DNA from: DASRDR01 sp963812945 [NCBI: uncultured Candidatus Rokubacteria bacterium]
Lineage (GTDB): Bacteria > Methylomirabilota > Methylomirabilia > Rokubacteriales
Reading direction: 5' to 3'
Length of the DNA stretch: 64,000 bases
Assembly: GCA_963812945.1 (NCBI GenBank)
Contig: CAWEXD010000008.1
Coordinates: 3,844,001-3,908,000, forward strand
The notes beneath the pieces are model-generated. The model made no database searches. It saw only the letters and a list, made by a program, of their open reading frames with translations, and was not told the DNA's origin. The translations under genes were made by a program, and so were the position numbers. The first letter of the stretch is position 1, and the number at the start of each line of letters is the position of its first letter. Positions 1 to 64,000 of this stretch are shown here, piece after piece.

Positions 1-2
1 TG

Positions 3-1907
3 GTGGTCGACGCCCAGCGCTGGGGGACGGCCCGGGTCGGGCTCTCGCGGGGCCGGATGGACGCCGAGATCGCGGACACCCGGCGCCAGCTCCTCCTGCT
101 GGCCGTCCTCGTCCTCGCCGGGGCCGGGCTCGCCTCGGCCCTGGTCGCGCAGCGGATCGCCCGGCCCGTGCGGCAGCTCGCGATCGGCGCCGTCGCCATC
201 TCGCGCGGGGAGCTGGTCCAGCGCGTCGAGCCGACGACCTCCGACGAGATCGGGCAGCTGGCCGCCGCCTTCAACAACATGGCCCGCCAGCTCCACGAGC
301 AGCGGTCCGCACTGCTCGAGCAGCGGACCGCGCTCGAGGCGGCCCATGGCGAGCTGCGCCGGCGCTTCGCGGAGCTGTCCGACCTGAAGAGCTACACCGA
401 CCACATCCTCGACTCCCTGGTCAACGGGATCGTCACCCTCGACCTCGAGGGGCGCGTGGTCACGTTGAACGGGGCCGCCGAGGCCCTCCTCGGGTGCGTG
501 GCGGCCGACGCCCGGGGCCGGCCGGTGACGGAGGTCCTGGCCCACACCCCGGAGATCGTGGCCATCCTGCAGGCGGCGATCCAGTGGCGCACGGGCCGCA
601 GCGGGACGGTCACCCTCCCCGGCCGGATGGGCGGCACGGTCCCCGTCGAGATCACCACGGCCACGCTCAAGGGCGGCGAGGGGCAGGATCTCGGGGTCAT
701 CGTCATCGTCCGCGATCTCACCGCCGTCCGGGCGCTCGAGGCGCAGCTCCGCCACGCCCAGAAGATGGAGGCGGTCGGGCGCCTGGCGGGCGGCGTGGCG
801 CACGACTTCAACAACCTGCTCACCGTGATCACGGGCCGGAGCCAGCTCCTCCTGCTGAAGCTCGCGCCGGAGAGCCCGCTCCGCCGCGACGTCGAGCTGG
901 TCGAGGAGACGGCGCACCGGGCGTCCGCGCTCACCCGGCAGCTCCTCGCGTTCAGCCGGAAGCAGATGGTGCAGCCGCGCATCGTGGACCTGAACGAGGT
1001 CGTGCGCAGCATGGAGACGATGCTGAGCCGGCTCATCGGCGAGGACATCGCCCTCACCACCCATCTCCACCCGACGGCCGGATGCGTCCGGGCGGACCCG
1101 GCCCAGCTCGAGCAGATGGTCGTCAACCTTGCCGTGAACGCGCGCGACGCGATGCCGCTCGGCGGGCGGCTCACGCTCGAGACCAGCTACGTCCGGCTCG
1201 ACGAGGGCTTCGCCCGGCAGCACGTGGGCCTCCGGCCGGGCCCCCACGTGCGCCTGACCGTCCGCGACACCGGCGTCGGGATGGACGGGCTCATCAAGGC
1301 GCACCTCTTCGAGCCCTTCTTCACGACCAAGGGCCCCGGGAAGGGCACCGGCCTCGGCCTGGCCACCGTCTACGGCATCGTCACGCAGAGCGGCGGGGCG
1401 ATCCGGGTCGAGAGCGAGCCCGGTCAGGGCGCCACGTTCACGATCGAGCTCCCGCGCATCGACGCGCCGGCGGACCTCCTGGGCGACGCCGCGATCCCGA
1501 GCGCCGCCCCCCACGGCTCCGAGACGGTGCTCCTCGTCGAGGACGAGCCCGAGGTCCGGGGACTCGCGCGCGACATCCTGCAGCAGCAGGGCTACACGGT
1601 CCTCGAGTCGGCCGACGGCGACGAGGCGCTCCGCGTCGGGCGCGAGCACGCGGGGCCGATCCACCTCCTGGTCACCGACGTCGTGATGCCGCTGATGGGC
1701 GGCCGCGAGCTCGCCGACCGGCTCCGGGCCGGCCGGGGGGAGACGAAGGTGCTCTACGTGTCCGGCTACACCGACGACGCCATCCTGCGCCAGGGGGTCT
1801 CGGAGACGGGCACGGCCGCCTTCCTGCCGAAGCCCTTCACGGCGTCGGCCCTGGCGCACAAGGTCCGGCAGGTCCTGGACGCGGCGCCGACCGGCGGCGG
1901 CCGCTAG
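3..1907 (+). CDS. Hybrid sensor histidine kinase/response regulator (5' partial)
   Basis: Membrane sensor kinase that should autophosphorylate and pass phosphate to its own C-terminal receiver. Domains in order: membrane helix (residues ~29-49), HAMP (~50-102) running into a coiled coil, PAS (~130-245), HisKA with [11 protein letters not shown] (phosphoacceptor His267), HATPase with [18 protein letters not shown] and [11 protein letters not shown], then a receiver (~505-625) with [10 protein letters not shown] and Asp559 in LLVTDVVMP. The frame is open to the first base, so a preceding helix and periplasmic domain probably lie outside the window, and the GTG at 3 is not a credible start. No DNA-binding output domain is seen, so a downstream partner is likely. 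The next gene is convergent and unrelated. Confidence 0.9.
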
Positions 1908-1942
1908 CCCCGCCGGCCCCCCGCGCCGCCGCGCCCCGCCCG

Positions 1943-3229
1943 TCAGTCCGCCAGGACGGCGACGGCCGACTCGAACGCCCGGATCGTCTCCGCGACATCG
2001 GCCTCGTCGTGGACGATCGAGAGGTAGAACTTCGACGCGCCGCGGAAGATCCCGCGCTCCCGGAGAAGCCGCACGAAGCGTGACAGGCGGGTCCGGTCGG
2101 CGGCGAGCGTCGAGCGGTAGTCGGTGATCTCGCCGTCGGTGAAGTAGACGTCGAACAGCACTCCCTCACCCACCACGCGCGCGGGCACGCCGGCGGCGTC
2201 GCAGATCTGCTGGAGCGCCTGCTTCAGCCGGTTGCCGAGCGCGTGCATGCGCTCGTAGGTGCCGGGGCGCTTCAGGATCCGCACGGTGGCGAGCCCCGCC
2301 GCCGTCGCGATCGGGTTGCCGCTGAGCGTGCCGATCTGGGGAATGAACCCCTCCCGCCCGACCCTCGACAGGTCGAAGTGCGCCATCAGCTCCTCGCGGC
2401 CGGCGACCGCCGTCAGCGGGAACCCGCCGCCCACCGCCTTGCCGAGGGAGCAGAGATCCGGCGTCACGCCGTAGAACTCCTGGGCGCCGCCGTAGGCGAA
2501 CCGGAACGACGTCACGACCTCGTCGAAGATGAGCGGGATGCCGTGCCGGGCGGTCAGCTCGCGGAGACCCGCCAGGAAGCCCGGGCGCGGCGGGAGCACC
2601 CGCTGGAACGGCTCGACGATCACCCCCGCGAGCTCGTCCCGGTGGGCGTCGACGATGGCCGCCGTCTGCTCGAGGTCGTTGAACGGCGCCACCAGCATGG
2701 TCGACTCGATGGCGCGCGGGATCCCCGCGGAGTCCGCCACCGCCGCCGGAAACGCGCCCGGCGCGGTGGGGCTCATGCTCATCACCGCGTAGTCGTGCAT
2801 GCCGTGGAAGCCGCCCTCGAACTTGAGGATGCGGTCGCGGCGCCGGAAGGCGCGCGCCACGCGCATCGCGTAGAGCGTGGCCTCGGTCCCCGAGCTGCAG
2901 AAGCGGATCTTCTCCGCGCACGGCATCGCCTTCGAGATCTCCTCCGCGAGGAGGATGGCGTGCTCGTTGTTCGCGAAGAACGTCGAGCCCCGCTCGAGCT
3001 GCTCGCGCACGGCGGCGGTGATCTCCGGGTGCGCGTGCCCGACCAGCATCGGCCCCGAGCCGAGCAGGTAGTCGATGTACTCGTGCCCGCTGACGTCCCA
3101 GACCCGGCTGCCCCGGCCCCGGCCGAGGATGATCTCCTCGGCGAGGTTGCCGAGGGTCCCGCCGGCCAGATACCGCCCGGCCTTCGCCACCAGCTCCGTC
3201 TCGTGGGCGCTCCGCGTCCGCGTGTCCAT
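1943..3229 (-). CDS. Class III aminotransferase, HemL-like (glutamate-1-semialdehyde aminomutase family)
   Basis: PLP-dependent fold-type I aminotransferase, cytosolic, 428 aa. Visible signatures are SSGTEA (112-117, phosphate binding), FDEV (Asp236, pyridine nitrogen) and the Schiff-base lysine Lys264 in SLGKAVGGGF. The opening resembles glutamate-1-semialdehyde 2,1-aminomutase, but many such paralogs are not haem enzymes, and no other haem gene is nearby. I chose the ATG at 3229 because GGAGGA sits six bases upstream; a GTG at 3250 would place that site inside the gene. It is divergent from dapL, with a shared ~140-bp upstream region. Substrate cannot be told from sequence. Confidence 0.85.
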   Translation of the reverse strand: MDTRTRSAHETELVAKAGRYLAGGTLGNLAEEIILGRGRGSRVWDVSGHEYIDYLLGSGPMLVGHAHPEITAAVREQLERGSTFFANNEHAILLAEEISKAMPCAEKIRFCSSGTEATLYAMRVARAFRRRDRILKFEGGFHGMHDYAVMSMSPTAPGAFPAAVADSAGIPRAIESTMLVAPFNDLEQTAAIVDAHRDELAGVIVEPFQRVLPPRPGFLAGLRELTARHGIPLIFDEVVTSFRFAYGGAQEFYGVTPDLCSLGKAVGGGFPLTAVAGREELMAHFDLSRVGREGFIPQIGTLSGNPIATAAGLATVRILKRPGTYERMHALGNRLKQALQQICDAAGVPARVVGEGVLFDVYFTDGEITDYRSTLAADRTRLSRFVRLLRERGIFRGASKFYLSIVHDEADVAETIRAFESAVAVLAD

Positions 3230-3368
3230 GCCGCCTCCTCCGCCGGGCACCGGGGCCGGCCTCGTGCCGATCGTCGGTCATCGCTCGCGACCCGTCAACC
3301 AGTGCTAGAATCGCCGTCTGGCGCGCCGGTCCGAGACCGGCACACTGGCGCCCACTGGGGAGACCACC

Positions 3369-4604
3369 GTGGTCAGGATCAACGAGCACTACCTCACGCT
3401 CAGGCCGACGTACCTCTTCTCCGAGATCGCGCGGCGCGTGAAGGCCTTCGCCGCCGACCATCCCGACGCCCGCCTGATCCGGCTGGGGATCGGCGACGTC
3501 ACCCTCCCGCTGGCGCCGACGGTCGTGCGGGCCATGCACGAGGCCGTCGACGAGATGGCGCGGGCGGAGACGTTCCGCGGCTACGGGCCGGAGACCGGGT
3601 ACGAGTTCCTGACCGAGCTCATCGCGGCGCACGACTACGGGGCGCGCGGCGTCCGCGTGGCGACCGACGAGATCTTCGTGAGCGACGGCGCCAAGAGCGA
3701 CACCGGGAACATCCAGGAGATCTTCGCGGCCGACGCGGAGGTCGGCCTCGTGGACCCGGTGTATCCGGCGTACGTCGACACCAACGCCATGGCGGGCCGG
3801 GCGGGGACGGCCGGTCCCGACGGGCGGTACTCGCGTCTCCTCTATCTGCCGGCGACCGCCGAGAACGGCTTCCAGCCCGCGCTCCCGGACCGCCCGGTCG
3901 ATCTTCTCTACCTCTGCTATCCGAACAACCCGACGGGCGCGGTCATGTCGCGCGATCAGCTGCGGCGGTGGGTGGACTATGCGCGCCGGCACGGCGCCGT
4001 CATCCTCTACGACGCCGCCTACGAGAGCTACATCCGCGACCCCGACGTCCCCCACTCCATCTTCGAGATCGAGGGCGCCCGGGAGTGCGCCATCGAGTTC
4101 CGGAGCTTCTCGAAGACCGCGGGCTTCACCGGCACCCGCTGCGCGTTCACGGTGGTCCCCAAGGAGCTCCAGGGGCGCACCGCCAGCGGCCAGCCCTCGA
4201 GCCTCCACGCCCTCTGGTTCCGCCGGCAGTCGACCAAGTTCAACGGGGTGCCCTACGTCGTCCAGCGCGGCGCCGCCGCCAGCTACACCGACGAGGGGCG
4301 CAAGGAGGTGCGGGCCGCCGTCGACTTCTACATGGAGAACGCGCGGATCATCAAGGACGGCCTCCGGGCGGCCGGCTTCCGGGTCTACGGCGGCGAGAAC
4401 GCGCCCTACATCTGGGTGAAGACGCCGCCGGGGCTCGGCTCCTGGGACCTCTTCGACAAGCTCCTGACCGAGGCCCACATCGTCGGGACGCCGGGGGTGG
4501 GCTTCGGGCCGAGCGGCGAGGGGTACTTCCGCTTCACCGCCTTCGGTCGCCGCGATCAGACCGAGGAGGCCGTGGAGCGCGTCCGGACCCGCCTCCGGCT
4601 CTAG
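3369..4604 (+). CDS. dapL: LL-diaminopimelate aminotransferase
   Basis: Converts tetrahydrodipicolinate directly to LL-diaminopimelate for lysine and peptidoglycan synthesis, bypassing the acylated-intermediate routes. 411 aa, full length for the family. The start [17 protein letters not shown] (39-44), YPNNPTGA (184-191), YDAAYE (214-219) and [13 protein letters not shown] with Schiff-base Lys249 are typical DapL features. Start is GTG at 3369. The stop codon overlaps a strong palindrome that may terminate transcription. Related class I aminotransferases exist, but the N-terminus and lysine-site context favour DapL. Confidence 0.88.
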
Positions 4605-4634
4605 CCAAACCCGGGGTCAGACCCCGAGTTTGGC
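4604..4634. repeat. Palindromic GGGGTCAGACCCC-type repeat
   Basis: A 31-bp near-perfect inverted repeat with outer arms GCCAAAC/GTTTGGC and core CCGGGGTC-A-GACCCCG begins on the last base of the dapL stop codon. A second, shorter GGGTCTGACCC palindrome lies at about 4669-4681, inside the first codons of the next gene. The sequence could act as a terminator or be a REP-type dispersed element. There is no T-tract on the plus strand. Confidence 0.6.
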
Positions 4635-4657
4635 TTCTGCCCGCTGGGTCCCAACGG

Positions 4658-5377
4658 ATGTCAAAGTCAGGGTCTGACCCCGAGGCGCTGCTCTTCGACA
4701 CCTACGGCACGGTCGTCGACTGGCGGGATAGCGTGCTCGCCCAGCTCGTCGAGTTCGGGGCGGCCCGCGGGCTCGACCTGGACTGGGCGGCGTTCCTCGC
4801 GGACTGGAAGGCGGGCTACCGGCCGGGCATGGACCGCGTGAACTCGGGCGAGTGGCCATGGACCACCGTCGAGGCGATCTACCGCCGGCGCCTCGAGGAG
4901 CTCTGCCCCCGCTACGAGCTCGCGGGGCTCGGCGAGGCCGACCTCACCCACCTGACCCGGGCCTGGTGGCGCCTCCACCCCTGGCCCGACGCCGTCCCCG
5001 GGCTCCGGCGCCTCCGGTCGCGGTTCGTCCTGTCCCCGCTCTCGAACGGGAGCTTCGCCGGCATGGTGCACCTCGCGCGCTTCGCGGGGCTCCCCTGGGA
5101 CTGCATCATCACCGCGGAGCAGGCGCGCTGCTACAAGCCGCGGCCGGAAGTCTACCGGACGGCCGTCGCGCTCCTCGGCCTCCGGCCGGACGAGGTCATG
5201 ATGGTCGCCGCGCACAACTACGACCTCCACGCGGCGCGCGCCGCGGGCCTTCGCACGGCGTTCGTCCCCCGCCCGGCCGAGCACGGCCCCGGACAGACGA
5301 CGGATCTTGCCCCCGAGGCGGACTGGGACGTCGTCGCCGCCGACTTCCTGGACCTCGCCGCACGGCTCGGCGCCTGA
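4658..5377 (+). CDS. HAD-superfamily hydrolase, (S)-2-haloacid dehalogenase (type II) family
   Basis: Predicted cytosolic haloacid dehalogenase, 239 aa, the usual size. Motif I is LLFDTYGTVVDW with the nucleophile Asp in FDTYGT; motif II is SPLSNGS; the conserved Lys is in CYKPRPEVY; motif III is represented by VMMVAAHNYDLHAARAAG. The only ATG in range lies in a palindromic repeat, so residues 2-9 (SKSGSDPE) are partly encoded by repeat DNA and are not conserved in the family. It follows dapL by ~50 bp and may be cotranscribed if the palindrome does not terminate. Substrate is unproven; many homologs act on non-halogenated substrates. Confidence 0.82.
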   Translation: MSKSGSDPEALLFDTYGTVVDWRDSVLAQLVEFGAARGLDLDWAAFLADWKAGYRPGMDRVNSGEWPWTTVEAIYRRRLEELCPRYELAGLGEADLTHLTRAWWRLHPWPDAVPGLRRLRSRFVLSPLSNGSFAGMVHLARFAGLPWDCIITAEQARCYKPRPEVYRTAVALLGLRPDEVMMVAAHNYDLHAARAAGLRTAFVPRPAEHGPGQTTDLAPEADWDVVAADFLDLAARLGA

Positions 5378-5420
5378 TCCCGGCTGGTGCCCGCCGCGTC
5401 GCTCTGCTAGCGTGGCGCCC

Positions 5421-6368
5421 ATGCCCGACCTCACCGGCGCGGCGGCCTACGGCGGCGAGGGCTGGTCGCCGCGCACGGCGCCCCACCGGGACGAGATCGG
5501 CCGCCTCTGGGGCCCGTGCGGGCTCCGTGACGAGTGGGGACCGCTCCGGGCCGTGCTGCTCCACCGGCCGGGCGCCGAGCTCCGCGTGCCGGATCCCGAC
5601 GCCGCGCAGCTTCTCGCGCCGGTCGACCCCGCGCGCGCCGCAGCGGAGCACGCGCTCCTCGCCGACGCCTACCGGGACGAGGGCGTCCTGGTCCACGACG
5701 TTCTACCGGCCGCCGCGCCGACGCCGAACCTCATGTTCTGCGCCGACCTCTTCCTGATGACGCCGGAGGGCGCCATCGTCGGGCGCCCGGCCTCCACCGT
5801 GCGCGCCGGCGAGGAGCGCTGGGTGGCGCGGCGGCTCGCCGACCTCGGGATCCCGATCGTCCGCACGATCCGCGGCCACGGCACGTTCGAGGGCGCCGAC
5901 GCGATGTGGCTGGACGCCAGGACGGCGCTGGTCGGGCGCGGCCTCCGGACGAACGCGGAGGGGGTCGCGCAGGTCACGTCGATCCTCGGCGAGATGGGCG
6001 TCGAGGCGATCGTGGTCGATCTCCCGTGGGGCGCGATGCACCTCATGGGGACGCTCCGGATCGCCGACCGGGACCTCGCCATCGCGTGGCCCGGCCGCCT
6101 CGCCGTCGCCGCCGTCGAGGCTCTCCACCGCCGCGGCTACCGCGTCCTGTTCCTCCCCGAGGGGCCGGCGGCCGAGCGGACCACCGCGCTCAACTTCGTC
6201 ACCCTCGCCCCGGGGCGCATCCTGATGGCCGAGGGCTACCCCGTCTTCGAGCGGTTCTTCGAGAAGGCCGGCCTCGCGTGCCGGACCACTCCCGTCGCCG
6301 AGCTGCGCCTGGCCGCCGGCGGGATCGGCTGCCTCACGGGCATCCTCGAGCGCACCCCCGCCAGCTGA
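5421..6368 (+). CDS. Amidinotransferase/arginine deiminase-fold hydrolase
   Basis: Member of the guanidine-modifying superfamily (DDAH, arginine deiminase, amidinotransferase), 315 aa. Visible catalytic elements are NLMFCADLFLM (103-113), HGTFEGADAMWL (153-164, the FEG.D motif), His207 in AMHLMGTL and the nucleophilic Cys304 in GGIGCLTGIL. I chose the ATG at 5421 since upstream codons are intergenic low-complexity sequence. Likely substrates are arginine or a methylated or decarboxylated derivative. Its place after DapL, HAD and an aminotransferase fits an amino-acid degradation or salvage group. The exact reaction cannot be read from the sequence. Confidence 0.8.
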   Translation: MPDLTGAAAYGGEGWSPRTAPHRDEIGRLWGPCGLRDEWGPLRAVLLHRPGAELRVPDPDAAQLLAPVDPARAAAEHALLADAYRDEGVLVHDVLPAAAPTPNLMFCADLFLMTPEGAIVGRPASTVRAGEERWVARRLADLGIPIVRTIRGHGTFEGADAMWLDARTALVGRGLRTNAEGVAQVTSILGEMGVEAIVVDLPWGAMHLMGTLRIADRDLAIAWPGRLAVAAVEALHRRGYRVLFLPEGPAAERTTALNFVTLAPGRILMAEGYPVFERFFEKAGLACRTTPVAELRLAAGGIGCLTGILERTPAS

Positions 6369-6373
6369 CCCGC

Positions 6374-6720
6374 GTGGCGCCGCTGAGCGTCCGCCTGGGC
6401 GCCCGCCCCGCGCCGGCCACGGCGATCTGGACATGGCTGCTCCTGCTCGTCCTCCTCCTGGCCCTGGCGATTCACGCCGCGCGCAATCGGATCGATCACG
6501 ACTGGGCGACGCTCGCGATCGACCTGCCCTGGGCGGGCCTCGCGCTGGCGCTCGTGGGTCTGGCGCTTCGCCCGATTCAAGCCTGGTGGCCGCAACGCGG
6601 GGAGCAGCCCGCATCGCGCGCCACGCGGGCCGCCTGGATCGTCGCCGCCCTGGTCTTCGGCGCGGTCGCGCTCGCCGCCGATCGTCCGGCGCGCGGGCGA
6701 GGTCGCGGCGGCTCAGTCGC
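6374..6720 (+). other. Possible small two-helix membrane protein (uncertain ORF)
   Basis: A GTG at 6374, five bases after the preceding stop, opens a frame encoding two hydrophobic helices (WTWLLLLVLLLALAIHAA and WAGLALALVGLAL) and a third near AAWIVAALVFGAVALAA. The frame has no stop until 7492 and runs antisense through the next real gene. Either the true end was lost by a frameshift or this is not a gene. No family recognised. Confidence 0.25.
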
Positions 6721-7396
6721 GCGTGAGCAGCAGCCGGACCGCGTCGCGGCCGTAAGACTGCGCCAGGGTCTCCACGACCGCGACCAGCAGCGGGCCGAGG
6801 TCCGGGTCGTCCCGATCGATCGCCCGCTGGAGGAGGTCGAGATGCTCCGTCCGCGCGGGGACGCCGTGGGCGCGCGCCGTCAGCACGATCGCCAGGCGGG
6901 CCGTCCGGTTCTCCGGGTGCGCCACGCGACGGAGGAACCGGGCGGCGGCCGTGAACGTCTGCGAGCGATGGAGCGCCCGGATCGTGTGGCGGAAGAGTCC
7001 TCGCGCCTCATCCTTCGGGCGGGCCACGAGCTCGACCGTGTCGAGGACCACGCCGCGGAGCACGTGCCAGTCGCGGACGGGCGCCGTGATGATGTCGTGA
7101 ACCAGCGCAGCCGGAAGACCCGGCACCTCGTCCACCAGCGCGCCGGTCGCCTCGACCAGGTCGGCCGCGATCGCGCGCGGCGACCGCAGGAGCGCCGCCA
7201 CCTCGCGGGCCTGGGCGGGGGTGATGGGCAGGACGGCATAGACGAGCTCGTCCGCGCGCGCCGAGTCCGCGCGCGCCGGCGCCGCCGGCAGCGCGGTCGC
7301 GAGAGCGAGGGCGAGGGCGGCGGCCAAGTTCCACACGTCCCGCAGTGTGACACGAGCTCGGGTCGGCGGCCATCCCCCCGCCCGTCCGGCCGTCAT
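6713..7396 (-). CDS. Secreted hypothetical protein, helical-repeat-like
   Basis: Unknown protein of 227 aa with a signal peptide (hydrophobic stretch LAAALALALATALPAAPARA then ADS) and an alanine- and leucine-rich helical body that could be HEAT-like. Its ATG overlaps the last base of the MFS stop codon (TGATG), which points to translational coupling with the exporter. A GTG about 20 codons in would give a more conventional signal peptide. No catalytic motif seen. It probably acts outside the membrane together with the MFS protein, but that is inference. Confidence 0.6.
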   Translation of the reverse strand: MTAGRAGGWPPTRARVTLRDVWNLAAALALALATALPAAPARADSARADELVYAVLPITPAQAREVAALLRSPRAIAADLVEATGALVDEVPGLPAALVHDIITAPVRDWHVLRGVVLDTVELVARPKDEARGLFRHTIRALHRSQTFTAAARFLRRVAHPENRTARLAIVLTARAHGVPARTEHLDLLQRAIDRDDPDLGPLLVAVVETLAQSYGRDAVRLLLTRD

Positions 7397-8625
7397 CACC
7401 TCCACTGCCAGACGCTGGCGCGCCACCTCACCCCGATGAGGACGGTGAAGGTCAGGCCCAGGAGCGCGGCGATCGTGACCGTCAGCGGGTAGCCCACGAA
7501 ATCGATGAGCGCGCCGGAGCCGAGGAGTCCCACGGGCAGGCCGTAGACGGCGAGCATCCGCACCCCCATCACCCGCCCCCGGTAGCGCGCGGCGCTGGCC
7601 CTGAGCAAGGTCGCGGCCAGCGCGATCATGGCCACGTTCTGGGCGAAGCCCGCGACGAGGAGCGTGGCCAGCCCCGGGCCGATGCTCGCCACGTGGCCGA
7701 ACACCAGCAGCGCCACGTACCAGGCGGCCGTGCCGATCAGCGTCGCGCGCGCCGGGTGCCGCGGCCCGCCGGTCACGACCATCGCCACCGACGCCGCGAG
7801 CCCGCCGAGCGCGAAGGTGGCGACCAGCCAGCCGAGGCCTGTCGCGTCGACGCCGTAGATCTGCTTGGCGACGTACGGCAGGAGGCCGTTCGAGGCCGGG
7901 TAGGCCGTCACGTTGACCAGGAACGCCACCAGCATCATGGCGAGGAGCTCCGGCGTCTTGAGCACGTGGCCCAGGCCTTCCACGAGATCGCCCCAGCCCG
8001 AGGGGCTGGTCGCGCGCGGGCCCGGGGGCGCGGTCGCCGGGTCGGCCGCAGGCGGCCGTCTGGACACGCCGAAGGTGAGCGCAAGGCTCGCCAGGTAGAA
8101 GCCCGTGACGAAGAGGTACGTGAGCCCGAGGCCCAGCACAGTGGACAGCCCCGCCCCGGCGAGCGCGCCGGCGATCCGCGCGGAGTCCATCGTCGCGCGC
8201 GAGAGGCCGAGGGCGCCCATCAGGTGCGCCGGCGGGATGGTCTCGCCGATGAGGGTGTTCCGCATCACGAGATCGTTCGGACGCACGACGCCGGCGAGGG
8301 AGGCGATGAGTAGCACCCATCCCGGCGTCAGGACGTCGGCCGCGGCCAGGCCCGCCAGAAGCCCGGCCAGGCCGGCGTAGATCGCGCGCATCGCGCAGAG
8401 CAACGTCCGGCCGCCCAGCCGGTCGCCCAGCACGCCGAACATCGGCGACGCCAGCGTGCCGACGTACTGGAGCGACGCGAAGGCGGTCAGCAGCAGCACG
8501 GAGCCGGTGTGGACCATGACGTACCAGCCGAGGACGAGCGTCTCCATCTCGAACGCCCAGGAGGTGAGGAGGTCGGCGGACCACTGGAACCGGAAGCTGC
8601 GGACGCGGAAGGCGGCGAGGATCAA
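7396..8625 (-). CDS. MFS transporter, EntS/MFS_3-like exporter
   Basis: Inner-membrane major-facilitator protein, 409 aa, about 12 membrane helices. The loop motif GVLGDRLGGRTLL after helix 2 is the MFS signature, and the opening FRFQWSADLLTSWAFEMETLVLGW resembles the enterobactin-exporter (EntS) subfamily. The only usable start is a TTG at 8625; the frame closes just upstream with a TGA. It is first in a two-gene unit with the secreted protein and lies downstream of the terminator for the PaaK-like gene. Substrate unknown; siderophore or small-molecule efflux is the family's usual role. Confidence 0.8.
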   Translation of the reverse strand: MILAAFRVRSFRFQWSADLLTSWAFEMETLVLGWYVMVHTGSVLLLTAFASLQYVGTLASPMFGVLGDRLGGRTLLCAMRAIYAGLAGLLAGLAAADVLTPGWVLLIASLAGVVRPNDLVMRNTLIGETIPPAHLMGALGLSRATMDSARIAGALAGAGLSTVLGLGLTYLFVTGFYLASLALTFGVSRRPPAADPATAPPGPRATSPSGWGDLVEGLGHVLKTPELLAMMLVAFLVNVTAYPASNGLLPYVAKQIYGVDATGLGWLVATFALGGLAASVAMVVTGGPRHPARATLIGTAAWYVALLVFGHVASIGPGLATLLVAGFAQNVAMIALAATLLRASAARYRGRVMGVRMLAVYGLPVGLLGSGALIDFVGYPLTVTIAALLGLTFTVLIGVRWRASVWQWR

Positions 8626-8696
8626 CGCGGGGTCAGGAGGGGCGTCGAAGGGCGTGGCTCGTCACCGCACCCTCCTCCGTCGAGGCGCACAGTCAG

Positions 8697-8720
8697 AGGG
8701 GGCGGCTCGTACCGCCCCCT
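8697..8720 (-). terminator. Rho-independent-like hairpin downstream of PaaK-like gene
   Basis: AGGGGGCGG and CCGCCCCCT arms flank a short loop, 21 bp beyond the stop of the 8741-10396 gene. The same hairpin with the same flank CGCACAGTCAGAG recurs at 18.42 and 27.23 kb. The T-tract is weak, so termination is inferred from position and stem strength. Confidence 0.55.
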
Positions 8721-8740
8721 GGAGTCCCCGGCGGTCTTGA

Positions 8741-10396
8741 TCAGGACGCCGCCGTCCGGCTCGGGCGGTGGCGCAGGAGGACGTGGCGGATCTTGCCGGT
8801 GTCGCCGGCCACGGGCGCCCGCCGCTCGACCTGCAGCACCCCCGCGCGCCAGGTCATCTCCGCGATCCGCTCGACCCCGCTCCCTCCCCCGACGCCCCCC
8901 AGGAAGGCCTCCCGCGCCACGTTCGGATCCAGCCCCCCGAGCCGCGGGTGGACGAGCAGGCGCAGGACGGCGCGGCCGTCCGGCCCCTCGTCCTCGACCA
9001 CCTGGTAGTCGGTTGGGCCGCCCCCACAGCGCCGCGGAAGCACGTCCTCGAGCACGCGCACGACGTCGGCGTCCAGCACGCTCATGCCCCCGGCGGTGAT
9101 CTTGGCGTGACTGCGCACCTGGGACAGGGTCACGGACCACCCCGCGCCGGTGAGAGGGCAGCGGCATCTTGCCGGCGTGACGACCGCCTCGTCGCCGATC
9201 GAGACGTTCACGAGGACGAAGGGCGCCGTCTCGCGCAGGGACGTATAGAGCAGGGCGCGCGGCGGCAGCGGGATGGCCGGCGAATCCGGCTGGACCACCG
9301 CGAGCAGATCCAGGAGGGGGTGGAGATCCGCCGTCTGTCCAGGGGCCAGACAGCCGTAGGCGATGGGGCCGCCGCACTCGCTGCTGCCATAGGCGCCGGC
9401 GGCGTCCGCGCCCACCGCCGCGATCGCCGAGAGCCGCCGCGGAGTGATCGGCTCGCCGGTCAACCAGAACCGCGCGCCCGCGAGCGGGAGTCCCGCCTCG
9501 GCGGCCGCCTCGCAGAGGCGGACGGCCGAGCTCGGGAAGGTGAAGAGGTGCGGCACCTCACCCGCGGCCAGGACCTCCGCCATCCAGCGCGCGACCGGCA
9601 GCGGCCGCTCGACGGAGGCGTGCACCGGACCGGGGAGCGGCCGGCGGGCGGCGAGACTCCCCCACCGGAGCGCCCGCGCGCTCCAGCGGTAGCGGGGGTG
9701 CAGCGCCGCCGCGGCCGGGTCGATCTGCGAGAACCAGCGGACCGGTGGGGCCCCGGCGGCGGCGAGCCGGAGCAGCACGCGCATCGCGAAGCCCCCCGGC
9801 ACTCCCCAGAGTGCGTGCCGCCACGCGAGCCCCCGGCGCGCAGCGAGGAAGACAGCGACGTCCTCCGCGTGGTCCCGCACGAAGGCGAGGTCCATGCCGA
9901 CCGTCGTGCGGGGCCCGCGGCTGCCGCTGCTCTGGGAGAGGACGTGGACGCTGGAGAGAGGGTTCCGCAGGGCGGCCGGGTCCACGTCGAAGCGGGTCGT
10001 CCCGCGCACGACGGACTGGCGGCCCTTGAACTCCTCGATGGTGAGGTAGACGCCCTGGCCGCACAGTTGCCGCAAGGCGCCCTCGAGCCCCTCGCGCTCG
10101 ACCAGCCCTGTCAGATCGCCGTACTCGCAGCCGGCCGCCCGCAGGAGGCGGAGATAGGGGCTGGCCGGGCAGTCGAAGACCGCCGCGCTCATCAGCGCCA
10201 GGAAGTCGGCGGCCCGTCGCCCGAGGCGGGCGGCCACGACGGTACGCGCCCTCTCCGGCGAGGTCCGCCACCGCAGGAAGGCGGGCAGGCCCACGAGGAG
10301 CCGGACGGCGGCGCGCACGTCCTCTCTGGACAGCCGCGGCGCGCTGGTCTCGGCGGGGCCGGGCGCTCCCTTTTCGCTCGCGCCCGGCGACGTCAT
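8741..10396 (-). CDS. PaaK-like adenylate-forming enzyme (paralog A)
   Basis: Acyl-adenylate-forming protein of 551 aa, related to phenylacetate-CoA ligase/CapK. It keeps the phosphate loop SSGSRGPRT (156-164) and an adenine-site motif YGSSECGG (336-343), so ATP-dependent activation of a carboxylate is plausible. It shares architecture and phrases (AGCEYGDL, GQGVYLT, FPSSAVRLC, LTGEPIT, CGGGPTDYQVV) with the protein at 12957-14570, so the two are ancient duplicates. It is last in a minus-strand series after an NMT1-type binding protein and another PaaK-like gene. The acyl substrate is unknown. Confidence 0.75.
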   Translation of the reverse strand: MTSPGASEKGAPGPAETSAPRLSREDVRAAVRLLVGLPAFLRWRTSPERARTVVAARLGRRAADFLALMSAAVFDCPASPYLRLLRAAGCEYGDLTGLVEREGLEGALRQLCGQGVYLTIEEFKGRQSVVRGTTRFDVDPAALRNPLSSVHVLSQSSGSRGPRTTVGMDLAFVRDHAEDVAVFLAARRGLAWRHALWGVPGGFAMRVLLRLAAAGAPPVRWFSQIDPAAAALHPRYRWSARALRWGSLAARRPLPGPVHASVERPLPVARWMAEVLAAGEVPHLFTFPSSAVRLCEAAAEAGLPLAGARFWLTGEPITPRRLSAIAAVGADAAGAYGSSECGGPIAYGCLAPGQTADLHPLLDLLAVVQPDSPAIPLPPRALLYTSLRETAPFVLVNVSIGDEAVVTPARCRCPLTGAGWSVTLSQVRSHAKITAGGMSVLDADVVRVLEDVLPRRCGGGPTDYQVVEDEGPDGRAVLRLLVHPRLGGLDPNVAREAFLGGVGGGSGVERIAEMTWRAGVLQVERRAPVAGDTGKIRHVLLRHRPSRTAAS

Positions 10397-10409
10397 CGGG
10401 ACGGCACGG

Positions 10410-11417
10410 TCACGGGAGAAACTCGTTCGTGTAGAAGGCCGTGGCCGGCTCCGTCCCTTCGAGGCCGCGGTGCCGTCTCAGCAGATCGAGCGTCGCCTGC
10501 CAGTCCTCGGGCGGCCCGTACCCGATCCGCCGGCGCGCGTTGGCCGGGCTGAAGAGGAACGACAGGTCCACCGTGAGCTGGTGTCGGGCCGCCTCGGCGT
10601 CGACCAGCGGAGCCAGTCTGACGAGCGCGCGGATGGCCGCCTCTGGCTCCCGGGAGGCCTCTTCGAAGCCGCGGAGGGAGGCGGCCACCAGCCGCCGCAC
10701 GAGGTCCGGGCGGTCCCGGATGGTGTCAGCGTGGGTGATGATGGTGAACCCCACCGCGGGCGCTCCGAGCTCGGCGAACGTGAGGACGCGGGTCCGGAAG
10801 CCTCGGAGCCCAAGCGTGACCGGCAGGTCCGCGGCGCTGCCGAGGACGGCGTCCACGCGCCGTTCGGTGAGCGCCGGCCCCTTGGCCCTCGGGTCCATCT
10901 GGACGAGCTGGATCCGATCCGGCTGGAGACCGCTGGCTGCCACCACCGCCGGCCAGACCTGGGTGTGGCCGTCTCCCGGCGTGATCCCGAGGCGCCGGCC
11001 CTCCAGATCCCGTGCCGTCCGGATCCCGGTCTCCTCGAGGGTGACGATGGCGAACGAGGATCCATTGATGGGCGTCGCGACGGCCCGCACGGGCACGCCG
11101 CGGGCCGCGTTGAGCATCACGGTGAACCCGTCGGCGAAGCCGAACGTGTCGGCCTTCGTGCCGACGAGCTGCACGGTGGTCGCCGAGCCCCGTCCCTCCA
11201 GCAGCTCCACGTCGAGTCCGGCCTGCGCGAAGTACCCCCGCTCCAGCGCGAGGGCGTACGGCGCCTGGATCCCGCGCCAGTACCAGTTCATGCGGAAGCT
11301 CACGCGGTCCGCCGCCAGCCCCGCCGCGGGCAGCCCGGCCACGACGATCAGGATGACGGCCAGCCGCATCATCATGAATCCGAGCGCCCGATGCCCAGGC
11401 AGTGTCACCACCAGCAT
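10410..11417 (-). CDS. NMT1/SsuA-type ABC transporter substrate-binding protein
   Basis: Periplasmic binding protein, 335 aa. Signal peptide LAVILIVVAGLPAAGLAA, then NWYWRGIQAPYALALERGYFAQAGLDVEL, the opening of the NMT1/THI5/nitrate-sulfonate-taurine-type family. No permease or ATPase lies nearby, so it is an orphan whose partner is elsewhere, or it acts as an extracytoplasmic sensor or scavenger. The ATG at 11417 abuts the preceding stop (TGAATG), which suggests coupling; the MMM cluster 14 codons later is an alternative start with a more usual signal peptide. Ligands of this family include pyrimidines, sulfonates and aromatic acids. Confidence 0.8.
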   Translation of the reverse strand: MLVVTLPGHRALGFMMMRLAVILIVVAGLPAAGLAADRVSFRMNWYWRGIQAPYALALERGYFAQAGLDVELLEGRGSATTVQLVGTKADTFGFADGFTVMLNAARGVPVRAVATPINGSSFAIVTLEETGIRTARDLEGRRLGITPGDGHTQVWPAVVAASGLQPDRIQLVQMDPRAKGPALTERRVDAVLGSAADLPVTLGLRGFRTRVLTFAELGAPAVGFTIITHADTIRDRPDLVRRLVAASLRGFEEASREPEAAIRALVRLAPLVDAEAARHQLTVDLSFLFSPANARRRIGYGPPEDWQATLDLLRRHRGLEGTEPATAFYTNEFLP

Positions 11418-12872
11418 TCAGGCGAGTCCGGCCGCCTTGACGACGGATCGCTTTCCCGAAGGTCCGGCCTCGATCTCGTCCACTTCCGCCACCTCGACCG
11501 CCATCCCGGGCCCGAGGAGCTCCTCGAACCCCCGGCGAAGCCGCTCGGCGTCGTGCGCCGTGAGCCGCGGGGTGGCCACCAGGTTGATCCGCAGGCGGTC
11601 GACCGCTGTCTGCGCGATCTGGTACTCCCGGAGCGCGCCGACATCGCATGCCGACAGCAGGCACGTTTCGAGCGTCAGGGCCGAGATTCGGTCGCCGGAG
11701 GGCAGCCGGACGGTGTCGGCCTCACGTCCCTCCACCGCGGCGAGGACGGGCAGCCCCCGGCCGCAGGGACAGGCCGAGCCGGCGACGGCGACGTCGCCCA
11801 CGTCGTAGTTGATCAGCGGCATCACCCGGTTCTCCAGATCGGTCAGGAGCACGCGGCCCCGCTCGCCCGGCGCCGCTGGGTGGCCATCCCCCCGCGCCAC
11901 GTGGACGATGACCCGGTCCCCCAGGAGGTGCAGCCCGCCCGCCCCGTCGGGACAGCTCTGCGCGATGTGCGCCATCTCGTTGCAGGTATACCGGTCAACC
12001 ACCGGCGCGCGAAAGGCCTCCGCGATCGTCGCACGCCGGACGCCGGTGAGGGACTCGCTGCCGGTGATGACCACCTTCGGGTCCGTGGGCAATCGGATAC
12101 CCGCTCTGAGGAACCGGTCGCCCAGGAGGGCGAGGATGGAGGGCAGCCCCTTCAGGTACCATGTCCGCCGCCCCGCAGTCGAACGCACGAGACGCAGCAG
12201 GTCCTCTGGCGCGGGCCGCGCCACCTGCAGGTGGCCCGACCGGCGGCCCAACAGCACGCGGCGACCGAGTCGGTCGAGGCGACCCGGGCGCGGGTAATTC
12301 AAGTCCGCGGGGCGGAAGGGGTTGCTGACACTGACCTCGGCGTCCCACACCCCGACCCCGGCCCACTCCTGGCCGAGCATGAAGGACGCCAGCCGGGTGT
12401 CTTCCGACGCCAGGTCGAGACGGAGCCGGAACGGTACCCCGCTCGATCCCGACGTGAGCATGTCCCAGCCACGCCGGGCAGGCGCGTTGTCCGCCGTCGT
12501 CTGGTCGAAGCCGGCCGCCTGGAGCGCCCCCCGCGTGGTCACCGGTATCCGGGCGAGGTCCGACAGGTTTCGCACGGCTTCCGGCTGGATGCCGGCGTCT
12601 CCCAGGAGCCGCCGGTAGTAGGGAACGTGGCGGACCGCGTGAGCCAGGAGCTCGCGCAGCCGTGCGGCGGCGGCCGCCTCGACCTCGTCCGCGGACCGCC
12701 ACTGGTGCTCGCGGAGCTGCTGGAGCCGTGCCCACACTCGCCGCCCCCGTACGCGGTCGAGCAGCGGGAGGACGCGGGGGACGAACCAGGCATACGCGGC
12801 CGCGCGCCCGCTGACGCGGGCCGGGGCGCCGGACACGCTCGGGGGGCGGTCGGTCGCCCTGATGATGCCCAC
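11418..12872 (-). CDS. PaaK/CapK-like ligase (phenylacetate-CoA ligase/F390 synthetase family)
   Basis: Adenylate-forming protein of about 484 aa with phosphate loop TSGSSGVPF (~140-148), KGLPSILALLGD, VITGSESLT, the adenine-site segment YTCNEMAHIAQSCPDG, and the zinc-associated CPCGRGLPVL common in CapK/F390-synthetase-like proteins. Such proteins often sit in capsule, exopolysaccharide or natural-product loci, where they activate a carboxylic acid. The start is uncertain: GTG at 12872 is used, and a second GTG lies four codons upstream. It is head of the minus-strand unit and divergent from the second PaaK-like paralog across ~85 bp. Confidence 0.78.
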   Translation of the reverse strand: MGIIRATDRPPSVSGAPARVSGRAAAYAWFVPRVLPLLDRVRGRRVWARLQQLREHQWRSADEVEAAAAARLRELLAHAVRHVPYYRRLLGDAGIQPEAVRNLSDLARIPVTTRGALQAAGFDQTTADNAPARRGWDMLTSGSSGVPFRLRLDLASEDTRLASFMLGQEWAGVGVWDAEVSVSNPFRPADLNYPRPGRLDRLGRRVLLGRRSGHLQVARPAPEDLLRLVRSTAGRRTWYLKGLPSILALLGDRFLRAGIRLPTDPKVVITGSESLTGVRRATIAEAFRAPVVDRYTCNEMAHIAQSCPDGAGGLHLLGDRVIVHVARGDGHPAAPGERGRVLLTDLENRVMPLINYDVGDVAVAGSACPCGRGLPVLAAVEGREADTVRLPSGDRISALTLETCLLSACDVGALREYQIAQTAVDRLRINLVATPRLTAHDAERLRRGFEELLGPGMAVEVAEVDEIEAGPSGKRSVVKAAGLA

Positions 12873-12956
12873 CGCAAGGGATGATACTGCACTCGGGCCG
12901 GAGGCCGGAAGCTGACGGATAGGCCGGGTAGGCCAAGCGTATGATTGCGGTGAGTC

Positions 12957-14570
12957 ATGTCCCGCGTGGCCGGACGAATCGCGGAGTGGGCTGACGGCAC
13001 GCGGCGCGGGGCGGCCTTCGTGGACGGCCTCTTCCACCACCTCCGCCGGCCGCTGACGCTCGAGCAGGCGCGGACCGCCCTCGCGGCCCGCCGCGTCCGC
13101 CGCGACGCCGACCTCCTGGCCGTCGCGCGCCAGGCGATCTTCAGGAACCCGCGGAGCCCGTACCGCTTCCTGCTTCGCCACGCCGGGTGCGAGTACGGCG
13201 ACCTCGAGCGGCTGGTGCGGACCGAGGGCGTGGAAGGCACCCTCCAGGCGCTGTTCCGCCAGGGCGTCTACCTGACGGCGGCCCAGGTCAAGGGGCATGA
13301 GCCCGTGGTCCGAGGCCCCGAGCGCATCACCGTCGGCCTGCCGAAGCTGCGCAGCCCCAGCTGGCGCGTCCCCGGCCCCCTGCTCGGCCCGGAGGACCGG
13401 GCGGGCCGGCGTGTATCGATCTACCGGGCGCTCGTCCAGGACGTCGTGATCAACGCGCGCCTGGCCCTCGACGCGCGCGGGGGCACGACGTGGCGCCACG
13501 CGGTGTGGGGGTACCCCAACGACGCGTGGCTGCTCTGGCTGGTGCGATTCTGGGGACCGGGCGTCCGGCCAGCCCGGTGGTTCAGCCGGCTCGATCCGCG
13601 CGCCAGCCCGGTCGCCATCGAGCGCTGGGTGACACGGGTACTGCCGTCCATGACGCGCTGGGCCGGAGTCCCCTTGCCGCCGATCGAGCACGCCCCGCTC
13701 TCCGCCCCGCAGGCCATCGTGAGCTGGCTCGGCACCGAGCTCGGCGCGGGCCAGCGGCCGCACCTCGTCGCCGCGCCGAGCTCGGCGGTTCACCTGTGCC
13801 GCATGGCGCGGGCCCAGGGGCTCGAGCTGCATGGCGTGGAGTTCACCCTGACCGGCGAGCCGATCACGGCGGCCCGCGACGCGGCGATCCGCTCGACGGG
13901 CGCGGGCCTCACGACCAGCTATGGCGCCAAGGAGTCGGGGATCATGGGCTACGGCTGTCTCCGCCCGGCGGAGGTCGACGAGCTCCACTGCTACGACGAC
14001 TCGCACGTCTTCGTCCAGCCGGGCCCCGGGGGGGCGGTGGCGGGCCTGCCTCCCGACGCGCTCCTGGTCACCTGCCTGCGCCCCTCGTGGCCCTACGTGG
14101 CCCTCAACCTCTCGCTGGGCGACCGCGGGACCCTGACCCGCCGCGCCTGCGGGTGCCCGATGGAGAGCCTCGGCTGGACGGAGCACCTGCACACGGTGCG
14201 AAGCTTCGAGAAGCTGAAGGTGGGCGGGGTCCTCTTTCTGGAGCGCGAGCTCACGGGACTCATCGACGAGGTCCTCCCCGCGCGCTTCGGCGGGGCGCCG
14301 ACCGACTACCAGCTCGTCGTCGACGACGAGGTGGTCGACGGCGCGCTCCGGCTCAAGCTCCTGGTCCACCCGGCCGTCGGCCCGCTCGACGAGCCCACCG
14401 TCAGGGCGCAGGTCCTCGCCAGCTTCGCCGAGGCGGGCGTCCCGGTCGCCGCCCTCTGGCGAGAGCCGCGGTGGCTCACCGTCGAGCGCGCCGCGCCGCT
14501 CAGCACGGACCGCGGCAAGATCCTGCACGTGCACCGCGTCGAGCGCGGCCCTGAGGGTCATCGCCGGTGA
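12957..14570 (+). CDS. PaaK-like protein with degenerate ATP loop (paralog B)
   Basis: 537-aa paralog of the 8741-10396 protein, with the same block order (AGCEYGDL, RQGVYLT, APSSAVHLC, LTGEPITAARD, FGGAPTDYQLV). Where paralog A has SSGSRGPRT it has LLGPEDRAGRR (~142-152), and YGSSECGG becomes YGAKESGI. The residues that clamp ATP phosphates are therefore missing, while GKILHV near the C-terminus is retained. It may bind an acyl or carrier partner without catalysis, or form a complex with paralog A. Divergent from the CapK-like gene; a glycosyltransferase follows 66 bp downstream. Confidence 0.72.
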   Translation: MSRVAGRIAEWADGTRRGAAFVDGLFHHLRRPLTLEQARTALAARRVRRDADLLAVARQAIFRNPRSPYRFLLRHAGCEYGDLERLVRTEGVEGTLQALFRQGVYLTAAQVKGHEPVVRGPERITVGLPKLRSPSWRVPGPLLGPEDRAGRRVSIYRALVQDVVINARLALDARGGTTWRHAVWGYPNDAWLLWLVRFWGPGVRPARWFSRLDPRASPVAIERWVTRVLPSMTRWAGVPLPPIEHAPLSAPQAIVSWLGTELGAGQRPHLVAAPSSAVHLCRMARAQGLELHGVEFTLTGEPITAARDAAIRSTGAGLTTSYGAKESGIMGYGCLRPAEVDELHCYDDSHVFVQPGPGGAVAGLPPDALLVTCLRPSWPYVALNLSLGDRGTLTRRACGCPMESLGWTEHLHTVRSFEKLKVGGVLFLERELTGLIDEVLPARFGGAPTDYQLVVDDEVVDGALRLKLLVHPAVGPLDEPTVRAQVLASFAEAGVPVAALWREPRWLTVERAAPLSTDRGKILHVHRVERGPEGHRR

Positions 14571-14636
14571 GATAGCTCCACGGGCGAGCGTTTCCCTTGA
14601 CACCGACGGGAACGCCCCTTAGAAGGGGTCCACGCT

Positions 14637-15866
14637 ATGCGGGTCGTCATGGTCGCGCGACTGCCCAAGCCGGTCGGCGGCGCCGAGGTCTTCGCGAAGG
14701 GCCTGGCCGCCGGATTGTCCGACCTCGGCGTCCGCGTCGCGGTCGTCACCCACCGGGCCCTTCGGGCGCGGTCTCTCGACGGAGCTGGCGACCGGATCTT
14801 CCGGTACCGCGCGCAGGACCACCCGGGCCTGCTGGACCGAGGCGTTCGCATCCATCCGGTCCTCCACTACGAGCGCACCGCGCGCGGGGTCACCGTCCAC
14901 GGCGTCGATCCTGGAAGGTCGGCGACCGATCAGCTACGAGCCGTCCTCGGGCAGGAGCGACCGGACCTGCTCCACAGCCACTGGCATTCCCTCCTGCCGG
15001 AGGTGACCGAGGCCGCCGACGCCGTTGGCATCCCCTGCGTCCACACCATCCACGGCATGGTGAGCCTGACCCGCGCGACACGCCGGGAGCTAGACCCGGA
15101 CCAAGCGCTGCGCCTGATCCGCCAGAAAGTGCACGCGATCGCCGTGAGCCGCGACGTCCTCGCCCACTGCCGGCGACACGGCCTCACCCGGGTCGCCCTG
15201 GTGCACCCTGGCGTCGACCGCCGTTTCTTCCGGCCGGCGCCGGGCCTCACCCGGCGCGACTTCCTCTACGTGGGCAGGGCGGAGCGATACAAGGGAGCCC
15301 GGGAAGTCTGCGAGGGGTTCCTGGACGTGGCGCCCCAGCTGGACGGGCGGCTCTGGCTCGCCGGTCGGGGGATGACGCGCGACGGCTACGCGACCCACGG
15401 GTGCTTCCTCCCGCCGGGCCGACGGGCCGCGCTGGGCCGGCTGATCGAGGAAGGCCGGGTCCGCTTTCTCGGAGAGCTTCCGGCGCACCGGCTCCGCGCG
15501 CGATATCAACGGTCACGCGCCCTCCTGCTGCCGTCTCTCACCGAGGGATTCCCGCTTGTCATCCTCGAGGCCCTTTCCTGCGGGACGCCGGTCATCGCCT
15601 CCGACGTGGGCTCCATCGCGGACGTCGTCGAGAGCGGCCGCAACGGTATCCTGATCCCCAGGGGGGATTCCCTCTCCCTGGCCCGAGCCCTGCTGGCGTT
15701 GCCCAGCCTGGAAGGGCCCAGGCTCTCCGCGCGCTGTCGCGCCAGCGCCCGGGGCTTTTCGCTCGATCGCGCGGCCGCCCGGCACCTCGAGGTGTACCGG
15801 AAGGTCCTGGCCGCGGCGGGGCGCGCTTGGGACGGGGTAACCAACGGCGCTGGCAAGACGCGGTAG
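14637..15866 (+). CDS. GT4-family glycosyltransferase
   Basis: GT-B retaining glycosyltransferase, 409 aa. N-terminal acceptor domain starts MRVVMVARLPKPVGGAEVFAKGL with the glycine-rich loop; VYVGRAERYKGAREV-type linker (FLYVGRAERYKG) and the nucleotide-sugar site PSLTEGFPLVILEALSCG with the two conserved glutamates, followed by VIASDVG. It should transfer a sugar from an NDP donor on the cytosolic side of the membrane. It lies in the same direction as PaaK-like paralog B and converges on a second GT4 gene. Sugar and acceptor unknown. Confidence 0.85.
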   Translation: MRVVMVARLPKPVGGAEVFAKGLAAGLSDLGVRVAVVTHRALRARSLDGAGDRIFRYRAQDHPGLLDRGVRIHPVLHYERTARGVTVHGVDPGRSATDQLRAVLGQERPDLLHSHWHSLLPEVTEAADAVGIPCVHTIHGMVSLTRATRRELDPDQALRLIRQKVHAIAVSRDVLAHCRRHGLTRVALVHPGVDRRFFRPAPGLTRRDFLYVGRAERYKGAREVCEGFLDVAPQLDGRLWLAGRGMTRDGYATHGCFLPPGRRAALGRLIEEGRVRFLGELPAHRLRARYQRSRALLLPSLTEGFPLVILEALSCGTPVIASDVGSIADVVESGRNGILIPRGDSLSLARALLALPSLEGPRLSARCRASARGFSLDRAAARHLEVYRKVLAAAGRAWDGVTNGAGKTR

Positions 15867-15883
15867 CCCCGGCCTCGCCGCGG

Positions 15884-17086
15884 CTAGCGCTCCCCGCCGA
15901 CGAGTTTCCCGAACAGGGCGCGATACCGACGCGCTGTCTCCACCATCGAGAAGCTCCGCACGCTTTCTCGACAGCGCGTCGCCAGCCCTCCGTCGTCCAG
16001 GTACCGCGCGCGGAGCAAGGCCTCGGCCACCCGCTCGACCGCTCCGGCGGGTGTCACGTATCCGTTCCAGCCGTTCTCCACCACGGCGGGGACCCCACCG
16101 ACGTCGGACGCCACCACCGGCGTCCCGCACGCGAGCGCCTCCAGCACGGAGATGGGAAACCCCTCTGTCAACGAGGGCAGGGCGAACACGCGAGCGCGCT
16201 GATAGTGCGCCACGATCTCGTCGTGCTTGACCTCTCCGAGCAGCTGGACGCGCCCCAGGTCGATGAGACGTGCGAGCTCGGCGCGAGCATCGCTCCGGAG
16301 CCCGAAGCCGGTTCGCTCGAATGAGCCGCGGTCGATCCTCGTGCCGATCAGCAGGAGGGGATCGTCGACCAGCTCAGTCTCGACGGTGACATAGGCCTCG
16401 CAGACCTCCCGCAGTCCCTTGAAGCCCACCGTTCTCCCCACGTACAGGACGCCCCGGCGCGGGACTCCGGGAGCAAGCCGGAACGCATCGAGGTTCACGC
16501 CGTTGGGAATGACCGACACGTTCGCGAGCCCCTGGTCGCGACAGTACGCGAGCATCTCGTCGCTGACCACGACCGCGTGGGCGCTCCGGTGAATCAGCTC
16601 GACCACCTCGCCCGGCGACAGCCCGCGCAGGCCGAGCGCCCCGTGACGGTCCAGCAGACTGGTCATGTTTTGCAGGGTCAACACGAACGGGATGCCCGCG
16701 GCGTGGGCGGCCCGGACCGCCTCGCGCGACAGCCCGGTCGCGTACTGGCAACTGACCAGGTCCGGGCGCTCGGCCTCCAGCACCTCGACGAGGCGGCGAT
16801 ACAGGTCACCGTCGATTTCGTCGAGAGCCCGTCGCTCGAGCCGACTCGACAGCGGATAGTCGTAGGTCGCCTGGACGGCCACTCCCTGGTCGAGCAGGTC
16901 GGCGTGGGCCGCCGGGTCGTAGGCATACGGGACGCTCTCCCGATGGAACACCTCCCACTCGTAGCTGCGCTGCGTGAGCACCGTCTGACGAACGCCCTCC
17001 CGCGCCAAGGCGTGGACCAGCTCCTTCAGGAAGACCGACACCCCACCGAACGGCGGGGGAAGGGGCGTGATCACGACGAGCTTCAC
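15884..17086 (-). CDS. GT4-family glycosyltransferase
   Basis: 400-aa GT-B glycosyltransferase. MKLVVITPLPPPFGGVSVFLKEL opens the acceptor domain, LYVGRTVGFKGLREV leads the donor domain, and PSLTEGFPISVLEALACG with VVASDVGG forms the nucleotide-sugar site. It resembles the convergent 14637-15866 protein in length and motif layout, so the pair probably add successive sugars to one product. It lies 31 bp downstream of the APH-like kinase and is likely cotranscribed with it. Confidence 0.85.
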   Translation of the reverse strand: MKLVVITPLPPPFGGVSVFLKELVHALAREGVRQTVLTQRSYEWEVFHRESVPYAYDPAAHADLLDQGVAVQATYDYPLSSRLERRALDEIDGDLYRRLVEVLEAERPDLVSCQYATGLSREAVRAAHAAGIPFVLTLQNMTSLLDRHGALGLRGLSPGEVVELIHRSAHAVVVSDEMLAYCRDQGLANVSVIPNGVNLDAFRLAPGVPRRGVLYVGRTVGFKGLREVCEAYVTVETELVDDPLLLIGTRIDRGSFERTGFGLRSDARAELARLIDLGRVQLLGEVKHDEIVAHYQRARVFALPSLTEGFPISVLEALACGTPVVASDVGGVPAVVENGWNGYVTPAGAVERVAEALLRARYLDDGGLATRCRESVRSFSMVETARRYRALFGKLVGGER

Positions 17087-17117
17087 GCGCGGGGGCCTTG
17101 CGGCAGGCCGGTCGAGG

Positions 17118-18170
17118 TCAGGAGGCCAGACCCCTGCCCTCGGCCTCGTGCCACTCGAACGGAGCAGTGAACTCCTTCAGGATGAACTCGGTCCGCCGGT
17201 GCAAGGGGACCTTCGGAGCGTTCTCGAGGCGCATGCTCACCCATCGGGCGAGGATTGCGAAGGGCACGGCACGTCGCTCGGCCCGGGACAGGGGCACCTG
17301 CCGGCTGTACGCCTCGATGAACTCCGCCATCTGACCGGTGTCGAGCCGTGGGCAGCTCGTCAGGCTCCAGATGTCCGACGGGTCCAGCCCCACCGGCCAT
17401 TCCGCGCCGAAGAACAGCGCCCCGTCGGCGACGTCCCGGATCCTCGTGTCCCTCCAGGCCCAGTCGAAGTCGAAGAGGCCGAGGATCTTCCCGGACGGAG
17501 CGAAGAGCACGTTGGCGCTCGTGAAGTCCCCGTGGATCGTGTGGAGGGGCAGCCCCGCCAGGATCGGTCCGTAGGACGAGGCCAACCAGCGGACGAGCCC
17601 TAGCGCCCGGTCGAGCCGCTGGATCGCGACGCGGTCCCGCTCGCCGGCCCGGACGTGCCCGAGGACCTGCGCCTGGACCGCTGGGTCGTCGAAGTGAGCG
17701 CTGCCCGGGCCCGGCCACGCGTGAAGGGCAAACTGGGGCACGACGCGCTCGCAGCGCCCGGGATACGTCGCCGCGAGCGCGTGAAAGCGGGCCAGGAGCG
17801 TTGCCACGGCGCCCCTGACCCCGGCGCGCCGTCGTGGCTGCAGCAGCTCACCGTCCACCCAGCGGTACACCTCGTAGACCTCGCCGCCGAGACGAACGTG
17901 GTCATGGCCCGACGCCGAGCGAACCGGGCTCTCGGTGGGGAACCCCCGTTCCGCGAGGAAGTGGCGCAGGCCGAGATCGAAGCGCGTCCGCTCCTCCGTG
18001 GCCGTACGCCTCCCTCGCCGCCGTACGAAGTAGCACGCTGGCGGCACCGTGACCTTCCAGGTGCCCCCGGCGGTCCCACCCGCGGGGAGGACCTCGGCCG
18101 GCTGGAGGTCGTAGCGCGCCAACACCGGCGCCAGGGCCGCCGCCGCTCGACTCCGGGTAGCCGTCGACAC
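17118..18170 (-). CDS. APH-family phosphotransferase (homoserine-kinase-II-like)
   Basis: Protein-kinase-like small-molecule kinase, 350 aa. The catalytic loop is HGDFTSANVLF and the metal site is LFDFDWAWRD; PPACYFVRRRGRRTATEE carries the ATP-side segment. Family members phosphorylate aminoglycosides, homoserine, choline or sugars, and in glycoconjugate loci often a sugar or lipid head group. Start is GTG at 18170. It heads a minus-strand pair with a GT4 enzyme. Antibiotic resistance is possible but is not favoured by the context. Confidence 0.78.
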   Translation of the reverse strand: MSTATRSRAAAALAPVLARYDLQPAEVLPAGGTAGGTWKVTVPPACYFVRRRGRRTATEERTRFDLGLRHFLAERGFPTESPVRSASGHDHVRLGGEVYEVYRWVDGELLQPRRRAGVRGAVATLLARFHALAATYPGRCERVVPQFALHAWPGPGSAHFDDPAVQAQVLGHVRAGERDRVAIQRLDRALGLVRWLASSYGPILAGLPLHTIHGDFTSANVLFAPSGKILGLFDFDWAWRDTRIRDVADGALFFGAEWPVGLDPSDIWSLTSCPRLDTGQMAEFIEAYSRQVPLSRAERRAVPFAILARWVSMRLENAPKVPLHRRTEFILKEFTAPFEWHEAEGRGLAS

Positions 18171-18417
18171 CGGGCGGAAGAGGGCCTACCGCGGGCGGAC
18201 CCGGCTGGGCGACCAGGCGCCGACGGCCGTGAGAGGGCGCCGCCTCCCGGAGTCCCGCGGATGCTCGATGCCGAGAGAGCGCGCGGGGCTCGTTGCGTCG
18301 AGCACGGGAACGCGATCAGCAGCGGCCATCGAGGGGACAGGATTGCCCGGAAGGCGCGGCGACGTCAATTGGCATCGGCGTCGGTAAGGGGCGACCGCAC
18401 GAAACCCGCACAGTCAG
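18171..18417. other. Non-coding stretch between the glycosyl cluster and the tRNA remnant
   Basis: About 250 bp with no convincing gene on either strand. From ~18381 the sequence becomes similar to that just beyond the integrase stop at 27191, continuing into the shared hairpin and the tRNA 3' half. Confidence 0.5.
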
Positions 18418-18442
18418 AGGGGGCGGCTTGCGACCGCCCCCT
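18418..18442 (-). terminator. Hairpin downstream of the tRNA-Asp 3' half
   Basis: AGGGGGCGG / CCGCCCCCT stem, second copy of the hairpin at 8697. It lies 19 bp beyond the CCA end of the tRNA 3' half, the same relative place as the hairpin after the intact tRNA, so it reads as the tRNA gene's own terminator. Confidence 0.55.
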
Positions 18443-18460
18443 CCAGGTGCGGGTCAGATA

Positions 18461-18508
18461 TGGCGGGGTCGACGGGACTTGAACCCGCGGCCTCTGGCTT
18501 GACAGGCC
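18461..18508 (-). pseudogene. tRNA-Asp 3' half (attachment-site remnant)
   Basis: 48 bases identical to the 3' part of the intact tRNA-Asp at 27271-27318, from CCA through the T arm to the anticodon stem, ending exactly at the 11-bp core CTTGACAGGCC (18498-18508) on the plus strand. Beyond it the sequence is unrelated. It is the left boundary of the accessory region. Its complementary 5' half with promoter is at 53669-53709. Confidence 0.85.
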
Positions 18509-18742
18509 TGGGCCATGCTCCGAGATGTGCGTGCCCAGCCACACTTGCCAAGGAGTTATCGCGAATCTCGTTGGATCGCGTGGGCCTGCGCGGGCTGGTT
18601 CCGACGGCTCACCGGGTACACGACCGGGTACACACAGGGCTCCGACGGCGTTCACCGAACCCGGCGTCGTATGACGGACGGTCACCTCACGAAGAAGGAG
18701 AACGAGGTCTTCTTGCGCCGTCTCCAGAAGCGCGGCGGCTGA
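18509..18742. other. Element left arm without a recognised gene
   Basis: No supported gene. A short open stretch ends in a 23-codon ATG frame (18674-18742; MTDGHLTKKENEVF...) of lysine- and arginine-rich sequence that could be the tail of a lost integrase or regulator, but it is too short to call. Confidence 0.35.
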
Positions 18743-19135
18743 TCAGGCGCAGCCGGTTCGGGGGGTGCCCCGCGCCTTCCTGGGCACCAGCGTGCAGGCG
18801 AAGGTGGCGGGCTGCTGCCGGTACTGGTCAAGGCGGGCCCGAAGCCGCGCCAGCGTCCGGTCCCGCTTGGCGAGGCCAATGCCGTAGATCGCCAAATCGT
18901 TCACCAGCCGCGTGTAGAAGAAATGCTGGTGATCACCAGTGTCCCGCATGCAGGGCGTCGGCTTCTGCGCCACGCGCAGGAGGAGCCCGAACGCGTGGAC
19001 GTACTCGCCGAGCACCGGTTCGTCACGGAGGTCCGGGGGAACCTCGGGGAAGCGCGCCAGGAACTCATCCACCGTCATCGGGGTGCGAACGGCCCGGGCG
19101 CATTCCTCCAGGTCCGGTGACAGGCGGATCTGCAT
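18743..19135 (-). CDS. Hypothetical protein, 130 aa
   Basis: Unrecognised soluble protein. The ATG at 19135 is chosen because GGAGGGG lies about six bases upstream. Visible features: MTVDEFLARFPEVPPDL, a central HQHFFYTRLVNDLAIYGIGLAKRD and a basic C-terminus with regularly spaced arginines (LARLRARLDQYR) that could be a helix or short coiled coil. It sits at the left end of the nested element, minus strand. No membrane segment or signal peptide. Confidence 0.5.
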   Translation of the reverse strand: MQIRLSPDLEECARAVRTPMTVDEFLARFPEVPPDLRDEPVLGEYVHAFGLLLRVAQKPTPCMRDTGDHQHFFYTRLVNDLAIYGIGLAKRDRTLARLRARLDQYRQQPATFACTLVPRKARGTPRTGCA

Positions 19136-19315
19136 GACAGCCCCTCCAGGGTTCAGTATAGCCTGGGGGCGCCCGGCCGGTCTTCTCGTACCCACACACC
19201 CATCCGTCATCCTCCGACTTGACGGTCATGCTCACCCGATCAACCGCCAATGCCTCCACCACGTCGCGGGATCGCACCCAGGAATCCCCCTCTCATCGCC
19301 GGCGCGTACCTCGGA

Positions 19316-19987
19316 TCACGAGCCGGGCGCGACCGGAGCGCCCTTCCAAGGCCGGTGCCCATAGCGGTCGAGCGAGACCACCTCGCCCACCGGCCGGCGC
19401 GTCGTCGGTCCGTAGCGGCCGCGCGGCCAGCCAAGCGGGATCACCGCGCAGGGCTGCACGCTCCAGGGGCAGCCGAGGATGCGTCGCGCCGACCAGGTGC
19501 TCCACAGCGGGAGCGTGATCAGCGCCGCGCCGAGGTTCACGGCGCGCGCGGCGAGCAGCAGGTTCTGCACGGCGGGGAAGACCGACCCGTAGTACGAGGC
19601 CGTCGCGACCGGCGGAAACCAGAGCCGGGACCCGCGCAGGCAGGCCACGACGATCACCGGGATCTCCTCGAAGTGGTCGGCCTGCCACTGCACCGCGTCG
19701 AGCACCCGTGACATCTTCGGGTCCTTGCGCATGAGCCAGCGCCCGAGTCCGCCGTACAGATGCCAGGCCTGGCGATTGCGGCGCGCGAGCTTGGCCTTCA
19801 CGTCGGGATCGCGCACGACGATGAACTCCCAGTTCTGGGCGTTCGACCCGCTCGGCGCCTTCACCGCGAGCTCGATGAGCCGCAGCACAAGGGCGTCGTC
19901 CACCGGATCAGGCTTGAGGCGTCTCACCGCGCGCTGCGTCGTCATGGCGTCCTCGAGCGGCATGGAGAAGTCCCGCGTCTCTCTCAT
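19316..19987 (-). CDS. Nitroreductase-family FMN protein
   Basis: 223-aa nitroreductase-fold protein that should bind FMN and reduce nitro, quinone or related substrates with NAD(P)H. Signatures: TTQRAVRRLKPDPVDD at the start of the domain, APSGSNAQNWEFIVV (FMN phosphate contacts), and the later GSVFPAVQNLLLAARAVNLGAAL segment with IPLGWPRG near the C-terminus. ATG at 19987 follows GGGAGGA by seven bases. It lies between the tRNA remnant and the IS remnant and has the composition of the host rather than of the neighbouring sugar operon. Confidence 0.82.
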   Translation of the reverse strand: MRETRDFSMPLEDAMTTQRAVRRLKPDPVDDALVLRLIELAVKAPSGSNAQNWEFIVVRDPDVKAKLARRNRQAWHLYGGLGRWLMRKDPKMSRVLDAVQWQADHFEEIPVIVVACLRGSRLWFPPVATASYYGSVFPAVQNLLLAARAVNLGAALITLPLWSTWSARRILGCPWSVQPCAVIPLGWPRGRYGPTTRRPVGEVVSLDRYGHRPWKGAPVAPGS

Positions 19988-20137
19988 CGAGACATCCTCC
20001 CTCAGGTGCGAAAAGGCCGAGAGCCATGTCTGGGCGACCTGTCCGCGGACGATCAGGGTTCTTACGGCAATCTAGAGCTGAGCGTCGCCTCAACAACCCA
20101 ACGGGCTACGGTGATTGCCGTAACCTCTTGTTTCCCT

Positions 20138-20281
20138 TGTCCTTCGCCAAAACTCCGTCCGTCGGCCAAGCGGTTGATATGTCGGCTCTGATCCGGAGAG
20201 AATCCCAGCTCGATGATCACACTCCTGCTCCACCTGTTTCGACTCCTCCCGTTCGTCTGCGGCGGCCACCGCCAGCTCGCC
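20138..20281 (+). mobile_element. 5' remnant of the rve-type IS found complete at 58786-60068
   Basis: About 144 bp closely matching the left end of the complete IS: the terminal repeat (TGTCCTTCGCCAAAACT), the leader with AATCCCAGCTCGATGATCAC, and the first codons of the transposase up to CGCCAGCTCGCC. The match stops abruptly at 20281/20282, where the foreign sugar operon begins. The copy is a deletion remnant and marks the junction. Confidence 0.85.
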
Positions 20282-20292
20282 TTGAATGCCTT

Positions 20293-21216
20293 CTATCCTT
20301 TGAGTCCCGTGTGCGCGAGCCCTTCGACGAACTGTTTTTGCGCCACCACAAAGACGATGAGCACCGGCAGCGCGGTCAGAGTGGCGGCGGCCAGCTGCAC
20401 GTTCCACAGCGGCCCGCCATACGCGTCCGTGAAATGGGTTAGCGCCTGCGGCAGCGTGAACATGTTCGCGCTGGAAATAAACACGATGGGCTCCAAGTAG
20501 AGGTTCCAGCTGTGCAGAAAGGTGAAGATCGCCACCGAGGCCAGGGCAGGGCGCGCCAGCGGCAGCGCGATCTTGCGGAAGATCGTAAAGCGCCCCAGGC
20601 CGTCTACGCGCGCCGCTTCCTCCAGCTCCACCGGCAGCGCGATGAAAAACTGGCGCATCACGAAGGTGGTGAACACGCTGGGCGCGCCGAATATCGGCAC
20701 CAGGATCAGCGGCCAGTGCGTGTTGACCAGGCCCAGCCGGCGGAAGACCTGGAACAGCGGCACGATGGTCACCTCGGCCGGTATCAACAGGCCCAGCAGC
20801 ACCACCATGAACAAGGCGTCCGCGCCCGGGAACCGCACTCGGGCGAAGGCATAACCGGCCATGGACGACACCGCCATGGTGCCGATCGTCACGATGGCCG
20901 CGATGTAGGCCGAGTTCCAGTATTGCTGCCCGAACGGCTGCAGCTTGAACACTTGCGCATAGGTGGTCCAGTCGTAGTGGGCCGGCAGCAGCTGCGGCGG
21001 AAAGGCAAAGATGTCGCTGGCGGGCTTGATCGACGAGGTCACCATCCACCAGGTCGGGAACACGAAGGGGATCAGCAGCACACACATGCCGCCGTAGATC
21101 AGCAGCCGGGCGCTGCGCGACGAATGTGCCCCCAGCCCAGCCGCTTTGCGTCTGGCCCCCCGAGGGGGTGCAAGAACACTTGGGGCGGCCCGGCGTCTTT
21201 TCTCAGCGTTCCTCAT
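20293..21216 (-). CDS. Sugar ABC transporter permease, MalG/CUT1 type
   Basis: Inner-membrane permease, 307 aa from the ATG at 21216, which overlaps the upstream permease stop by 14 nt. About six helices, starting LIYGGMCVLLIPFVFPTWWMVTSSI, and the cytoplasmic EAA loop ELEEAARVDGLGRFTIFRKIALPLARP that docks the ATPase. Last intact gene of the operon; the IS remnant starts 11 bp beyond its stop. Codon use and base composition (many CAG, GCC, AAG; lower GC) differ from flanking genes and recall Betaproteobacteria. Confidence 0.9.
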   Translation of the reverse strand: MRNAEKRRRAAPSVLAPPRGARRKAAGLGAHSSRSARLLIYGGMCVLLIPFVFPTWWMVTSSIKPASDIFAFPPQLLPAHYDWTTYAQVFKLQPFGQQYWNSAYIAAIVTIGTMAVSSMAGYAFARVRFPGADALFMVVLLGLLIPAEVTIVPLFQVFRRLGLVNTHWPLILVPIFGAPSVFTTFVMRQFFIALPVELEEAARVDGLGRFTIFRKIALPLARPALASVAIFTFLHSWNLYLEPIVFISSANMFTLPQALTHFTDAYGGPLWNVQLAAATLTALPVLIVFVVAQKQFVEGLAHTGLKG

Positions 21217-22168
21217 GGAACACCACTTTGCGGCGCAGGGACCACTGGGCAAAGGTCAACACCACGACGATGGCGAACAACACGACGGCCAGCGTGGAGC
21301 CGTAGCCGAACCTGTTGAACTGGAAGGTCTGCTGGTACAGGTAATACACCAGCACGGTGGTCGACACACTTGGGCCGCCTTGCGTCAACACAGCAATCTG
21401 CGCAAACACCTGCAGTGAACCCACCACGGTGATGATCGAGGTCAGCATGATGGTGGGGCTGATCAGCGGCAGAGTGATGCGGCGGAACTGCTTGAAGCGC
21501 GCCGCGCCGTCGATGCGTGCGGCTTCGTACAGCTCGCCCGGCACGCCCTGCAGCGCGGCCAGGAACAGCACCATGTTGAGCCCCACGTTCTTGAACACCT
21601 GCACCACGATGACCGACGCCATCGCAGTGCCCGGCGTGCGCAGCCAGTTGGGCCCCTCGATACCTAACGCGAGCAGCGCGCCATTGACGCCGCCGTTTTT
21701 CTGTAGCAAAAAACCCCAGACGATGGTCCAGGCCACCAGCGACACCACCACGGGCGAAAAGAACAGGGTGCGAAACACCGTGATGCCGGCCAGTTTCTGG
21801 TTCAGCAGCACCGCCAGCAGCAGCGCCAGGCTCAGGTTGAACACCACCAGCCCGGCCGAGAACAAGGCTGAGGCCCCCAGCACGCCCGGAAGGTTGGGGT
21901 CTTGCAGCAGCTGCTGGTAGTTGTGCGTGCCGACAAAGTTGAAGGTGTTGGCCAGCACGTTCCACTGGTGCAGCGAGAACCAGGCCACCAGCACCAGCGG
22001 CAGCAACACGAAGGTGGCGATGCCGGCCAACTGCGGTGCGACGAACAGCCAGCCCGCCAGCGCATCGCGGCGCGCGATGGTCCAGTACGGCCGCTGCCGT
22101 GGCGCTGGCGATGGACCGGGCGGCAGCATCGTGGCGGTGGGGGCTGGGGGATCAGCGATGCTCTGCAT
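21203..22168 (-). CDS. Sugar ABC transporter permease, MalF/UgpA type
   Basis: 321-aa inner-membrane permease of the carbohydrate-uptake (CUT1) class. Helix 1 is DALAGWLFVAPQLAGIATFVLL preceded by a cytosolic proline-rich tail, and the EAA loop reads LYEAARIDGAARFKQFRRITLPLISP. It pairs with the following MalG-type permease to form the channel. Operon order is regulator, oxidoreductase, binding protein, this permease, second permease; the gap from the binding protein is 54 bp. No ATP-binding subunit follows. Confidence 0.9.
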   Translation of the reverse strand: MQSIADPPAPTATMLPPGPSPAPRQRPYWTIARRDALAGWLFVAPQLAGIATFVLLPLVLVAWFSLHQWNVLANTFNFVGTHNYQQLLQDPNLPGVLGASALFSAGLVVFNLSLALLLAVLLNQKLAGITVFRTLFFSPVVVSLVAWTIVWGFLLQKNGGVNGALLALGIEGPNWLRTPGTAMASVIVVQVFKNVGLNMVLFLAALQGVPGELYEAARIDGAARFKQFRRITLPLISPTIMLTSIITVVGSLQVFAQIAVLTQGGPSVSTTVLVYYLYQQTFQFNRFGYGSTLAVVLFAIVVVLTFAQWSLRRKVVFHEER

Positions 22169-22222
22169 GACCCGCGTTTCGTGCGATGAGGTCGGTGCAG
22201 AGCATGCTGTCTGGTTGCTCGG

Positions 22223-23494
22223 TCAGTTCTGCAGCAGCGGCGTGATCTGCGCGCAGATGGACTGCAGCGCGGCCGGTATGTTGGCCTGTGGCGTCCAGAC
22301 AGTGTCCAGACCCGCACGCACGGTTTGCTGGATGCGCGCGAACCCGCTGTGGCCGGGCATGACCTTGCCGGTTGCGATGCCCGAGACCACCACCTTGTCG
22401 AGCTGGGCAGCGCTCAGCAACGCGTTGGTTTTCTTCAACACGTCGGCATTGAGCAGCGACTTGCGTGCCGAGGGGAAGAACTGCGCGAGCTTGGCCGAGT
22501 TCTCCGGGTTGGTCATGAAGGCCACGAAGGACGCGGCCTCGGCGGCGTTCTTGCCGGCGCTGAACACGCCTATGCCGGCCTGCCCGATCAGGGCGTAGTC
22601 ACCAGCCGGGCCTTTGGGCAGCGGCACTAGGTCCCACGCAAAGGGCTTGTCCTTGGGCAGCAGTGACGCGCGGCTGATCTGCGTGATGGTCATGGCGGCA
22701 TCACCGGCAAAGAAGTCCAGGTTCTGGCCCGGACCGGGCATGGCCTTTTTGGCGAAGATCGCGTCATGGAGGAAGGACATGGCATCGACCATCGGCCTGT
22801 CCGCCAGCGTGCAACGCTTGCCGTCGGCGCTCCAGGGCGAGGCACCCCAGCCGTTCCATACCGAGGCCAGGTATTGCCAGTCCTGGTAGTTGAAGTCGCG
22901 CACGATCAGGCCCGCCTTGCCGGACTTCGCCACCGCCTCGGCGCTCGTGATGGCGTTGGCCCAGGTCCATTCGCCGGCGGCGATCAGTTCCTCGGGTGTC
23001 TTTGCGCCGGCCTTCTTGATCAGGTCGTTGTTGACGAACACGGCGAAGGGCGAGGTCGAGAACGGGTAGGCGTACAGCGTGCCGTCCTTCATCCAACGCT
23101 CGGTCGCGCCTATGCTCACCTCGCCCAGGTTGTAGCCGGGTGTGGCGGCCAGCGTCCTGGTCAGCGGGAACAAGGCGCCGGAGTTGACAAAGTCCTGCGC
23201 GGTGGTCTCGAAAATCCAGGCCATGTCGGGCGCGTTGCCGCCCGCGATCTGGGTCGTCAACGCCGTGGTGTAGGTCGAGAAGGGCAGCGAATCGAAGCTG
23301 ACGGTGACATTGGGCTTGACGCGCTTGTAGTCGTCGGCGATGCCGTTGAACAGCTTCAGGTGCGCCTCGTTGGCGCTCCAGATGGTCATGCGCAGCTTGA
23401 CGGGCTGCTGCGCGGGGGCGTTCGCCACCAGCCCCAGCACGAGCGTGAGGCCGCCGAGAAGGGTGCGGATGCGGGGGATTGCGGGTCGGTTCAT
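22223..23494 (-). CDS. Sugar ABC transporter substrate-binding protein (CUT1 family)
   Basis: Periplasmic solute-binding protein, 423 aa. Signal peptide RTLLGGLTLVLGLVANAPAQ, then LRMTIWSANEAHLKLFNGIADDYKRVKPNVTV, the type-1 extracellular sugar-binding opening. GGNAPDMAWIFE and SAGKNAAEAASFVAFMTNPENSAKLAQFFPSARKS are the usual ligand-domain and C-terminal features. Being next to an FAD-dependent oxidoreductase suggests the imported sugar or polyol derivative is oxidised, but the ligand is not evident. ATG at 23494 with a purine-rich AGAAGGAGA upstream. Confidence 0.9.
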   Translation of the reverse strand: MNRPAIPRIRTLLGGLTLVLGLVANAPAQQPVKLRMTIWSANEAHLKLFNGIADDYKRVKPNVTVSFDSLPFSTYTTALTTQIAGGNAPDMAWIFETTAQDFVNSGALFPLTRTLAATPGYNLGEVSIGATERWMKDGTLYAYPFSTSPFAVFVNNDLIKKAGAKTPEELIAAGEWTWANAITSAEAVAKSGKAGLIVRDFNYQDWQYLASVWNGWGASPWSADGKRCTLADRPMVDAMSFLHDAIFAKKAMPGPGQNLDFFAGDAAMTITQISRASLLPKDKPFAWDLVPLPKGPAGDYALIGQAGIGVFSAGKNAAEAASFVAFMTNPENSAKLAQFFPSARKSLLNADVLKKTNALLSAAQLDKVVVSGIATGKVMPGHSGFARIQQTVRAGLDTVWTPQANIPAALQSICAQITPLLQN

Positions 23495-23530
23495 GTCGGT
23501 CTCCTTCTCTGTTTACTGGGGGTCGGTGAA

Positions 23531-25142
23531 TCAGTAAGCGCGTACGTCCGGCCAGCGGATTTCCACGCCTGCACGCGTCAGCAGGGCCTGAAATGTTGCC
23601 AGTTGCGTGTCGTCTTCTTGCACCCGGTGCGGTGTGGCGCCGCTGTTCAAGCAATGCGCCGCCAGCATGCCGGCGGCCTCGCCCGCGTTCCACTCCACCG
23701 GGTGCAGCCGGTAGCAACCGTTGGTGATGTGGGTGGTGCCCATGTTCTTGCCGCCGGCAAGCAGGTTGCGCATGCGCCGGGGCAGCAGCGCGCCGAGCGG
23801 GATCTCGAACGGGCACGATGGCGACGTCGATGTAGTTGTCGCCGCCGGTCGAGGGGTGCAGGTCGATGCGGTACATGCCCACGCCTACGCTGTCGCGGTA
23901 GTGCAGCGCGCCGCGTTCGCCGCGCACCGCGTGCGACAGATCCTGCTCCACCACGCGCGTGACCGGCAGGATGCGCCGGCCCTCGCGGATGTAGGGCGCC
24001 ATCGCCAGGCCGTGTGTGGTGCCGGTCACGTCGCCACGCAGGCGCAGGCCACGAAAGCCCTGTCCGCCGTCTTCGCGTGGCGCCTCGGCCTGCAGCCAGT
24101 AGAAGACGGCATGGGACAGTTCGGCGGCCGCTTTCAAGTGGCGTGCGCGCTCGGCCTCGGACACATCGAGGATGGAGCCCTCGAGGTAGTCGATCATGGG
24201 CCAGTTGACGAGGCAGATGTCGGAGCGGTAGGCGCCCGGCCTGAAGTTGCGCCGCGCGGCGATACGCCGGAAGGTCCACAGATTCATGTCGCCGCCGCCC
24301 TTGCGCTGGTCGGCATCCACCAGCAGCGGGTCGTCGTCCGGGTTGGGCGTGAAGGAGCGCTCGACGATCTCCAGCGTGCGCGGGTGCGGTGCCTTGAAGC
24401 CGAGCAGGGGCCCGCCCCAGAAATGCGGCTGGTAAGCGCGCCAGAAGTCGTAGTTGTGCGGCTTGCTGATGGTCTGGTCGCCATCGACATGGTCCATGGC
24501 GAAGCAGATCGACAGGGCCTGTACGTTGCCGGGCTGCGCTTGGGCTGGCGCGCTGGGCTCGCCGGTGTCGGCGCGGCTTTCGAAGCCGATGGTGTACTCG
24601 GTGTCAGTGAGCGGCAGCAGGTCGCCGAGCTCAGTGGCGTCAATCACATAAGCGGCGGACACCGTCACGTCCGTCGCGCTGTCGCGATGCCGCAGCGTAA
24701 CGGCGCGCACGTGGTCTCCATCCGTGTCAGCTGCCACTGGGCGGTAGGGCTGCAAAACGGTCAGCTGCCCGCCGGCGCGCCACGGCAGCAGCATGGCTTC
24801 GAGCACCGCCAGCCCGACGCGAGGCTCGGCGCACATGCGGCTGACCCAGCCGCCGCCCGGATTCAGGTCGCCCCAGGCGCGGGCGCCTTCCGTCAGCGGA
24901 TAGTGGTCTCTGTAGAACTGGCGGATGCCGGCGCGCAACGCGCGGTAGGAGCGCGTAATACCGAACTGCTCCACCCAGCTGTGTTCGTCCGGAGGCACGG
25001 CCTGGCTGGTGAGCTGGCCCCCGATCCAGTCGAACTCCTCGCTCATCACCACGCTGCGCCCGCCGCGCAGGGCACCCAGCGCCGCCGCGATACCGCCCAG
25101 GCCGCCACCGACCACCAATACATCCGTCTTCAACTCTTTCAT
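23531..25142 (-). pseudogene. FAD-dependent oxidoreductase (FAD_oxidored family), frameshifted
   Basis: About 537 codons. The N-terminal part has LVVGGGLGGIAAALGALRGG (FAD-binding GxGxxG) and FDWIGGQLTSQAVPPDEHSW; the middle has DATELGDLLPLTDTEY. At ~23812-23822 the frame shifts: YIDVA should continue as CPFEIPLGALLPRRMRNLL, which lies in another frame and carries on through GGKNMGTTHITNGCYRLHP to the stop at 23531. One base gained or lost explains it. The ATG at 25142 overlaps the LacI stop by four bases (ATGA). Family members oxidise or process carbohydrate-like compounds. It is either a real pseudogene or a base-calling error. Confidence 0.8.
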
Positions 25143-26200
25143 GGCTTCTTCCGCAGTTTCCGTTTGGATGCCACACTGCCCTTGGCCAGTCCCAGGGTTT
25201 CGCCCTGAATGGGTTCGCAAGCCAGCAGGACCTGCTGCACGTCTTTAGCCCCTTCCACGCGGCGCACCAGCATCGCGGTGGCCTGGCGGCCCATCTCGGC
25301 ACGCGGGATGTCATAGGAAGCGAACCGTGTGCGAGTGTGCCCTGCAGCCAGGTGGGACCCCATGACAATCGCCGAGATGTCATCCGGGAAATGGATTCCC
25401 CGTTCGTGCGCCTGGCTTTCGAACTCCACGGCGTCGGCGAGCTCGATGAAAAACACCGCGGTGGCGGCGTGCTTCAGCACGGCGTCCAGCACCGCAGCGG
25501 GCGAACCCCGCGAGACCGGTACGTGCAGGGCCAATTCCAGATCCTTGCCCAGCGCGCCGGTGAAGCCTTTCCAGCGATCGGCAATGGATTCCGCCGGCCC
25601 AGAGGGCCCGACATAGGCCAGGCGCCGGTGGCCCAGCACGCGCGCCTGCTCCACCATCCGCGCCGTGGCGCTGACATAGTCACCACCGACATAAGGCACC
25701 GGGCCGCCCGCGTCGTCGCGCCGCCCGATCGCGACAAAGGGGAAGTCGCCCGAAACCAGCCGCTCCAGCTCGGCACGGTCGAACGCCTTGCCCAGCACGA
25801 TGCACCCGTCCGCGATGCGCAGCCGATTCCCGTCCGCGAACAGCTTGCGCTGCCCCTCGACACCACCATTGCCCGTCAGCAGCAGCAGGTCGTAGTTGCG
25901 CGCCTGCGCCTCTTCTTCGATGCCAAACAGAAAAGGGGTGAAGAAATCGGCATGCGCGATGGGGAACGCCGGCTCATACGTGAAGACGCCCAGGATGCGA
26001 TTGAAGCCCTTGGCCATGCGGCGCGCAATCGGGTCGGCCACATAACCGGTTTCGCGGATCACCTGCTGTACCCGCATGCGCGTCTCCTGCGGAATACGCG
26101 CACCCGTCTCTGAGCCGTTCAACACCAGCGACACTGTGGCCTGGCTCACGCCGGCCAGCTTGGCGATGTCGTGCTGCGTCAGGCGCTTGGTTCCCAGCAA
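25139..26200 (-). CDS. LacI-family transcriptional regulator
   Basis: 353-aa repressor. N-terminal helix-turn-helix RLTQHDIAKLAGVSQATVSLVLNG with hinge helix ADPIARRMAKG, then a periplasmic-binding-protein-like effector domain (NRILGVFTYEPAF...). Start is TTG at 26200, eight bases after GGAG; no ATG or GTG is available in frame. It is the first gene of the sugar operon, so it should repress its own operon until the sugar is bound. A matching promoter and palindrome lie immediately upstream. Confidence 0.9.
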   Translation of the reverse strand: MLGTKRLTQHDIAKLAGVSQATVSLVLNGSETGARIPQETRMRVQQVIRETGYVADPIARRMAKGFNRILGVFTYEPAFPIAHADFFTPFLFGIEEEAQARNYDLLLLTGNGGVEGQRKLFADGNRLRIADGCIVLGKAFDRAELERLVSGDFPFVAIGRRDDAGGPVPYVGGDYVSATARMVEQARVLGHRRLAYVGPSGPAESIADRWKGFTGALGKDLELALHVPVSRGSPAAVLDAVLKHAATAVFFIELADAVEFESQAHERGIHFPDDISAIVMGSHLAAGHTRTRFASYDIPRAEMGRQATAMLVRRVEGAKDVQQVLLACEPIQGETLGLAKGSVASKRKLRKKP

Positions 26201-26215
26201 GCTGGTGTCTCCGGG

Positions 26216-26247
26216 TGATAATACGTATCAGCAATGCCTATTGTCAA
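26216..26247 (-). promoter_or_regulatory. Promoter and putative operator of the LacI-headed operon
   Basis: Reading the minus strand: -35 TTGACA (26247-26242), 18-bp spacer, -10 TATTAT (26223-26218), then GGAG and the TTG start of lacI. The palindrome TGATA-N5-TATCA (26230-26216) covers the -10 box, a natural place for autorepression by the LacI protein. The promoter is intact although the integrase on its other side is truncated. Confidence 0.65.
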
Positions 26248-26256
26248 CTTCAGAGA

Positions 26257-27197
26257 GTACTTGTCAAGCGGCGGAAGTTGAAGCAACGCTGGAAGGACAT
26301 CGGCCGGGGCCGATTCGTGTTTGGCCTCAAGTGGCGGCGCGCCCCGCTCCGCGCCGCCTTCGGCGACGATCGCGCGGTGGACGTGACCGAGGCGCGCATC
26401 GAGCGGTACAAGGCGGACCGACGGGGCAGCCTGACGCGTACACGGTGTGGCGTGGGGAAGCGGCGGGTCGCCCCCGCGACGGTCAACCGTGAGTTGAACG
26501 TGCTCGAGCGCACGTTCCGGTTGGCAGTACGCCAGAAGCTCCTGAGCGTGGCGCCGACCATCGAGCTCCTGGTTGAGGGGATGCCGCGGCAGGGCTTCCT
26601 CGAGCCGGCGGACTTCGAACGGGTCGCCTACTTGTTGCCAGCGGATCTTGAGGACTTCGCTCGGTTCGGCTATCTCTCCGGCTGGCGGAAGGGTGAGGTA
26701 GCCCGGCTGACCTGGCCCGACGTCGATCGGACCAACGGCCGGATCGTTCTCCGCCGGGAACTCTCGAAGAATGCAGAACCTCGCGTGCTGCCGCTAGTCG
26801 GCGAGCTCGCCACCCTGATCGAGCGACGCTGGATCGCGCGCGAGTACGAAGCCCTGGGCGGGACGGCGCTGGCGCCTTTCGTCTTCCACCGGGACGGCCT
26901 GCCGGTCGGGGACTTTCGGAAGGCGTGGGCGCCGCGTGCGCCAAGGCCGGCGTGGCAGGCACCCTCTTCCACGACCTCCGACGCTCCGCCGTGCGCGACA
27001 TGGGCCGCGCGGGCGTGAGCCAAGCGGTCGCCATGCGGGTCAGCGGCCACAAGACGGCGAGCGTCTCCCGACGCTATCGGATCGTGGCTGAGGACGACCT
27101 CGGTGAGGCGCTCGCCCGGACCCAGGCCAGCCTGGCGGCACGGCCGGCCGGCACAGTGACGCCCCTTCGGGAGGCCGTCGAGAGCAAAGGCCGATAA
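26257..27197 (+). pseudogene. Tyrosine-type site-specific integrase, N-terminally truncated and frameshifted
   Basis: Core-binding and catalytic domains are visible: [16 protein letters not shown] (first Arg), [13 protein letters not shown] (Lys), then, after a one-base loss near 26930 (TGGGCGCC where TGGGGCGCC is needed), [17 protein letters not shown] (His-x-x-Arg), [13 protein letters not shown] (His and the nucleophilic Tyr). The first ~100 residues of a normal integrase are missing; coding similarity begins right beside the sugar operon promoter. It converges on tRNA-Asp, its presumed target. Confidence 0.85.
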
Positions 27198-27225
27198 GGG
27201 CAACCCGCACAAAACCCGCACAGTG

Positions 27226-27254
27226 AGAGGGGACGGCTCATCACCGCCCCCTCT
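27226..27254 (-). terminator. Hairpin between integrase and tRNA-Asp
   Basis: AGAGGGGACGG / CACCGCCCCCTCT stem, third copy of the hairpin family also found at 8697 and 18418. It lies 17 bp beyond the tRNA CCA end on the tRNA strand, and just past the integrase stop on the other strand, so it may serve both. Confidence 0.55.
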
Positions 27255-27270
27255 AACTGCGCGTCAGATA

Positions 27271-27348
27271 TGGCGGGGTCGACGGGACTTGAACCCGCGG
27301 CCTCTGGCTTGACAGGCCAGTGTGCTAACCAGGCTGCACCACGACCCC
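27271..27348 (-). tRNA. tRNA-Asp (GTC)
   Basis: Complete cloverleaf on the minus strand: acceptor GGGGTCG pairs with CGACCCC, D arm GCAGCCTGGTTAGC, anticodon arm CTGGCCTGTCAAGCCAG with anticodon GTC, T arm with GGTTCAAGTCC, discriminator G and encoded CCA. It is the only intact tRNA in the window. Partial copies lie at 18461-18508 and 53669-53709. Confidence 0.95.
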
Positions 27349-27354
27349 CAATGC

Positions 27355-27383
27355 AGATTAGCTACTTAGCGCGCATGGGTCAA
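27355..27383 (-). promoter_or_regulatory. tRNA-Asp promoter
   Basis: Minus strand: -35 TTGACC (27383-27378), 17-bp spacer, -10 TAATCT (27360-27355), six bases before the tRNA 5' end. The same two boxes with the same spacing stand before the split tRNA half at 53.7 kb, which supports the assignment. Confidence 0.6.
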
Positions 27384-27479
27384 GCGCGACCTGCCCAACT
27401 GCTGTTGCGGCATAAAAGTGTCATCCCTTAACTGCCACGTGAAAGCGTCGCCCCCATGGACACATGGGAGGCTCTCACG

Positions 27480-28046
27480 ATGTCACGGAAGGAAGTCGAC
27501 CGGCCCGGGGCTCCTCAAGGCCCTGGTCGCGAGGCAACTCACGAATCGCCAAGTGGCCGATGCGCTCCGGCTCAGCGTCCGGCAGGTGCAACGTCTGGCG
27601 CGCCGGTGGAAGGCCGCCGGCGCGGCCGGGCTGGTCCATCGCGCCCGTGCTCGGCCATCGCGGCGACGGCTCGCGCCGGACCTGCGGCACCGGGTGGGTG
27701 ACTTGATGCAGACGGTCTACCGGGGCCTCAACGACAGCCATCTCACTGAGAAGCTCCGCGAGGTCGAGGGGCTGACGCTCTGCCGCGAGTCCGTCCGGCG
27801 GATCCGCCGGGCGCTCCGCGTGCCCGCGAAACAGCCGCGGCGCCCGCCTCGCCACCGTCGTCGGCGCCAGCCCGAAGCCCGAATCGGCAGTCTGATGCTC
27901 TTGGACGGCAGCCCGGCCGACTGGCTCGAGGGCCGGGGTGCGCGCCTGACCCTCCACGGGGCGTTGGACGATGCCAGTGGGGCGGTGCTGGCGTTGACGT
28001 TCCGCCCCACCGAGGATCTGCACGGCTACGCAGTGGTCTTCGATCA
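27480..28046 (+). pseudogene. ISNCY-type transposase fragment
   Basis: N-terminal ~190 residues of an ISNCY-family transposase: helix-turn-helix LTNRQVADALRLSVRQVQRLARRWKAAG, then the start of the DDE core at MLLDGSPADWLEGRGARLTLHGALDDASGAVLALTF. The initial MSRKEVDRPG is in another frame owing to an extra C near 27506. Similarity stops at FDQ (~28046), where an alpha/beta-hydrolase fragment on the opposite strand begins. No terminal repeats found. Confidence 0.8.
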
Positions 28047-28223
28047 GCCGCGGAGATACGGAACGAGGACGCGGCAGCCCGCTCCCATCAGGAGCGGCAC
28101 CACCTCGTCGTAGACCCGGACGTCGTAGGGGAAGCCGTGCAGGAGGACGACAGGAGTCCCGTCCTGCGGCCCGTGCTCCTCATGGGCGACGCGGAGCACT
28201 CCAGCCTCGACGTGCTTCAGCAT
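28047..28223 (-). pseudogene. Alpha/beta hydrolase, N-terminal fragment
   Basis: Starts with its own ATG at 28223 and reads MLKHVEAGVLRVAHEEHG then VVLLHGFPYDVRVYDEVVPLL, the oxyanion-hole HGFP segment of an alpha/beta hydrolase, and stops being alignable after VLVPYLRG, where the ISNCY fragment abuts. About 60 of an expected ~290 residues remain. Its ATG overlaps the stop of the small gene upstream, so the two were once an operon. Confidence 0.8.
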
Positions 28224-28432
28224 GGCTCCTTCGGTGCCCCGATCGTCCGAGTCGGGCTCACGGGCACGCTGAAGCCGCCGAGCAGCAGGCGACCTAACCG
28301 GATCAGCGCCTGCCCGAGCGTCACGCGCAAGGAGGGCCGCGTGGATCGGGCGGCCTGTCGGAAGCGACTGCGGGCGGCCTGCTCGCGCAGCTCGGCGAGT
28401 CGAAGCTCGGCCACATACAGGTTGATGTCCAT
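28217..28432 (-). CDS. Hypothetical small protein, 71 aa
   Basis: MDINLYVAELRLAELREQAARSR... A short, arginine-rich helical protein with an amphipathic segment LGQALIRLGRLLLGGFSV. GGGAGGT six bases before the ATG at 28432 supports expression, and its stop overlaps the ATG of the truncated alpha/beta hydrolase (coupled start). No family recognised. Confidence 0.55.
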   Translation of the reverse strand: MDINLYVAELRLAELREQAARSRFRQAARSTRPSLRVTLGQALIRLGRLLLGGFSVPVSPTRTIGAPKEPC

Positions 28433-28690
28433 GACAGCACCTCCCGCGCAATCTGCGTTTCGCCGATATGACACCGCGGAGACGGATATGTGAAACTGCG
28501 GGGCTGCCTCACGAGCGGAGCGCCATCGACGCTGTACCATGCAGAAACAGCCTCTGGGCCCCCCGCTCTCATCCGGCGCCGGTTCTTGATGCGCCGCGTT
28601 GAGCATGACGGGGTCGGCTCGCCACGATGTCGATTCCTCCCTCCCCCATTCGACTAGTGGACGAGGCCACGCGAGGAGGAGAAATCCCCC
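28433..28690. other. Gap without a recognised gene
   Basis: About 258 bp between divergent small genes. The only legible signal is GAGGAGAAATCCCCC just before the YCII fragment, which gives that fragment its ribosome binding site. Confidence 0.4.
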
Positions 28691-28874
28691 ATGCGCTACG
28701 TGATGTACGTGTGCGCCGATCCCGCCGCCGAGATGTACGTGCCGGAAGAGGACAACATCGACGAGTGGGTCGGCGAGATGGATCGGCGGAAGGTCCGCAT
28801 CCTCGGCAACCGCCTGACAGGGGTGGACGCCGCCACGACCGTTCGCCGGCGCAGTAGCAAGGTGCGGGTCCGAC
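28691..28874 (+). pseudogene. YCII/DGPF-domain protein, N-terminal fragment
   Basis: MRYVMYVCADPAAEMYVPEEDNIDEWVGEMDRRKVRILGNRL... then a segment matching ATTV-x-R..KV-x-V of YCII-related proteins. After about residue 60 the family's TDGPFAETKE block is missing, and the sequence changes to a lipoprotein signal of a serine hydrolase. GAGGAG lies ten bases upstream of the ATG. Intact YCII proteins are about 120 aa. Confidence 0.7.
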
Positions 28875-29072
28875 GGTCTCGGCGGCGCCGGTGCCCCCGT
28901 GCTCGCCGGCTGCACCGGGTCCACCGCGACCTCCGTGCCACCCGCGCCGGCAACGAGCGGACCTGGCCGTTCCAGGGCCGCGCTGGACCGCACGCACGAA
29001 CGCATGGCCGGGTACGTCGAGCGCGGCGCGATACCCGGCATCGTCGCGCTGGTCACCCGGGGGGACGATGGC
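28875..29072 (+). pseudogene. Beta-lactamase-family serine hydrolase, N-terminal lipoprotein fragment
   Basis: Frame through VLAGCTGSTATS (lipobox LAGC, end of a signal peptide) to AALDRTHERMAGYVERGAIPGIVALVTRGDDG, the opening of class-C beta-lactamase-like hydrolases. The SxxK active site that should follow is absent; a PfpI fragment begins instead. The C-terminal end of a similar hydrolase is found alone at 40800-40907. Confidence 0.65.
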
Positions 29073-29081
29073 CACCTCGAT

Positions 29082-29334
29082 CGACGCGGCGGGCAAGCTC
29101 GTCACCCCGATCTGCAGGGGATCGCTGCTGGGCGCCAACTCGGGCATCGGCAAAGGCCGCCGCATGACGGGTTTCCACATGGGCGAGCAGTGGCCCGAGC
29201 TCGTCGTCCGGCCCACCATCGACAAGTTCGGTGGCATCTGGGTCGGCGACCAGCCGGTCATGGTCGACGGAAACCTCATCTCGTCGAGACGCCCCAATGA
29301 CGTGGCGCACTTCATCGGGGCGATCCGCGACTAG
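29082..29334 (+). pseudogene. DJ-1/PfpI-family protein, C-terminal fragment
   Basis: About 84 codons: KLVTPICRGSLLGANSGIGKGRRMTGFH, corresponding to the AICHG nucleophile elbow, followed by DQPVMVDGNLISSRRPNDVAHFIGAIRD, the family's typical C-terminus. The N-terminal half is missing and replaced by serine-hydrolase sequence. Confidence 0.7.
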
Positions 29335-29408
29335 CTGCAGAATGCGCCGAAGCTACAGAGGACGCCGGCAAAGGGGCCGCACGAGCCCACATCGATCAAG
29401 GAGGAACA

Positions 29409-29915
29409 ATGAAACGCCTATCCACGAAGGCCACGCGACCGGTGAAGGCAAGCGCGAAGACCGGGCCCGCTTCCCGGCTCATCGACCAGCGGATCCGCGA
29501 CCTAGGGGGATGGCGCGGGGAGACCCTGGCCCGCATGCGGGCGCTGATCCTGGAAGCCGACCCCGACACGACCGAGGAGTGCAAATGGATCAAGCCCATG
29601 AACCCCTTGGGCGTGCCCGTGTGGTCCCACGCTGGGATTGTCTGCACCGGGGAGGCGTACACGAAGGTCGTGAAGCTCACGTTCGCCCGGGGGGCCAGCA
29701 TCCCAGACCCGTCGCGCCTCTTCAATTCCAGCTTGGAAGGCAAGACGCGAAGGGCGATCGACATCCACGAAGGGGAGAAGGTTGACGCGGGCGCGTTCAA
29801 GGCGCTCGTGAAGGCTGCGGTGACCGCGAACGCAGGGACGAAGGCCAATGGACCGCCGAAGGCAGGCGCGAAGGCCAAGCCAGGTGCGACTGAGGCCAAG
29901 CCGATCAAGACGTGA
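29409..29915 (+). CDS. DUF1801-domain protein
   Basis: 168 aa, cytosolic. DUF1801 core: RIRDLGGWRGETLARMRALILEADPDTTEECKWIKP then PVWSHAGIVCTGEAYTKVVKLTFARGASIPDPSRLFNSSLEGKTRRAIDIHEGEKVD. The N- and C-termini are lysine/alanine-rich tails, as in some nucleic-acid-associated proteins. AAGGAGGAA lies 3-4 bases before the ATG. The function of the family is unclear; YdhG-type members are linked to iron/frataxin-like folds. A second broken DUF1801 gene follows directly. Confidence 0.75.
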   Translation: MKRLSTKATRPVKASAKTGPASRLIDQRIRDLGGWRGETLARMRALILEADPDTTEECKWIKPMNPLGVPVWSHAGIVCTGEAYTKVVKLTFARGASIPDPSRLFNSSLEGKTRRAIDIHEGEKVDAGAFKALVKAAVTANAGTKANGPPKAGAKAKPGATEAKPIKT

Positions 29916-29921
29916 AAAAGC

Positions 29922-30141
29922 GAGAAGGTCGTTCTCCTCTCGGGCGGCAACCCTCAAATCGCGAAGGCGGACAAGGTGACTTTCTTCCGAGGCACGTCGC
30001 TGCGACCCGTTCCACCTGGAGGCACGGCCAAGAGCACGGACGCGCGCTGGATCGACATCCACGAAGGCGACGAGTTCGACGAGGCGCCAGATGGCGACCT
30101 GGGTGCAGCAGGCCGCCGCGTTGCGCGGCTGGGTTCCCTAG
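29922..30141 (+). pseudogene. DUF1801-domain protein remnant
   Basis: Reads EKVVLLSGGNPQIAKAD, an N-terminal DUF1801 phrase, joined directly to VTFFRGTSLRPVPPGG and DARWIDIHEGDEFDEA, a C-terminal phrase, so the middle is deleted. An extra C near 30091 shifts the frame; the corrected end is QMATWVQQAAALRGWVP. No start codon fits. Confidence 0.6.
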
Positions 30142-30233
30142 AAGCTGGCACCGCCCCCGCCGGGATCCTCCACTCAAAGGGCCTGCCGTGATGCGTTGAG
30201 GCCAGGCCCCGGTGTCGGCGAGCTCGCCCGGCG

Positions 30234-30785
30234 TCAGTCCCGGCGCTGCCGACGGATACCGGCGACGAGAGCAAGGGCGAGGCCCAGCCCAGCGCCGAAG
30301 GCGAGGGCGGCCCGCGGAGCCATGAGGACGCGGACGCCATCACCGTGAAACTCGCGCGCGAGGACGAGGCCGATGGCGCTGTCGCGGGCGCGGACGGTCC
30401 TCGAAGCGACGAGCCCGGCGGCCGCTTGGTCCAGGGTCACCGACTCCTGGGCGACCACCGCCTGGACCCAGCTCTGCTGAATGGCGGCGCTGTGGGCGAT
30501 CGCCCCCCCAACTCCGCCAGCGGTGACCTCCAGCGCCTTCGTCGAGGCCAGGGCCACGCCGCCTTGAGTGACCGCGACCTTCTGCGCCTCGAGGCGGCCG
30601 ACACCACCCTGGCGGACGACGACATCCCGGGCAGTGATGGAGCGCGCCCCACCCTGGCGGATGACGACGTCCCGGGCGACGACAGCGTCCGCGCCGGCTC
30701 GCCGGATTGTCACCGCGTCCGCTGCCATGTCCCCCGTGTCGCCGCGTACGTCCTCACTCGGTCGCTGCTCATCGATGTCTGGCAT
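30234..30785 (-). CDS. Membrane-anchored protein with 15-residue tandem repeats
   Basis: 183 aa. After a polar N-terminus (MPDIDEQRPSEDVRG) come seven to eight 15-residue units, for example VVIRQGGARSITARD, VVVRQGGVGRLEAQK, VAVTQGGVALASTKA, LEVTAGGVGGAIAHS, then more divergent ones to TVRARDSAIGLVLAR. Alternating valines with a QGG turn suggest a beta-solenoid. The C-terminus is one hydrophobic helix (AALAFGAGLGLALALVAGI) followed by RRQRRD, giving an anchor with the repeat domain on the other side. There is no N-terminal signal. GGAGGT five bases before the ATG at 30785 supports the start. No known function. Confidence 0.65.
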   Translation of the reverse strand: MPDIDEQRPSEDVRGDTGDMAADAVTIRRAGADAVVARDVVIRQGGARSITARDVVVRQGGVGRLEAQKVAVTQGGVALASTKALEVTAGGVGGAIAHSAAIQQSWVQAVVAQESVTLDQAAAGLVASRTVRARDSAIGLVLAREFHGDGVRVLMAPRAALAFGAGLGLALALVAGIRRQRRD

Positions 30786-30906
30786 GCGAAACCTCCGCAA
30801 GTTGCATTCGGGCCGATCCACTGCGCTGTTCATGTCAATTGTCCGGCGGGATCCGGTGGGAGTCAAAACGGGGGCCCTGTCCGGCCTCTTGGCGAGCTGT
30901 GGGCGG

Positions 30907-31296
30907 TCAGGCGATCCGCATCCGCAAGAATTCGGTGGCGCGGTCGAATCGCAACACGATCCGGACGACGAGCGGCATGAGCCGCCGGCTCGGGTCGACG
31001 AACACCTCCGGCTCGATGAGGCGAACGTCCCGTCCGCGCGTCCGAAGGGTGCAGCCGCCGGCCGCTGCGACGTTCTTCACCCACGCGACGTCGGCGCCGT
31101 AGGTAAGGGCGAATACATACCAGTCGCCTCGTCGGAAGACGTTGATCGGCGTGCGGTATGTCCGACCGCTTTTCCGGCCCCTGTACTCCAGGATCCCGAA
31201 GCCCGGCAGCCAACTCGCGAAATGCCGCGCGATCGGGTTGAAGACGTGCGTCGTGAATGGTCGGATGACCCGCATCCGGGTACGCGGCGCGGTCAT
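30907..31296 (-). CDS. Deazaflavin (F420)-dependent nitroreductase-family protein
   Basis: 129 aa, DDN-like split-barrel protein: ASWLPGFGILEYRGRKSGRTYRTPINVF is the family's conserved opening with the phosphate-contacting GRKSGR, and WVKNVAAAGGCTLRTRGRDVRLIEPE follows. Such proteins use F420 or a flavin to reduce or bind lipophilic substrates. ATG at 31296 is chosen because the domain begins soon after; an upstream extension is cysteine-rich and unlikely. Flanked by the repeat protein and a VOC gene on the same strand. Confidence 0.78.
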   Translation of the reverse strand: MTAPRTRMRVIRPFTTHVFNPIARHFASWLPGFGILEYRGRKSGRTYRTPINVFRRGDWYVFALTYGADVAWVKNVAAAGGCTLRTRGRDVRLIEPEVFVDPSRRLMPLVVRIVLRFDRATEFLRMRIA

Positions 31297-31460
31297 CGTC
31301 GCCTCGTCCTCACGCCGGATCACGCTCCTTGCCGACGAACAGCACTCGGAGCAGCAGGTCATAGAGGAACGCCCAGTGGGATGAGCAGTCCCTCCGTGCG
31401 CGGCGGCGACTCCCGCCTTCGTGCGGCCATCCGTCGCGGCGATCGATACCCCACAGCACC

Positions 31461-31946
31461 CTAGGAACTCCGCGCGAACGCCTCTTTCATGGCCACCTCA
31501 ACCTCCGCGGGCGTCAGATCCTTGACATGCGTGGCGAACGACCACTTGTGGCCGAAGGGGTCGGTCACAACGCCGTAGCGGTCGCCCCAGAACATGTCCT
31601 CCGCGGGCATGAGCACCGTGGCGCCGGCGTCCACGGCGCGCTTGATCGCGGCGTCGCAGTCTTCGACATAGTGATGGATCGTGACCGGCGTGCCGGTCAA
31701 CGCCTTGGGCGAAGACGCCTGGCCACCGCAGAATTCCGGAAAGTCGTCGACCAGAAACACGAAGCTGCCGCCGATCCGAATGGCCGCGTGCATGATCCGG
31801 CGCCCGTCAGGCGCGGGGACGCGGTGAACTTCCTCCGCGCCGAAAGCCCTCTTGTAGAACGCAATCGCGTCCGCGCACGGGTCGCACACCAAGTGCGGAA
31901 TCAGACCCTCGTGGCCGGCTGGAATCGGGCGGGTGGCCTTGCTCAT
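31461..31946 (-). CDS. VOC-superfamily (PhnB-like) protein
   Basis: 161 aa. LIPHLVCDPCADAIAFYKRAFGAEEVHRVPAPDGRRIMHAAIRIGGSFVFLVDDFPEF and VEDCDAAIKRAVDAGATVLMPAEDMFWGDRYGVVTDPFGHKWSFATH are the two beta-alpha-beta modules of the PhnB/glyoxalase type. The His and Glu positions of typical metal sites are only partly kept. Role may be binding or modification of a small molecule. AAGGAGT lies upstream of the ATG. Confidence 0.85.
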   Translation of the reverse strand: MSKATRPIPAGHEGLIPHLVCDPCADAIAFYKRAFGAEEVHRVPAPDGRRIMHAAIRIGGSFVFLVDDFPEFCGGQASSPKALTGTPVTIHHYVEDCDAAIKRAVDAGATVLMPAEDMFWGDRYGVVTDPFGHKWSFATHVKDLTPAEVEVAMKEAFARSS

Positions 31947-32567
31947 CGTGAAGACTCCTTGGTGTATGGGTGAGCTGGTTGTGTCCGCGGCTAGATCTTG
32001 TTGTCAGACGAGAACTTCGTGTCAGTGCCTCCGCTCAGGCGACGGTCGCTTCGCCCCGGCTCGCTGCCCCTCGCTGCATCGATCCGCCGGCTTCCCAGGG
32101 CACGCTGGTCTCCCTCGTCGATCCGCCGAAGGCCAGGCCCGAATAGCCCGCACCGGCGGGTCCTCGGCTCCCCGGCCGCCGGCCCGGGGGCCCCCTGCCA
32201 CTTCGTCCGGGTCATCTGGGTTCTGGACGCCCCCTCTCACCGGATAGTCGACCGGGCGGGCCCGGGATCGACATGGCCCCAGTGGCGCGGTCGGAGACGC
32301 GCCGGGGGGGTCCCCGCGGGAGGCCACCCGACGCTCCATCGCGTACTCGCCACTCGCCACCAACTCGATCCTCGGCCACTGACGCGAGGGTCCTGGGAGC
32401 GGTCATGCTCCCACACGGCGCCCCAGGCCCTTGGGAGGGGCCTAGAGGGGCTGAGGCCTTCCGGACTCTTCAAGCCGTCCAAGCTTGCGCGAGACGATGT
32501 GCGTGCAGGTAGGTCTCATGGCGCCGGGCGACCTGGACGTGGAGGTTCCATGCTGTTCCGAGCGCGT
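31947..32567. other. 620-bp intergenic region
   Basis: No gene supported on either strand; the open frames are GC-driven. It contains the first copy of a 32-bp repeated sequence (32243-32274) and strongly G/C-skewed tracts. Confidence 0.5.
32243..32274 (+). repeat. 32-bp dispersed sequence, copy A
   Basis: Starts GATAGTCGA and ends ATCGACAT, 32 bp in all, with GCCCG in the middle. Copies of exactly the same length lie at 41023-41054 (inverted) and 53121-53152. The ends form an imperfect inverted repeat. Confidence 0.65.
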
Positions 32568-33548
32568 CTACCGGGTCGCGTGGCGCTCGATCAGCGCCGC
32601 CACGATGTCGGGCTGTTCGTCGACGACCCAATGTCCGCTGTTCCTGATCACTTCGACGGTCACGTTCGCCCAACCGTGCTGCCGAAGCGATTCGGCGAGT
32701 CTGTCGTTCAGGTTCCCCATCGCGTGGTCACCGCCGGCTAACACGATCGGGACGGCGATCGCGCCCCGTTCCGCGGCATTGAACTTCTCGCTGGCTGGGT
32801 AGGCGCGACGGTAGAACTCAAGTCCTGCACGTAGCTGTTCGGGGCGCGCATAGGCGCTTACGTAGTGTCTCACGTCGGCATCCGCGATAGCCTTGCCGTT
32901 CAGCGCCAGGCGGTCGAAAAACTCTCGGAAATAGGCGAACTGTCGACCAGCGAGCAAGATCTCCGGGAGCTTCGGCGTCTGGTGAAATCCGAAATGCCAG
33001 AGGCTGGCATTCGCCTTCACCTCCGCCCAGGGCTCGATGCCGGGCAGGGGCGAATCCAGAATCATCACGCCGTGTGTTTCGCCGGGGTAGAGACGTGCAT
33101 AGGTGTAAGCGATCATCCCACCGTTGTCGTGACCAACAACGTAGACCCGCCCCAGCTTGAGCCGTTCTGCCAACTGGTGAATGTCGTGCGCGAGATCCGT
33201 CGCATCGAAACCGCTGGGCGGCGCGGTCGAGCGGCCCACACCGCGCATGTCGGCGGCGACCACCGTGAACGACTTCGCCAAACGCGGCATGATGCGATGA
33301 TACGCGTACCAATCCTGCGGAAACCCATGCACGAGAATCACCGGTGGCCCCGTTCCGCTGCGCACATAGTGAAGCGTGGCTCCATTCAGCTTCGCGATGG
33401 CGGAGACGAACCCCTTCCCGAGGCCGGCGACCAGCGGGTCGACCCGGTGGTTCGCTGGCGTCTGGGCCAGAGCACTGCCGCCTGCCAGAAGCACCAGCCC
33501 TCCGAGCAGAATGGAAACACCGTGCCGTGCTCTCTTGTATGCATGCAC
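32568..33548 (-). CDS. Secreted alpha/beta hydrolase, epoxide-hydrolase-like
   Basis: About 326 aa. Signal peptide HGVSILLGGLVLLAGGSALAQ; then LHYVRSGTGPPVILVHGFPQDWYAYHRIMPRL (HGFPQ oxyanion region), VYVVGHDNGGMIAY with nucleophilic Asp rather than Ser, and RNSGHWVVDEQPD with the catalytic His. The Asp nucleophile and HGFPQDWY are typical of epoxide hydrolases and haloalkane or fluoroacetate dehalogenases. Start is set at the GTG at 33548, just before the signal peptide; the frame is open further upstream. Lies 3' of a SnoaL-like gene on the same strand. Confidence 0.8.
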   Translation of the reverse strand: MHAYKRARHGVSILLGGLVLLAGGSALAQTPANHRVDPLVAGLGKGFVSAIAKLNGATLHYVRSGTGPPVILVHGFPQDWYAYHRIMPRLAKSFTVVAADMRGVGRSTAPPSGFDATDLAHDIHQLAERLKLGRVYVVGHDNGGMIAYTYARLYPGETHGVMILDSPLPGIEPWAEVKANASLWHFGFHQTPKLPEILLAGRQFAYFREFFDRLALNGKAIADADVRHYVSAYARPEQLRAGLEFYRRAYPASEKFNAAERGAIAVPIVLAGGDHAMGNLNDRLAESLRQHGWANVTVEVIRNSGHWVVDEQPDIVAALIERHATR

Positions 33549-33600
33549 GGAACACGTCACCCGCAGACTCGCGACACGAGCTGAGTGTCTCAAGTGAATT

Positions 33601-34011
33601 CTATGCGTCGGCCGGGAAGGAGTGATGTTCGTGGGCGATCTTCCACCTGTCATGAACTCTTCGCAGCCCGATCGTCACACGCAAGCGCGGGCGCTTGTTC
33701 TTTGCCAGCTCCGCTTTCGACCCACACCGCAGCAAGGCCGTGGCGAACGCCACCGTGTCGCCAGCCGTGATGTCCAACTTGACGATGTCGAATGTGCCGT
33801 TCCCTTCTCTGAGCCATCTGAAGAACGGGGGCCATGTCTCGCGATAAGCGGAGATCCCGCGCACCGCCACGGGCGGCGGGACATCAAACATGACCACGTC
33901 ATCCGTATGGTGCGCGACGACATCGCGGATCTTCCGGGCGCGGACAGCGGACGCCCAGTCCTCGATGAGGCGCCGAATGACGACTTCTTCTCCCTGTCTG
34001 CTGACAACCAT
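33601..34011 (-). CDS. SnoaL/nuclear-transport-factor-2-like protein
   Basis: 136 aa from the ATG at 34011, which has AAGGAG seven bases upstream. EEVVIRRLIEDWASAVRARKIRDVVAHHTDDVVMFDVPPPVAVRGISAYRETWPPFF is the cone-shaped NTF2-like fold of ketosteroid-isomerase/SnoaL proteins used for small-molecule isomerisation or as a binding module. Same strand as the epoxide-hydrolase-like gene and possibly cotranscribed. Confidence 0.8.
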   Translation of the reverse strand: MVVSRQGEEVVIRRLIEDWASAVRARKIRDVVAHHTDDVVMFDVPPPVAVRGISAYRETWPPFFRWLREGNGTFDIVKLDITAGDTVAFATALLRCGSKAELAKNKRPRLRVTIGLRRVHDRWKIAHEHHSFPADA

Positions 34012-34210
34012 GACATCACTCCTTGTGCGCCGGATTAAGCGCGGCGCAGGTCTTGCCCAGAACGTGTGCACATGAGCTCAGAGCGGCGGCCTCCTGTTCC
34101 GCCTTGGCGAACCGCCCTCTGCCCCGGTCGGAGCCCCGCTTCAGCCCGCATGTCCGGCGGAGTCGGTACCTCGGCCGGAAGCAATGGTTGAGCGGCAGAG
34201 GGAAGGCAAG
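34012..34210. other. Intergenic, nothing recognised
   Basis: About 200 bp with no gene, repeat or RNA signal that I can support. Confidence 0.4.
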
Positions 34211-34596
34211 CTACAGACTGTAGGTCAGCCGGCCAAGCCCGACTCTAGCGGCTTCGCCCCAAGAAACGTCAACGCGCGCCGCGTGTTCTTCCAGGCAACG
34301 CTGTCCAACGTCTTGGACAGGACGACATGGCGCGTTCTTCCTGCGAAACGGGCGTAAGTGATCTCGCCCTTCGACGCGACTTTGCCGGTGAAGGGCAAGG
34401 CGCCCTTGGGGTTGGCCAGGATGGCCCCCCAGTACTGCTCGTAGCCGGGATACATCCGGCGGCCGAGGATGCACGTGTCGATCTGGGGGAGCAGATCGAA
34501 GGCATCCTCCCACGTGTCGACCCAATCTAGTTCCCCATTGCGTCCCTCGATGAAGCCGTCCACCGACACCACGAGCGCGGCGATGATCTTTCTCAT
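34211..34596 (-). pseudogene. Dihydrofolate-reductase-like RibD C-terminal-domain protein, internally deleted
   Basis: Begins normally with MRKIIAALVVSVDGFIEGRNGELDWVD, then LLPQIDTCILGRRMYPGYEQYW and HVVLSKTLDSVAWKNTR. About 60 residues that should follow are missing: the sequence jumps to ALTFLGAKPLESGLA, and the family's LTYSL ending is in another frame. One internal deletion plus a one-base loss near 34226 explain this. Intact members are ~185 aa. Confidence 0.75.
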
Positions 34597-34693
34597 GTCA
34601 GTGTCCTTTCAAAGGGGGACTCCAGTCCGGAGTCCATCGAGGCGGGTCGCGGTGCCTCAAGGTTGGCCCGACGCGATCCCGCCTGCGACGGTT

Positions 34694-35353
34694 TCAGGTT
34701 CCGCGTACGACGTGGATGTTGAAGTGTGGCGTGCCCAAGACGCCCCACAATCGCACCCACAGCGCAAGAAACATTTCGGTGCCCCGGGAGTTAGTGATGT
34801 CGCCCAGGTCGATGATGTTGCCGGGTTTCCAGCCGAACCACTCGCACAACCGGTTGATGACCTCGCGCTTGGCCGCCGCGTCATTGCCGCAGATGAACAG
34901 ATTATGGTCGCCCGGCACGCGCTCCGGGTCCACCATGATGTCGCAGTTCACCGTGTTGAGGGCTTTCACCACGCGCGTGTCCGGGAATTCCCGTTGAACC
35001 TGCTCTCCGAGGGAATCCGTGTTGCAGACGGTCAGCGAGGGCGGGAGGCCCTTGGACGTGTCGAGCGGATTGCCGACCTGGATGAGAATCTTACCTCGGA
35101 GGTTGGCCACGTCTGCCTGACGGAGGGCGGCGAGCGCGTGCGCGCCATTGGTGCAGTCGAAGACGATCTCACCGAAGGCGGCCGCGTCAGCGAAGGTGCC
35201 GATCTGCGCTTGGCCTCCCACGCTGCGAAGCCATTCCTGGCCCGCATCGCTGTCGGCAGTGCGCGAACCCACCATGATCCGGTGACCGACCTTCACGAGT
35301 TTGAAACCAATGGTATTGCCGACCATGCCGGTGCCGAGGACTGCGATCCGCAT
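34694..35353 (-). CDS. NADP-dependent F420-reductase-like/NAD(P)-binding protein
   Basis: 219 aa. Rossmann opening MRIAVLGTGMVGNTIGFKLVKVGHRIMVGSRT (GxGxxG and a basic residue for NADP), then EIVFDCTNGAHALAALRQ, KILIQVGNPLD, VVKALNTVNCDIMVDP and GWKPGNIIDLGDITNSRGTEMFL, the layout of the F420-dependent NADP oxidoreductase family. GGAGAGGAGATCC precedes the ATG. It may recycle a deazaflavin or NADP cofactor; the F420-type protein at 30907 is a possible partner. Confidence 0.82.
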   Translation of the reverse strand: MRIAVLGTGMVGNTIGFKLVKVGHRIMVGSRTADSDAGQEWLRSVGGQAQIGTFADAAAFGEIVFDCTNGAHALAALRQADVANLRGKILIQVGNPLDTSKGLPPSLTVCNTDSLGEQVQREFPDTRVVKALNTVNCDIMVDPERVPGDHNLFICGNDAAAKREVINRLCEWFGWKPGNIIDLGDITNSRGTEMFLALWVRLWGVLGTPHFNIHVVRGT

Positions 35354-35756
35354 GCCGGATCTCCTCTCCGAGATGCCTACTCACGATGGATGACGCTATG
35401 CGCCGTCAGGCTGGGGGCCTCGTTTCGGCCGTTTCCCCAAGGGGCTCTGGGTGAGACCGCCGATGCGCATCCCGAGGATCTCACTTCATAGTCGTGCGGG
35501 GAGGCTCAAGATCGACAGGGGGCCCCAGGCTAGCCGCTCGGCGAACCGCGTGAGGGCGAAAGCCTTAGGGCCTTGCTCCGCGCTGGTTTGGGGAAGCTCT
35601 CGGCTTGACGGTCACCCTCCCTGCTCCACCTGCTTCGACTCCACGCAGTCCTCCCAGAGATGCAAAGGGCTCCGCGGGCGGGATCCCACGCAGCGGAACC
35701 TGTCAACACGAACGAGACAGCGGGTTCGTGAGATTAGTGTAGGAGCTCGACCAGGC
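35354..35756. other. 400-bp intergenic region
   Basis: No gene supported. A 22-bp stretch near 35621-35642 resembles part of the rve-type IS leader (CTGCTCCACCTG...TTCGACTCC), too short to call a remnant. Confidence 0.4.
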
Positions 35757-38700
35757 TCAGGGTGAGTTCCTATGGGGCGGCCTCATCGCCGCCTCCGTCT
35801 TCTCCAGCCAGAGGTTCATACCCATCTCGCGGTACATTGCGTGCGCGCTAGCCAAGTGCTCCTCGGCCTTCGCTTGGTCGCCGGTTCGACCGTAGAGCTC
35901 GCCGAGACCGAGGTGGCAGTGGGCGGTGAGTGGGCGCATGCCGAGGTCTGTGGCACGGGCGAGCGCCGTGTGATATTGACCCATCGCTACTTCAATGCTG
36001 GCAGGATCACGGCGCAATGCGATCTCGCCGAGCACGCGGAGAGCATACGCCTCAACGCCTAGTTCCTTACGACCACACGAGAGATCGAGAGCGCGCGCCG
36101 CCACCGGCATCGCGTCATCGAGTTGGCCAGACAGCATGTGCGCTTCAGCGAGCGCGGAGACCAAAAACGAATGGAAATACGTCACCTCCATGGCCTCCGC
36201 ACGCTCGAGTGCTCGCCCGAGGAGAGACTTCCCCTCGGCAAGCCGGCCGGCTGCAAGGTACGCGCAGCCTAACGGGTAGCCGACTGACACAAACAACAGG
36301 TCGATCTTCCACTCCTGACAGATGACAAGGCCCTGTTCAAGCACCGGGATGGCGCGAAGGGCGTCCCCTTTGCGGAGCCACACGTACCCGAGACCTCGGT
36401 AAGCGGCCGTAAGACTGAACGGGCTCCCCGCAGCCTTGGCAATCGTGATCCCTTCTTCGCTCAGCGAAATTCCCTCCGTGAACGCTCCGAGCTCGGCCAA
36501 ACAGAAGGCAAGGTAACACCGCGAATCGACGGACGGGACGAATGGCATGCCAAAGCGCTCCCGGGCCAGTGGACCAACCAGCCTCTCCACGTTGCTCCGA
36601 AGAAACCCGGCCGCTCGGAGGTAGTCGCCTTTGGCCCAGTACACCTGGCCGAGATGGAACGTGGCCGCGACCTGGGTGGCGACATCACCGACCTCCATGG
36701 CCACCGTAAGGCCACGCTCAGCTGACTCAGCGGCCCGGTCATGGTCACCCGTCCACCAGAAATGCAGGGTCATATAGGCGCAGACCCGCGCGAGTCGTGG
36801 ACGATCATCGAGGGATAGCGCCAGGCGTTCGGCGTCGCGAAGGCCAGTGAGCGCCCGGCCTTGCTGCCCGAGCGGCAAGAATGCGTTCCGAAGGTCGAGC
36901 CGGAGATCGATCCCGCGCTCGAGCGTGCCTCGGCTCTCGGGGAGCCTGGCGAGGGCACTCAGCGCCTGCTCGAAGTACACCACGGCCTCGTGGTTGGCCG
37001 ATCGCCCGAATGCTTTGGCCCCGGCCTGCTGAAGATGCATCACCGCCTTCTCCCACGTCTCGCCTCGGAGAGCATGGTGGGCCAGTTGTTCGATGTGCTC
37101 GGTCAGCCGGTCGGGATACAGGCGCTCGATGGCCTCCACGATCCTGGCATGGAGCCCGCGCCGGCGGTCCTGGAGCACGCTCCCGTAGGCGACCTCATGC
37201 GTGAGGGCATGCTTGAACGTGTAGTCGAGATCCGGAAAGAGGCTCGTCTCGTAGAGGAACTCTGCGGCTTGGAGGTCGGCGAGCCCCCGTCGTAGGCTCT
37301 CCTCGGACACCTCCGCAATCGCCTGCAGGAGCGCGAACGGCACGTCCTTCCCGATGACGGCGGCGGCCTGGAGCAGGCGCTTGTCCTCGGGCGGCAGCCG
37401 GTCGATGCGCGCGGCGAGGATGGCCTGAGCCGTCGCCGGGATCTCGAGGCGCTCCGGCGCCTTGACCAGCCGATAGGCCCCCCGCTCACCGACGAGCTCC
37501 TTGGTCTCCACGAGGGTCTGGACGCTCTCTTCCAGGAAGAAAGGGTTGCCATCGGTCCGCTCGATCAACACCCGCTTGAGCGGCTCGAGTGTCCGGTCCT
37601 GGCCCAGCAGGGCGGCGAGCAGTTCTTCGGCGCTTTCGGGCGGCAGCGGGTCGATCCGGAGCTGCGTGTAGTAGGTTTTGCCGCCCCAGCCATGCTGGTA
37701 CTCGGGCCGGTAGTTGACGAGGAGGAGCAGGCGGGCAGTCGGGAGGCTCTCGACCAGGCTGTCGAGGAGGGCCTGGGTCTCGGCATCGATCCAGTGGAGA
37801 TCCTCAAAGATTACGAGCAGCGGCTGGACTTGGCTCTCTCGGAGCAGCAACCGTTTCACCGCATCGAGCGTCCGCAGCCGGCGTTGGGACGGGTCGAGGG
37901 CGTCCCACGCGGTCTCGGCGACGGGGACGTCCAGCAGCGCCAGCAGCGGCGTCAGGAGTGGCTCGAGGGCTCGGTCCAGGACCAGGAGCTTGCCCGCCAC
38001 GCGCTCGCGGATCTCCCGCGGATCGTCGCGCTCCTGGATGCGGCAATACGCCTTCAGCAGCTCGATGACGGGCAGGTACGACGTGGCCTTCCCATAGGAG
38101 ACGGAGCCGCTCTCCAACACCAGCCAGCCCTGGGTCCGGTGCGACCGCGCGAACTCCCAGGCCAGTCGCGATTTCCCCACCCCGGCCTCGCCCACCGCTG
38201 CAACCGTCTGCCCGTGTCCCGCGGCGGCGCGCTCGAGCGCCTGCGCCAACTGCTGCAGCTCACGGTCGCGCCCAACAAAGCGGGTCAGGCCGCGCGCGGC
38301 GCTGGCCTGGAGTCTGGACCGGGCCGGAACGATCCCGGTCAACTCGTAGACCGACGTCGGGGTCTCGAGCCCCTTCACGGGGACCGCGCCGAGCGGTCTG
38401 ACCTGGACGTAGCCTTCGGCCAGCTTCAGGGTGTCGCCGGTGACCAGTGCGGACCCAGGCTTCGCCATCTGCTCCATGCGGGCGGCGAGGTGGGTCGTCT
38501 GCCCGACGGCCGTGTAGTCCATGTGCAGATCACTGCCGATGGCGCGCACGACCACGTCGCCGGAATTGAGCCCCACGCGGATTTGCACGGGCGTCCCGCC
38601 CGCTCGTTGGATCTCGTCCGCGTAGAGGGTGACCCGCCGCTGCATGCGCAGCGCGGCATAGCACGCGCGGACCGCGTGGTCCTCGTGGGCTACGGGGGCC

Positions 38701-39140
38701 CCGAACAGCGCCATGATCCCGTCGCCCATCACCTGGTTGACAGTGCCCTCATAGTGATGGACGGCCTCCATCATGCGTTCGAGCACGGGGTCGAGCAGCC
38801 TACGCGCTTCCTCCGGATCACGATCAGCGAGCAGCTCCATCGAGCCCTTCAGGTCAGCGAAGAGCACCGTCACCAGCTTGCGCTCGCCCTCCAGCGCACT
38901 CTTGGAGGTGAGGATCTTCTCGGCGAGGTGCTTCGGGGTGTAGGACTCAGGGGAGTCGAATCGCTGAGCCGGAGGCGGCGCGGCAGATAGCCCGGTGGGG
39001 TGCGCGCACTCGGGGCAGAACTTCGCCGTCGGAGACAGTGGCCGACCGCACTTGGCGCAGGCGCGGGCCAGCGGCGTGGCGCATTCCTCGCAGAACTTCG
39101 CGCCCACCTCGTTTTCGTGCTGGCACCGGGGACATTTCAT
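35757..39140 (-). CDS. Zinc-ribbon, class III cyclase, AAA/STAND ATPase and TPR regulator
   Basis: 1127-aa cytosolic signalling protein. Two zinc ribbons (CPRCQHENEVGAKFCEECA and CAKCGRPLSPTAKFCPECA), a class III adenylate/guanylate cyclase domain (~85-265) with VTVLFADLKGS and NQVMGDGIMALFGAPVAHEDHA supplying the two metal aspartates, an AAA/STAND ATPase with Walker A GEAGVGKSRLAWEF and Walker B LLVIFEDLHWID, then a long TPR-like C-terminus. Such fusions are common in soil bacteria and may turn a protein-binding signal into cyclic nucleotide, though activity is rarely shown. Intact despite broken neighbours. An IS3-type element sits 27 bp upstream of its ATG and may affect its expression. 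Confidence 0.88.
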   Translation of the reverse strand: MKCPRCQHENEVGAKFCEECATPLARACAKCGRPLSPTAKFCPECAHPTGLSAAPPPAQRFDSPESYTPKHLAEKILTSKSALEGERKLVTVLFADLKGSMELLADRDPEEARRLLDPVLERMMEAVHHYEGTVNQVMGDGIMALFGAPVAHEDHAVRACYAALRMQRRVTLYADEIQRAGGTPVQIRVGLNSGDVVVRAIGSDLHMDYTAVGQTTHLAARMEQMAKPGSALVTGDTLKLAEGYVQVRPLGAVPVKGLETPTSVYELTGIVPARSRLQASAARGLTRFVGRDRELQQLAQALERAAAGHGQTVAAVGEAGVGKSRLAWEFARSHRTQGWLVLESGSVSYGKATSYLPVIELLKAYCRIQERDDPREIRERVAGKLLVLDRALEPLLTPLLALLDVPVAETAWDALDPSQRRLRTLDAVKRLLLRESQVQPLLVIFEDLHWIDAETQALLDSLVESLPTARLLLLVNYRPEYQHGWGGKTYYTQLRIDPLPPESAEELLAALLGQDRTLEPLKRVLIERTDGNPFFLEESVQTLVETKELVGERGAYRLVKAPERLEIPATAQAILAARIDRLPPEDKRLLQAAAVIGKDVPFALLQAIAEVSEESLRRGLADLQAAEFLYETSLFPDLDYTFKHALTHEVAYGSVLQDRRRGLHARIVEAIERLYPDRLTEHIEQLAHHALRGETWEKAVMHLQQAGAKAFGRSANHEAVVYFEQALSALARLPESRGTLERGIDLRLDLRNAFLPLGQQGRALTGLRDAERLALSLDDRPRLARVCAYMTLHFWWTGDHDRAAESAERGLTVAMEVGDVATQVAATFHLGQVYWAKGDYLRAAGFLRSNVERLVGPLARERFGMPFVPSVDSRCYLAFCLAELGAFTEGISLSEEGITIAKAAGSPFSLTAAYRGLGYVWLRKGDALRAIPVLEQGLVICQEWKIDLLFVSVGYPLGCAYLAAGRLAEGKSLLGRALERAEAMEVTYFHSFLVSALAEAHMLSGQLDDAMPVAARALDLSCGRKELGVEAYALRVLGEIALRRDPASIEVAMGQYHTALARATDLGMRPLTAHCHLGLGELYGRTGDQAKAEEHLASAHAMYREMGMNLWLEKTEAAMRPPHRNSP

Positions 39141-39167
39141 CGGCCAGAACTCCCTGCCCGCAGCTCG

Positions 39168-40265
39168 TCAGTGTCCTGCCGCGCCCAGAGTGGACCGAGC
39201 GTACCTGGAGGCTCTCAGAGGGTCAAGGCTCGCTGAGTCGGTTGCTGAGTCGGCGAGAATCGGTGTGTAGGACGCCTCCTCAATCACTTGGGTCTTGGGT
39301 CGGTTGATCCACACGTCCACAGGAGGTGCCGGCGGGTGGGGCAGGCCAGCGGGGAATCGTTCCGGGTGCGCCGCGTAAGCTGTGGCGAGCACGGTCGCCC
39401 GCGCGGCGACGCGTTGCTCAGCCAGGCCGTGATGCACGTCAGCAGGCCTCAGCAGACCGAGGCCAGCATGATGGTGCTCCGTGTTGTACCAAGGGAAGAA
39501 GACGTGGCAGTAGGCCCGGGCATCCTGGATCGATCCAAATCGCTCGGGGAATGCCGGGCGGTACTTGAGCGTCTTGAACTGCGCCTCCGAGAACGGGTTG
39601 TCGTTGGACACGTGCGGCCGGGCATGGGTCTTCGTGACGCCCAGGTCGGCCAGGAGCAGAGCCACCGGCTTCGAGGTCATCGCGGGCCCGCGATCCGCGT
39701 GGATAGTCAGCTGATCGCGTTCGATCCCTTGCCGGGTATACGTCTCGTGAATGAACCGCTCGGCGAGCGTGGCGCTCTCCCGATGGGCCACCATCCAGCC
39801 GACCACGTACCGGCTGAAGACGTCGAGCATGACGTACAGGTAGAAGTAGGTCCACTTCGCCGGCCCGAGGAGCTTGGTGATGTCCCAACTCCACAGCTCG
39901 TTGGACCGGCAGGCCATGAGTTCTGGGGCCGTGTAGTGGGGATGCCGGAGCTGGTTCCGGCGCTCCCGCACCTCGTGGTGGGCCGCCAGGAGGCGATACA
40001 TCGTGCGCTCGGAGCAGAGGTACTCCCCTTCGTCGAGCAGCGTGGCGTAGACCTCGGCCGGGGCGAGATCCACGAATCGTTTCTCGTGGAGCACCGCGAG
40101 CACTGCGGTCTGCTCTTCGGCGCGTAGCGCCCGGGGCGACGGCCGACGCTGCAGCCTGGCGCGCGGGGGCCGCTGCCGCCGGTAGTAGGTGGCCCGCGGG
40201 AGTCCGAGTGCCGCGCACGTCGGCGCGATCCCGAGCCGGGACCCGACCTCGGTCACCGTGGCCAT
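39168..40265 (-). CDS. IS3-family transposase OrfB (rve integrase core)
   Basis: 365 aa. HTH_21-like segment RFVDLAPAEVYATLLDEGEYLCSERTMYRLL, then the DDE core: LWSWDITKLLG (first Asp), LTIHADRGPAMTS (second Asp), SNDNPFSEAQFKTLKY (Glu). Catalytic triad complete. Expected to be made as an OrfAB fusion by -1 slippage rather than from its own ATG. Confidence 0.88.
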   Translation of the reverse strand: MATVTEVGSRLGIAPTCAALGLPRATYYRRQRPPRARLQRRPSPRALRAEEQTAVLAVLHEKRFVDLAPAEVYATLLDEGEYLCSERTMYRLLAAHHEVRERRNQLRHPHYTAPELMACRSNELWSWDITKLLGPAKWTYFYLYVMLDVFSRYVVGWMVAHRESATLAERFIHETYTRQGIERDQLTIHADRGPAMTSKPVALLLADLGVTKTHARPHVSNDNPFSEAQFKTLKYRPAFPERFGSIQDARAYCHVFFPWYNTEHHHAGLGLLRPADVHHGLAEQRVAARATVLATAYAAHPERFPAGLPHPPAPPVDVWINRPKTQVIEEASYTPILADSATDSASLDPLRASRYARSTLGAAGH

Positions 40266-40693
40266 CAGGGTCGCTCGCCGTCCAGCGGCGTCCCCAGCAG
40301 CGCCGCCACTTTTTTTTGGACTTCAACCAGGGCCTCGGCCCGCTCGGCACGGTGCTTCCACCGCGTGAGCTCGCGCGCCTGGTCGGCGATGACCTTGTCG
40401 CGTGAGTCCGTCACCCGAGGTGCCGGCCCCCGCTTCTTCTGCGTCCCCACCAAGGCGCCGCGTTCGCGCGCTGCACGCCACGTCGCCAAGTGCGAGGAGT
40501 ACAGCCCCTCGCGGCGCAGCAGCGCCCCCACCGCCCCGGGGGTCTTACACCCGTCGGCCTCCCGGACGATCTTCCGCTTGTACTCGAGGGTGAACCGCCG
40601 CCGAGTGGCCTTCGCCACCACCTCGATCTCCGGCCCACCGAGGGCCCGCCCCACCGTGCTCATCGGCCTCCGATCCTTGCTCGCCCTCGACAC
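40265..40693 (-). CDS. IS3-family transposase OrfA
   Basis: 142 aa. RRFTLEYKRKIVREADGCKTPGAVGALLRREGLYSSHLATWR is the helix-turn-helix that binds the IS ends; the following ELTRWKHRAERAEALVEVQKK is the leucine-zipper-like segment. Near its end the minus strand reads CC-A8-G (about 40311-40320), a slip site; stepping back one base joins this frame to OrfB, with no stop in between. Confidence 0.82.
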   Translation of the reverse strand: MSRASKDRRPMSTVGRALGGPEIEVVAKATRRRFTLEYKRKIVREADGCKTPGAVGALLRREGLYSSHLATWRAARERGALVGTQKKRGPAPRVTDSRDKVIADQARELTRWKHRAERAEALVEVQKKVAALLGTPLDGERP

Positions 40694-40799
40694 TAAACTG
40701 CCAGGGGGTTACTGTCTCATTCATATTGGCAGGGAGGGCAGTGCCACGCGGGGCTCGAGCCCGGGCCGCCGGCCACCGGGGAGGGCCCGGTAGGGGCTC

Positions 40800-40907
40800 G
40801 AGCTCGCCGTGGTGATCACCGCCGGCAACTACAATCAGCCTGACCAGTCCCAAATGCCGCTCCGGCTCTGGCGTGACATCGTGCTGCCAGGTCTGATCGT
40901 CGACTAG
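40800..40907 (+). pseudogene. Serine hydrolase (beta-lactamase family), C-terminal fragment
   Basis: 36 codons ending in TAG: ELAVVITAGNYNQPDQSQMP then LRLWRDIVLPGLIVD, a phrase typical of the extreme C-terminus of secreted class-C beta-lactamase-like hydrolases. Nothing upstream belongs to it. It may be the other end of the N-terminal fragment at 28875-29072. Confidence 0.6.
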
Positions 40908-41022
40908 GCCGCCGGGCCGAGGAGGATCGCGCCCGGTTCCACGACAGGGTCGGCCTCCTCTAGGTGCCCACAGTTTCCCGCCCCCCGTCTCCCCGGCTTG
41001 GCCATCGTTCCCGTTGCCGGAG

Positions 41023-41054
41023 ATGTCGATCTCGGGCAGGGTCGTTCGACTATC
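41023..41054 (-). repeat. 32-bp dispersed sequence, copy B
   Basis: On the minus strand it starts GATAGTCGAACG and ends ATCGACAT, the same length as copies A and C. It lies 40 bp upstream of the QacA-type exporter start. Confidence 0.65.
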
Positions 41055-41093
41055 CAGCGGAACACGTCGATGCCGGCACGGAACGGACTGGTC

Positions 41094-42647
41094 ATGGAGG
41101 GTACCCCACCACCCCGAGCGCGACGCCGTGAGTGGATCGGGCTCGCCGTGATCGCGCTCCCCTGCATGCTGTACTCCATGGACCTGACCGTCCTGAACCT
41201 GGCGGTACCGAGCCTCAGTGCGGATCTCAGGCCCAGCAGCACCGAGCTCCTGTGGATCGTGGACATTTACGGCTTCGTACTCGCCGGCGCCTTGATCCCC
41301 ATGGGCGTGCTCGGTGATCGGATCGGTCGACGCCGTTTGCTGCTGATTGGCGCTGCCGCTTTCGGGTGCGCGTCTGTTCTCGCCGCGTTCGCCCCGAGTG
41401 TTGAGGCGCTCATCGGGGCGCGCGCGCTTCTCGGCCTGGCGGCGGCCACGCTCGCCCCCTCGACCCTGTCGCTGCTTCGCTCCATGTTTCTCGATCCGAA
41501 GCAACGCACCTTCGCGATCGGAGTGTGGATCGCCAGCTTCTCGGCCGGGGGTGCGATCGGGCCCCTCATCGGCGGGGTGTTGCTCCAGTTCTTCTGGTGG
41601 GGCTCTGTGTTTCTGATCAACGTTCCCGTCATGGTCCTGCTGCTGGCGGTGGGCCCAAGGCTGCTCCCCGAGTTCCGGGATCCACAGGCGGGCAGACCGG
41701 ACATCGTGAGCGCCGTGCTGTGCATCGCCACGGTCCTGGCCGTGATTTACGGAGTCAAGCGCATCGCCGGGCACCGCGCCGACTGGGTGGCCGCGGCAAC
41801 GATCCTTGCGGGGCTGATGATGGGCGCGGTCTTCCTGCGTCGCCAGCGGAGCCTTGCCGAGCCCTTCATCGACCTCGGCCTGTTCCGGCGAGCGACGTTC
41901 AGCGCGGCCTTGGGGGTCAACATCCTTGGATTCTTCGTCGCGTTTGGGACGTTCCTGCTGATCGCGCAATACCTTCAGCTCGTGATCGGACTCTCGCCGC
42001 TCGCGGCGGGTCTGTGGTCGGCTCCGTCAGGTATGGCCTTTGTCGTGGGCGCGATCCTGACGCCACGCATTGTGAACCACCTGAAACCGCCACACGTGAT
42101 CGCGACGGGATTCGTGATCGCGGCGCTGGGTTTTGGCCTGCTCACGCAAACGGGCACGGCCCGCGATGTTCCCGTCGTGGCCACCGCCTACGCCGTGTTC
42201 TCTCTGGGCCTTGCCCCGGTCTTTACGCTCGCCTCCGATCTGATCGTGAGCACCGCTCCGCCTGAGCGGGCCGGGGCCGCGGCCGGGATCTCGGAGATGA
42301 GCACCGAACTCGGCGGGGCCCTCGGCATCGCGCTGCTCGGTAGCGTGGTGAACTTCATCTATCGCGGAGCGGTCGCCGGCGCGCTGGGCGGGGACCTGCC
42401 ACCGGATGCGCGCGAAGCCGCACTCGACACGTTGGGAGGCGCGCTCTCTGTCGCCGGGGCGTTGCCCGAGCCGCTTGGCGCGACATTGGTGAGCGCCTCA
42501 CGGAGCGCCTTCGTCGAGGCCTTTCAGGTGACCGCCGTGGCGGCGGCGGCGATGACCCTGATCGCCGCAGTTGCCGTTGCGCTGATCCTGGGTCGATCTC
42601 ACCAGAACCCTGGCATCCCATCGACATCCAACACGGGCGCATCATGA
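41094..42647 (+). CDS. DHA2-family (QacA/EmrB-like) multidrug exporter
   Basis: About 517 aa, ~14 membrane helices. REWIGLAVIALPCMLYSMDLTVLNLAVPSL is the DHA2 opening (motif D1 with the membrane Asp), GVLGDRIGRRRLLLIG is motif A, and LLGLAAATLAPSTLSLLRSMF and GAIGPLIGGVLL follow the MFS layout. Proton-driven efflux of cationic or other drugs is expected. Starts at 41070 and 41094 are both possible. A 32-bp repeat (copy B) lies just upstream. Intact. Confidence 0.88.
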   Translation: MEGTPPPRARRREWIGLAVIALPCMLYSMDLTVLNLAVPSLSADLRPSSTELLWIVDIYGFVLAGALIPMGVLGDRIGRRRLLLIGAAAFGCASVLAAFAPSVEALIGARALLGLAAATLAPSTLSLLRSMFLDPKQRTFAIGVWIASFSAGGAIGPLIGGVLLQFFWWGSVFLINVPVMVLLLAVGPRLLPEFRDPQAGRPDIVSAVLCIATVLAVIYGVKRIAGHRADWVAAATILAGLMMGAVFLRRQRSLAEPFIDLGLFRRATFSAALGVNILGFFVAFGTFLLIAQYLQLVIGLSPLAAGLWSAPSGMAFVVGAILTPRIVNHLKPPHVIATGFVIAALGFGLLTQTGTARDVPVVATAYAVFSLGLAPVFTLASDLIVSTAPPERAGAAAGISEMSTELGGALGIALLGSVVNFIYRGAVAGALGGDLPPDAREAALDTLGGALSVAGALPEPLGATLVSASRSAFVEAFQVTAVAAAAMTLIAAVAVALILGRSHQNPGIPSTSNTGAS

Positions 42648-42936
42648 GAGACCTGCCGAATCCCGGCACCATCACGCACTTGGCCCGATGTCTCACATGA
42701 CGAGGAACCCACGGAGGAACTCGGGTGCCGCAGAGCTCGAATACGACCCAAATACGTGCTGGTCGGAAGGTGGGCACGGGCTGTCAGGGCGCAGGATATG
42801 GGAGGCGTGCTTGCGAACCATACCGACGACATCGTGATGTGCCAGAGATGTGCAAACGTGAGCCAGCGGGTGGGGTGGGCGGCACCGGGACTCGGGTGGC
42901 TGACGCTCTGAGCGGGCCGACCAGGGGCCACCGCCG
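42648..42936. other. Intergenic, nothing recognised
   Basis: About 290 bp with no supported gene or RNA. The GTG of the next gene is preceded only by a weak CACCGCCG context, so its start is set by its Tat-like signal. Confidence 0.4.
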
Positions 42937-44769
42937 GTGAACCGACGGGATCTCCTGCGGGGTGCCGCAGCGATGGGGGTGCTTCCCATGGGTTGCTCAC
43001 TGTCGACGACCGGCTTGGCGACAAGCGGGATCCCCAGCGGCCCCGGGCACCGGGTCCGGCCGGGTGACCCGTCGTGGCCGTCCGCCGCGAGCTGGGACCG
43101 CCTCAACCGCGACGTCGGCGGGCGTCTCATTGCCGTGCAGTCGCCCTTGGCCCAGTGTCGGGCGGCGCCCGGGAGCCCCGCGTGCGCCGAGGTCGTGCGG
43201 GGGCTGAAGAACCCTTACTACCTCGGTGACCAACCGGGGTTGACGCAGACCTCCGGCTGGGTCGACGGATGGACGTCGGCGCCGAGCGTCTATGCCGTCG
43301 CCGCCCGGGAGACCGCGGACGTGGTCGCGGCGGTCAACTTCGCCCGCACGAACCGCCTCCGCCTGGTCGTGAAAGGCGGCGGTCACAGCTATCAGGGAAC
43401 CTCCAGCGCCCCGGATTCGTTGCTGATCTGGACCCGCGCGATGAACCGGATCACTCTGCACGACGCGTTCGTGGGAGCGGGATGTGCGGGAACCCAGCCT
43501 CCCCAGCCCGCCGTGTCGGTCGAAGCCGGCGCCACCTGGATGCCCGTCTACGAGACCGTGACCACCAAAGCGGGGCGCTATGTTCAGGGCGGGGGCTGCA
43601 CGACGGTCGGTGTCGCCGGGCTCATTCAGAGCGGCGGCTTCGGCAGCTTCTCGAAGGCCTACGGCCTGGCGGCGGCGGGGCTCCTCGAGGCCGAAATCGT
43701 CACCGCCGATGGCACGGTACGGAGCGCCAATGCCTGCACCCATCCGGACCTATTCTGGGGTCTCAAGGGCGGCGGAGGTGGGAGCCTGGGCGTAGTGACG
43801 AGACTGACGCTCCGGACCCGAGAGCTCCCCGATCACGTTGGCGCCGTGTTCGGCACGATCCGGGCCGCGTCCGATGGTGCCTTCCGGCGACTCCTGGCGC
43901 AACTCATCGGGTTCTACTGCGATCAGCTGTTCAATCCTCACTGGGGTGAGCAGCTGGTGTTCGGACCAGGGAACACCGTCCGGATCGCGATGGTGTTCCA
44001 GGGGCTCGACCGGCCCAGCGCGGAGCGTGTCTGGCACCCGTTCCTCGAGTGGGTCACGCGCTCGCCGCAGGACTTCGCGATCGAGCCGCCGCTGACGATC
44101 CTGGACGCCCCAGCTCGCCGGTTCTGGGACGCCGCGTTTCTCCGGGAGAACGTCCCGGGGCTCATCGTCGCCGACGACCGGCCGGGCGCGCCGACGGGGA
44201 ACGTGTTCTGGGCCGCCAACCAGGGTGAGGTGGGGCAGTTCCTCCACGGGTACCGATCCGCCTGGCTGCCCGCCGCCTTGCTGGAGACGGATCAGCAGCC
44301 GCGCCTGGCTGAGGCGCTCTTCGCAAGCACCCGCCACAGGGGCGTGGCGTGGCACTTCAACAAGGGCCTAGCCGGCGCGCCCGCCGACGCCATCGCGGCC
44401 GCCCGGGACACCGCCATGAATCCCGCCGTAGTGGACGCCTTCGCCCTGGCGATCAGTGCCAGCGCCGGGGCACCGGCCTTCCCGGGCATCCCCGGTCCCG
44501 AGCCCGACCTCGCAGCCGCGCGCCGACAGGGCCAGCAGGTGGGCCGGGCCATGGATGAGTTGCTGAGGGTGGCACCCCGGGCAGGGTCGTACGTGGCGGA
44601 GAGCGACTTCTTCGAGTCTTCGTGGCAACAGTCCTTCTGGGGCTCGAACTACCCGAGGTTGGCCGCCGTGAAACGCCAGTATGATCCCGCGGGCCTCTTC
44701 GTCGTCCACCACGGCGTGGGAAGCGAGGAGTGGAGTGCCGATGGCTTTACACGCATCGCTGCGCGATAG
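42937..44769 (+). CDS. Secreted FAD-linked oxidase, berberine-bridge-enzyme (BBE) family
   Basis: 610 aa. MNRRDLLRGAAAMGVLPMGCS combines a Tat-like twin arginine with a possible lipobox (PMGC), so it is probably exported folded. PSVYAVAARETADVVAAVNFARTNRLRLVVKGGGHSYQGTSS is the FAD-binding PP loop with the histidine that can be covalently flavinylated; QGGGCTTVGVAGLIQSGGFGSFSKAYGLAAAGLLEAEIVTADG follows. The C-terminal YDPAGLFVVHHGVGSE is the BBE motif. Such enzymes oxidise sugars, alkaloids or polyketides. GTG start. Intact. Confidence 0.87.
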   Translation: MNRRDLLRGAAAMGVLPMGCSLSTTGLATSGIPSGPGHRVRPGDPSWPSAASWDRLNRDVGGRLIAVQSPLAQCRAAPGSPACAEVVRGLKNPYYLGDQPGLTQTSGWVDGWTSAPSVYAVAARETADVVAAVNFARTNRLRLVVKGGGHSYQGTSSAPDSLLIWTRAMNRITLHDAFVGAGCAGTQPPQPAVSVEAGATWMPVYETVTTKAGRYVQGGGCTTVGVAGLIQSGGFGSFSKAYGLAAAGLLEAEIVTADGTVRSANACTHPDLFWGLKGGGGGSLGVVTRLTLRTRELPDHVGAVFGTIRAASDGAFRRLLAQLIGFYCDQLFNPHWGEQLVFGPGNTVRIAMVFQGLDRPSAERVWHPFLEWVTRSPQDFAIEPPLTILDAPARRFWDAAFLRENVPGLIVADDRPGAPTGNVFWAANQGEVGQFLHGYRSAWLPAALLETDQQPRLAEALFASTRHRGVAWHFNKGLAGAPADAIAAARDTAMNPAVVDAFALAISASAGAPAFPGIPGPEPDLAAARRQGQQVGRAMDELLRVAPRAGSYVAESDFFESSWQQSFWGSNYPRLAAVKRQYDPAGLFVVHHGVGSEEWSADGFTRIAAR

Positions 44770-44829
44770 GAGCTGAGACGACCATCAGCCGATCGCGCGT
44801 TGGAGGGGAGCGCCGCAAGGAGATTCTCG

Positions 44830-45317
44830 ATGAGTTCGATCAGTTGCCGGGCGATCCGTGCCGAGGACGTGGACGCCGTGTCCGATGTGGCGCGGGAGGC
44901 GTGGCACGCTACATACGCCACCATCTTCGATACTGCGTTCATCGACAGTTCGTCCGTACGCACTACGCACCGGATGGGCTGAGCGCGCTGGTGCCCTTGG
45001 TCTCGGCCCAGCACATGTTCTTCGACGTGGCGCTCGATGGTGATCACATTCTCGGATTCTGCAGCATCGGTGTGACGCCGCGCGGCGCGGAGTTGTTCAG
45101 GATCTACGTGAGCCCCGCCTACAGTGGGAAGGGGGTTGGCAGCGGGCTCCTCGAGCGCGGTGAACACTTCGTTGGGACACGACGGTTCCCGTCCTACTAT
45201 TGCTTCGTCCACAAGGACAACGAGCTCGGCAAACGGTTCTATCTGCGTCGGGGCTTTGACCACCTTCCCGGCTCGGATGGGTACGATGAGTGGTACATGG
45301 AGAAGACACTCTCCTGA
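44830..45317 (+). pseudogene. GNAT acetyltransferase, frameshifted
   Basis: MSSISCRAIRAEDVDAVSDVAREAWHATYATIFDTAFIDS runs in one frame, then one missing base near 44950 moves the rest to another: FVRTHYAPDGLSALVPLVSAQHMFFDVALDGDHILGFCSIGV, ELFRIYVSPAYSGKGVGSGLLE (acetyl-CoA loop) and FYLRRGF. The two parts join cleanly, so this was a full-length GNAT of about 162 aa. Confidence 0.82.
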
Positions 45318-45494
45318 CGCGAGCTCAGCGAGTTGCCAGATCCGAAGGACTCAGAGCGCGGCCTCAGACCGCAAGCGCGAGATGAGGAGGCTGTAGCCCA
45401 CGAGAAGACCGCGCGAGCCAAAACCGGATGGAACGCTGACAGAACGCTGACAGCTGGCAATCCGAAGTAGTTTGCGAGCATCGTATCTTCTACG
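45318..45494. other. Intergenic with short tandem repeat
   Basis: About 180 bp; only GAACGCTGACA repeated in tandem near 45431-45453 is notable. Confidence 0.4.
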
Positions 45495-45815
45495 CTATGG
45501 CTCGGCATCGCGCCGCCTTCTTGGTCGCTGCGTATATCCGTCGCGCTGCCGGGACTCGGGTTGTCGATCAGGAATCTCGTGGCCGGCGATGAGCTCCTTC
45601 GTCTCGGCGAAGGGCCCGTCGACGACCGAGCGTGGCTTTCCGGAATGCTTGATGCACCAACCCTTGGAGTTGGGATGGAGCCTGGAGGCGTCGAGCCGCG
45701 TGCCGGCTCTCGCCAGTTCTTCGTGGGACCTCGCCATGGCGCGGATGAGCTCCTCCCCCGTCATCGCGCCGGCTTCCAGGTCTTGGGTGGCATTGACCAG
45801 GATCAGGAATCGCAT
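45495..45815 (-). pseudogene. YCII/DGPF-domain protein, C-terminally truncated
   Basis: MRFLILVNATQDLEAGAMTGEELIRAMARSHEELARAGTRLDASRLHPNSKG and SVVDGPFAETKELIAGHE are a normal DGPF-domain N-terminus; the final ~25 residues are replaced by unrelated RQPESRQRDG-type sequence. The ATG at 45815 is chosen over the one at 45824, which has no room after AAGGAG. Such proteins commonly sit beside ECF sigma factors of the type found just upstream. Confidence 0.72.
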
Positions 45816-45956
45816 CCCCGGCATCTCCTTGTCGTGTCAGAGCTTGAGGCCGGCGTTCGGCGGGTGGAGACTGGAACGAAGCCCTCCCTCCATCGGGGGC
45901 ATCGGTTACAGGCGCCCCATGATCGTTTGGCGGGCGCCACATCGAGCGGGGACCCA

Positions 45957-47273
45957 TCACCTCGGCAGCTCGGCCAGGCGCCGCTCGAGGAACCGCCGCT
46001 CCGGCGGATGGCGGGTGAGGGCAAGGGCGCGCCGGTAGGCGACCCGGGCGTCCGCCCTACGGCCGAGCCGCCAGCATAGGTCCGCCCGGGCCAGGTGCGC
46101 CAGCCGATAGTCCGCCAGGGCGCCACGCGCCAAGATGGCGTCGACCAGGGCGACGCCGGCCGCCGGGCCGTCGCGCATCGCGACCGCGATGGCACGATTC
46201 AGCTCGACCACGGGAGAGGGTTCCACCCGCGCCAGCGCATCGTACAGGCCGACGATCTGGGCCCAGTCCGTCGAGGCGGCCTGCGGCGCGTTGGCGTGCA
46301 CCGCCGCGATCGCCGCCTGCAGGCTGTAGGGCCCGAACCCGCGCGAGGACAGGGCCCGCTCGACCAGGACCGTGCCCTCCACGATGTGATCCCGGTTCCA
46401 GAGCGAGCGGTCTTGCTCCTCGAGCGGGATCGGGACCCCCGTCGGCGTGGTGCGCGCGAGACCTCGCGATTCGTGCAGCAGCATCAAGGCCAGCAGCCCC
46501 ATCGCCTCGGGCTCCGGCAGCATCTCGACCAGCATCCGCCCCAGACGGATCGCTTCGTCCGAGAGATCGGGCCGCATCAGCGCGCCCGACGAGGCGGAGT
46601 AGCCCTCGTTGAACACCAGGTAGATCACGCGCAGCACGCTGTCGAGCCGACCCGGTAGGTCGTCCGGCGCCGGCACCTCATAGGGAATCCGCGCGTCGCG
46701 GATCTTCGCCTTGGCCCGCACGATGCGCTGCGCCAACGTGGGCACCGGGGTGAGGAACGCGTGGGCGATCTCCTCGGTCGTGAGACCACACACCTCGCGC
46801 AGCGTGAGGGCCACCTGGGCATCTGGCGACAGAGCGGGGTGGCAGCAGATGAAGATGAGGCGCAGCCGGTCGTCCTCCACGCGCTCGGCTAGATCCGCGG
46901 AGGCCTCCTGGAGCACGGGTTCGACGGGCCCGACGGCCTCGGCCAACGCGGCGAAGCGGGCGCGCCGGCGAATGGTGTCGATGGCCCTGAACCGGCCGGC
47001 CGACACCAGCCAAGCTCGGGGATTGGCGGGGATCCCGTCGCGCGGCCATTGCTCCAGCGCGGCCCTGAAGGCCTCGTGCAGCGCCTCCTCGGCGAGGTCG
47101 AAGTCACCGATCAGGTTGATGAGCGTGGCGAGGATCCGGCGCGATTCGGCGCAGTAGATGGCGTCCAGCGCTCGCGTCACGAGGCGATGGTGGCGTCGAC
47201 CGACGGTCGCCAGAGGCTCGTCGGCACCCGGAGCCCCCGGGACGGCTGACATCAGGACGCGGCTGGTCTGCAT
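45957..47273 (-). CDS. ECF-type RNA polymerase sigma factor with TPR-like C-terminus (COG4941)
   Basis: 438 aa. Sigma-2 region: IYCAESRRILATLINLIGDFDLAEEALHEAFRAALEQWPRDGIPANPRAWL; sigma-4 region: LRLIFICCHPALSPDAQVALTLREVCGLTTEEIAHAFLTPVPTLAQRIVRAKAKIR. The rest is the long C-terminal domain seen in this subgroup (DUF6596 and repeats, ending ALTRHPPERRFLERRLAELPR). ATG at 47273 has GGAGGT four bases upstream. These sigmas are usually encoded next to YCII proteins, as here. Divergent from a TetR gene with a palindromic operator between. Confidence 0.88.
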   Translation of the reverse strand: MQTSRVLMSAVPGAPGADEPLATVGRRHHRLVTRALDAIYCAESRRILATLINLIGDFDLAEEALHEAFRAALEQWPRDGIPANPRAWLVSAGRFRAIDTIRRRARFAALAEAVGPVEPVLQEASADLAERVEDDRLRLIFICCHPALSPDAQVALTLREVCGLTTEEIAHAFLTPVPTLAQRIVRAKAKIRDARIPYEVPAPDDLPGRLDSVLRVIYLVFNEGYSASSGALMRPDLSDEAIRLGRMLVEMLPEPEAMGLLALMLLHESRGLARTTPTGVPIPLEEQDRSLWNRDHIVEGTVLVERALSSRGFGPYSLQAAIAAVHANAPQAASTDWAQIVGLYDALARVEPSPVVELNRAIAVAMRDGPAAGVALVDAILARGALADYRLAHLARADLCWRLGRRADARVAYRRALALTRHPPERRFLERRLAELPR

Positions 47274-47308
47274 GGGTACCTCCCTATGCAAGCGAAGATG
47301 AGGACACT

Positions 47309-47352
47309 GTTAACATCCTATGTTGACTCTGTCAACACTGAAGCCCTATCCT
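47309..47352. promoter_or_regulatory. TetR operator with overlapping promoter
   Basis: Perfect palindrome TGTTGAC-TCT-GTCAACA (47321-47337) plus an overlapping near-perfect one GTTAACAT-CCT-ATGTTGAC (47309-47327), so three half-sites in tandem. A -35-like TTGACT (47323-47328) lies in the palindrome and a -10-like TATCCT (47347-47352) follows after 18 bp, reading toward tetR. Autorepression and control of the divergent sigma gene are inferred. Confidence 0.7.
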
Positions 47353-47374
47353 GGGTAAAACAAAGGGGGCACCG

Positions 47375-48019
47375 GTGCCAGTAAAGCGGCGTGGGCGATC
47401 GGGGGCGGGGCGGCAGCCGCGACGAACCCCCTACCATCACGGCAATCTCCGTCGAGCCTTGCTGGATGCCGCGCTCGCGCTGATCGAGCGGGAGGGAGCT
47501 GACGCGCCGACCCTCCGGGGCGTGGCCAAGCTTGCCGGCGTCTCGCAGGCCGCCCCCTACCGCCACTTCCGGAACAAGGACGCGCTGCTAGCGGCCGTGG
47601 CCGAGGAGGGCTTCCGGGCGATGACGGAGGCGATGGGTCGGCACGCGGCCCCCCTGCGGGACGATCCGGCCGGACGGCTGCGGGCGCTCGGGCTCGCCTA
47701 CATCAAGTTCGCGACGCGTCACCCCGCGCACTTCCGCGTCATGTTCGGCCGAGTCCCGGTGGATCGCTCAGCGCACCCGAGCCTGCTGGCGGCCGCGCTG
47801 GAGACGTTCGGGCTCCTCCTCGGCACCATCCAGGAGTGCCAGGCGGCGGGGCTGGTCCGGACCGGGGACCCGGACGACCTGGCGCTCTGCGCATGGTCGG
47901 CCGTCCATGGCCTGTCCGCGCTGGCCATTGACGGAAGGCTTGGCGAGCGTACGAGGCGGCTCGAGTCGTTGGTCCAGGCCGTGAACGGCAACATCGTCCT
48001 CGGGCTCGGACCCAGGTGA
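47375..48019 (+). CDS. TetR/AcrR-family regulator (WHG-type C-terminal domain)
   Basis: 214 aa. Helix-turn-helix ALIEREGADAPTLRGVAKLAGVSQAAPYRHFRNKDALLAAVAEEGF, preceded by the HHGNLRRALLDAAL helix usual in this subgroup; the C-terminal domain has the ATRHPAHFRVMFG segment of the TetR_C_33/WHG type. GTG start with AAAGGGGG upstream. Divergent from the sigma factor, with an inverted-repeat operator in the 101-bp gap. Effector unknown. Confidence 0.87.
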   Translation: MPVKRRGRSGAGRQPRRTPYHHGNLRRALLDAALALIEREGADAPTLRGVAKLAGVSQAAPYRHFRNKDALLAAVAEEGFRAMTEAMGRHAAPLRDDPAGRLRALGLAYIKFATRHPAHFRVMFGRVPVDRSAHPSLLAAALETFGLLLGTIQECQAAGLVRTGDPDDLALCAWSAVHGLSALAIDGRLGERTRRLESLVQAVNGNIVLGLGPR

Positions 48020-48085
48020 GGGCACGGTTCTCCTCACCATGCCCGTCTCATGGCAAGGCCGCTGGTTCAGTAGGCGGTCGTCCTT

Positions 48086-48280
48086 TCACCAGGACGGGCC
48101 GCCTGAATCCGGACCGTCCCTCTGGCAACCGCTGCCTTGAACCAGGCGCTCCATTCGGGGTTCTTCGCGACGTCCCGCAAGGCCCATGAGATCCAAGGTC
48201 TTCTTCAGTACGCCACGTCTGAGACTGCCATAGATGCCAGCGACAAAGATGCGGTTCCCAGCTTGGTCGTGTTGATTCAT
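48086..48280 (-). CDS. Hypothetical small protein, possible gene cassette
   Basis: 64 aa, MNQHDQAGNRIFVAGIYGSLRRGVLKKTLDLMGLAGR..., no family recognised. It lies on the far side of an attC-like site (GTTAGAC at 48374-48368, read on the minus strand), the position expected for the next cassette of a relic array. Upstream AGTACATTAGCTA is partly palindromic. No strong ribosome binding site. Confidence 0.4.
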   Translation of the reverse strand: MNQHDQAGNRIFVAGIYGSLRRGVLKKTLDLMGLAGRREEPRMERLVQGSGCQRDGPDSGGPSW

Positions 48281-48367
48281 GGTGTCTTACTCGCTAGTAC
48301 ATTAGCTAAGTCATGGAACATATAGCGGGCATTGTGATTCCAGCGCACAAGGATGACGCCATGCCGC

Positions 48368-48436
48368 GTCTAACGCCACGGTTCGGGCACGCACGAGTAC
48401 GGGAGCGCGAGTGTGCCGCCTGGAACCGCTTGTTAG
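48368..48436 (-). repeat. attC-like site, interrupted by IS1380
   Basis: Joined across the IS to 49952 onward, the minus strand reads CCCTAAC, then AAGCGGTTCC, GGCGGCAC, a loop, GTGCGTGCCC, GAACCGTGGC and GTTAGAC, about 71 bp. The outer boxes fit (approximately RYYYAAC) and GTTRRRY of integron attC sites, and the arms pair imperfectly as attC arms do. It lies just after the VOC gene stop. Confidence 0.45.
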
Positions 48437-49947
48437 CCCTGATCCGAAAATAACTCACGCGACGAGAGCATGGGCCACCCGATCGTAGAGCGCTTCGGTT
48501 GCGGGATTCTGGGTGAGGCGCAGAACCTGGCGCCCGTCGATGCGCGCCAGGCGGCCAGCGCGAGCGATCAGCAGGAAGCGCAGGGTGCGCATGCTCCGGA
48601 AGGCGAAGGCGTAGGTCCGCTTCCGCGAGCGGGACTTGGCCGTGGCGGTCGTCTGGAGCTGGAAGCTGCGCAGCAAGTTATGGGCGAGGACGCTCAGGTG
48701 TTGCCACGCGCTGTTCGCCCCGTAGTGGTGCGTGGGCACGACGTCGAAGGCGAACTCGCCCTTGAGTTCCCCGTACGTCTTCTCCTGGGCGCCGCGCCCC
48801 GCGATGAACGCCCAGAGCGCGGCCGGGGCGAGGGCCTTGTTCGTCGTCACCGCCGAGTACTCGAAATGCCCGTCGTCGGGGGAGAAGAGATCGAGCTGGA
48901 AGTTCTTGCGCGTCGGGTGGCCGACCTGCTTCCGGTAGACAACCACCCGGAGGGTCAGGTCCCAGGGTTCCAGTCGCAGCTGGGTCTCGAAGGCGCTGAC
49001 CTGGGCGGTGATCCGGATCCAGTGGCGTTGGGCCGCGACCAGGGCCTTGAGCCCGACCCACTTCCAGAACCCGACCTTGATCGCGTACTCGCAGCCTTCG
49101 CGAGCCAGGAGGGTGAGGATCTTCTCCTGGAAAAAGGCCGCGTCCATGCGGAATTCCAGCGGGAGGCTCCGGCCGAAGCGCTCGCGGAGCTCGTGGATCA
49201 GCTCGCGAAGGAACCGGGCGGCCCCGCGGCTGTCGTGCACGTTTCCCGGCCGGTTCTTCAGCCGCAGGATGTGCCCGGTCTGGGCGAGATGGGCCAGCAG
49301 AGGATAGTAGCTGGGGTCCTTCTTGAAATGGGGATTATAGCCGCGGAAGGCCCAGGCCACCGTGTTCCCCGTGCGGACCACGGTGCCGTCGACATCGATC
49401 GTCAGCCGCGGCAGATCGAGCCGCTCGAGCTGCTCATACAGGAGCTCGCTGTTCAGGGTGATGAGCGCCTGCAGGGCTTCCTGGGTGAACTGCCTGAGCC
49501 AGTTGGCCACGGTGCGGTCGGTCGGGATGCGCGCCAGCCCGCAGAGCCGAGCCACCAGCGGGTCGTGGGCCAGATACCGCAGGTGTTCGAGACGCCGAGC
49601 GCCGACCACGATCAGCGCGATGACCAGGCACACCAGCCGGCCCGCGCCGTAGTCGCCCCCGAGCCCGTACCCGCTGAATGCCTGACGAATCCGGCGGTGC
49701 AACCCGAGCAGGCCGAAGTACCGGCGCAGCAGCTCCAGACCCCCGTACGAGGTCAGCTGCTGGGGGACGAACTCGATGGGCAGATCGGCCTTGACGACGC
49801 GGCGCAAGCTCGCTACCGTCAACCTCATCAGAAGGGCCTCCCGTGCGCGAGGGTGAACGTGGGTGCGTTCTCCCTTATGAGCGCATCGGAGGCCCTTTTG
49901 ATTCATCCCGATCGCACTTTCACGTCCTGGCTATTTTCGGATCAGGG
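48437..49947. mobile_element. Complete IS1380-family insertion sequence
   Basis: 1511 bp bounded by perfect terminal repeats CCCTGATCCGAAAATA / TATTTTCGGATCAGGG, with a 4-bp target duplication TTAG on both sides (48433-48436 and 49948-49951). One full-length transposase gene. Perfect ends, target duplication and an intact gene indicate recent insertion. Confidence 0.92.
48455..49828 (-). CDS. IS1380-family transposase
   Basis: 457 aa from the ATG at 49828 (GGGAGG eight bases upstream). DDE transposase: LPRLTIDVDGTVVRTG (first Asp), LEFRMDAAFFQEKILTLLAREGCEYAIKVGFWKW (second Asp), and GAQEKTYGELKGEFAFDVVP then YGANSAWQHLSVLAHNLLRSFQL around the Glu, all typical of IS1380. Full length and uninterrupted. 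Confidence 0.92.
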   Translation of the reverse strand: MRLTVASLRRVVKADLPIEFVPQQLTSYGGLELLRRYFGLLGLHRRIRQAFSGYGLGGDYGAGRLVCLVIALIVVGARRLEHLRYLAHDPLVARLCGLARIPTDRTVANWLRQFTQEALQALITLNSELLYEQLERLDLPRLTIDVDGTVVRTGNTVAWAFRGYNPHFKKDPSYYPLLAHLAQTGHILRLKNRPGNVHDSRGAARFLRELIHELRERFGRSLPLEFRMDAAFFQEKILTLLAREGCEYAIKVGFWKWVGLKALVAAQRHWIRITAQVSAFETQLRLEPWDLTLRVVVYRKQVGHPTRKNFQLDLFSPDDGHFEYSAVTTNKALAPAALWAFIAGRGAQEKTYGELKGEFAFDVVPTHHYGANSAWQHLSVLAHNLLRSFQLQTTATAKSRSRKRTYAFAFRSMRTLRFLLIARAGRLARIDGRQVLRLTQNPATEALYDRVAHALVA

Positions 49948-49960
49948 TTAGGGCAACCCC

Positions 49961-50311
49961 TCAGGCATGTTGGAGAATGTTAATCAGTTTTCCGAACGGA
50001 TCTCGGACATAGAATCTGCGCACACCCCACGGCTCACTCTTCGGGCCGTACTCGATTGGGACCTTCGCCCTCTTCACTCTCGCTAGAGCCGCGTCAATGT
50101 CGTCAACTTCAATCGACATGTCCGGGACAGGTGTGCCAGACCCTCCCTCTGAGGCGATGCTGACCTGAATCGTCATCTTTGAGTCGGAGCCGTACGTGCG
50201 TATCCACCCGAGGTCCATGAGCAGTTCGAGACCGAGGAGGTCGTGGTAGAAAGCACGGGCCTTCTCTACATCGGACGCGGCAACATTTGAGACGATGCGC
50301 TTGACCTTCAC
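49961..50311 (-). CDS. VOC/glyoxalase-family protein, probable integron cassette gene
   Basis: 116 aa: KRIVSNVAASDVEKARAFYHDLLGLELLMDLGWIRTYGSDSK, then PDMSIEVDDIDAALARVKRAKVPIEYGPKSEPWGVRRFYVRDPFGKLINIL, a compact two-module VOC protein as in fosfomycin/bleomycin-type proteins and many cassette-borne genes. GTG at 50311 with GAGGAGC upstream. It is flanked on both sides by attC-like hairpins, and the downstream one carries the IS1380 insertion. Ligand unknown. Confidence 0.85.
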   Translation of the reverse strand: MKVKRIVSNVAASDVEKARAFYHDLLGLELLMDLGWIRTYGSDSKMTIQVSIASEGGSGTPVPDMSIEVDDIDAALARVKRAKVPIEYGPKSEPWGVRRFYVRDPFGKLINILQHA

Positions 50312-50338
50312 CTAGTGCTCCTCGCGTAGTGCTCCTCG

Positions 50339-50439
50339 CGCCTAAAGGCCTCGAGATGAGCCGCCGGCCCGCCCAAGGCGAGTATCGCGCCAACCTCAAC
50401 GCCTGGCTGGCCGGGTCGGCTCCATTAGTTGTAAGGCGG
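50339..50439 (-). repeat. attC-like hairpin after the methyltransferase remnant
   Basis: Minus strand: CCGCCTTACAACTAATGG, GAGCCGACCCGGCC, a ~40-bp loop, GGGCCGGCGGCTCAT, then GGCCTTTAGGCG. The inner arms pair well and the outer boxes resemble RYYYAAC and GTTRRRY, each with one mismatch, so it may be decayed. It begins seven bases after the stop of the preceding ORF, the usual cassette layout. Confidence 0.4.
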
Positions 50440-50441
50440 GT

Positions 50442-50806
50442 TCATTCGTCGCTGATGCCGCCTATTTGCGTCTGTGACGTTCGGGCGATCGCCAGCGCCG
50501 TCTCAGCCACGTCAACGCCCAGAAACGACAATCCAGCGAGGTGACGTGAAGAGCGTTCTCGCCGGTCCCGCAGCCCGCATCGAGCACCGCTCCGGCGAAT
50601 CCGCCTTCGGATCCAAAGCGCACTACTGCGGGCTGCGGCCGGCCAATATCCCAAGGTGCGGGGCCGTCGTGGTACGACGCATCCCAGGGCAGTCCCGTCA
50701 GCCGTTCGTGACTGGTTGGGTTCCGACCACTGAACGGATCGTCAGCGAGGGTCCTGATCGCTCCGACAACTTCGTCCCCTTCCTGCAACTGCCCTTGCCA
50801 CGTCAT
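50442..50806 (-). pseudogene. SAM-dependent methyltransferase, frameshifted and C-terminally truncated
   Basis: MTWQGQLQEGDEVVGAIRTLADDPFSG..., SYHDGPAPWDIGRPQPAVVRF and AVLDAGCGTGENALHVTSL (SAM motif I) in one frame, then GLSFLGVDVAETALAIAR in another after a one-base loss near 50527. The rest of the ~200-residue fold is missing; the frame ends SQTQIGGISDE just before an attC-like hairpin. Confidence 0.78.
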
Positions 50807-50940
50807 CGTGCACGCTCCCACTTGCAGCCGAGATCGCCCCTGCCGGCGCGGCTCACCGCCGGAGGAGCCCGGCGATGTGCGTGAGCTCGGGCAGGGTCAG
50901 GCGCTCTTGAGGCGTCAAGGTCGATTCACACGGCGCGGGG

Positions 50941-51963
50941 TCAGGCCTTCGCCCCTTCAATAACGCACCATGCGGCCTGTGTCGGGATGATGCGCGTCAG
51001 ACGGAATCCGGCGGCGGCGTACAGCTCGCGAAATTCCGCCTCGCATCGCTGGCGGCCCCCCGTGCACACGAGCATGTTGACGTCGTTCGCGGCCGCCCCG
51101 CGGCTCGCCGGTGAGCCGTCGATGTGCGGCGGGTACACCCCCTCGACGATGAGCAGCTTCGCCTGCGGTCTCATCGCGCGCCGGCAGTTCTCAAGGATGC
51201 GGACCGCGCGCGCATCGTCCCAGTCGTGGATGACGTGCTTCAGCAGATACGCATCGAAGCCCTCGGGGACCGCCTCGAAGAAGTCGCCGGCGACGAATCG
51301 ATAGCGATCGGCGAGACCGGCGCCGGCGATCTGCCGTCTGGCGCTCTCGGCCAGCCGTGGTAAGTCGAACACCGTTCCCTGCAAGCTCGAATACGCCCGG
51401 AGGATGCCCGTCAGCAGCCGGCCATCCCCACCGCCGACGTCGATCACCTCGTGCATGCCGGAGAAGTCGTAGGCGGCAGCGACCATGCCGGAGATCACGG
51501 CGGTGAACGAGCCCATTGCCTCGTCGAACACGGCGGCTTCCTCGTGATGGTCGGCGAAGTACTCGAATGAGCCGGTCTTGAAGATCCGCGGGAACGCCGG
51601 CTCCCCGGTGCGGACCGTGGTTCGCAGATCGCCCCAGCATTGCCACACCATGGGACCGGCGACAAGTCGCGCCACGGCGCGAGACGAGCCTGGCCCGCTG
51701 CGAAGCGCCGAGCCGACTGGCGTCAGTTCGAAACGTCCGTCAGCATCCTCGGCGAAGACACCGGCGCTCGCGAGCAACCGCAGCACGCGGCGCAGGGACC
51801 CCGCGTGGGTTCCCGTCTTGGCGGCAAGCGCCTCGGGCGTTTGCGGGCCCTCGGCGAGGAGATCGGCGATACCGAGGTGTGCAGCCACGTGGAGCGCCTG
51901 GGAGATGTAGTGTGCGCTCGCGAGCTGGTAGATCACCATGGGCGGCGGAAGTTCTGTGTCCAT
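50941..51963 (-). CDS. O-methyltransferase (Methyltransf_2, acetylserotonin/caffeate type)
   Basis: 340 aa. N-terminal dimerisation winged helix (ISQALHVAAHLGIADLLAEGPQTPEALAAKTGTHAGSLRRVLRLLASAGVF), SAM motif VIDVGGGDGRLLTGIL, FVAGDFFEAVPEGFDAYLLKHVIHDWDDARAVRIL with the catalytic His, and LIVEGVYPP. It methylates a hydroxyl on a small molecule, often a polyketide or aromatic. Divergent from no gene; the AraC gene upstream is on the same strand and 45 bp away, so they may be cotranscribed. Confidence 0.87.
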   Translation of the reverse strand: MDTELPPPMVIYQLASAHYISQALHVAAHLGIADLLAEGPQTPEALAAKTGTHAGSLRRVLRLLASAGVFAEDADGRFELTPVGSALRSGPGSSRAVARLVAGPMVWQCWGDLRTTVRTGEPAFPRIFKTGSFEYFADHHEEAAVFDEAMGSFTAVISGMVAAAYDFSGMHEVIDVGGGDGRLLTGILRAYSSLQGTVFDLPRLAESARRQIAGAGLADRYRFVAGDFFEAVPEGFDAYLLKHVIHDWDDARAVRILENCRRAMRPQAKLLIVEGVYPPHIDGSPASRGAAANDVNMLVCTGGRQRCEAEFRELYAAAGFRLTRIIPTQAAWCVIEGAKA

Positions 51964-52008
51964 GCAGACCTTCTATATCGCCGCGGCTACCGGCGTCTTG
52001 GAGAAAAG

Positions 52009-52896
52009 TCAGGAGGCCGGGGGCCCCTCGGTCACCGTGGATCCGTCGCCGACCGGATGTCGCGCGGCCAGGAACGCCCGGGGGGTGACGCCGCCGAGAG
52101 CGCGGAATTCCGCATTCATGTGCGCCTGGTCGCAGTACTGCACGTCGAGCGCCACGTCCGTCAGCCGCACCGGTCCCGCGGACTGCAGCTGACCGAGCGC
52201 TCGACGGAAGCGCAGGATGCGGCCGTACCGCTTCGGCGCGAGACCAACCTGGTCGCGGAACGCCTCCACCAACCCCGTCTTCGAGAGCCCCGTGCGCTCG
52301 CGCAGCGCTGCGATCGGGGTGGTGCCACCGCTGGCGTCGAGCTGCGCGACCGTCCAGGCGACGACCCTGTCCATCGCGCGCGTCCGGGCGGAGCGTCGGA
52401 CAATCCATTGTGCGAGGACGCGGAAGCGACTTTCAATCGAGGTTGCTGTCTCGCAGTGCTCCAGAAGCTCGCTGGCTTCCGAGCCGATCAGGTCGGCGAG
52501 GTCCAGCGAGAGGCCGGTCGTCTCACGCATTGGCCGCGCGACGACGGCGTAGGCGCCCGCCGGCCGCAGCCGAACGCCGATGACGTGCTGGTGAGCGGGC
52601 TGCTCGAGCACAATGGGCCCGACCTGGGGACCGCCGAGCCAGGCGCTCCGGCACACGTCCGCTCCGGCGCCCTCGACGAGTCGGTAGGGTTCACCGAAGT
52701 TGAGGAGGAGCTCGACACGGCCGTTCGGGAAGACGCGCTTGAGGCGATGCGAGCTGGGGCCGTCGTATGCCCAGAGATGGTCGACCAGCCCGTGCAGCTC
52801 CGGCGGCCGGCACACGCTGTAGCTCCAGCCCCCGAGCGGCGAGACGCCGCGTACCGTCTCGAGCCCGAGTAATTCGGCGCGACTCCCCGAATCCAT
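52009..52896 (-). CDS. AraC-family transcriptional regulator (DUF6597 N-terminal domain)
   Basis: 295 aa from the ATG at 52896; the frame stays open to 53016, so the start is not certain. N-terminal domain: LHGLVDHLWAYDGPSSHRLKRVFPNGRVELLLNFGEPYRL, typical of the DUF6597 type; C-terminal HTH_18: PIAALRERTGLSKTGLVEAFRDQVGLAPKRYGRILRFRRALGQLQ, VRLTDVALDVQYCDQAHMNAEFRALGGVTPRAFL. Probable regulator of the O-methyltransferase gene that follows it. Confidence 0.85.
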   Translation of the reverse strand: MDSGSRAELLGLETVRGVSPLGGWSYSVCRPPELHGLVDHLWAYDGPSSHRLKRVFPNGRVELLLNFGEPYRLVEGAGADVCRSAWLGGPQVGPIVLEQPAHQHVIGVRLRPAGAYAVVARPMRETTGLSLDLADLIGSEASELLEHCETATSIESRFRVLAQWIVRRSARTRAMDRVVAWTVAQLDASGGTTPIAALRERTGLSKTGLVEAFRDQVGLAPKRYGRILRFRRALGQLQSAGPVRLTDVALDVQYCDQAHMNAEFRALGGVTPRAFLAARHPVGDGSTVTEGPPAS

Positions 52897-53016
52897 GCGC
52901 GACCGTGGTGAGGACGTGGCGTCAACCAGGATGCCGGCGACATCGACATTTGACACGCCCGGACGCCCAGAATCAGGGCGCTCTTGTCGGGATGTGTTTG
53001 GGAACTGACAGGACAT

Positions 53017-53617
53017 ACGGCAACCTTCCAGCGGTTCGGCCGCGACTCACGATGACCTGTGCTCAGGACACGGCTTGGGTCCGTTCCGGGACGGAATCGG
53101 CATGTCAGCCTCTCCCGCTAGATAGTCGAACGAGCCGGCCCGCAATCGACATTCCGGAAGTGATCGCCGACCCCAGGGGCGGGCCCAAAGCTGGCGAGCG
53201 ATTGAGTGCCGCCCGGCGGACTAGCCGCGGCATCCGGCACGGCGTTCCGGAGGCGTGAACGCTTCGTCCCCCTTTCCCCTTGGGCGTTGTCAGCGGCTCC
53301 CGTCTACCGCCCACCGCGGCCAGACCGGTACCTCGAGGGCCAGGTCTCCATGCTGATGGTGTCCGTGCGCCCCACCATCCCGTCGTTCCGCTTGGAGCTT
53401 CGCCGCGATGCCCAGAGGCCGACCCGTCTGGTGAGAGCGCGACACCTGATGCGAGACGCGCAAGTGAACCCGAGGAGTTCCGGCGGCTGCTGAACGCGTA
53501 GCACGAACGTGTCGCGAACGAGTCTGGACCGCCCGATCCCGCTATGCCCGAAACTATGCCCGCGACCGCCCCTCAAAGGCCCCAAACCACCCCCCGCCAG
53601 CCAACCACCCAAAGAAA
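53017..53617. other. 600-bp intergenic region
   Basis: No gene supported. Contains copy C of the 32-bp sequence and G/C-rich tracts. It ends at the terminator that precedes the split tRNA half. Confidence 0.45.
53121..53152 (+). repeat. 32-bp dispersed sequence, copy C
   Basis: Starts GATAGTCGAACGAG and ends ATCGACAT, 32 bp, with GGCCCG in the middle; it lies about 225 bp upstream of the AraC start. See copies at 32243 and 41023. Confidence 0.65.
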
Positions 53618-53652
53618 AACCCCTCGGCAAGTCCGCGACTTACCGAGGGGTT
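53618..53652 (-). terminator. Rho-independent terminator after the tRNA-Asp 5' half
   Basis: AACCCCTCGG / CCGAGGGGTT stem followed, on the minus strand, by TTTTTCTTT. A strong intrinsic terminator that would end transcripts from the split tRNA promoter. Confidence 0.8.
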
Positions 53653-53668
53653 CTATTTCGCCCGCCTG

Positions 53669-53709
53669 CTTGACAGGCCAGTGTGGTAACCAGGCTCCAC
53701 CACGACCCC
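53669..53709 (-). pseudogene. tRNA-Asp 5' half (attachment-site remnant)
   Basis: 41 bases matching the 5' part of tRNA-Asp with two substitutions, from the acceptor stem through the D arm to the anticodon loop, ending at the same 11-bp core CTTGACAGGCC (53669-53679) as the 3' half at 18.5 kb. Beyond it the tRNA is replaced by CAGGCGGGCGAAATAG. The acceptor stem has no partner, so no functional tRNA is made here. Confidence 0.85.
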
Positions 53710-53717
53710 GTGCTTGT

Positions 53718-53746
53718 AGATTAGCTACTTAGCGAATACCGGTCAA
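53718..53746 (-). promoter_or_regulatory. Promoter before the split tRNA-Asp half
   Basis: -35 TTGACC (53746-53741), 17-bp spacer, -10 TAATCT (53723-53718), the same boxes and spacing as at the intact tRNA-Asp. Only the segment CGCTAAGTAGC of the spacer is also conserved. It may still fire and give a short RNA ending at the 53618-53652 terminator. Confidence 0.6.
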
Positions 53747-54479
53747 GGACGAAGCGACGTGGAAATGACATCAGCCATGCCCAGCGTGCACACTGGCCTT
53801 TGGGCCAGGGATTTTCAGTCAGCAAGATGGGTCGTTGGCCTGGTGGGGCACACATGCCTGTTCCTGGTCCGAGCCAGGTCGCTGGTTCAAATCCGTGGCT
53901 GGATTTTCAGAGTGCTACACAATGTCGACGACGTACTGGATTGACCTTGCGAGGCGATAAGTTACGAGTACCGTAGGCCCTACGCGAGCCGCGAACGAGA
54001 TTCGAACCCGTGTTTCAGCCTTGAGAGGATTGTAACCAGGACTGTATCGACGCTCACTTACGGCGCAGTTGCCACCGGCGGTTGCCACGGCGGTGGTGAC
54101 CTCTCGAGGCTACCAAGCCGCCCTGGATGACGATCGATCGAGGGCGGCGACGGTCGACGTCAAGAGTGAGCAGAGGCGTACCTCCGCGGCCCTCCGCGCT
54201 TCACCATGATACGGGCTTGATCGCCCTGCGAGACAACGTGTACTTTCTCGATCGTGCGCGTCGTAACAGGTGACGGGGGTCGGTGGTCGTGACGAGATTC
54301 CTGCCTCTCCGCACACACCACATTCACTTGCACACGAACCCCCCGAGGTGTGGCGTGTCAACACTGGCGCTGACCGCCGCGACCGTGGCGTCGTGAGCCC
54401 GCGCGCTGTGGCCGGTCTCCGGGCGGCGACGGACACGGGGCGTCCTCGCACACTCTCGCGACTGCACCGCCCCGAGGGC
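53747..54479. other. Intergenic region with tRNA-like scraps and a 49-bp repeat
   Basis: No gene supported. Contains repeat copy 1 (53790-53838). Short pieces resembling T arms (GGTTCAAATCC near 53884 and GATTCGAACCC near 54009) are present without cloverleafs. The SNF2 frame is open upstream of 54480 but the family-like start is at 54480. Confidence 0.4.
53790..53838 (+). repeat. 49-bp direct repeat, copy 1
   Basis: ACACTGGCCTTTGGGCCAGG to GTCGTTGG; differs from copy 2 at 55951-55999 at four positions. Contains the small inverted repeat TGGCC-TTTG-GGCCA. Confidence 0.7.
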
Positions 54480-56030
54480 ATGTCCCTGGAGGTGTGGCAG
54501 GCCGCGCTGCGGCGTCAGTTCGGGCGCGAACAGCGGTTCACTCTCCGGAATCTCGGCCGGGATCCGCTGTTCTCCGAGTTCCAGGTCATCAACCCCCAGA
54601 GCGGCACAACCTACCGCGTGGCGATCCGGGGGAGTGCGCTCGGGCGAAACTTCTGTGCGTGTCCGGATTTCGCCACCAACGCCCTTGGCACCTGCAAGCA
54701 CATCGAGTTCACCTTGGCACGGCTCGAGCGCAGGCCCGGCGCCCGGAGCGCGCTGGCGCGCGGCTGGACACCGCCGTTCAGCGAGGTGTACCTGCGCTAC
54801 GGGGCTCGGCGCGAGGTGAGGTTCCGGCCGGGGACCCAGGCGCCAGCCGCGCTCCGTCAGCTCGCAGCCCGCTACTTCGACGGCACCGGCGCCCTGCGCC
54901 CCAAGGCTTTCGGCCGCTTCGACGTGTTCGTGGCGAGGGCGGCCCGCCTCGATCCCGATCTCCGCTGCTACGAGGATGCCCTCGGGTTCGTCGCCCAGGT
55001 GCGCGATGCGGAGCGGCGTGCCCGACTTCTCGACGAGCAGTTTCCGGACAGCACCAGGAGCGCGGCCTTGACGCAGCTCCTGCGCGTGCCGCTCTACGAA
55101 TACCAGCGCGAGGCGGCGCTCTTCGCGGCCCGCGTGGGGCGCGCCGTCCTTGCCGACGACATGGGGCTCGGGAAGACGATGGAGGCGATCGCCGCCGCCG
55201 AGCTCATGGCCCGGCACTTCAGCGTCGAGCGCGTGCTCGTTGTCTGCCCGACGTCCCTGAAGCACCAGTGGGAGCGGGAGATCGCCCGGGTCGTCGACCG
55301 GTCGACCCGCGTCGTGGGCGGGTTCCGCACGGCGCGGGAGGACGCCTTCCACGCCGAGAGCTTCTACAAGATCACCAATTACGACACCGTGCACCGCGAT
55401 CTCGACCTGATCGCTGCCTGGTCCCCGGATCTCGTGATCCTGGACGAGGCGCAACGGATCAAGAACTGGGCCACGCGGACCGCCCGGAGCGTCAAGCGCA
55501 TCGTCTCGCCCTACGCGATCGTGCTCACCGGCACCCCGCTCGAGAACCGGCTCGAGGAGCTGGTCTCAATCGTGGAGTTCGTCGACCGCCACCGCCTGGG
55601 CCCGACCTTCCGCTTCCTGGACCACCACCAGGTCCGCGACGAGGCCGGGAAGGTCGTCGGCTACCGGAACCTCGACGACGTCGGACGGACGCTCGCGCCG
55701 ATCCTGCTCCGCCGGCAGAAAGGTGAGGTGCTCCGGGAGCTGCCGGCGCGGCTGGAGAAGCGCTTCTTCGTGCCCATGACGCCCGAGCAGATGCGGCACC
55801 ACGACGAGAACCGCGAGGTCGTGGGACGGATCGTCGCGCGGTGGCGCCGGTCCCGGTTCCTGTCGGAGGCCGACCAGCGGCGTCTGATGATCGCACTCCA
55901 GAACATGCGCATGGCGTGCGACAGCACCTACCTCCTGGACCAGACGACCGACACTGGCCTTTCGGCCAGGGATTTTCAGCCAGCAACATGCGTCGTTGGT
56001 CTCCTGGCTAGATCACCCCGTATGCTTTGA
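54480..56030 (+). pseudogene. SWIM-domain SNF2/DEAD-box helicase, C-terminally truncated
   Basis: MSLEVWQAALRRQFGREQRF..., a SWIM-type zinc finger FCACPDFATNALGTCKHIEF (CxC...CxH), then the SNF2 ATPase: VPLYEYQREAALFAA, ADDMGLGKTMEAIAAAELM (Walker A), VLVVCPTSLKHQWEREI, LVILDEAQRIKN (DEAQ box), VLTGTPLENRLEEL. The first ATPase lobe and linker are intact. After LLDQTTD at 55950 the family sequence stops and copy 2 of a 49-bp repeat supplies the last 26 codons. The second helicase lobe with motifs IV-VI is missing, so it should be inactive. Confidence 0.88.
55951..55999 (+). repeat. 49-bp direct repeat, copy 2, at the SNF2 truncation point
   Basis: Begins exactly where the SNF2 family alignment ends; 45 of 49 bases match copy 1. 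After it the sequence goes straight into the 3' end of an AI-2E transporter fragment on the other strand. Confidence 0.7.
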
Positions 56031-56545
56031 GGTTTCTGGCCGTGCTGGCGACGATGACGTTGGCGATCGTGATCGTCGGAATCGCCAGGAACATCCCGGC
56101 GGGACCGAACAGGATGCCGCCGCCCACGACCCCGATCACCACCACGACCGGATGAAGGTTGACGGCTCCGCCGAGCACGATGGGCTCGTAGACGATGTTC
56201 TTCAGCAGCTCCGCGACGGCCACGGCCACGACGACCCAGAGGGCGAAGGTGTCCGCCGTCACGAACGGCAGCAGCGGATGGAGCTCCTCGGCCAGCAGCG
56301 CATAGCCGAGGCTACCCAGCAATGCCGCGGCGAAGCCCATGTACGGAATCACGTTGGTGGCGCCCGTAAAGATCCCGATCGCGATCGCCCACCTGAGCGG
56401 GACGCCGACGAGGGTGAGCATCACCATGACGGTCAGCCCCAGCGCACAGCATTCGAGGAAGATGCCGCGCACGTACCCGCCCAGCGTCTCGTCGACATCG
56501 GCCAGCACGGCGAGCGCGGGCTCGAAGAGCCGATTCGGCCGAGCT
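56008..56545 (-). pseudogene. AI-2E family transporter, C-terminal half
   Basis: Open frame from about 56545, reading LFEPALAVLADVDETLGGYVRGIFLECCALGLTVMVMLTLVGVPL and ending with NIVYEPIVLGGAVNLHPVVVVIGVVGGGILFGPAGMFLAIPTI, the conserved C-terminal half of AI-2E/PerM proteins. A stop lies just upstream and the first ~170 residues are absent. About five membrane helices remain. A complete but distinct AI-2E gene lies at 60751-61881. Confidence 0.85.
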
Positions 56546-56778
56546 CAGGCGCGTGGTGTCCATCCCGCAGGTCGGTGGACTCCATCACCTCTACCAGCGG
56601 GCGGCCTAATCGTGGTCGGTCACCCGGCCCACGCTCACTCATTTGCATCACCACTCAGCACGCAGCGCGTGGGGGTATGACGCGTCGCACTCCTTGGCAC
56701 GGCAGAGGCCGTGCGTAGCGATCCCGATCGCAGTCGCGCCTGCCGACGCAACCCATACCTCCCACCAGGCGTCGGAGG

Positions 56779-57206
56779 ATCGTATAGATCAGTCCGAGAA
56801 GGTTTTTGACCGGGACAGGTACCAGAAGGCCTGCATGGAGATCCTCCATCGTCGGGCTCTGGCCATGATCGAGGGGCTGGGCATCCCGGTCAGTCCGACC
56901 GCCTTGTACGACGCCTACTATGGCCTCATCGACTTCGAGTTCTGGGCGCGCAAGAACATCGGGGAAGACGCCGTCGAGTACCTGAAGAAGAACGTCCACC
57001 CGCTCGACCTGGCCTTCCGTCTGGCCGAGGCCCACGGGATCGTGCTGCTGAACGGCGGCGGCGTCGAGGCGCCCGACTGGTCGCTGCGCGTCTCGCTGGC
57101 CAACCTGCCCGATGACGTCTACGACGACATCGGCCGCGGCGTCCGGTCGGTGGCGCGCGGCTACCGCGACGCCTTCGAGTCCTCCAAGAGCACGCTCAAA
57201 ACCTGA
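56779..57206 (+). pseudogene. Aspartate 4-decarboxylase, C-terminal fragment
   Basis: About 142 codons matching the C-terminus of the bifunctional aspartate aminotransferase/aspartate 4-decarboxylase (AspD): FDRDRYQKACMEILHRRALAMIEGLGI, DAYYGLIDFEFWARKNIGEDAVEYLKKNVHPLDLAFRLAEAHGIVLLNGGG, APDWSLRVSLANLPDDVYDDIGRGVR. The family is ~530 aa, so the PLP lysine and most of the enzyme are missing. Confidence 0.8.
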
Positions 57207-57379
57207 AGTGTCTTCGTAAGCGACTCGGGGACTCCGCGAGATGTAGAGGACTTTACCATCCCGCGAGTATTCGGCTGCAGCGCGACCACCAAGAGCGACG
57301 TACCTTGGGGCTTGGGAGGACGCGACTCGTCACCTCACCGGCTTCCTCGCAGTGCGCATTCGCGAAATGGGCAACTAAG

Positions 57380-57595
57380 GTGGCGGGGCTGGAGGAGGCC
57401 TGGCGGGCGGTGCGGCGAGAACTCACGGGTCGCTCGGTGTCTCTCGACGTGAAGGCGGTCGGATATGTCGATGAGGCCGGCAAGTATCTTCTTGCCCTGT
57501 TGCGTGGCAGCGGGACCCGCGTAATGGCGTGCGGAACGGCAATGATGGATCTGGTCCGGACGATCGAGAACGATTGGCCTGTGAGCCGCGAGTAA
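57380..57595 (+). CDS. STAS-like domain protein, possibly truncated
   Basis: 71 aa from the GTG at 57380: VAGLEEAWRAVRRELTGRSVSLDVKAVGYVDEAGKYLLALLRGSGTRVMACGTAMMDLVRTI. The pattern DVKAVGYVDEAGKYLLALL matches the STAS/anti-sigma-antagonist fold, where the residue after VD is often Ser but here is Glu. The usual first strand (LRLEG..VGPW) is present only in another frame, so the gene may be frameshifted near 57375. Confidence 0.5.
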   Translation: MAGLEEAWRAVRRELTGRSVSLDVKAVGYVDEAGKYLLALLRGSGTRVMACGTAMMDLVRTIENDWPVSRE

Positions 57596-57873
57596 CAGAT
57601 CGCACGACCATGGACTCAACCGCGGCCGTGAAGATGACGACTCCGCTGGCCTGGCTCGTCTTCGTCACCCGAGTGCGAAGACCGCTAAGCCGGTCGAGCG
57701 TGGCTGGTCTTGACAGGGCGGTGCAGGGCGCGCGATAGCTATGGCCAGTCCGGCCGGCACGATGCTTGCCGGTGCTCTCGTTGGATGCCGGGGAGAACCG
57801 GGCTCAGCTGGTTGCAGGTTGTGCCTCTGAGGGAGTACATCTCCACAACTGCACGTGATCAGGGAGACACGCC
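57596..57873. other. Intergenic, nothing recognised
   Basis: About 280 bp without a supported gene. The end, GGGAGACACGCC, provides the ribosome binding site of ppk2. Confidence 0.4.
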
Positions 57874-58668
57874 ATGGGCAAGGGCAAGGCGGATGAGAGG
57901 CTCAAGCGTAAGGTCTACGAGAAGCAGCTGGCCAAGCTGCACGAGGAGCTGGTCAGTCTCCAGGAGTGGGTCAAAGCGAAGGGCCTGAAGGTGTGCACCG
58001 TGTTCGAGGGCCGGGACGGCGCGGGTAAGGGCGGGGTGATCAAGGCGATCACGGAGCGAGTGAGCCCGCGCGTGTTCCGTGTCGTGGCGCTGCCCGCGCC
58101 GACGGAGCGGGAGAAGTCCCAGATGTACGCGCAGCGATACCTACCATATCTTCCGGCGGCGGGCGAGGTCGTGATCTTCGATCGAAGCTGGTACAACCGG
58201 GCGGGCGTGGAGCGGGTGATGGGGTTCTGCACGGAGCAGCAGGCGAAGGAGTTTCTGGAGGTGGTGCCGTCCTTCGAGAAGCTCGTGGTCGCCTCGGGCA
58301 TCCACCTGCTCAAGTACTGGCTGGAGGTGAGCGAGGCGGAGCAGACGCGGCGGCTGGAGGGGCGGATCGACGACGGCCGCAAGATCTGGAAGCTCTCACC
58401 GATGGACCTGAAATCGTACAGTCGATGGTACGACTACTCGCGCGCCCGAGACGAGATGTTCGGGGCGACCGATACGGCGTGGGCGCCCTGGTACGTCGCC
58501 AAATCGGATGACAAGCGGCGCGCGCGGCTGAACATCATCACGCACCTGCTCAAGAGCATCGACTATCAGCCGGCGCCGCGACCGAAGGTGAAGCTGCCGG
58601 AACGCCAAAAGCCGGGCAAGTATCGGGAGCCCGACTATCCGTACAAGTTCATTCCCGAGAAATACTAG
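57874..58668 (+). CDS. ppk2: Polyphosphate kinase 2
   Basis: 264 aa, cytosolic, full length for the class I PPK2 family. Transfers phosphate between polyphosphate and nucleoside diphosphates. Walker A GRDGAGKGG (46-54), lid and base contacts near PTEREKSQMYAQRYLPYLP, Walker B EVVIFDRSWYNRAGVERVMGF (Asp103), then EVSEAEQTRRLEGRIDDGRKIWKLSPMDLKS, WYDYSRARDEMF, PWYVAKSDDKRRARLNII. ATG with GGGAGA upstream. Flanked by intergenic DNA and a transposon; intact. Confidence 0.93.
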   Translation: MGKGKADERLKRKVYEKQLAKLHEELVSLQEWVKAKGLKVCTVFEGRDGAGKGGVIKAITERVSPRVFRVVALPAPTEREKSQMYAQRYLPYLPAAGEVVIFDRSWYNRAGVERVMGFCTEQQAKEFLEVVPSFEKLVVASGIHLLKYWLEVSEAEQTRRLEGRIDDGRKIWKLSPMDLKSYSRWYDYSRARDEMFGATDTAWAPWYVAKSDDKRRARLNIITHLLKSIDYQPAPRPKVKLPERQKPGKYREPDYPYKFIPEKY

Positions 58669-58785
58669 GCCTCTACATTAGGCCTGCACATCGTCGACCC
58701 GACGGCCGGCGCTTGCCTTCCGGGGAGTTTTGGCCCGGGACGGGATGGTCTCCAGATCGGACTCGACGACGTGAACCGGGAGCGC

Positions 58786-60068
58786 CTGTCCTTCGCCAAA
58801 ACTCCGTCCGTCCGCCAAGTGGTTGATCTGTCGGCTCTGATCCGAGAGAATCCCAGCTCGATGATCACCCGCCTGCTCCACCCCCTTCGACTCCTCCCGT
58901 TCCTCTGCGGCGGCCACCGCCAGCTCGCCCTGGAGAACCTCGCCTTGCGCCAGCAACTCGCCGCCTACAAGAGAACGACGACACGGCCCAAACTTCGCCG
59001 GACTGATCGCCTCTTCTGGGTGTGGCTGGCCAGGGTCTGGGCGGGGTGGAGGCAGCCCCTCCTGATCGTGACTCCCGACACCGTCCTGCGGTGGCAGCGG
59101 CGCCGCTTCCGCGAGCACTGGACCAAGCTCTCCGGGCGGCCCACCGTGGGCCGCCCGCCGGTCAACGCGGAGCTCAAGGCCCTGGTCGGGAAGATGGCCG
59201 CGGCCAATCCCCTCTGGGGTGCCCCGAGGATCCACGGTGAGCTCCTGAAGCTCGGCATCCACGTGGCCGAGCGCACCGTCTCCCGGCTGTTGCCGAAGCG
59301 CCGTATGCCTCCCTCGCAGACCTGGCGCACGTTCCTGACCAATCACGTCCGGGACCTGGTCTCCGTCGATTTCTTCACGGTCCCCACCGCGCGCTTGCGG
59401 GTGCTCTTCGTCCTCGTCGTGCTCGCTCACCATCGCCGGCGCGTCGTCCACTTCAACGTCACCGAGCATCCCACCGCACACTGGACGGCCCAGCAGATCG
59501 TGGACGCCTTCCCGGACAACACCGCGCCGTCCTACCTCCTCCACGATCGCGACCAGGTCTACGGTCACGCATTCCGGCAACGCGTGAAGGGCATGGGAAT
59601 CGGTGAAGTCCTGAGCGCGCCCTCCTGCCCGTGGCAGAACCCCTTCGCGGAGCGACTCATCGGCTCGATCCGGCGCGAGTGCCTGGATCATGTCCTCGTG
59701 CTTGGTGAACCGCACCTGCGCCGCATCCTGACCCGCTACGTCGCGTACTATCACCGGGCGCGCACTCACCTCTCGCTCGACAAAGATGCACCCGACCGAC
59801 GGCCAATCGAGCCACCGGAGCTCGGCAGGGTCATCCAGCTTCCCGAAGTCGGTGGCCTGCACCATCGCTATGTCCGCCGCGCAGCCTAGTCAAGCACCCC
59901 CAGCCAGCTCTCATCGCCACCAACCCGCGCCATCCGCCCCACTGAGAACCTCGTCTTACCGTGCAAGGCCGCTCGTATAAGGCCCTACCTCCTACCAGTC
60001 GGCTTGGGCGTGTCGGAAGCGCATGGACGCTCGCCCAGCGAATCGGACGCGGTTTTGGCGAAGGACAG
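58786..60068. mobile_element. Complete rve-type insertion sequence (1.28 kb)
   Basis: Terminal repeats CTGTCCTTCGCCAAAACT (58786-58803) and GGTTTTGGCGAAGGACAG (60051-60068) match at 17 of 18 positions. One intact transposase inside. No clear target duplication. The 5' end of a second copy is at 20138-20281. Confidence 0.88.
58861..59889 (+). CDS. IS transposase with rve integrase core
   Basis: 342 aa from the ATG at 58861. MITRLLHPLRLLPFLCGGHRQLALENLALRQQLAAYKR opening; HTH_21-like WGAPRIHGELLKLGIHVAERTVSRLL; DDE core DLVSVDFFTVPT (first Asp), YLLHDRDQVYG (second Asp), SPWQNPFAERLIGSIRREC-type segment (CPWQNPFAERLIGSIRREC, Glu), then YVAYYHRARTHLSLDKDAP. Single-frame transposase common in this kind of GC-rich genome. 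Complete. Confidence 0.88.
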   Translation: MITRLLHPLRLLPFLCGGHRQLALENLALRQQLAAYKRTTTRPKLRRTDRLFWVWLARVWAGWRQPLLIVTPDTVLRWQRRRFREHWTKLSGRPTVGRPPVNAELKALVGKMAAANPLWGAPRIHGELLKLGIHVAERTVSRLLPKRRMPPSQTWRTFLTNHVRDLVSVDFFTVPTARLRVLFVLVVLAHHRRRVVHFNVTEHPTAHWTAQQIVDAFPDNTAPSYLLHDRDQVYGHAFRQRVKGMGIGEVLSAPSCPWQNPFAERLIGSIRRECLDHVLVLGEPHLRRILTRYVAYYHRARTHLSLDKDAPDRRPIEPPELGRVIQLPEVGGLHHRYVRRAA

Positions 60069-60585
60069 CCTCACGCGAAAACAAGCGCAGGAAGCGAAGG
60101 AGGACTTTGCTACTGCTAGGCTTCGAACCCGTGTTTCTGTGCTGCCTCGGTCGCCCGCTTCAAAATCAGGGAGTTGCAGCACAGCGGCCGTCGGATCCCC
60201 GCAGGATGGACATTCGGGCCGTGTTTCTCAGGCTGCTGCCGAGTAGTAATCCGGCGCGTGGTGCCTGGCACGCGGTCGCAGGTCCACACCGCGGGCCTCG
60301 CCGGGGGCCGTTGGGCGTTTCCCATCTCCACTCAGGCTCTCGCGGCGATGTGTTCAGCCAAGTAGGTCGCGTCCTCCTCGAGGCCGTAGTCGAGCGAGAG
60401 GCTAGCTAACGGATCAGGCCGCCCGACCCGCCCGCCAGCTCCCGCCCGAGGCCTTCCGCTAGGGCCGCATCCTGGTTTGGCCCGACTCCTGGGGGCGACT
60501 ACGGCCCTCCGTCAGGCGAATCCCAGCGTCCCCGCCGCGTCTGCGAACAGACGGGGAGCCGATGGTGGGCGCGATCGCGCACGAA
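60069..60585. other. 500-bp intergenic region right of the IS
   Basis: No gene supported. CTTCGAACCCGTG near 60120 and similar strings resemble T-arm scraps but no cloverleaf forms. Confidence 0.4.
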
Positions 60586-60732
60586 TCAGGCGGCGGGGAC
60601 GGGCCGCCCCGGCGGCGGCTCGGCGGCCAGGCCGAGCGCGCCCAAGAGCCACCGCACTACATCGGGTTCGGTGACCGCGCCGAGGATCCGCCGCCGGCCC
60701 CGCAGCGATCGCACACCAGCTATTTTCGGCAT
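60586..60732 (-). pseudogene. CBS-domain protein, C-terminal fragment
   Basis: 48 codons: MPKIAGVRSLRGRRRILGAVTEPDVVRWLLGALGL... The phrase GRRRILGAVTEPDVVRWLL is the end of a CBS domain (second strand and helix). Too short to fold alone; likely a remnant. Confidence 0.4.
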
Positions 60733-60750
60733 GCTTCCTCGCTTGTTTGT

Positions 60751-61881
60751 TCACGGCCTTTGTTTGCCAACATCTGTGGCAAGCTCCTCGAGCTCCGCAT
60801 TGCGATGTTTGTGCGCAAAGGTGAGATGTTTCCTGAATTCCTTCCCGTACATCTCCAGCAAAGTCACAAATAATGTGGCAATCACGGGGCCGATGAGGAA
60901 GCCCATTATGCCGAATAGTCCGATGCCACCCAGGATCGAAAAGAAAACCATCAACTCAGGCATACCGGCGTCGTGTCCGATTATGATGGGTTCAAGAAGG
61001 TTATCGATCAGACCAACAAACGTGGCGATGACGAACAGTGCAATTCCCTGCCACAGGTGACCACTGAAAGCCAGGATCAGAGCCGCGGGATACATGACCA
61101 GCCAAGGCCCCACAATCGGAAGAACTGAAAGGAAAACCATTACTACACCCCAGAGCACTGGCGCTTGGATGCCAAACGCCCAAAAGGTCAGTCCTCCAAG
61201 AGTCCCTTTTATCACCGCGACCAGGAGCGTGCCCTTGGCGGTGGCACGCGAAGCCGAAACAACCCGGCGAAGGAGCTCGTCGTTGTAATCATCGGCCAGC
61301 GGACTAAGGTATTTCAGCTGCGCCAGAATCTGCGGCCCGTCGCGGAAGAAGTAAAACATGGTAAAGAACGCAATGCAAAGCGTGGAGATAAACTCCACGG
61401 TTCCTCGCGACAGCACCTCAATCGCGTTGGCGAGCAGCTCAGATCCTCTCTTAGCCAGGTGCTCAAAGGATTTTGTGAGCGGCGCCTCTTCAAGATGCAG
61501 TTTCCGAATCAGGGAAGATGACTGCACCTTTTCCGCGATGCTCCCTTCGAAAAGCTCCTTGACCCGCGGCCCGGCGCTTTGAGACAGGCGGACCGCCTCT
61601 CTTGAGACCAGTTCGGCCACGGCGAACGCGGGAAGTAACAGCCCCAATGACAGCATCGCGCAACAGACAAACGCGCTGAGGGACTTTCGCCCGCGCGTTA
61701 TCCGGACCAGCCACGCATGCAATGGATAGAACAGGCCCGCGCTCACCGCTGCGAGGATCACCGGCACCAGAAAAGGCCTGATCATGCCGACGAAAACAGC
61801 CGCGGCAGCGAGCAGGATGACCACAAGGGAGTAGCGAGCGAACTTATCGGCGCCGTACGGTTGCGATCCAGGCTCATTCAT
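60751..61881 (-). CDS. AI-2E family transporter (PerM-like)
   Basis: 376 aa, about eight membrane helices in the usual 3+1+4 layout: FARYSLVVILLAAAAVFVGMIRPFLVPVILAAVSAGLFYPL, a central soluble part (SREAVRLSQSAGPRVKELFEGSIAEKVQ), then FISTLCIAFFTMFYFFRDG and the conserved NLLEPIIIGHDAGMPELMVFFSILGGIGLFGIMGFLIGPVIATLFVTLLEMY. Exporter family with proposed roles in AI-2 or ion and solute movement. Its GC is visibly lower than that of its neighbours and of the AI-2E fragment at 56 kb, which suggests acquisition. Confidence 0.9.
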   Translation of the reverse strand: MNEPGSQPYGADKFARYSLVVILLAAAAVFVGMIRPFLVPVILAAVSAGLFYPLHAWLVRITRGRKSLSAFVCCAMLSLGLLLPAFAVAELVSREAVRLSQSAGPRVKELFEGSIAEKVQSSSLIRKLHLEEAPLTKSFEHLAKRGSELLANAIEVLSRGTVEFISTLCIAFFTMFYFFRDGPQILAQLKYLSPLADDYNDELLRRVVSASRATAKGTLLVAVIKGTLGGLTFWAFGIQAPVLWGVVMVFLSVLPIVGPWLVMYPAALILAFSGHLWQGIALFVIATFVGLIDNLLEPIIIGHDAGMPELMVFFSILGGIGLFGIMGFLIGPVIATLFVTLLEMYGKEFRKHLTFAHKHRNAELEELATDVGKQRP

Positions 61882-62367
61882 ATTGTCCCCCAGCTTCGCC
61901 GCGACTCCGCGTCGTCGATTTGTATCATCAGGGCGCGCATTTTCTCGCTCGCATCCTTAATGCGCGGGGTCCCCGACGGCCAGTCGATGTACAAACAGGC
62001 CGAGAAATCCCGCGGTCGTCATCGAATAAGAAACCGGGGAAATCCACCGACACTTTGGATAACGTGCCAAATCGCCCTCCGACTGTTCAAGCGCCACGAA
62101 CTCACCGACCTGCGCCTGCGTGGCCGAACGTAGGGAGTGACAACGCCCTTTCTTGCCCCAGCCACGTCGCCTGGTGTCCACCCAAGCGTCGCGTCATCAT
62201 GGTGAGGCGTCGCGTCACTACGGTGGGCAGAGTGTAGCGCGCGGCGGAGGGGCCCGGCAAGGCGATGGGAGGTCGGTGAGATAAGGCCCGGAACCCGTAT
62301 GTCTAGCATTCGGGCATCTCCGTCATGAGAGCCGGTATTTTGCACGCGCGGCAATTCGATGAAAGGC
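61882..62367. other. 490-bp intergenic region
   Basis: Lower-GC start continuing from the AI-2E gene, no gene supported. Nothing else recognised. Confidence 0.4.
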
Positions 62368-62871
62368 CTAGCAGCTATGTGTCCGGCGTCGTGGCAACTT
62401 GGCGGCGTACCGCCGATTCTCTTCCCGCAGCGAGATCCCTGCGGATCGGGGAGGAACGGTGCGATGGTCCGAGCGCGTCCCTCCGATCGTCCGCACCTCG
62501 AAGCGCCGACACCACTTGAAGCTGCGGGGTCCCCGATGGCAAGACTGCCTGGCCCTGCCAGCCGTGGCTCTTAGGCGAGCGATGAAGAAGCCACCCAGGA
62601 GCCCCATGGCTAGGGAACCACCTGAGCGGCCCACCGGCCGGGCGCTCATGGCTAGGGACACCTGACCGGATCTGCCCGAACCCGCAGGTGAGGCATGCGT
62701 CTGCGGCATCAGTGGTAAGGATTGCAGGTTTGTGTCCCTGCGCCGAGCATCCAAAGACGGCCGTCTGATGCGAAACTCCGCAGTCAAGAGATCGACCGCG
62801 TCTTCGACGTCCGCCGCGATCTGCATCTCGGCAGCCCTGATGTGTTCTGGGCGCGCGGTGCTCACGGGCAT
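62368..62871 (-). CDS. Uncertain ORF overlapping the preceding small gene
   Basis: ATG at 62871 lies inside the stop of the 62862-63164 gene (ATGCCCGTGA). First ~45 residues (MPVSTARPEHIRAAEMQIAADVEDAVDLLTAEFRIRR...) look protein-like; the rest is arginine-rich. It contains DTNLQSLPLMPQTHA, matching DTNLQSPRLMSQTHA before the upstream gene. Low support. Confidence 0.25.
   Translation of the reverse strand: MPVSTARPEHIRAAEMQIAADVEDAVDLLTAEFRIRRPSLDARRRDTNLQSLPLMPQTHASPAGSGRSGQVSLAMSARPVGRSGGSLAMGLLGGFFIARLRATAGRARQSCHRGPRSFKWCRRFEVRTIGGTRSDHRTVPPRSAGISLREENRRYAAKLPRRRTHSC
62693..62742 (-). repeat. Duplicated leader, copy 1
   Basis: 50 bp about 82% identical to 63149-63198. On the minus strand it contains GGACACAAACCTGCA and an ATG followed by CGCAGACGCA, i.e. 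a leader plus start codon region. Confidence 0.55.
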
Positions 62872-63164
62872 CCCTCGCGCTTCCAGCGCCACCTGAACTC
62901 GGCAGCCACCTGCTCGGGGGTCATGTTCCGCACTGAGGATTCGCCGGGAAGTTGAGCGGTGTTGTGCGTCGGGTCGTAGACCACGGAGTACCCGTAGCCC
63001 TCAAGCCGCGCTCCGGTGCGGGTCAGCTGTTCCGTGGTAACTCCTCGCGGAGGGAGCCGCCTCATGCGGCGCTCCCAGCGTTCCCGTCGCCGGACATGCC
63101 GCCGGGCACGCTGGGTGGCTCGATAGACCGACCAACCCGCGGTCAGGGCGTGCGTCTGCGACAT
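62862..63164 (-). CDS. Hypothetical small basic protein, 100 aa
   Basis: MSQTHALTAGWSVYRATQRARRHVRRRERWERRMRRLPP..., highly arginine-rich first half, then TGARLEGYGYSVVYDPTHNTAQLPGESSVRNMTPEQVAAEFRWRWKREGCP, a compact second half ending with a helix. No family recognised. The ATG at 63164 lies in a leader that is duplicated at 62.7 kb. Could be a small nucleic-acid-binding protein. Confidence 0.45.
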   Translation of the reverse strand: MSQTHALTAGWSVYRATQRARRHVRRRERWERRMRRLPPRGVTTEQLTRTGARLEGYGYSVVYDPTHNTAQLPGESSVRNMTPEQVAAEFRWRWKREGCP

Positions 63165-63198
63165 CAGTCGTGGAGACTGCAGGTTTGTGTCCGTGCAC
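63149..63198 (-). repeat. Duplicated leader, copy 2
   Basis: Carries the ATG (63164-63162) of the small basic protein and the conserved GGACACAAACCTGCA 15-20 bases upstream of it. Confidence 0.55.
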
Positions 63199-63666
63199 GG
63201 GGGGGTCTCGACTAGGCGGGAGTAGCCCTGGGACGTAACGGTGGGTGACGTATGCGACAGCGCCAAAGAGGCGATCGAGGCGTCCGCGATCAGCCCGGTG
63301 GGGCGACGGCGCCTCAGTTGGGTCAACGCCGCCCCAAGAAGATCCCACGAGCGGTGCGTCGTCGCCCGGGTAGGCGTCCGAGTCGAGCACTTCGGACGAC
63401 GCCGGAGCGCGCATGACGTGGCACCCGGCTTGCCTGTACTAGAAGACTGGGGGATGGATGCCGAGCCCAATCGTGGAAAGGGCGCACCATGACGTCCGGC
63501 ATCCTGGTCGCGGACCTCGCGTGGTCGGAGCAGGGCTTCGACGACACGCACGCCGAGGCCGGTCACGGCCGATGGGCAGCAGGGATGACGCGGCCCGGGG
63601 ACGGGACCCTCCGCACGACCGACATGTGCTGCGCGTGACCACGACGACCTTGAAGGGGGGAGAGCC
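63199..63666. other. 470-bp intergenic region
   Basis: No gene supported. AAGGGGGGAG at 63652-63661 is the ribosome binding site of the DUF1269 gene. Confidence 0.4.
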
Positions 63667-64000
63667 ATGAACAAGATGATCGTGACCGTGTTCAACGACG
63701 AGAGCAGCGCCTACAAGGGCGTCAATGCTCTCAAACAACTTCACACGGAGGGTAGCCTGACACTGTATGCCACTGCGGTCATCGCGAGAGACGCGAAGGG
63801 CGCGGTCGGTATCAAGCAAGCGGCTGATCAAGGGCCGCTCGGGACTCTTCTCGGATGGGCGACCGGGAGCCTCATCGGGCTGCTCGGCGGCCCGGTTGGT
63901 CTGGCCGTTGGAGCCGTGACCGGCACGGCCGCGGGTTCGCTGTACGACCTGGCGCAGCTCGGCGTCAGCGAGGATTTCGTGGCTGAAGTCTCGCGGTACC
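63667..64000 (+). CDS. DUF1269-family protein (3' partial)
   Basis: At least 111 aa, cut by the window edge. MNKMIVTVFNDESSAYKGVNALKQLHTEGSLTLYATAVIARDAKGAVGIKQAADQGPLGTLLGWATGSLIGLLGGPVGLAVGAVTGTAAGSLYDLAQLGVSEDFVAEVSRY is a typical DUF1269 start: a ferredoxin-like N-terminal domain then a glycine-rich hydrophobic hairpin. Probably membrane-associated; function unknown. ATG with AAGGGGGGAG eight bases upstream. Confidence 0.85.
   Translation, partial: MNKMIVTVFNDESSAYKGVNALKQLHTEGSLTLYATAVIARDAKGAVGIKQAADQGPLGTLLGWATGSLIGLLGGPVGLAVGAVTGTAAGSLYDLAQLGVSEDFVAEVSRY

Follow-up and report, generated by a model that had tools for sequence, protein, structure and literature searches.

According to the available text of the Islander paper, 3760 of 3919 islands have a 3' fragment of the tRNA and 159 a 5' fragment, and tandem arrays also occur, 125 of them with at least two (PMC4383910). 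In archaea, pTN3-like integrases restore the tRNA from its 5' half so that its promoter is replaced; from then on the integrase promoter serves the tRNA, as the accessible part of a review puts it (PMC8371274). Two other described systems, tRNA-dependent lysogeny phages and ICEKp1, also resemble the present locus in part and are compared with it below.

The locus lies in a window, i.e. the whole stretch of DNA that was analysed, of 64,000 nucleotides from a Rokubacteria-like host. It contains a single intact tRNA-Asp(GTC) gene and two displaced halves of it, in line on the minus strand in the order 3' half, intact gene, 5' half. Their coordinates and the anticodon-loop core common to all three had been given in an earlier sequence-only reading and were confirmed. 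Archaeal split (trans-spliced) tRNA genes need both halves and have no intact gene; an arrangement of this type is ruled out here by the intact gene at 27271-27348. The features are as follows, with the strand given where there is one:

18382-18460, minus: flank downstream of the left 3' half, with a GTGCGGG repeat pair and a hairpin (part of a 127-bp repeat)
18461-18508, minus: displaced 3' half of tRNA-Asp, ending at the core 18498-18508 (sequence comparison)
18509-27270: left, 3'-restoring island interval, about 8.8 kb (content from Pfam)
18611-18634, plus: putative arm-type sites for an integrase, formed by the direct repeats ACCGGGTACACG and ACCGGGTACACA, some 100 nt in from the left end of the left island
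26215-27197, plus: tyrosine integrase directed towards the 3' end of the tRNA, frameshifted (frames 26215-27018 and 26925-27197)
27198-27270: flank from the integrase stop to the tRNA, with a CCCGCAC repeat pair and a hairpin
27271-27348, minus: intact tRNA-Asp(GTC) (ARAGORN and Rfam)
27349-53668: right, 5'-restoring island interval, about 26.3 kb (content from Pfam)
27355-27383, minus: TTGACC, 17 nt, TAATCT upstream of the intact tRNA, a stretch that resembles 53718-53746 and is promoter-like by eye only
27553-28113, plus: ORF with a transposase-type helix-turn-helix (Pfam matches, all below the curated cut-offs)
53541-53564, minus: putative arm-type sites within the right end, formed by the direct repeats GGGCATAGTTTC and GGGCATAGCGGG (letters of the reverse strand)
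53611-53653, minus: terminator-like hairpin with a T run, directly after the displaced 5' half (-34 kcal/mol, z -4.7)
53669-53709, minus: displaced 5' half of tRNA-Asp, core 53670-53680 (sequence comparison)
53718-53746, minus: upstream region of the displaced 5' half (TTGACC, 17 nt, TAATCT; sequence comparison)

The left 3' half agrees with the intact gene at every position (47/47), and the right 5' half is 95% identical over 42 nt, with a paired change in its D stem (C13-G22 to G13-C22). The core was correctly given as 11 bp, but the copies share longer exact runs with the intact gene, up to 56 bp on the left and 18 bp on the right. The flanks of the intact gene also resemble those of the halves, as had been noticed: a 127-bp repeat (18382-18508 and 27192-27318, 87% identical), the inner copy of which begins at the integrase stop codon, extends the likeness of the left copy past the tRNA gene, and a 38-bp stretch upstream of the tRNA is 79% alike between the right 5' half and the intact gene. 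For the promoter boxes and terminator claimed in these flanks, TTGACC and TAATCT are indeed present at a spacing of 17 nt, but a consensus scan called no promoter at its thresholds in either upstream region (27355-27383, 53718-53746), therefore the boxes are only suggestive, and the library consensus scan of both sides found no terminator at its own thresholds. The claim that all accessory or decayed DNA lies between the halves did not hold, since the right flank (53.7-64 kb) shares the lower G+C of 61-68%, compared with 70-76% left of 18 kb, and also contains a fragment of a gene and a gene resembling a transposase.

We propose that two tandem site-specific islands of opposite polarity occupy the same tRNA-Asp site, with a probability of roughly 0.8. 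The target of both would be the 7-nt anticodon loop CTGTCAA of what was probably a single-copy tRNA-Asp gene. The left island would have brought a 3' half beside its integrase gene, leaving the gene whole and pushing the older 3' half to the far left. The right island would have brought a 5' half with its own upstream region, making the gene whole again and pushing the older 5' half to the far right. The intact gene at 27271-27348 would thus be a hybrid of a 3' half from the left island and a 5' half from the right island. The tRNA gene, described earlier as fully split, would then not have been lost, having been restored by each island, and would now stand between both. The anatomy and the split copies are seen directly in the window, and the same ends in relatives. 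Each interval is presumably one island rather than several, the polarity of each is read from the junctions alone, and recombination by these integrases would account for the steps, in an order that we infer.

Like Islander tRNA islands with anticodon-loop sites, the locus has a tyrosine integrase, an anticodon-loop core and a restored gene with a displaced fragment; unlike in the Islander counts, a single tRNA gene here has one 3' and one 5' displaced fragment, and no mention of mixed 3'/5' tandems was found in the available text of that paper (PMC4383910). Restoration from the 5' half, and possibly a promoter shared by integrase and tRNA, are in common with the pTN3 case, but the pTN3-like systems are archaeal and have no terminator end mentioned in the accessible part of the review, whereas the islands here belong to a bacterial order and have one (PMC8371274). 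As the available text describes them, ICEKp1 and similar ICEs also combine a tRNA promoter, a displaced terminator and state-dependent reading at the tRNA junction; however, ICEKp1 integrates at the 3' end and has its integrase read from the tRNA promoter, while here the terminator follows the displaced 5' half (PMC13023037).

An 8.8-kb element by the intact gene had already been suggested, and the left interval bears this out. Its integrase gene, although frameshifted, adjoins the restored tRNA-Asp and converges on its 3' side, as in a 3'-restoring tRNA island, and the displaced 3' fragment (18461-18508) lies at the far left end in the orientation of the intact gene. These observations support an ordinary 3'-restoring island next to the intact gene. 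The same integrase layout is present in L156 and L174, and in L190 and L198 with integrases that have an open frame. The interval carries a nitroreductase, a sugar ABC transporter, a LacI regulator and the integrase, all from Pfam, and an oxidoreductase-like stretch, named solely from plasmid matches (about 77% DNA identity) where no gene was called. The flank at 18382-18460 is probably the end of an older 3'-restoring island; a similar GTGCGGG pair lies downstream of tRNA-Asp in L169. Compared by eye, the two ends of the left island carry differing repeat pairs (GGGTACA and CCGCACA), unlike the matching pairs at the two presumed ends of the G040 island, therefore two islands may have fused to form the left interval; matching pairs at both ends, seen in some relatives, are not a fixed requirement for a 3'-restoring island.

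The right interval is best read as a 5'-restoring island. The displaced 5' fragment (53669-53709) lies at its far right end in the same orientation, and its terminator end is like that of relatives. Metabolic and regulatory genes and rve and DDE transposases were found in it with Pfam. A six-frame search with an integrase HMM found no integrase in the interval, and likewise none in L147 and L155; the interval is therefore filed as the remnant of such an island and not as an active one. Near the place where its integrase would be expected from L151, L152, L158 and L179 is the ORF at 27553-28113, which is probably an insertion-sequence remnant. Pairs placed like the one at 53541-53564 also occur in L166, L167, L236, L239 and L146. 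Next to the upstream region of the intact gene, a search for the expected repeat pair found none, as is the case for most intact relatives, since only 6 of 34 have one.

In relatives, the right-island end recurs next to displaced 5' halves of tRNAs for Asp, Met, Val, Lys and Arg, and the structure after the displaced 5' half is found in L147, L166, L167, L236 and L239 (tRNA-Met) and L146 (tRNA-Val). In L147, L236, L239 and L146, the distance between such a terminator-type end and an intact tRNA of that kind is 4-11 kb. In L236, L239 and L146, the intact tRNA, 9-11 kb off on the same contig, matches the displaced 5' half with 100% identity, and an integrase (only a fragment in L146) is located upstream of the intact tRNA and co-oriented with it. 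With a strong terminator defined as a dG of at most -15 within the next 90 nt, one followed 7 of 7 displaced 5' halves that had been found without using the hairpin, compared with 82 of 3000 random windows (Fisher p 1.6e-11) and 0 of 17 displaced 3' halves of tRNA-Asp, read in the direction away from the core (Fisher p 2.9e-6). In the opposite direction, towards the core, one displaced 3' half (L175) shows a strong hairpin (-19).

Folding and our own scan both detected the hairpin right of 53.6 kb, and it is conserved with covariation: in a 26-sequence alignment, 95.3% of the cells in the stem are paired, and the covariation score was reached by 0 of 500 shuffles. Scanning with the hairpin pattern gave 26 sites in 17 of the 60 genomes of the order, 0 sites with the reversed pattern, 0 sites across 32 genomes of other groups and none in a viral contig collection. 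At 21 of the 25 sites examined, the hairpin comes after the 5' half of a tRNA, 35 nt or more in length; 5 of the 26 sites, namely the other 4 of these 25 and the one remaining site, are without a clear long 5' half. In the integrated state, the hairpin would stop transcription begun at the orphaned 5' half, and in a circular form it would stop transcription begun upstream of the island's own 5' half.

As suggested earlier, a single 35-kb element might have interrupted the tRNA and supplied a whole tRNA-Asp gene of its own, which would resemble tRNA-dependent lysogeny; this could explain the locus but is unlikely. The right junction shares merely 18 bp exactly with the intact gene, and the available text on such phages describes cores of about 10 bp with a whole cognate tRNA. 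A short core, displaced tRNA pieces and an intact copy inside the inserted DNA are common to both; however, the tRNA of the phages is a separate whole gene, while here, in the best reading, each junction restores the gene (PMC10865867). Instead of a phage genome with a separate whole tRNA, the interval has an intact gene that abuts the integrase end, in the ordinary 3'-restoring layout with repeated flanks, and a right end matching those of L147, L236, L239 and L146, where the 5' half is the displaced piece. Pfam on 26 of the 28 called genes of the interval and phrogs on six of its ORFs named nothing of phage or transfer type beyond the integrase and transposases. It is considerably harder to sustain that there were two native tRNA-Asp genes, one receiving the 8.8-kb insertion and the other broken by a rearrangement. 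A paralogue might show the paired D-stem change, and 2 of 60 genomes (G027, G055) have two full-length copies, but exactly one intact copy is present in 39 of the 41 genomes having an intact match, and displaced 5' halves of this order repeatedly combine an anticodon-loop break with the terminator end after it, which argues against a rearranged second copy. A misassembly joining unrelated pieces between tRNA copies, for which repeats at all three places would give an opening, is the least credible, as the longest exact shared runs are just 56 and 18 bp and junctions of these types are present in other assemblies too.

Returning to the two tandem islands, the 60 genomes of the order contained 43 intact tRNA-Asp genes, 16 displaced 3' halves (in 11 genomes) and 2 displaced 5' halves, with an additional, degenerate displaced 5' half in G046. 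Related integrases are about equally often upstream (19) and downstream (17) of the intact tRNA, and this polarity flips inside supported integrase clades. For 18 of 19 co-oriented integrases, the distance from the integrase end to the tRNA is -9 to 74 nt, therefore a promoter shared by integrase and tRNA is possible. A displaced 5' half was on the stretch at 3 of the 12 co-oriented loci searched, these stretches being at most 20 kb and often ended by contig ends, and a displaced 3' half was found at 1 of 7 convergent loci. A relative with a contiguous tRNA-Asp joining both flanks, proposed earlier as a check, was looked for by flank synteny; no relative shares flanking genes or gene order, therefore no empty site joining 18461 to 53709 was found. 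The exact tRNA pattern had no match in the viral contig and genome contig collections. A strict repeat-plus-TTGAC pattern gave no match.

5'-restoring islands are already known but rare, while the conserved terminator end and the two-sided occupation of a tRNA look new; the available text of the literature searched describes neither a terminator at a displaced 5' tRNA half nor one tRNA restored from both sides. We lean slightly towards a broader view, in which one Rokubacteria integrase family would repeatedly change which half of the same tRNA gene it replaces, front or back. Front-half islands would then be a distinct class with a conserved terminator end that silences the orphaned promoter, and tRNA genes would be two-sided ports and hybrids made by mobile DNA. 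The hairpin provides a sequence handle for finding 5'-restoring islands, and if those with a terminator end are equally common outside this order, the picture of a 3' rule with a 5' exception is lopsided. Since sister integrases occur on either side of one and the same tRNA, it becomes testable what determines the direction in which they integrate.

An ancestral tRNA-Val/tRNA-Asp operon was considered and dropped: the genes are 21 nt apart in only one genome (L181), and ten tRNA-Val downstream regions inspected by eye held no tRNA-Asp remnant except the intact gene of L181. In L170, the integrase adjoins a truncated displaced 3' half, therefore an integrase can also lie away from the restoring side. 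One integrase is located on each side of the tRNA-Arg in L233, and L155 and L179 have repeat pairs on both sides.

Of the three tRNA-Asp pieces in the window reported by the sequence-only reading, all were correctly placed and all lie on the minus strand. Together with the integrase gene between them, they are:

18461-18508, minus strand: tRNA-Asp 3' half
26215-27197: tyrosine integrase gene, frameshifted
27271-27348, minus strand: intact tRNA-Asp
53669-53709, minus strand: tRNA-Asp 5' half

We read the left interval (18509-27270) as a 3'-restoring island and the right interval (27349-53668) as a 5'-restoring one. The left 3' half was identical to the intact gene (47/47) and the right 5' half was 95% identical over 42 nt, matches that, on sequence grounds, exclude chance as their source. 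On the left, the similarity extends as a 127-bp repeat, the inner copy of which starts at the stop of the integrase gene. In the displaced 5' half, the D-stem pair C13-G22, present in all 34 intact relatives compared, is changed to G13-C22. By a simple estimate, two random changes would yield this swap with a probability of 0.0016, therefore this half probably derives from, or once was, a functional tRNA. It is conceivable that it still yields a useful RNA, for which the D-stem change would be the sole support.

The LL-diaminopimelate aminotransferase of the window was 78% identical to a protein of Candidatus Rokubacteria (phylum Candidatus Rokuibacteriota in NCBI; GTDB places the same group in Methylomirabilota), and 60 genomes from the order of that Rokubacteria genome formed the comparison set. 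The window tRNA-Asp matched 78/78 in one genome of the same order (G058). An intact match was found in 41 genomes, as a single copy in 39 and as two copies in 2. Scanning the 60 genomes for the 5' half gave 45 matches (43 intact, 2 displaced) and for the 3' half 59, of which 16, spread over 11 genomes, were displaced as determined by comparing the two lists; a further, degenerate displaced 5' half in genome G046 was detected by BLAST alone. No relative sharing the flanks of the split tRNA-Asp was found. The displaced halves compared break at the anticodon loop, which PMC8371274 describes as a common overlap position for tyrosine integrases.

The layout of the left island is the ordinary one, with an integrase convergent on the tRNA 3' side and the displaced 3' half beyond; a convergent integrase was also found in four loci from relatives (L156, L174, L190 and L198). 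The left island carries a nitroreductase gene and a sugar ABC operon as cargo, the best-matching parts of which share ~77% of their nucleotides with rhizobial plasmids (megaplasmids in the case of 21242-25140, which holds the sugar ABC transporter genes and a stretch resembling an oxidoreductase). As the repeat pairs at its two ends differ, the left interval may be a fusion, and the flank left of 18461 looks, in sequence, like the end of an even older 3'-restoring island. The stretch 20138-20284, within the left island, recurs with 92-95% identity at 58787-58932, where it is part of a right-flank gene resembling a transposase.

In the right interval no integrase was found, and a probable insertion-sequence remnant lies near its expected position. 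At the right end, ~15 nt separate the displaced 5' half from a strong T-run hairpin (-34 kcal/mol, z -4.7), behind which lies a GGGCATA repeat pair. The same order was found behind displaced tRNA-Asp 5' halves in genomes G059 (with a degenerate repeat pair), G040 and G046, and behind displaced tRNA-Met (L236, L239) and tRNA-Val (L146) 5' halves at loci from relatives. In the last three loci, an intact tRNA located 9-11 kb from the displaced half matches it with 100% identity and has a co-oriented integrase immediately upstream (a fragment in L146, with one internal TAG in L239), therefore the sequences indicate that the 5' half was replaced. They were the only ones with a displaced 5' half on the same stretch among 12 co-oriented loci searched (one doubtful selenocysteine case excluded); the other nine had none within the stretch, that of G040 sitting on a different contig. 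A displaced 3' half was on the same stretch in 1 of 7 convergent loci searched (L245, tRNA-Phe).

Beyond this end, a 35-nt remnant of tRNA-Glu(CTC) at 53994-54028 spans the T stem to the anticodon loop (34/35 matches to the comparison locus L284). It lies 285 bp to the right of the displaced 5' half and is probably the trace of a further island. Another tRNA-like stretch at 53860-53910 (AGGTCGCTGGTTCAAATCC...) is possibly a second displaced 3' half, and a 57-bp direct repeat (53790-53846 and 55951-56007, 88%, 2.16 kb spacing) flanks most of an SNF2-like helicase gene.

We propose that the hairpin is a putative terminator that a 5'-restoring island, with a likewise putative promoter, could need. 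Such an island would itself have to get the restored gene transcribed, starting in its own flank or in the integrase gene. On the circle, that promoter would read across the core into the other island end, and once the island is integrated the orphaned promoter would do so instead; a terminator immediately behind the core would block both. There, a 3'-restoring island would not encounter a promoter of this kind, and the ends of these islands were without a strong terminator.

A strong hairpin (dG -20 to -30) was present behind all seven displaced 5' halves, which had been identified without reference to it, compared with 82 of 3000 random 90-nt windows at -15 kcal/mol or beyond (Fisher p = 1.6e-11) and none of 17 displaced tRNA-Asp 3' halves (16 from relatives and that of the window) reading away from the core (p = 2.9e-6). 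Two of these 3' halves had weaker hairpins in that direction (-8.8 and -14.6); towards the core, one had a strong (-19.0) and one a weak hairpin (-10.7).

A pattern built from the hairpins of the window and of L147, L236, L146 and L166 found 26 sites in 17 of the 60 genomes, three of which (in G033, G040 and G054) are not independent because the pattern was built after their source sequences had been viewed; reversed, it found none in the 60. Inspection of the 25 distinct sites (one row was a duplicate) revealed a tRNA 5' half of at least 35 nt within ~30 nt before the hairpin at 21, from tRNA-Lys, Val-tac, Val-cac, Arg-tct, Asp and Met, including one of only 84% identity (L280, E 0.006); one other had the 13-nt core alone and three had no tRNA half. 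The 26th site showed a tRNA-Asp core by eye. With up to two mismatches, two further sites appeared elsewhere in the phylum, with (L282) and without (L283) a tRNA-like 5' half by eye, and no site was found in 32 genomes titled as other groups (one titled just 'bacterium'). Among 26 aligned hairpins including that of the window (27 were extracted, L262 being excluded because its stem was shifted), 95.3% of stem cells were paired. Two-sided changes occurred in 5 of 13 stem pairs, matched by 29 of 500 shuffles, and the covariation score was reached in 0 of 500. A consensus scan of the window called neither promoter nor terminator, the latter perhaps because A-T pairs lengthen the stem into the T run. 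In G046 (contig C72; L276 1491-1813), two terminator-ended tRNA remnants are separated by 271 bp; one is a tRNA-Val(CAC) 5' half and the other has a tRNA-Asp core.

Anticodon-loop tRNA islands are well known, but a displaced 5' half is a rare feature among tRNA islands (159 of 3919; PMC4383910). Among the papers listed in our literature searches, none describes the terminator end or a tRNA gene restored from both sides; therefore, what appears to be new is the terminator end and the two-sided restoration of one gene.

For integrase polarity, 50 of 83 listed integrase matches were fetched (30 that came with the list and 20 picked further down it, some short ones skipped) and examined jointly with 40 tRNA-Asp loci. 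Of the integrases whose end lies no more than 500 bp from an intact tRNA, excluding two doubtful selenocysteine tRNA calls and duplicate places, 19 had the co-oriented, 5'-restoring layout and 17 the convergent, 3'-restoring one, where 'restoring' is for most of them read from the layout; the remaining loci had no nearby tRNA. A tree built from 29 integrases with 200 aa or more (two selenocysteine rows retained) required eight polarity changes, at least seven forced by supported branches, and polarity did not cluster on it beyond shuffles (85 and 98 of 500 equally low). Sisters of opposite polarity at the same tRNA were L186/L190 (Asp, 99/97) and L205/L222 (Ser, 100/100; the tRNA of L222 at 257 nt distance). 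Two-sided use of a tRNA occurs outside the window too, since tRNA-Arg(TCT) at L233 2096-2172 is flanked by two tyrosine integrases, one of them convergent and the other co-oriented, and at L155 and L179 repeat pairs lie on either side of the tRNA. At L170 2450-2760 an integrase adjoins a truncated displaced 3' half, an exception to its position on the restoring side.
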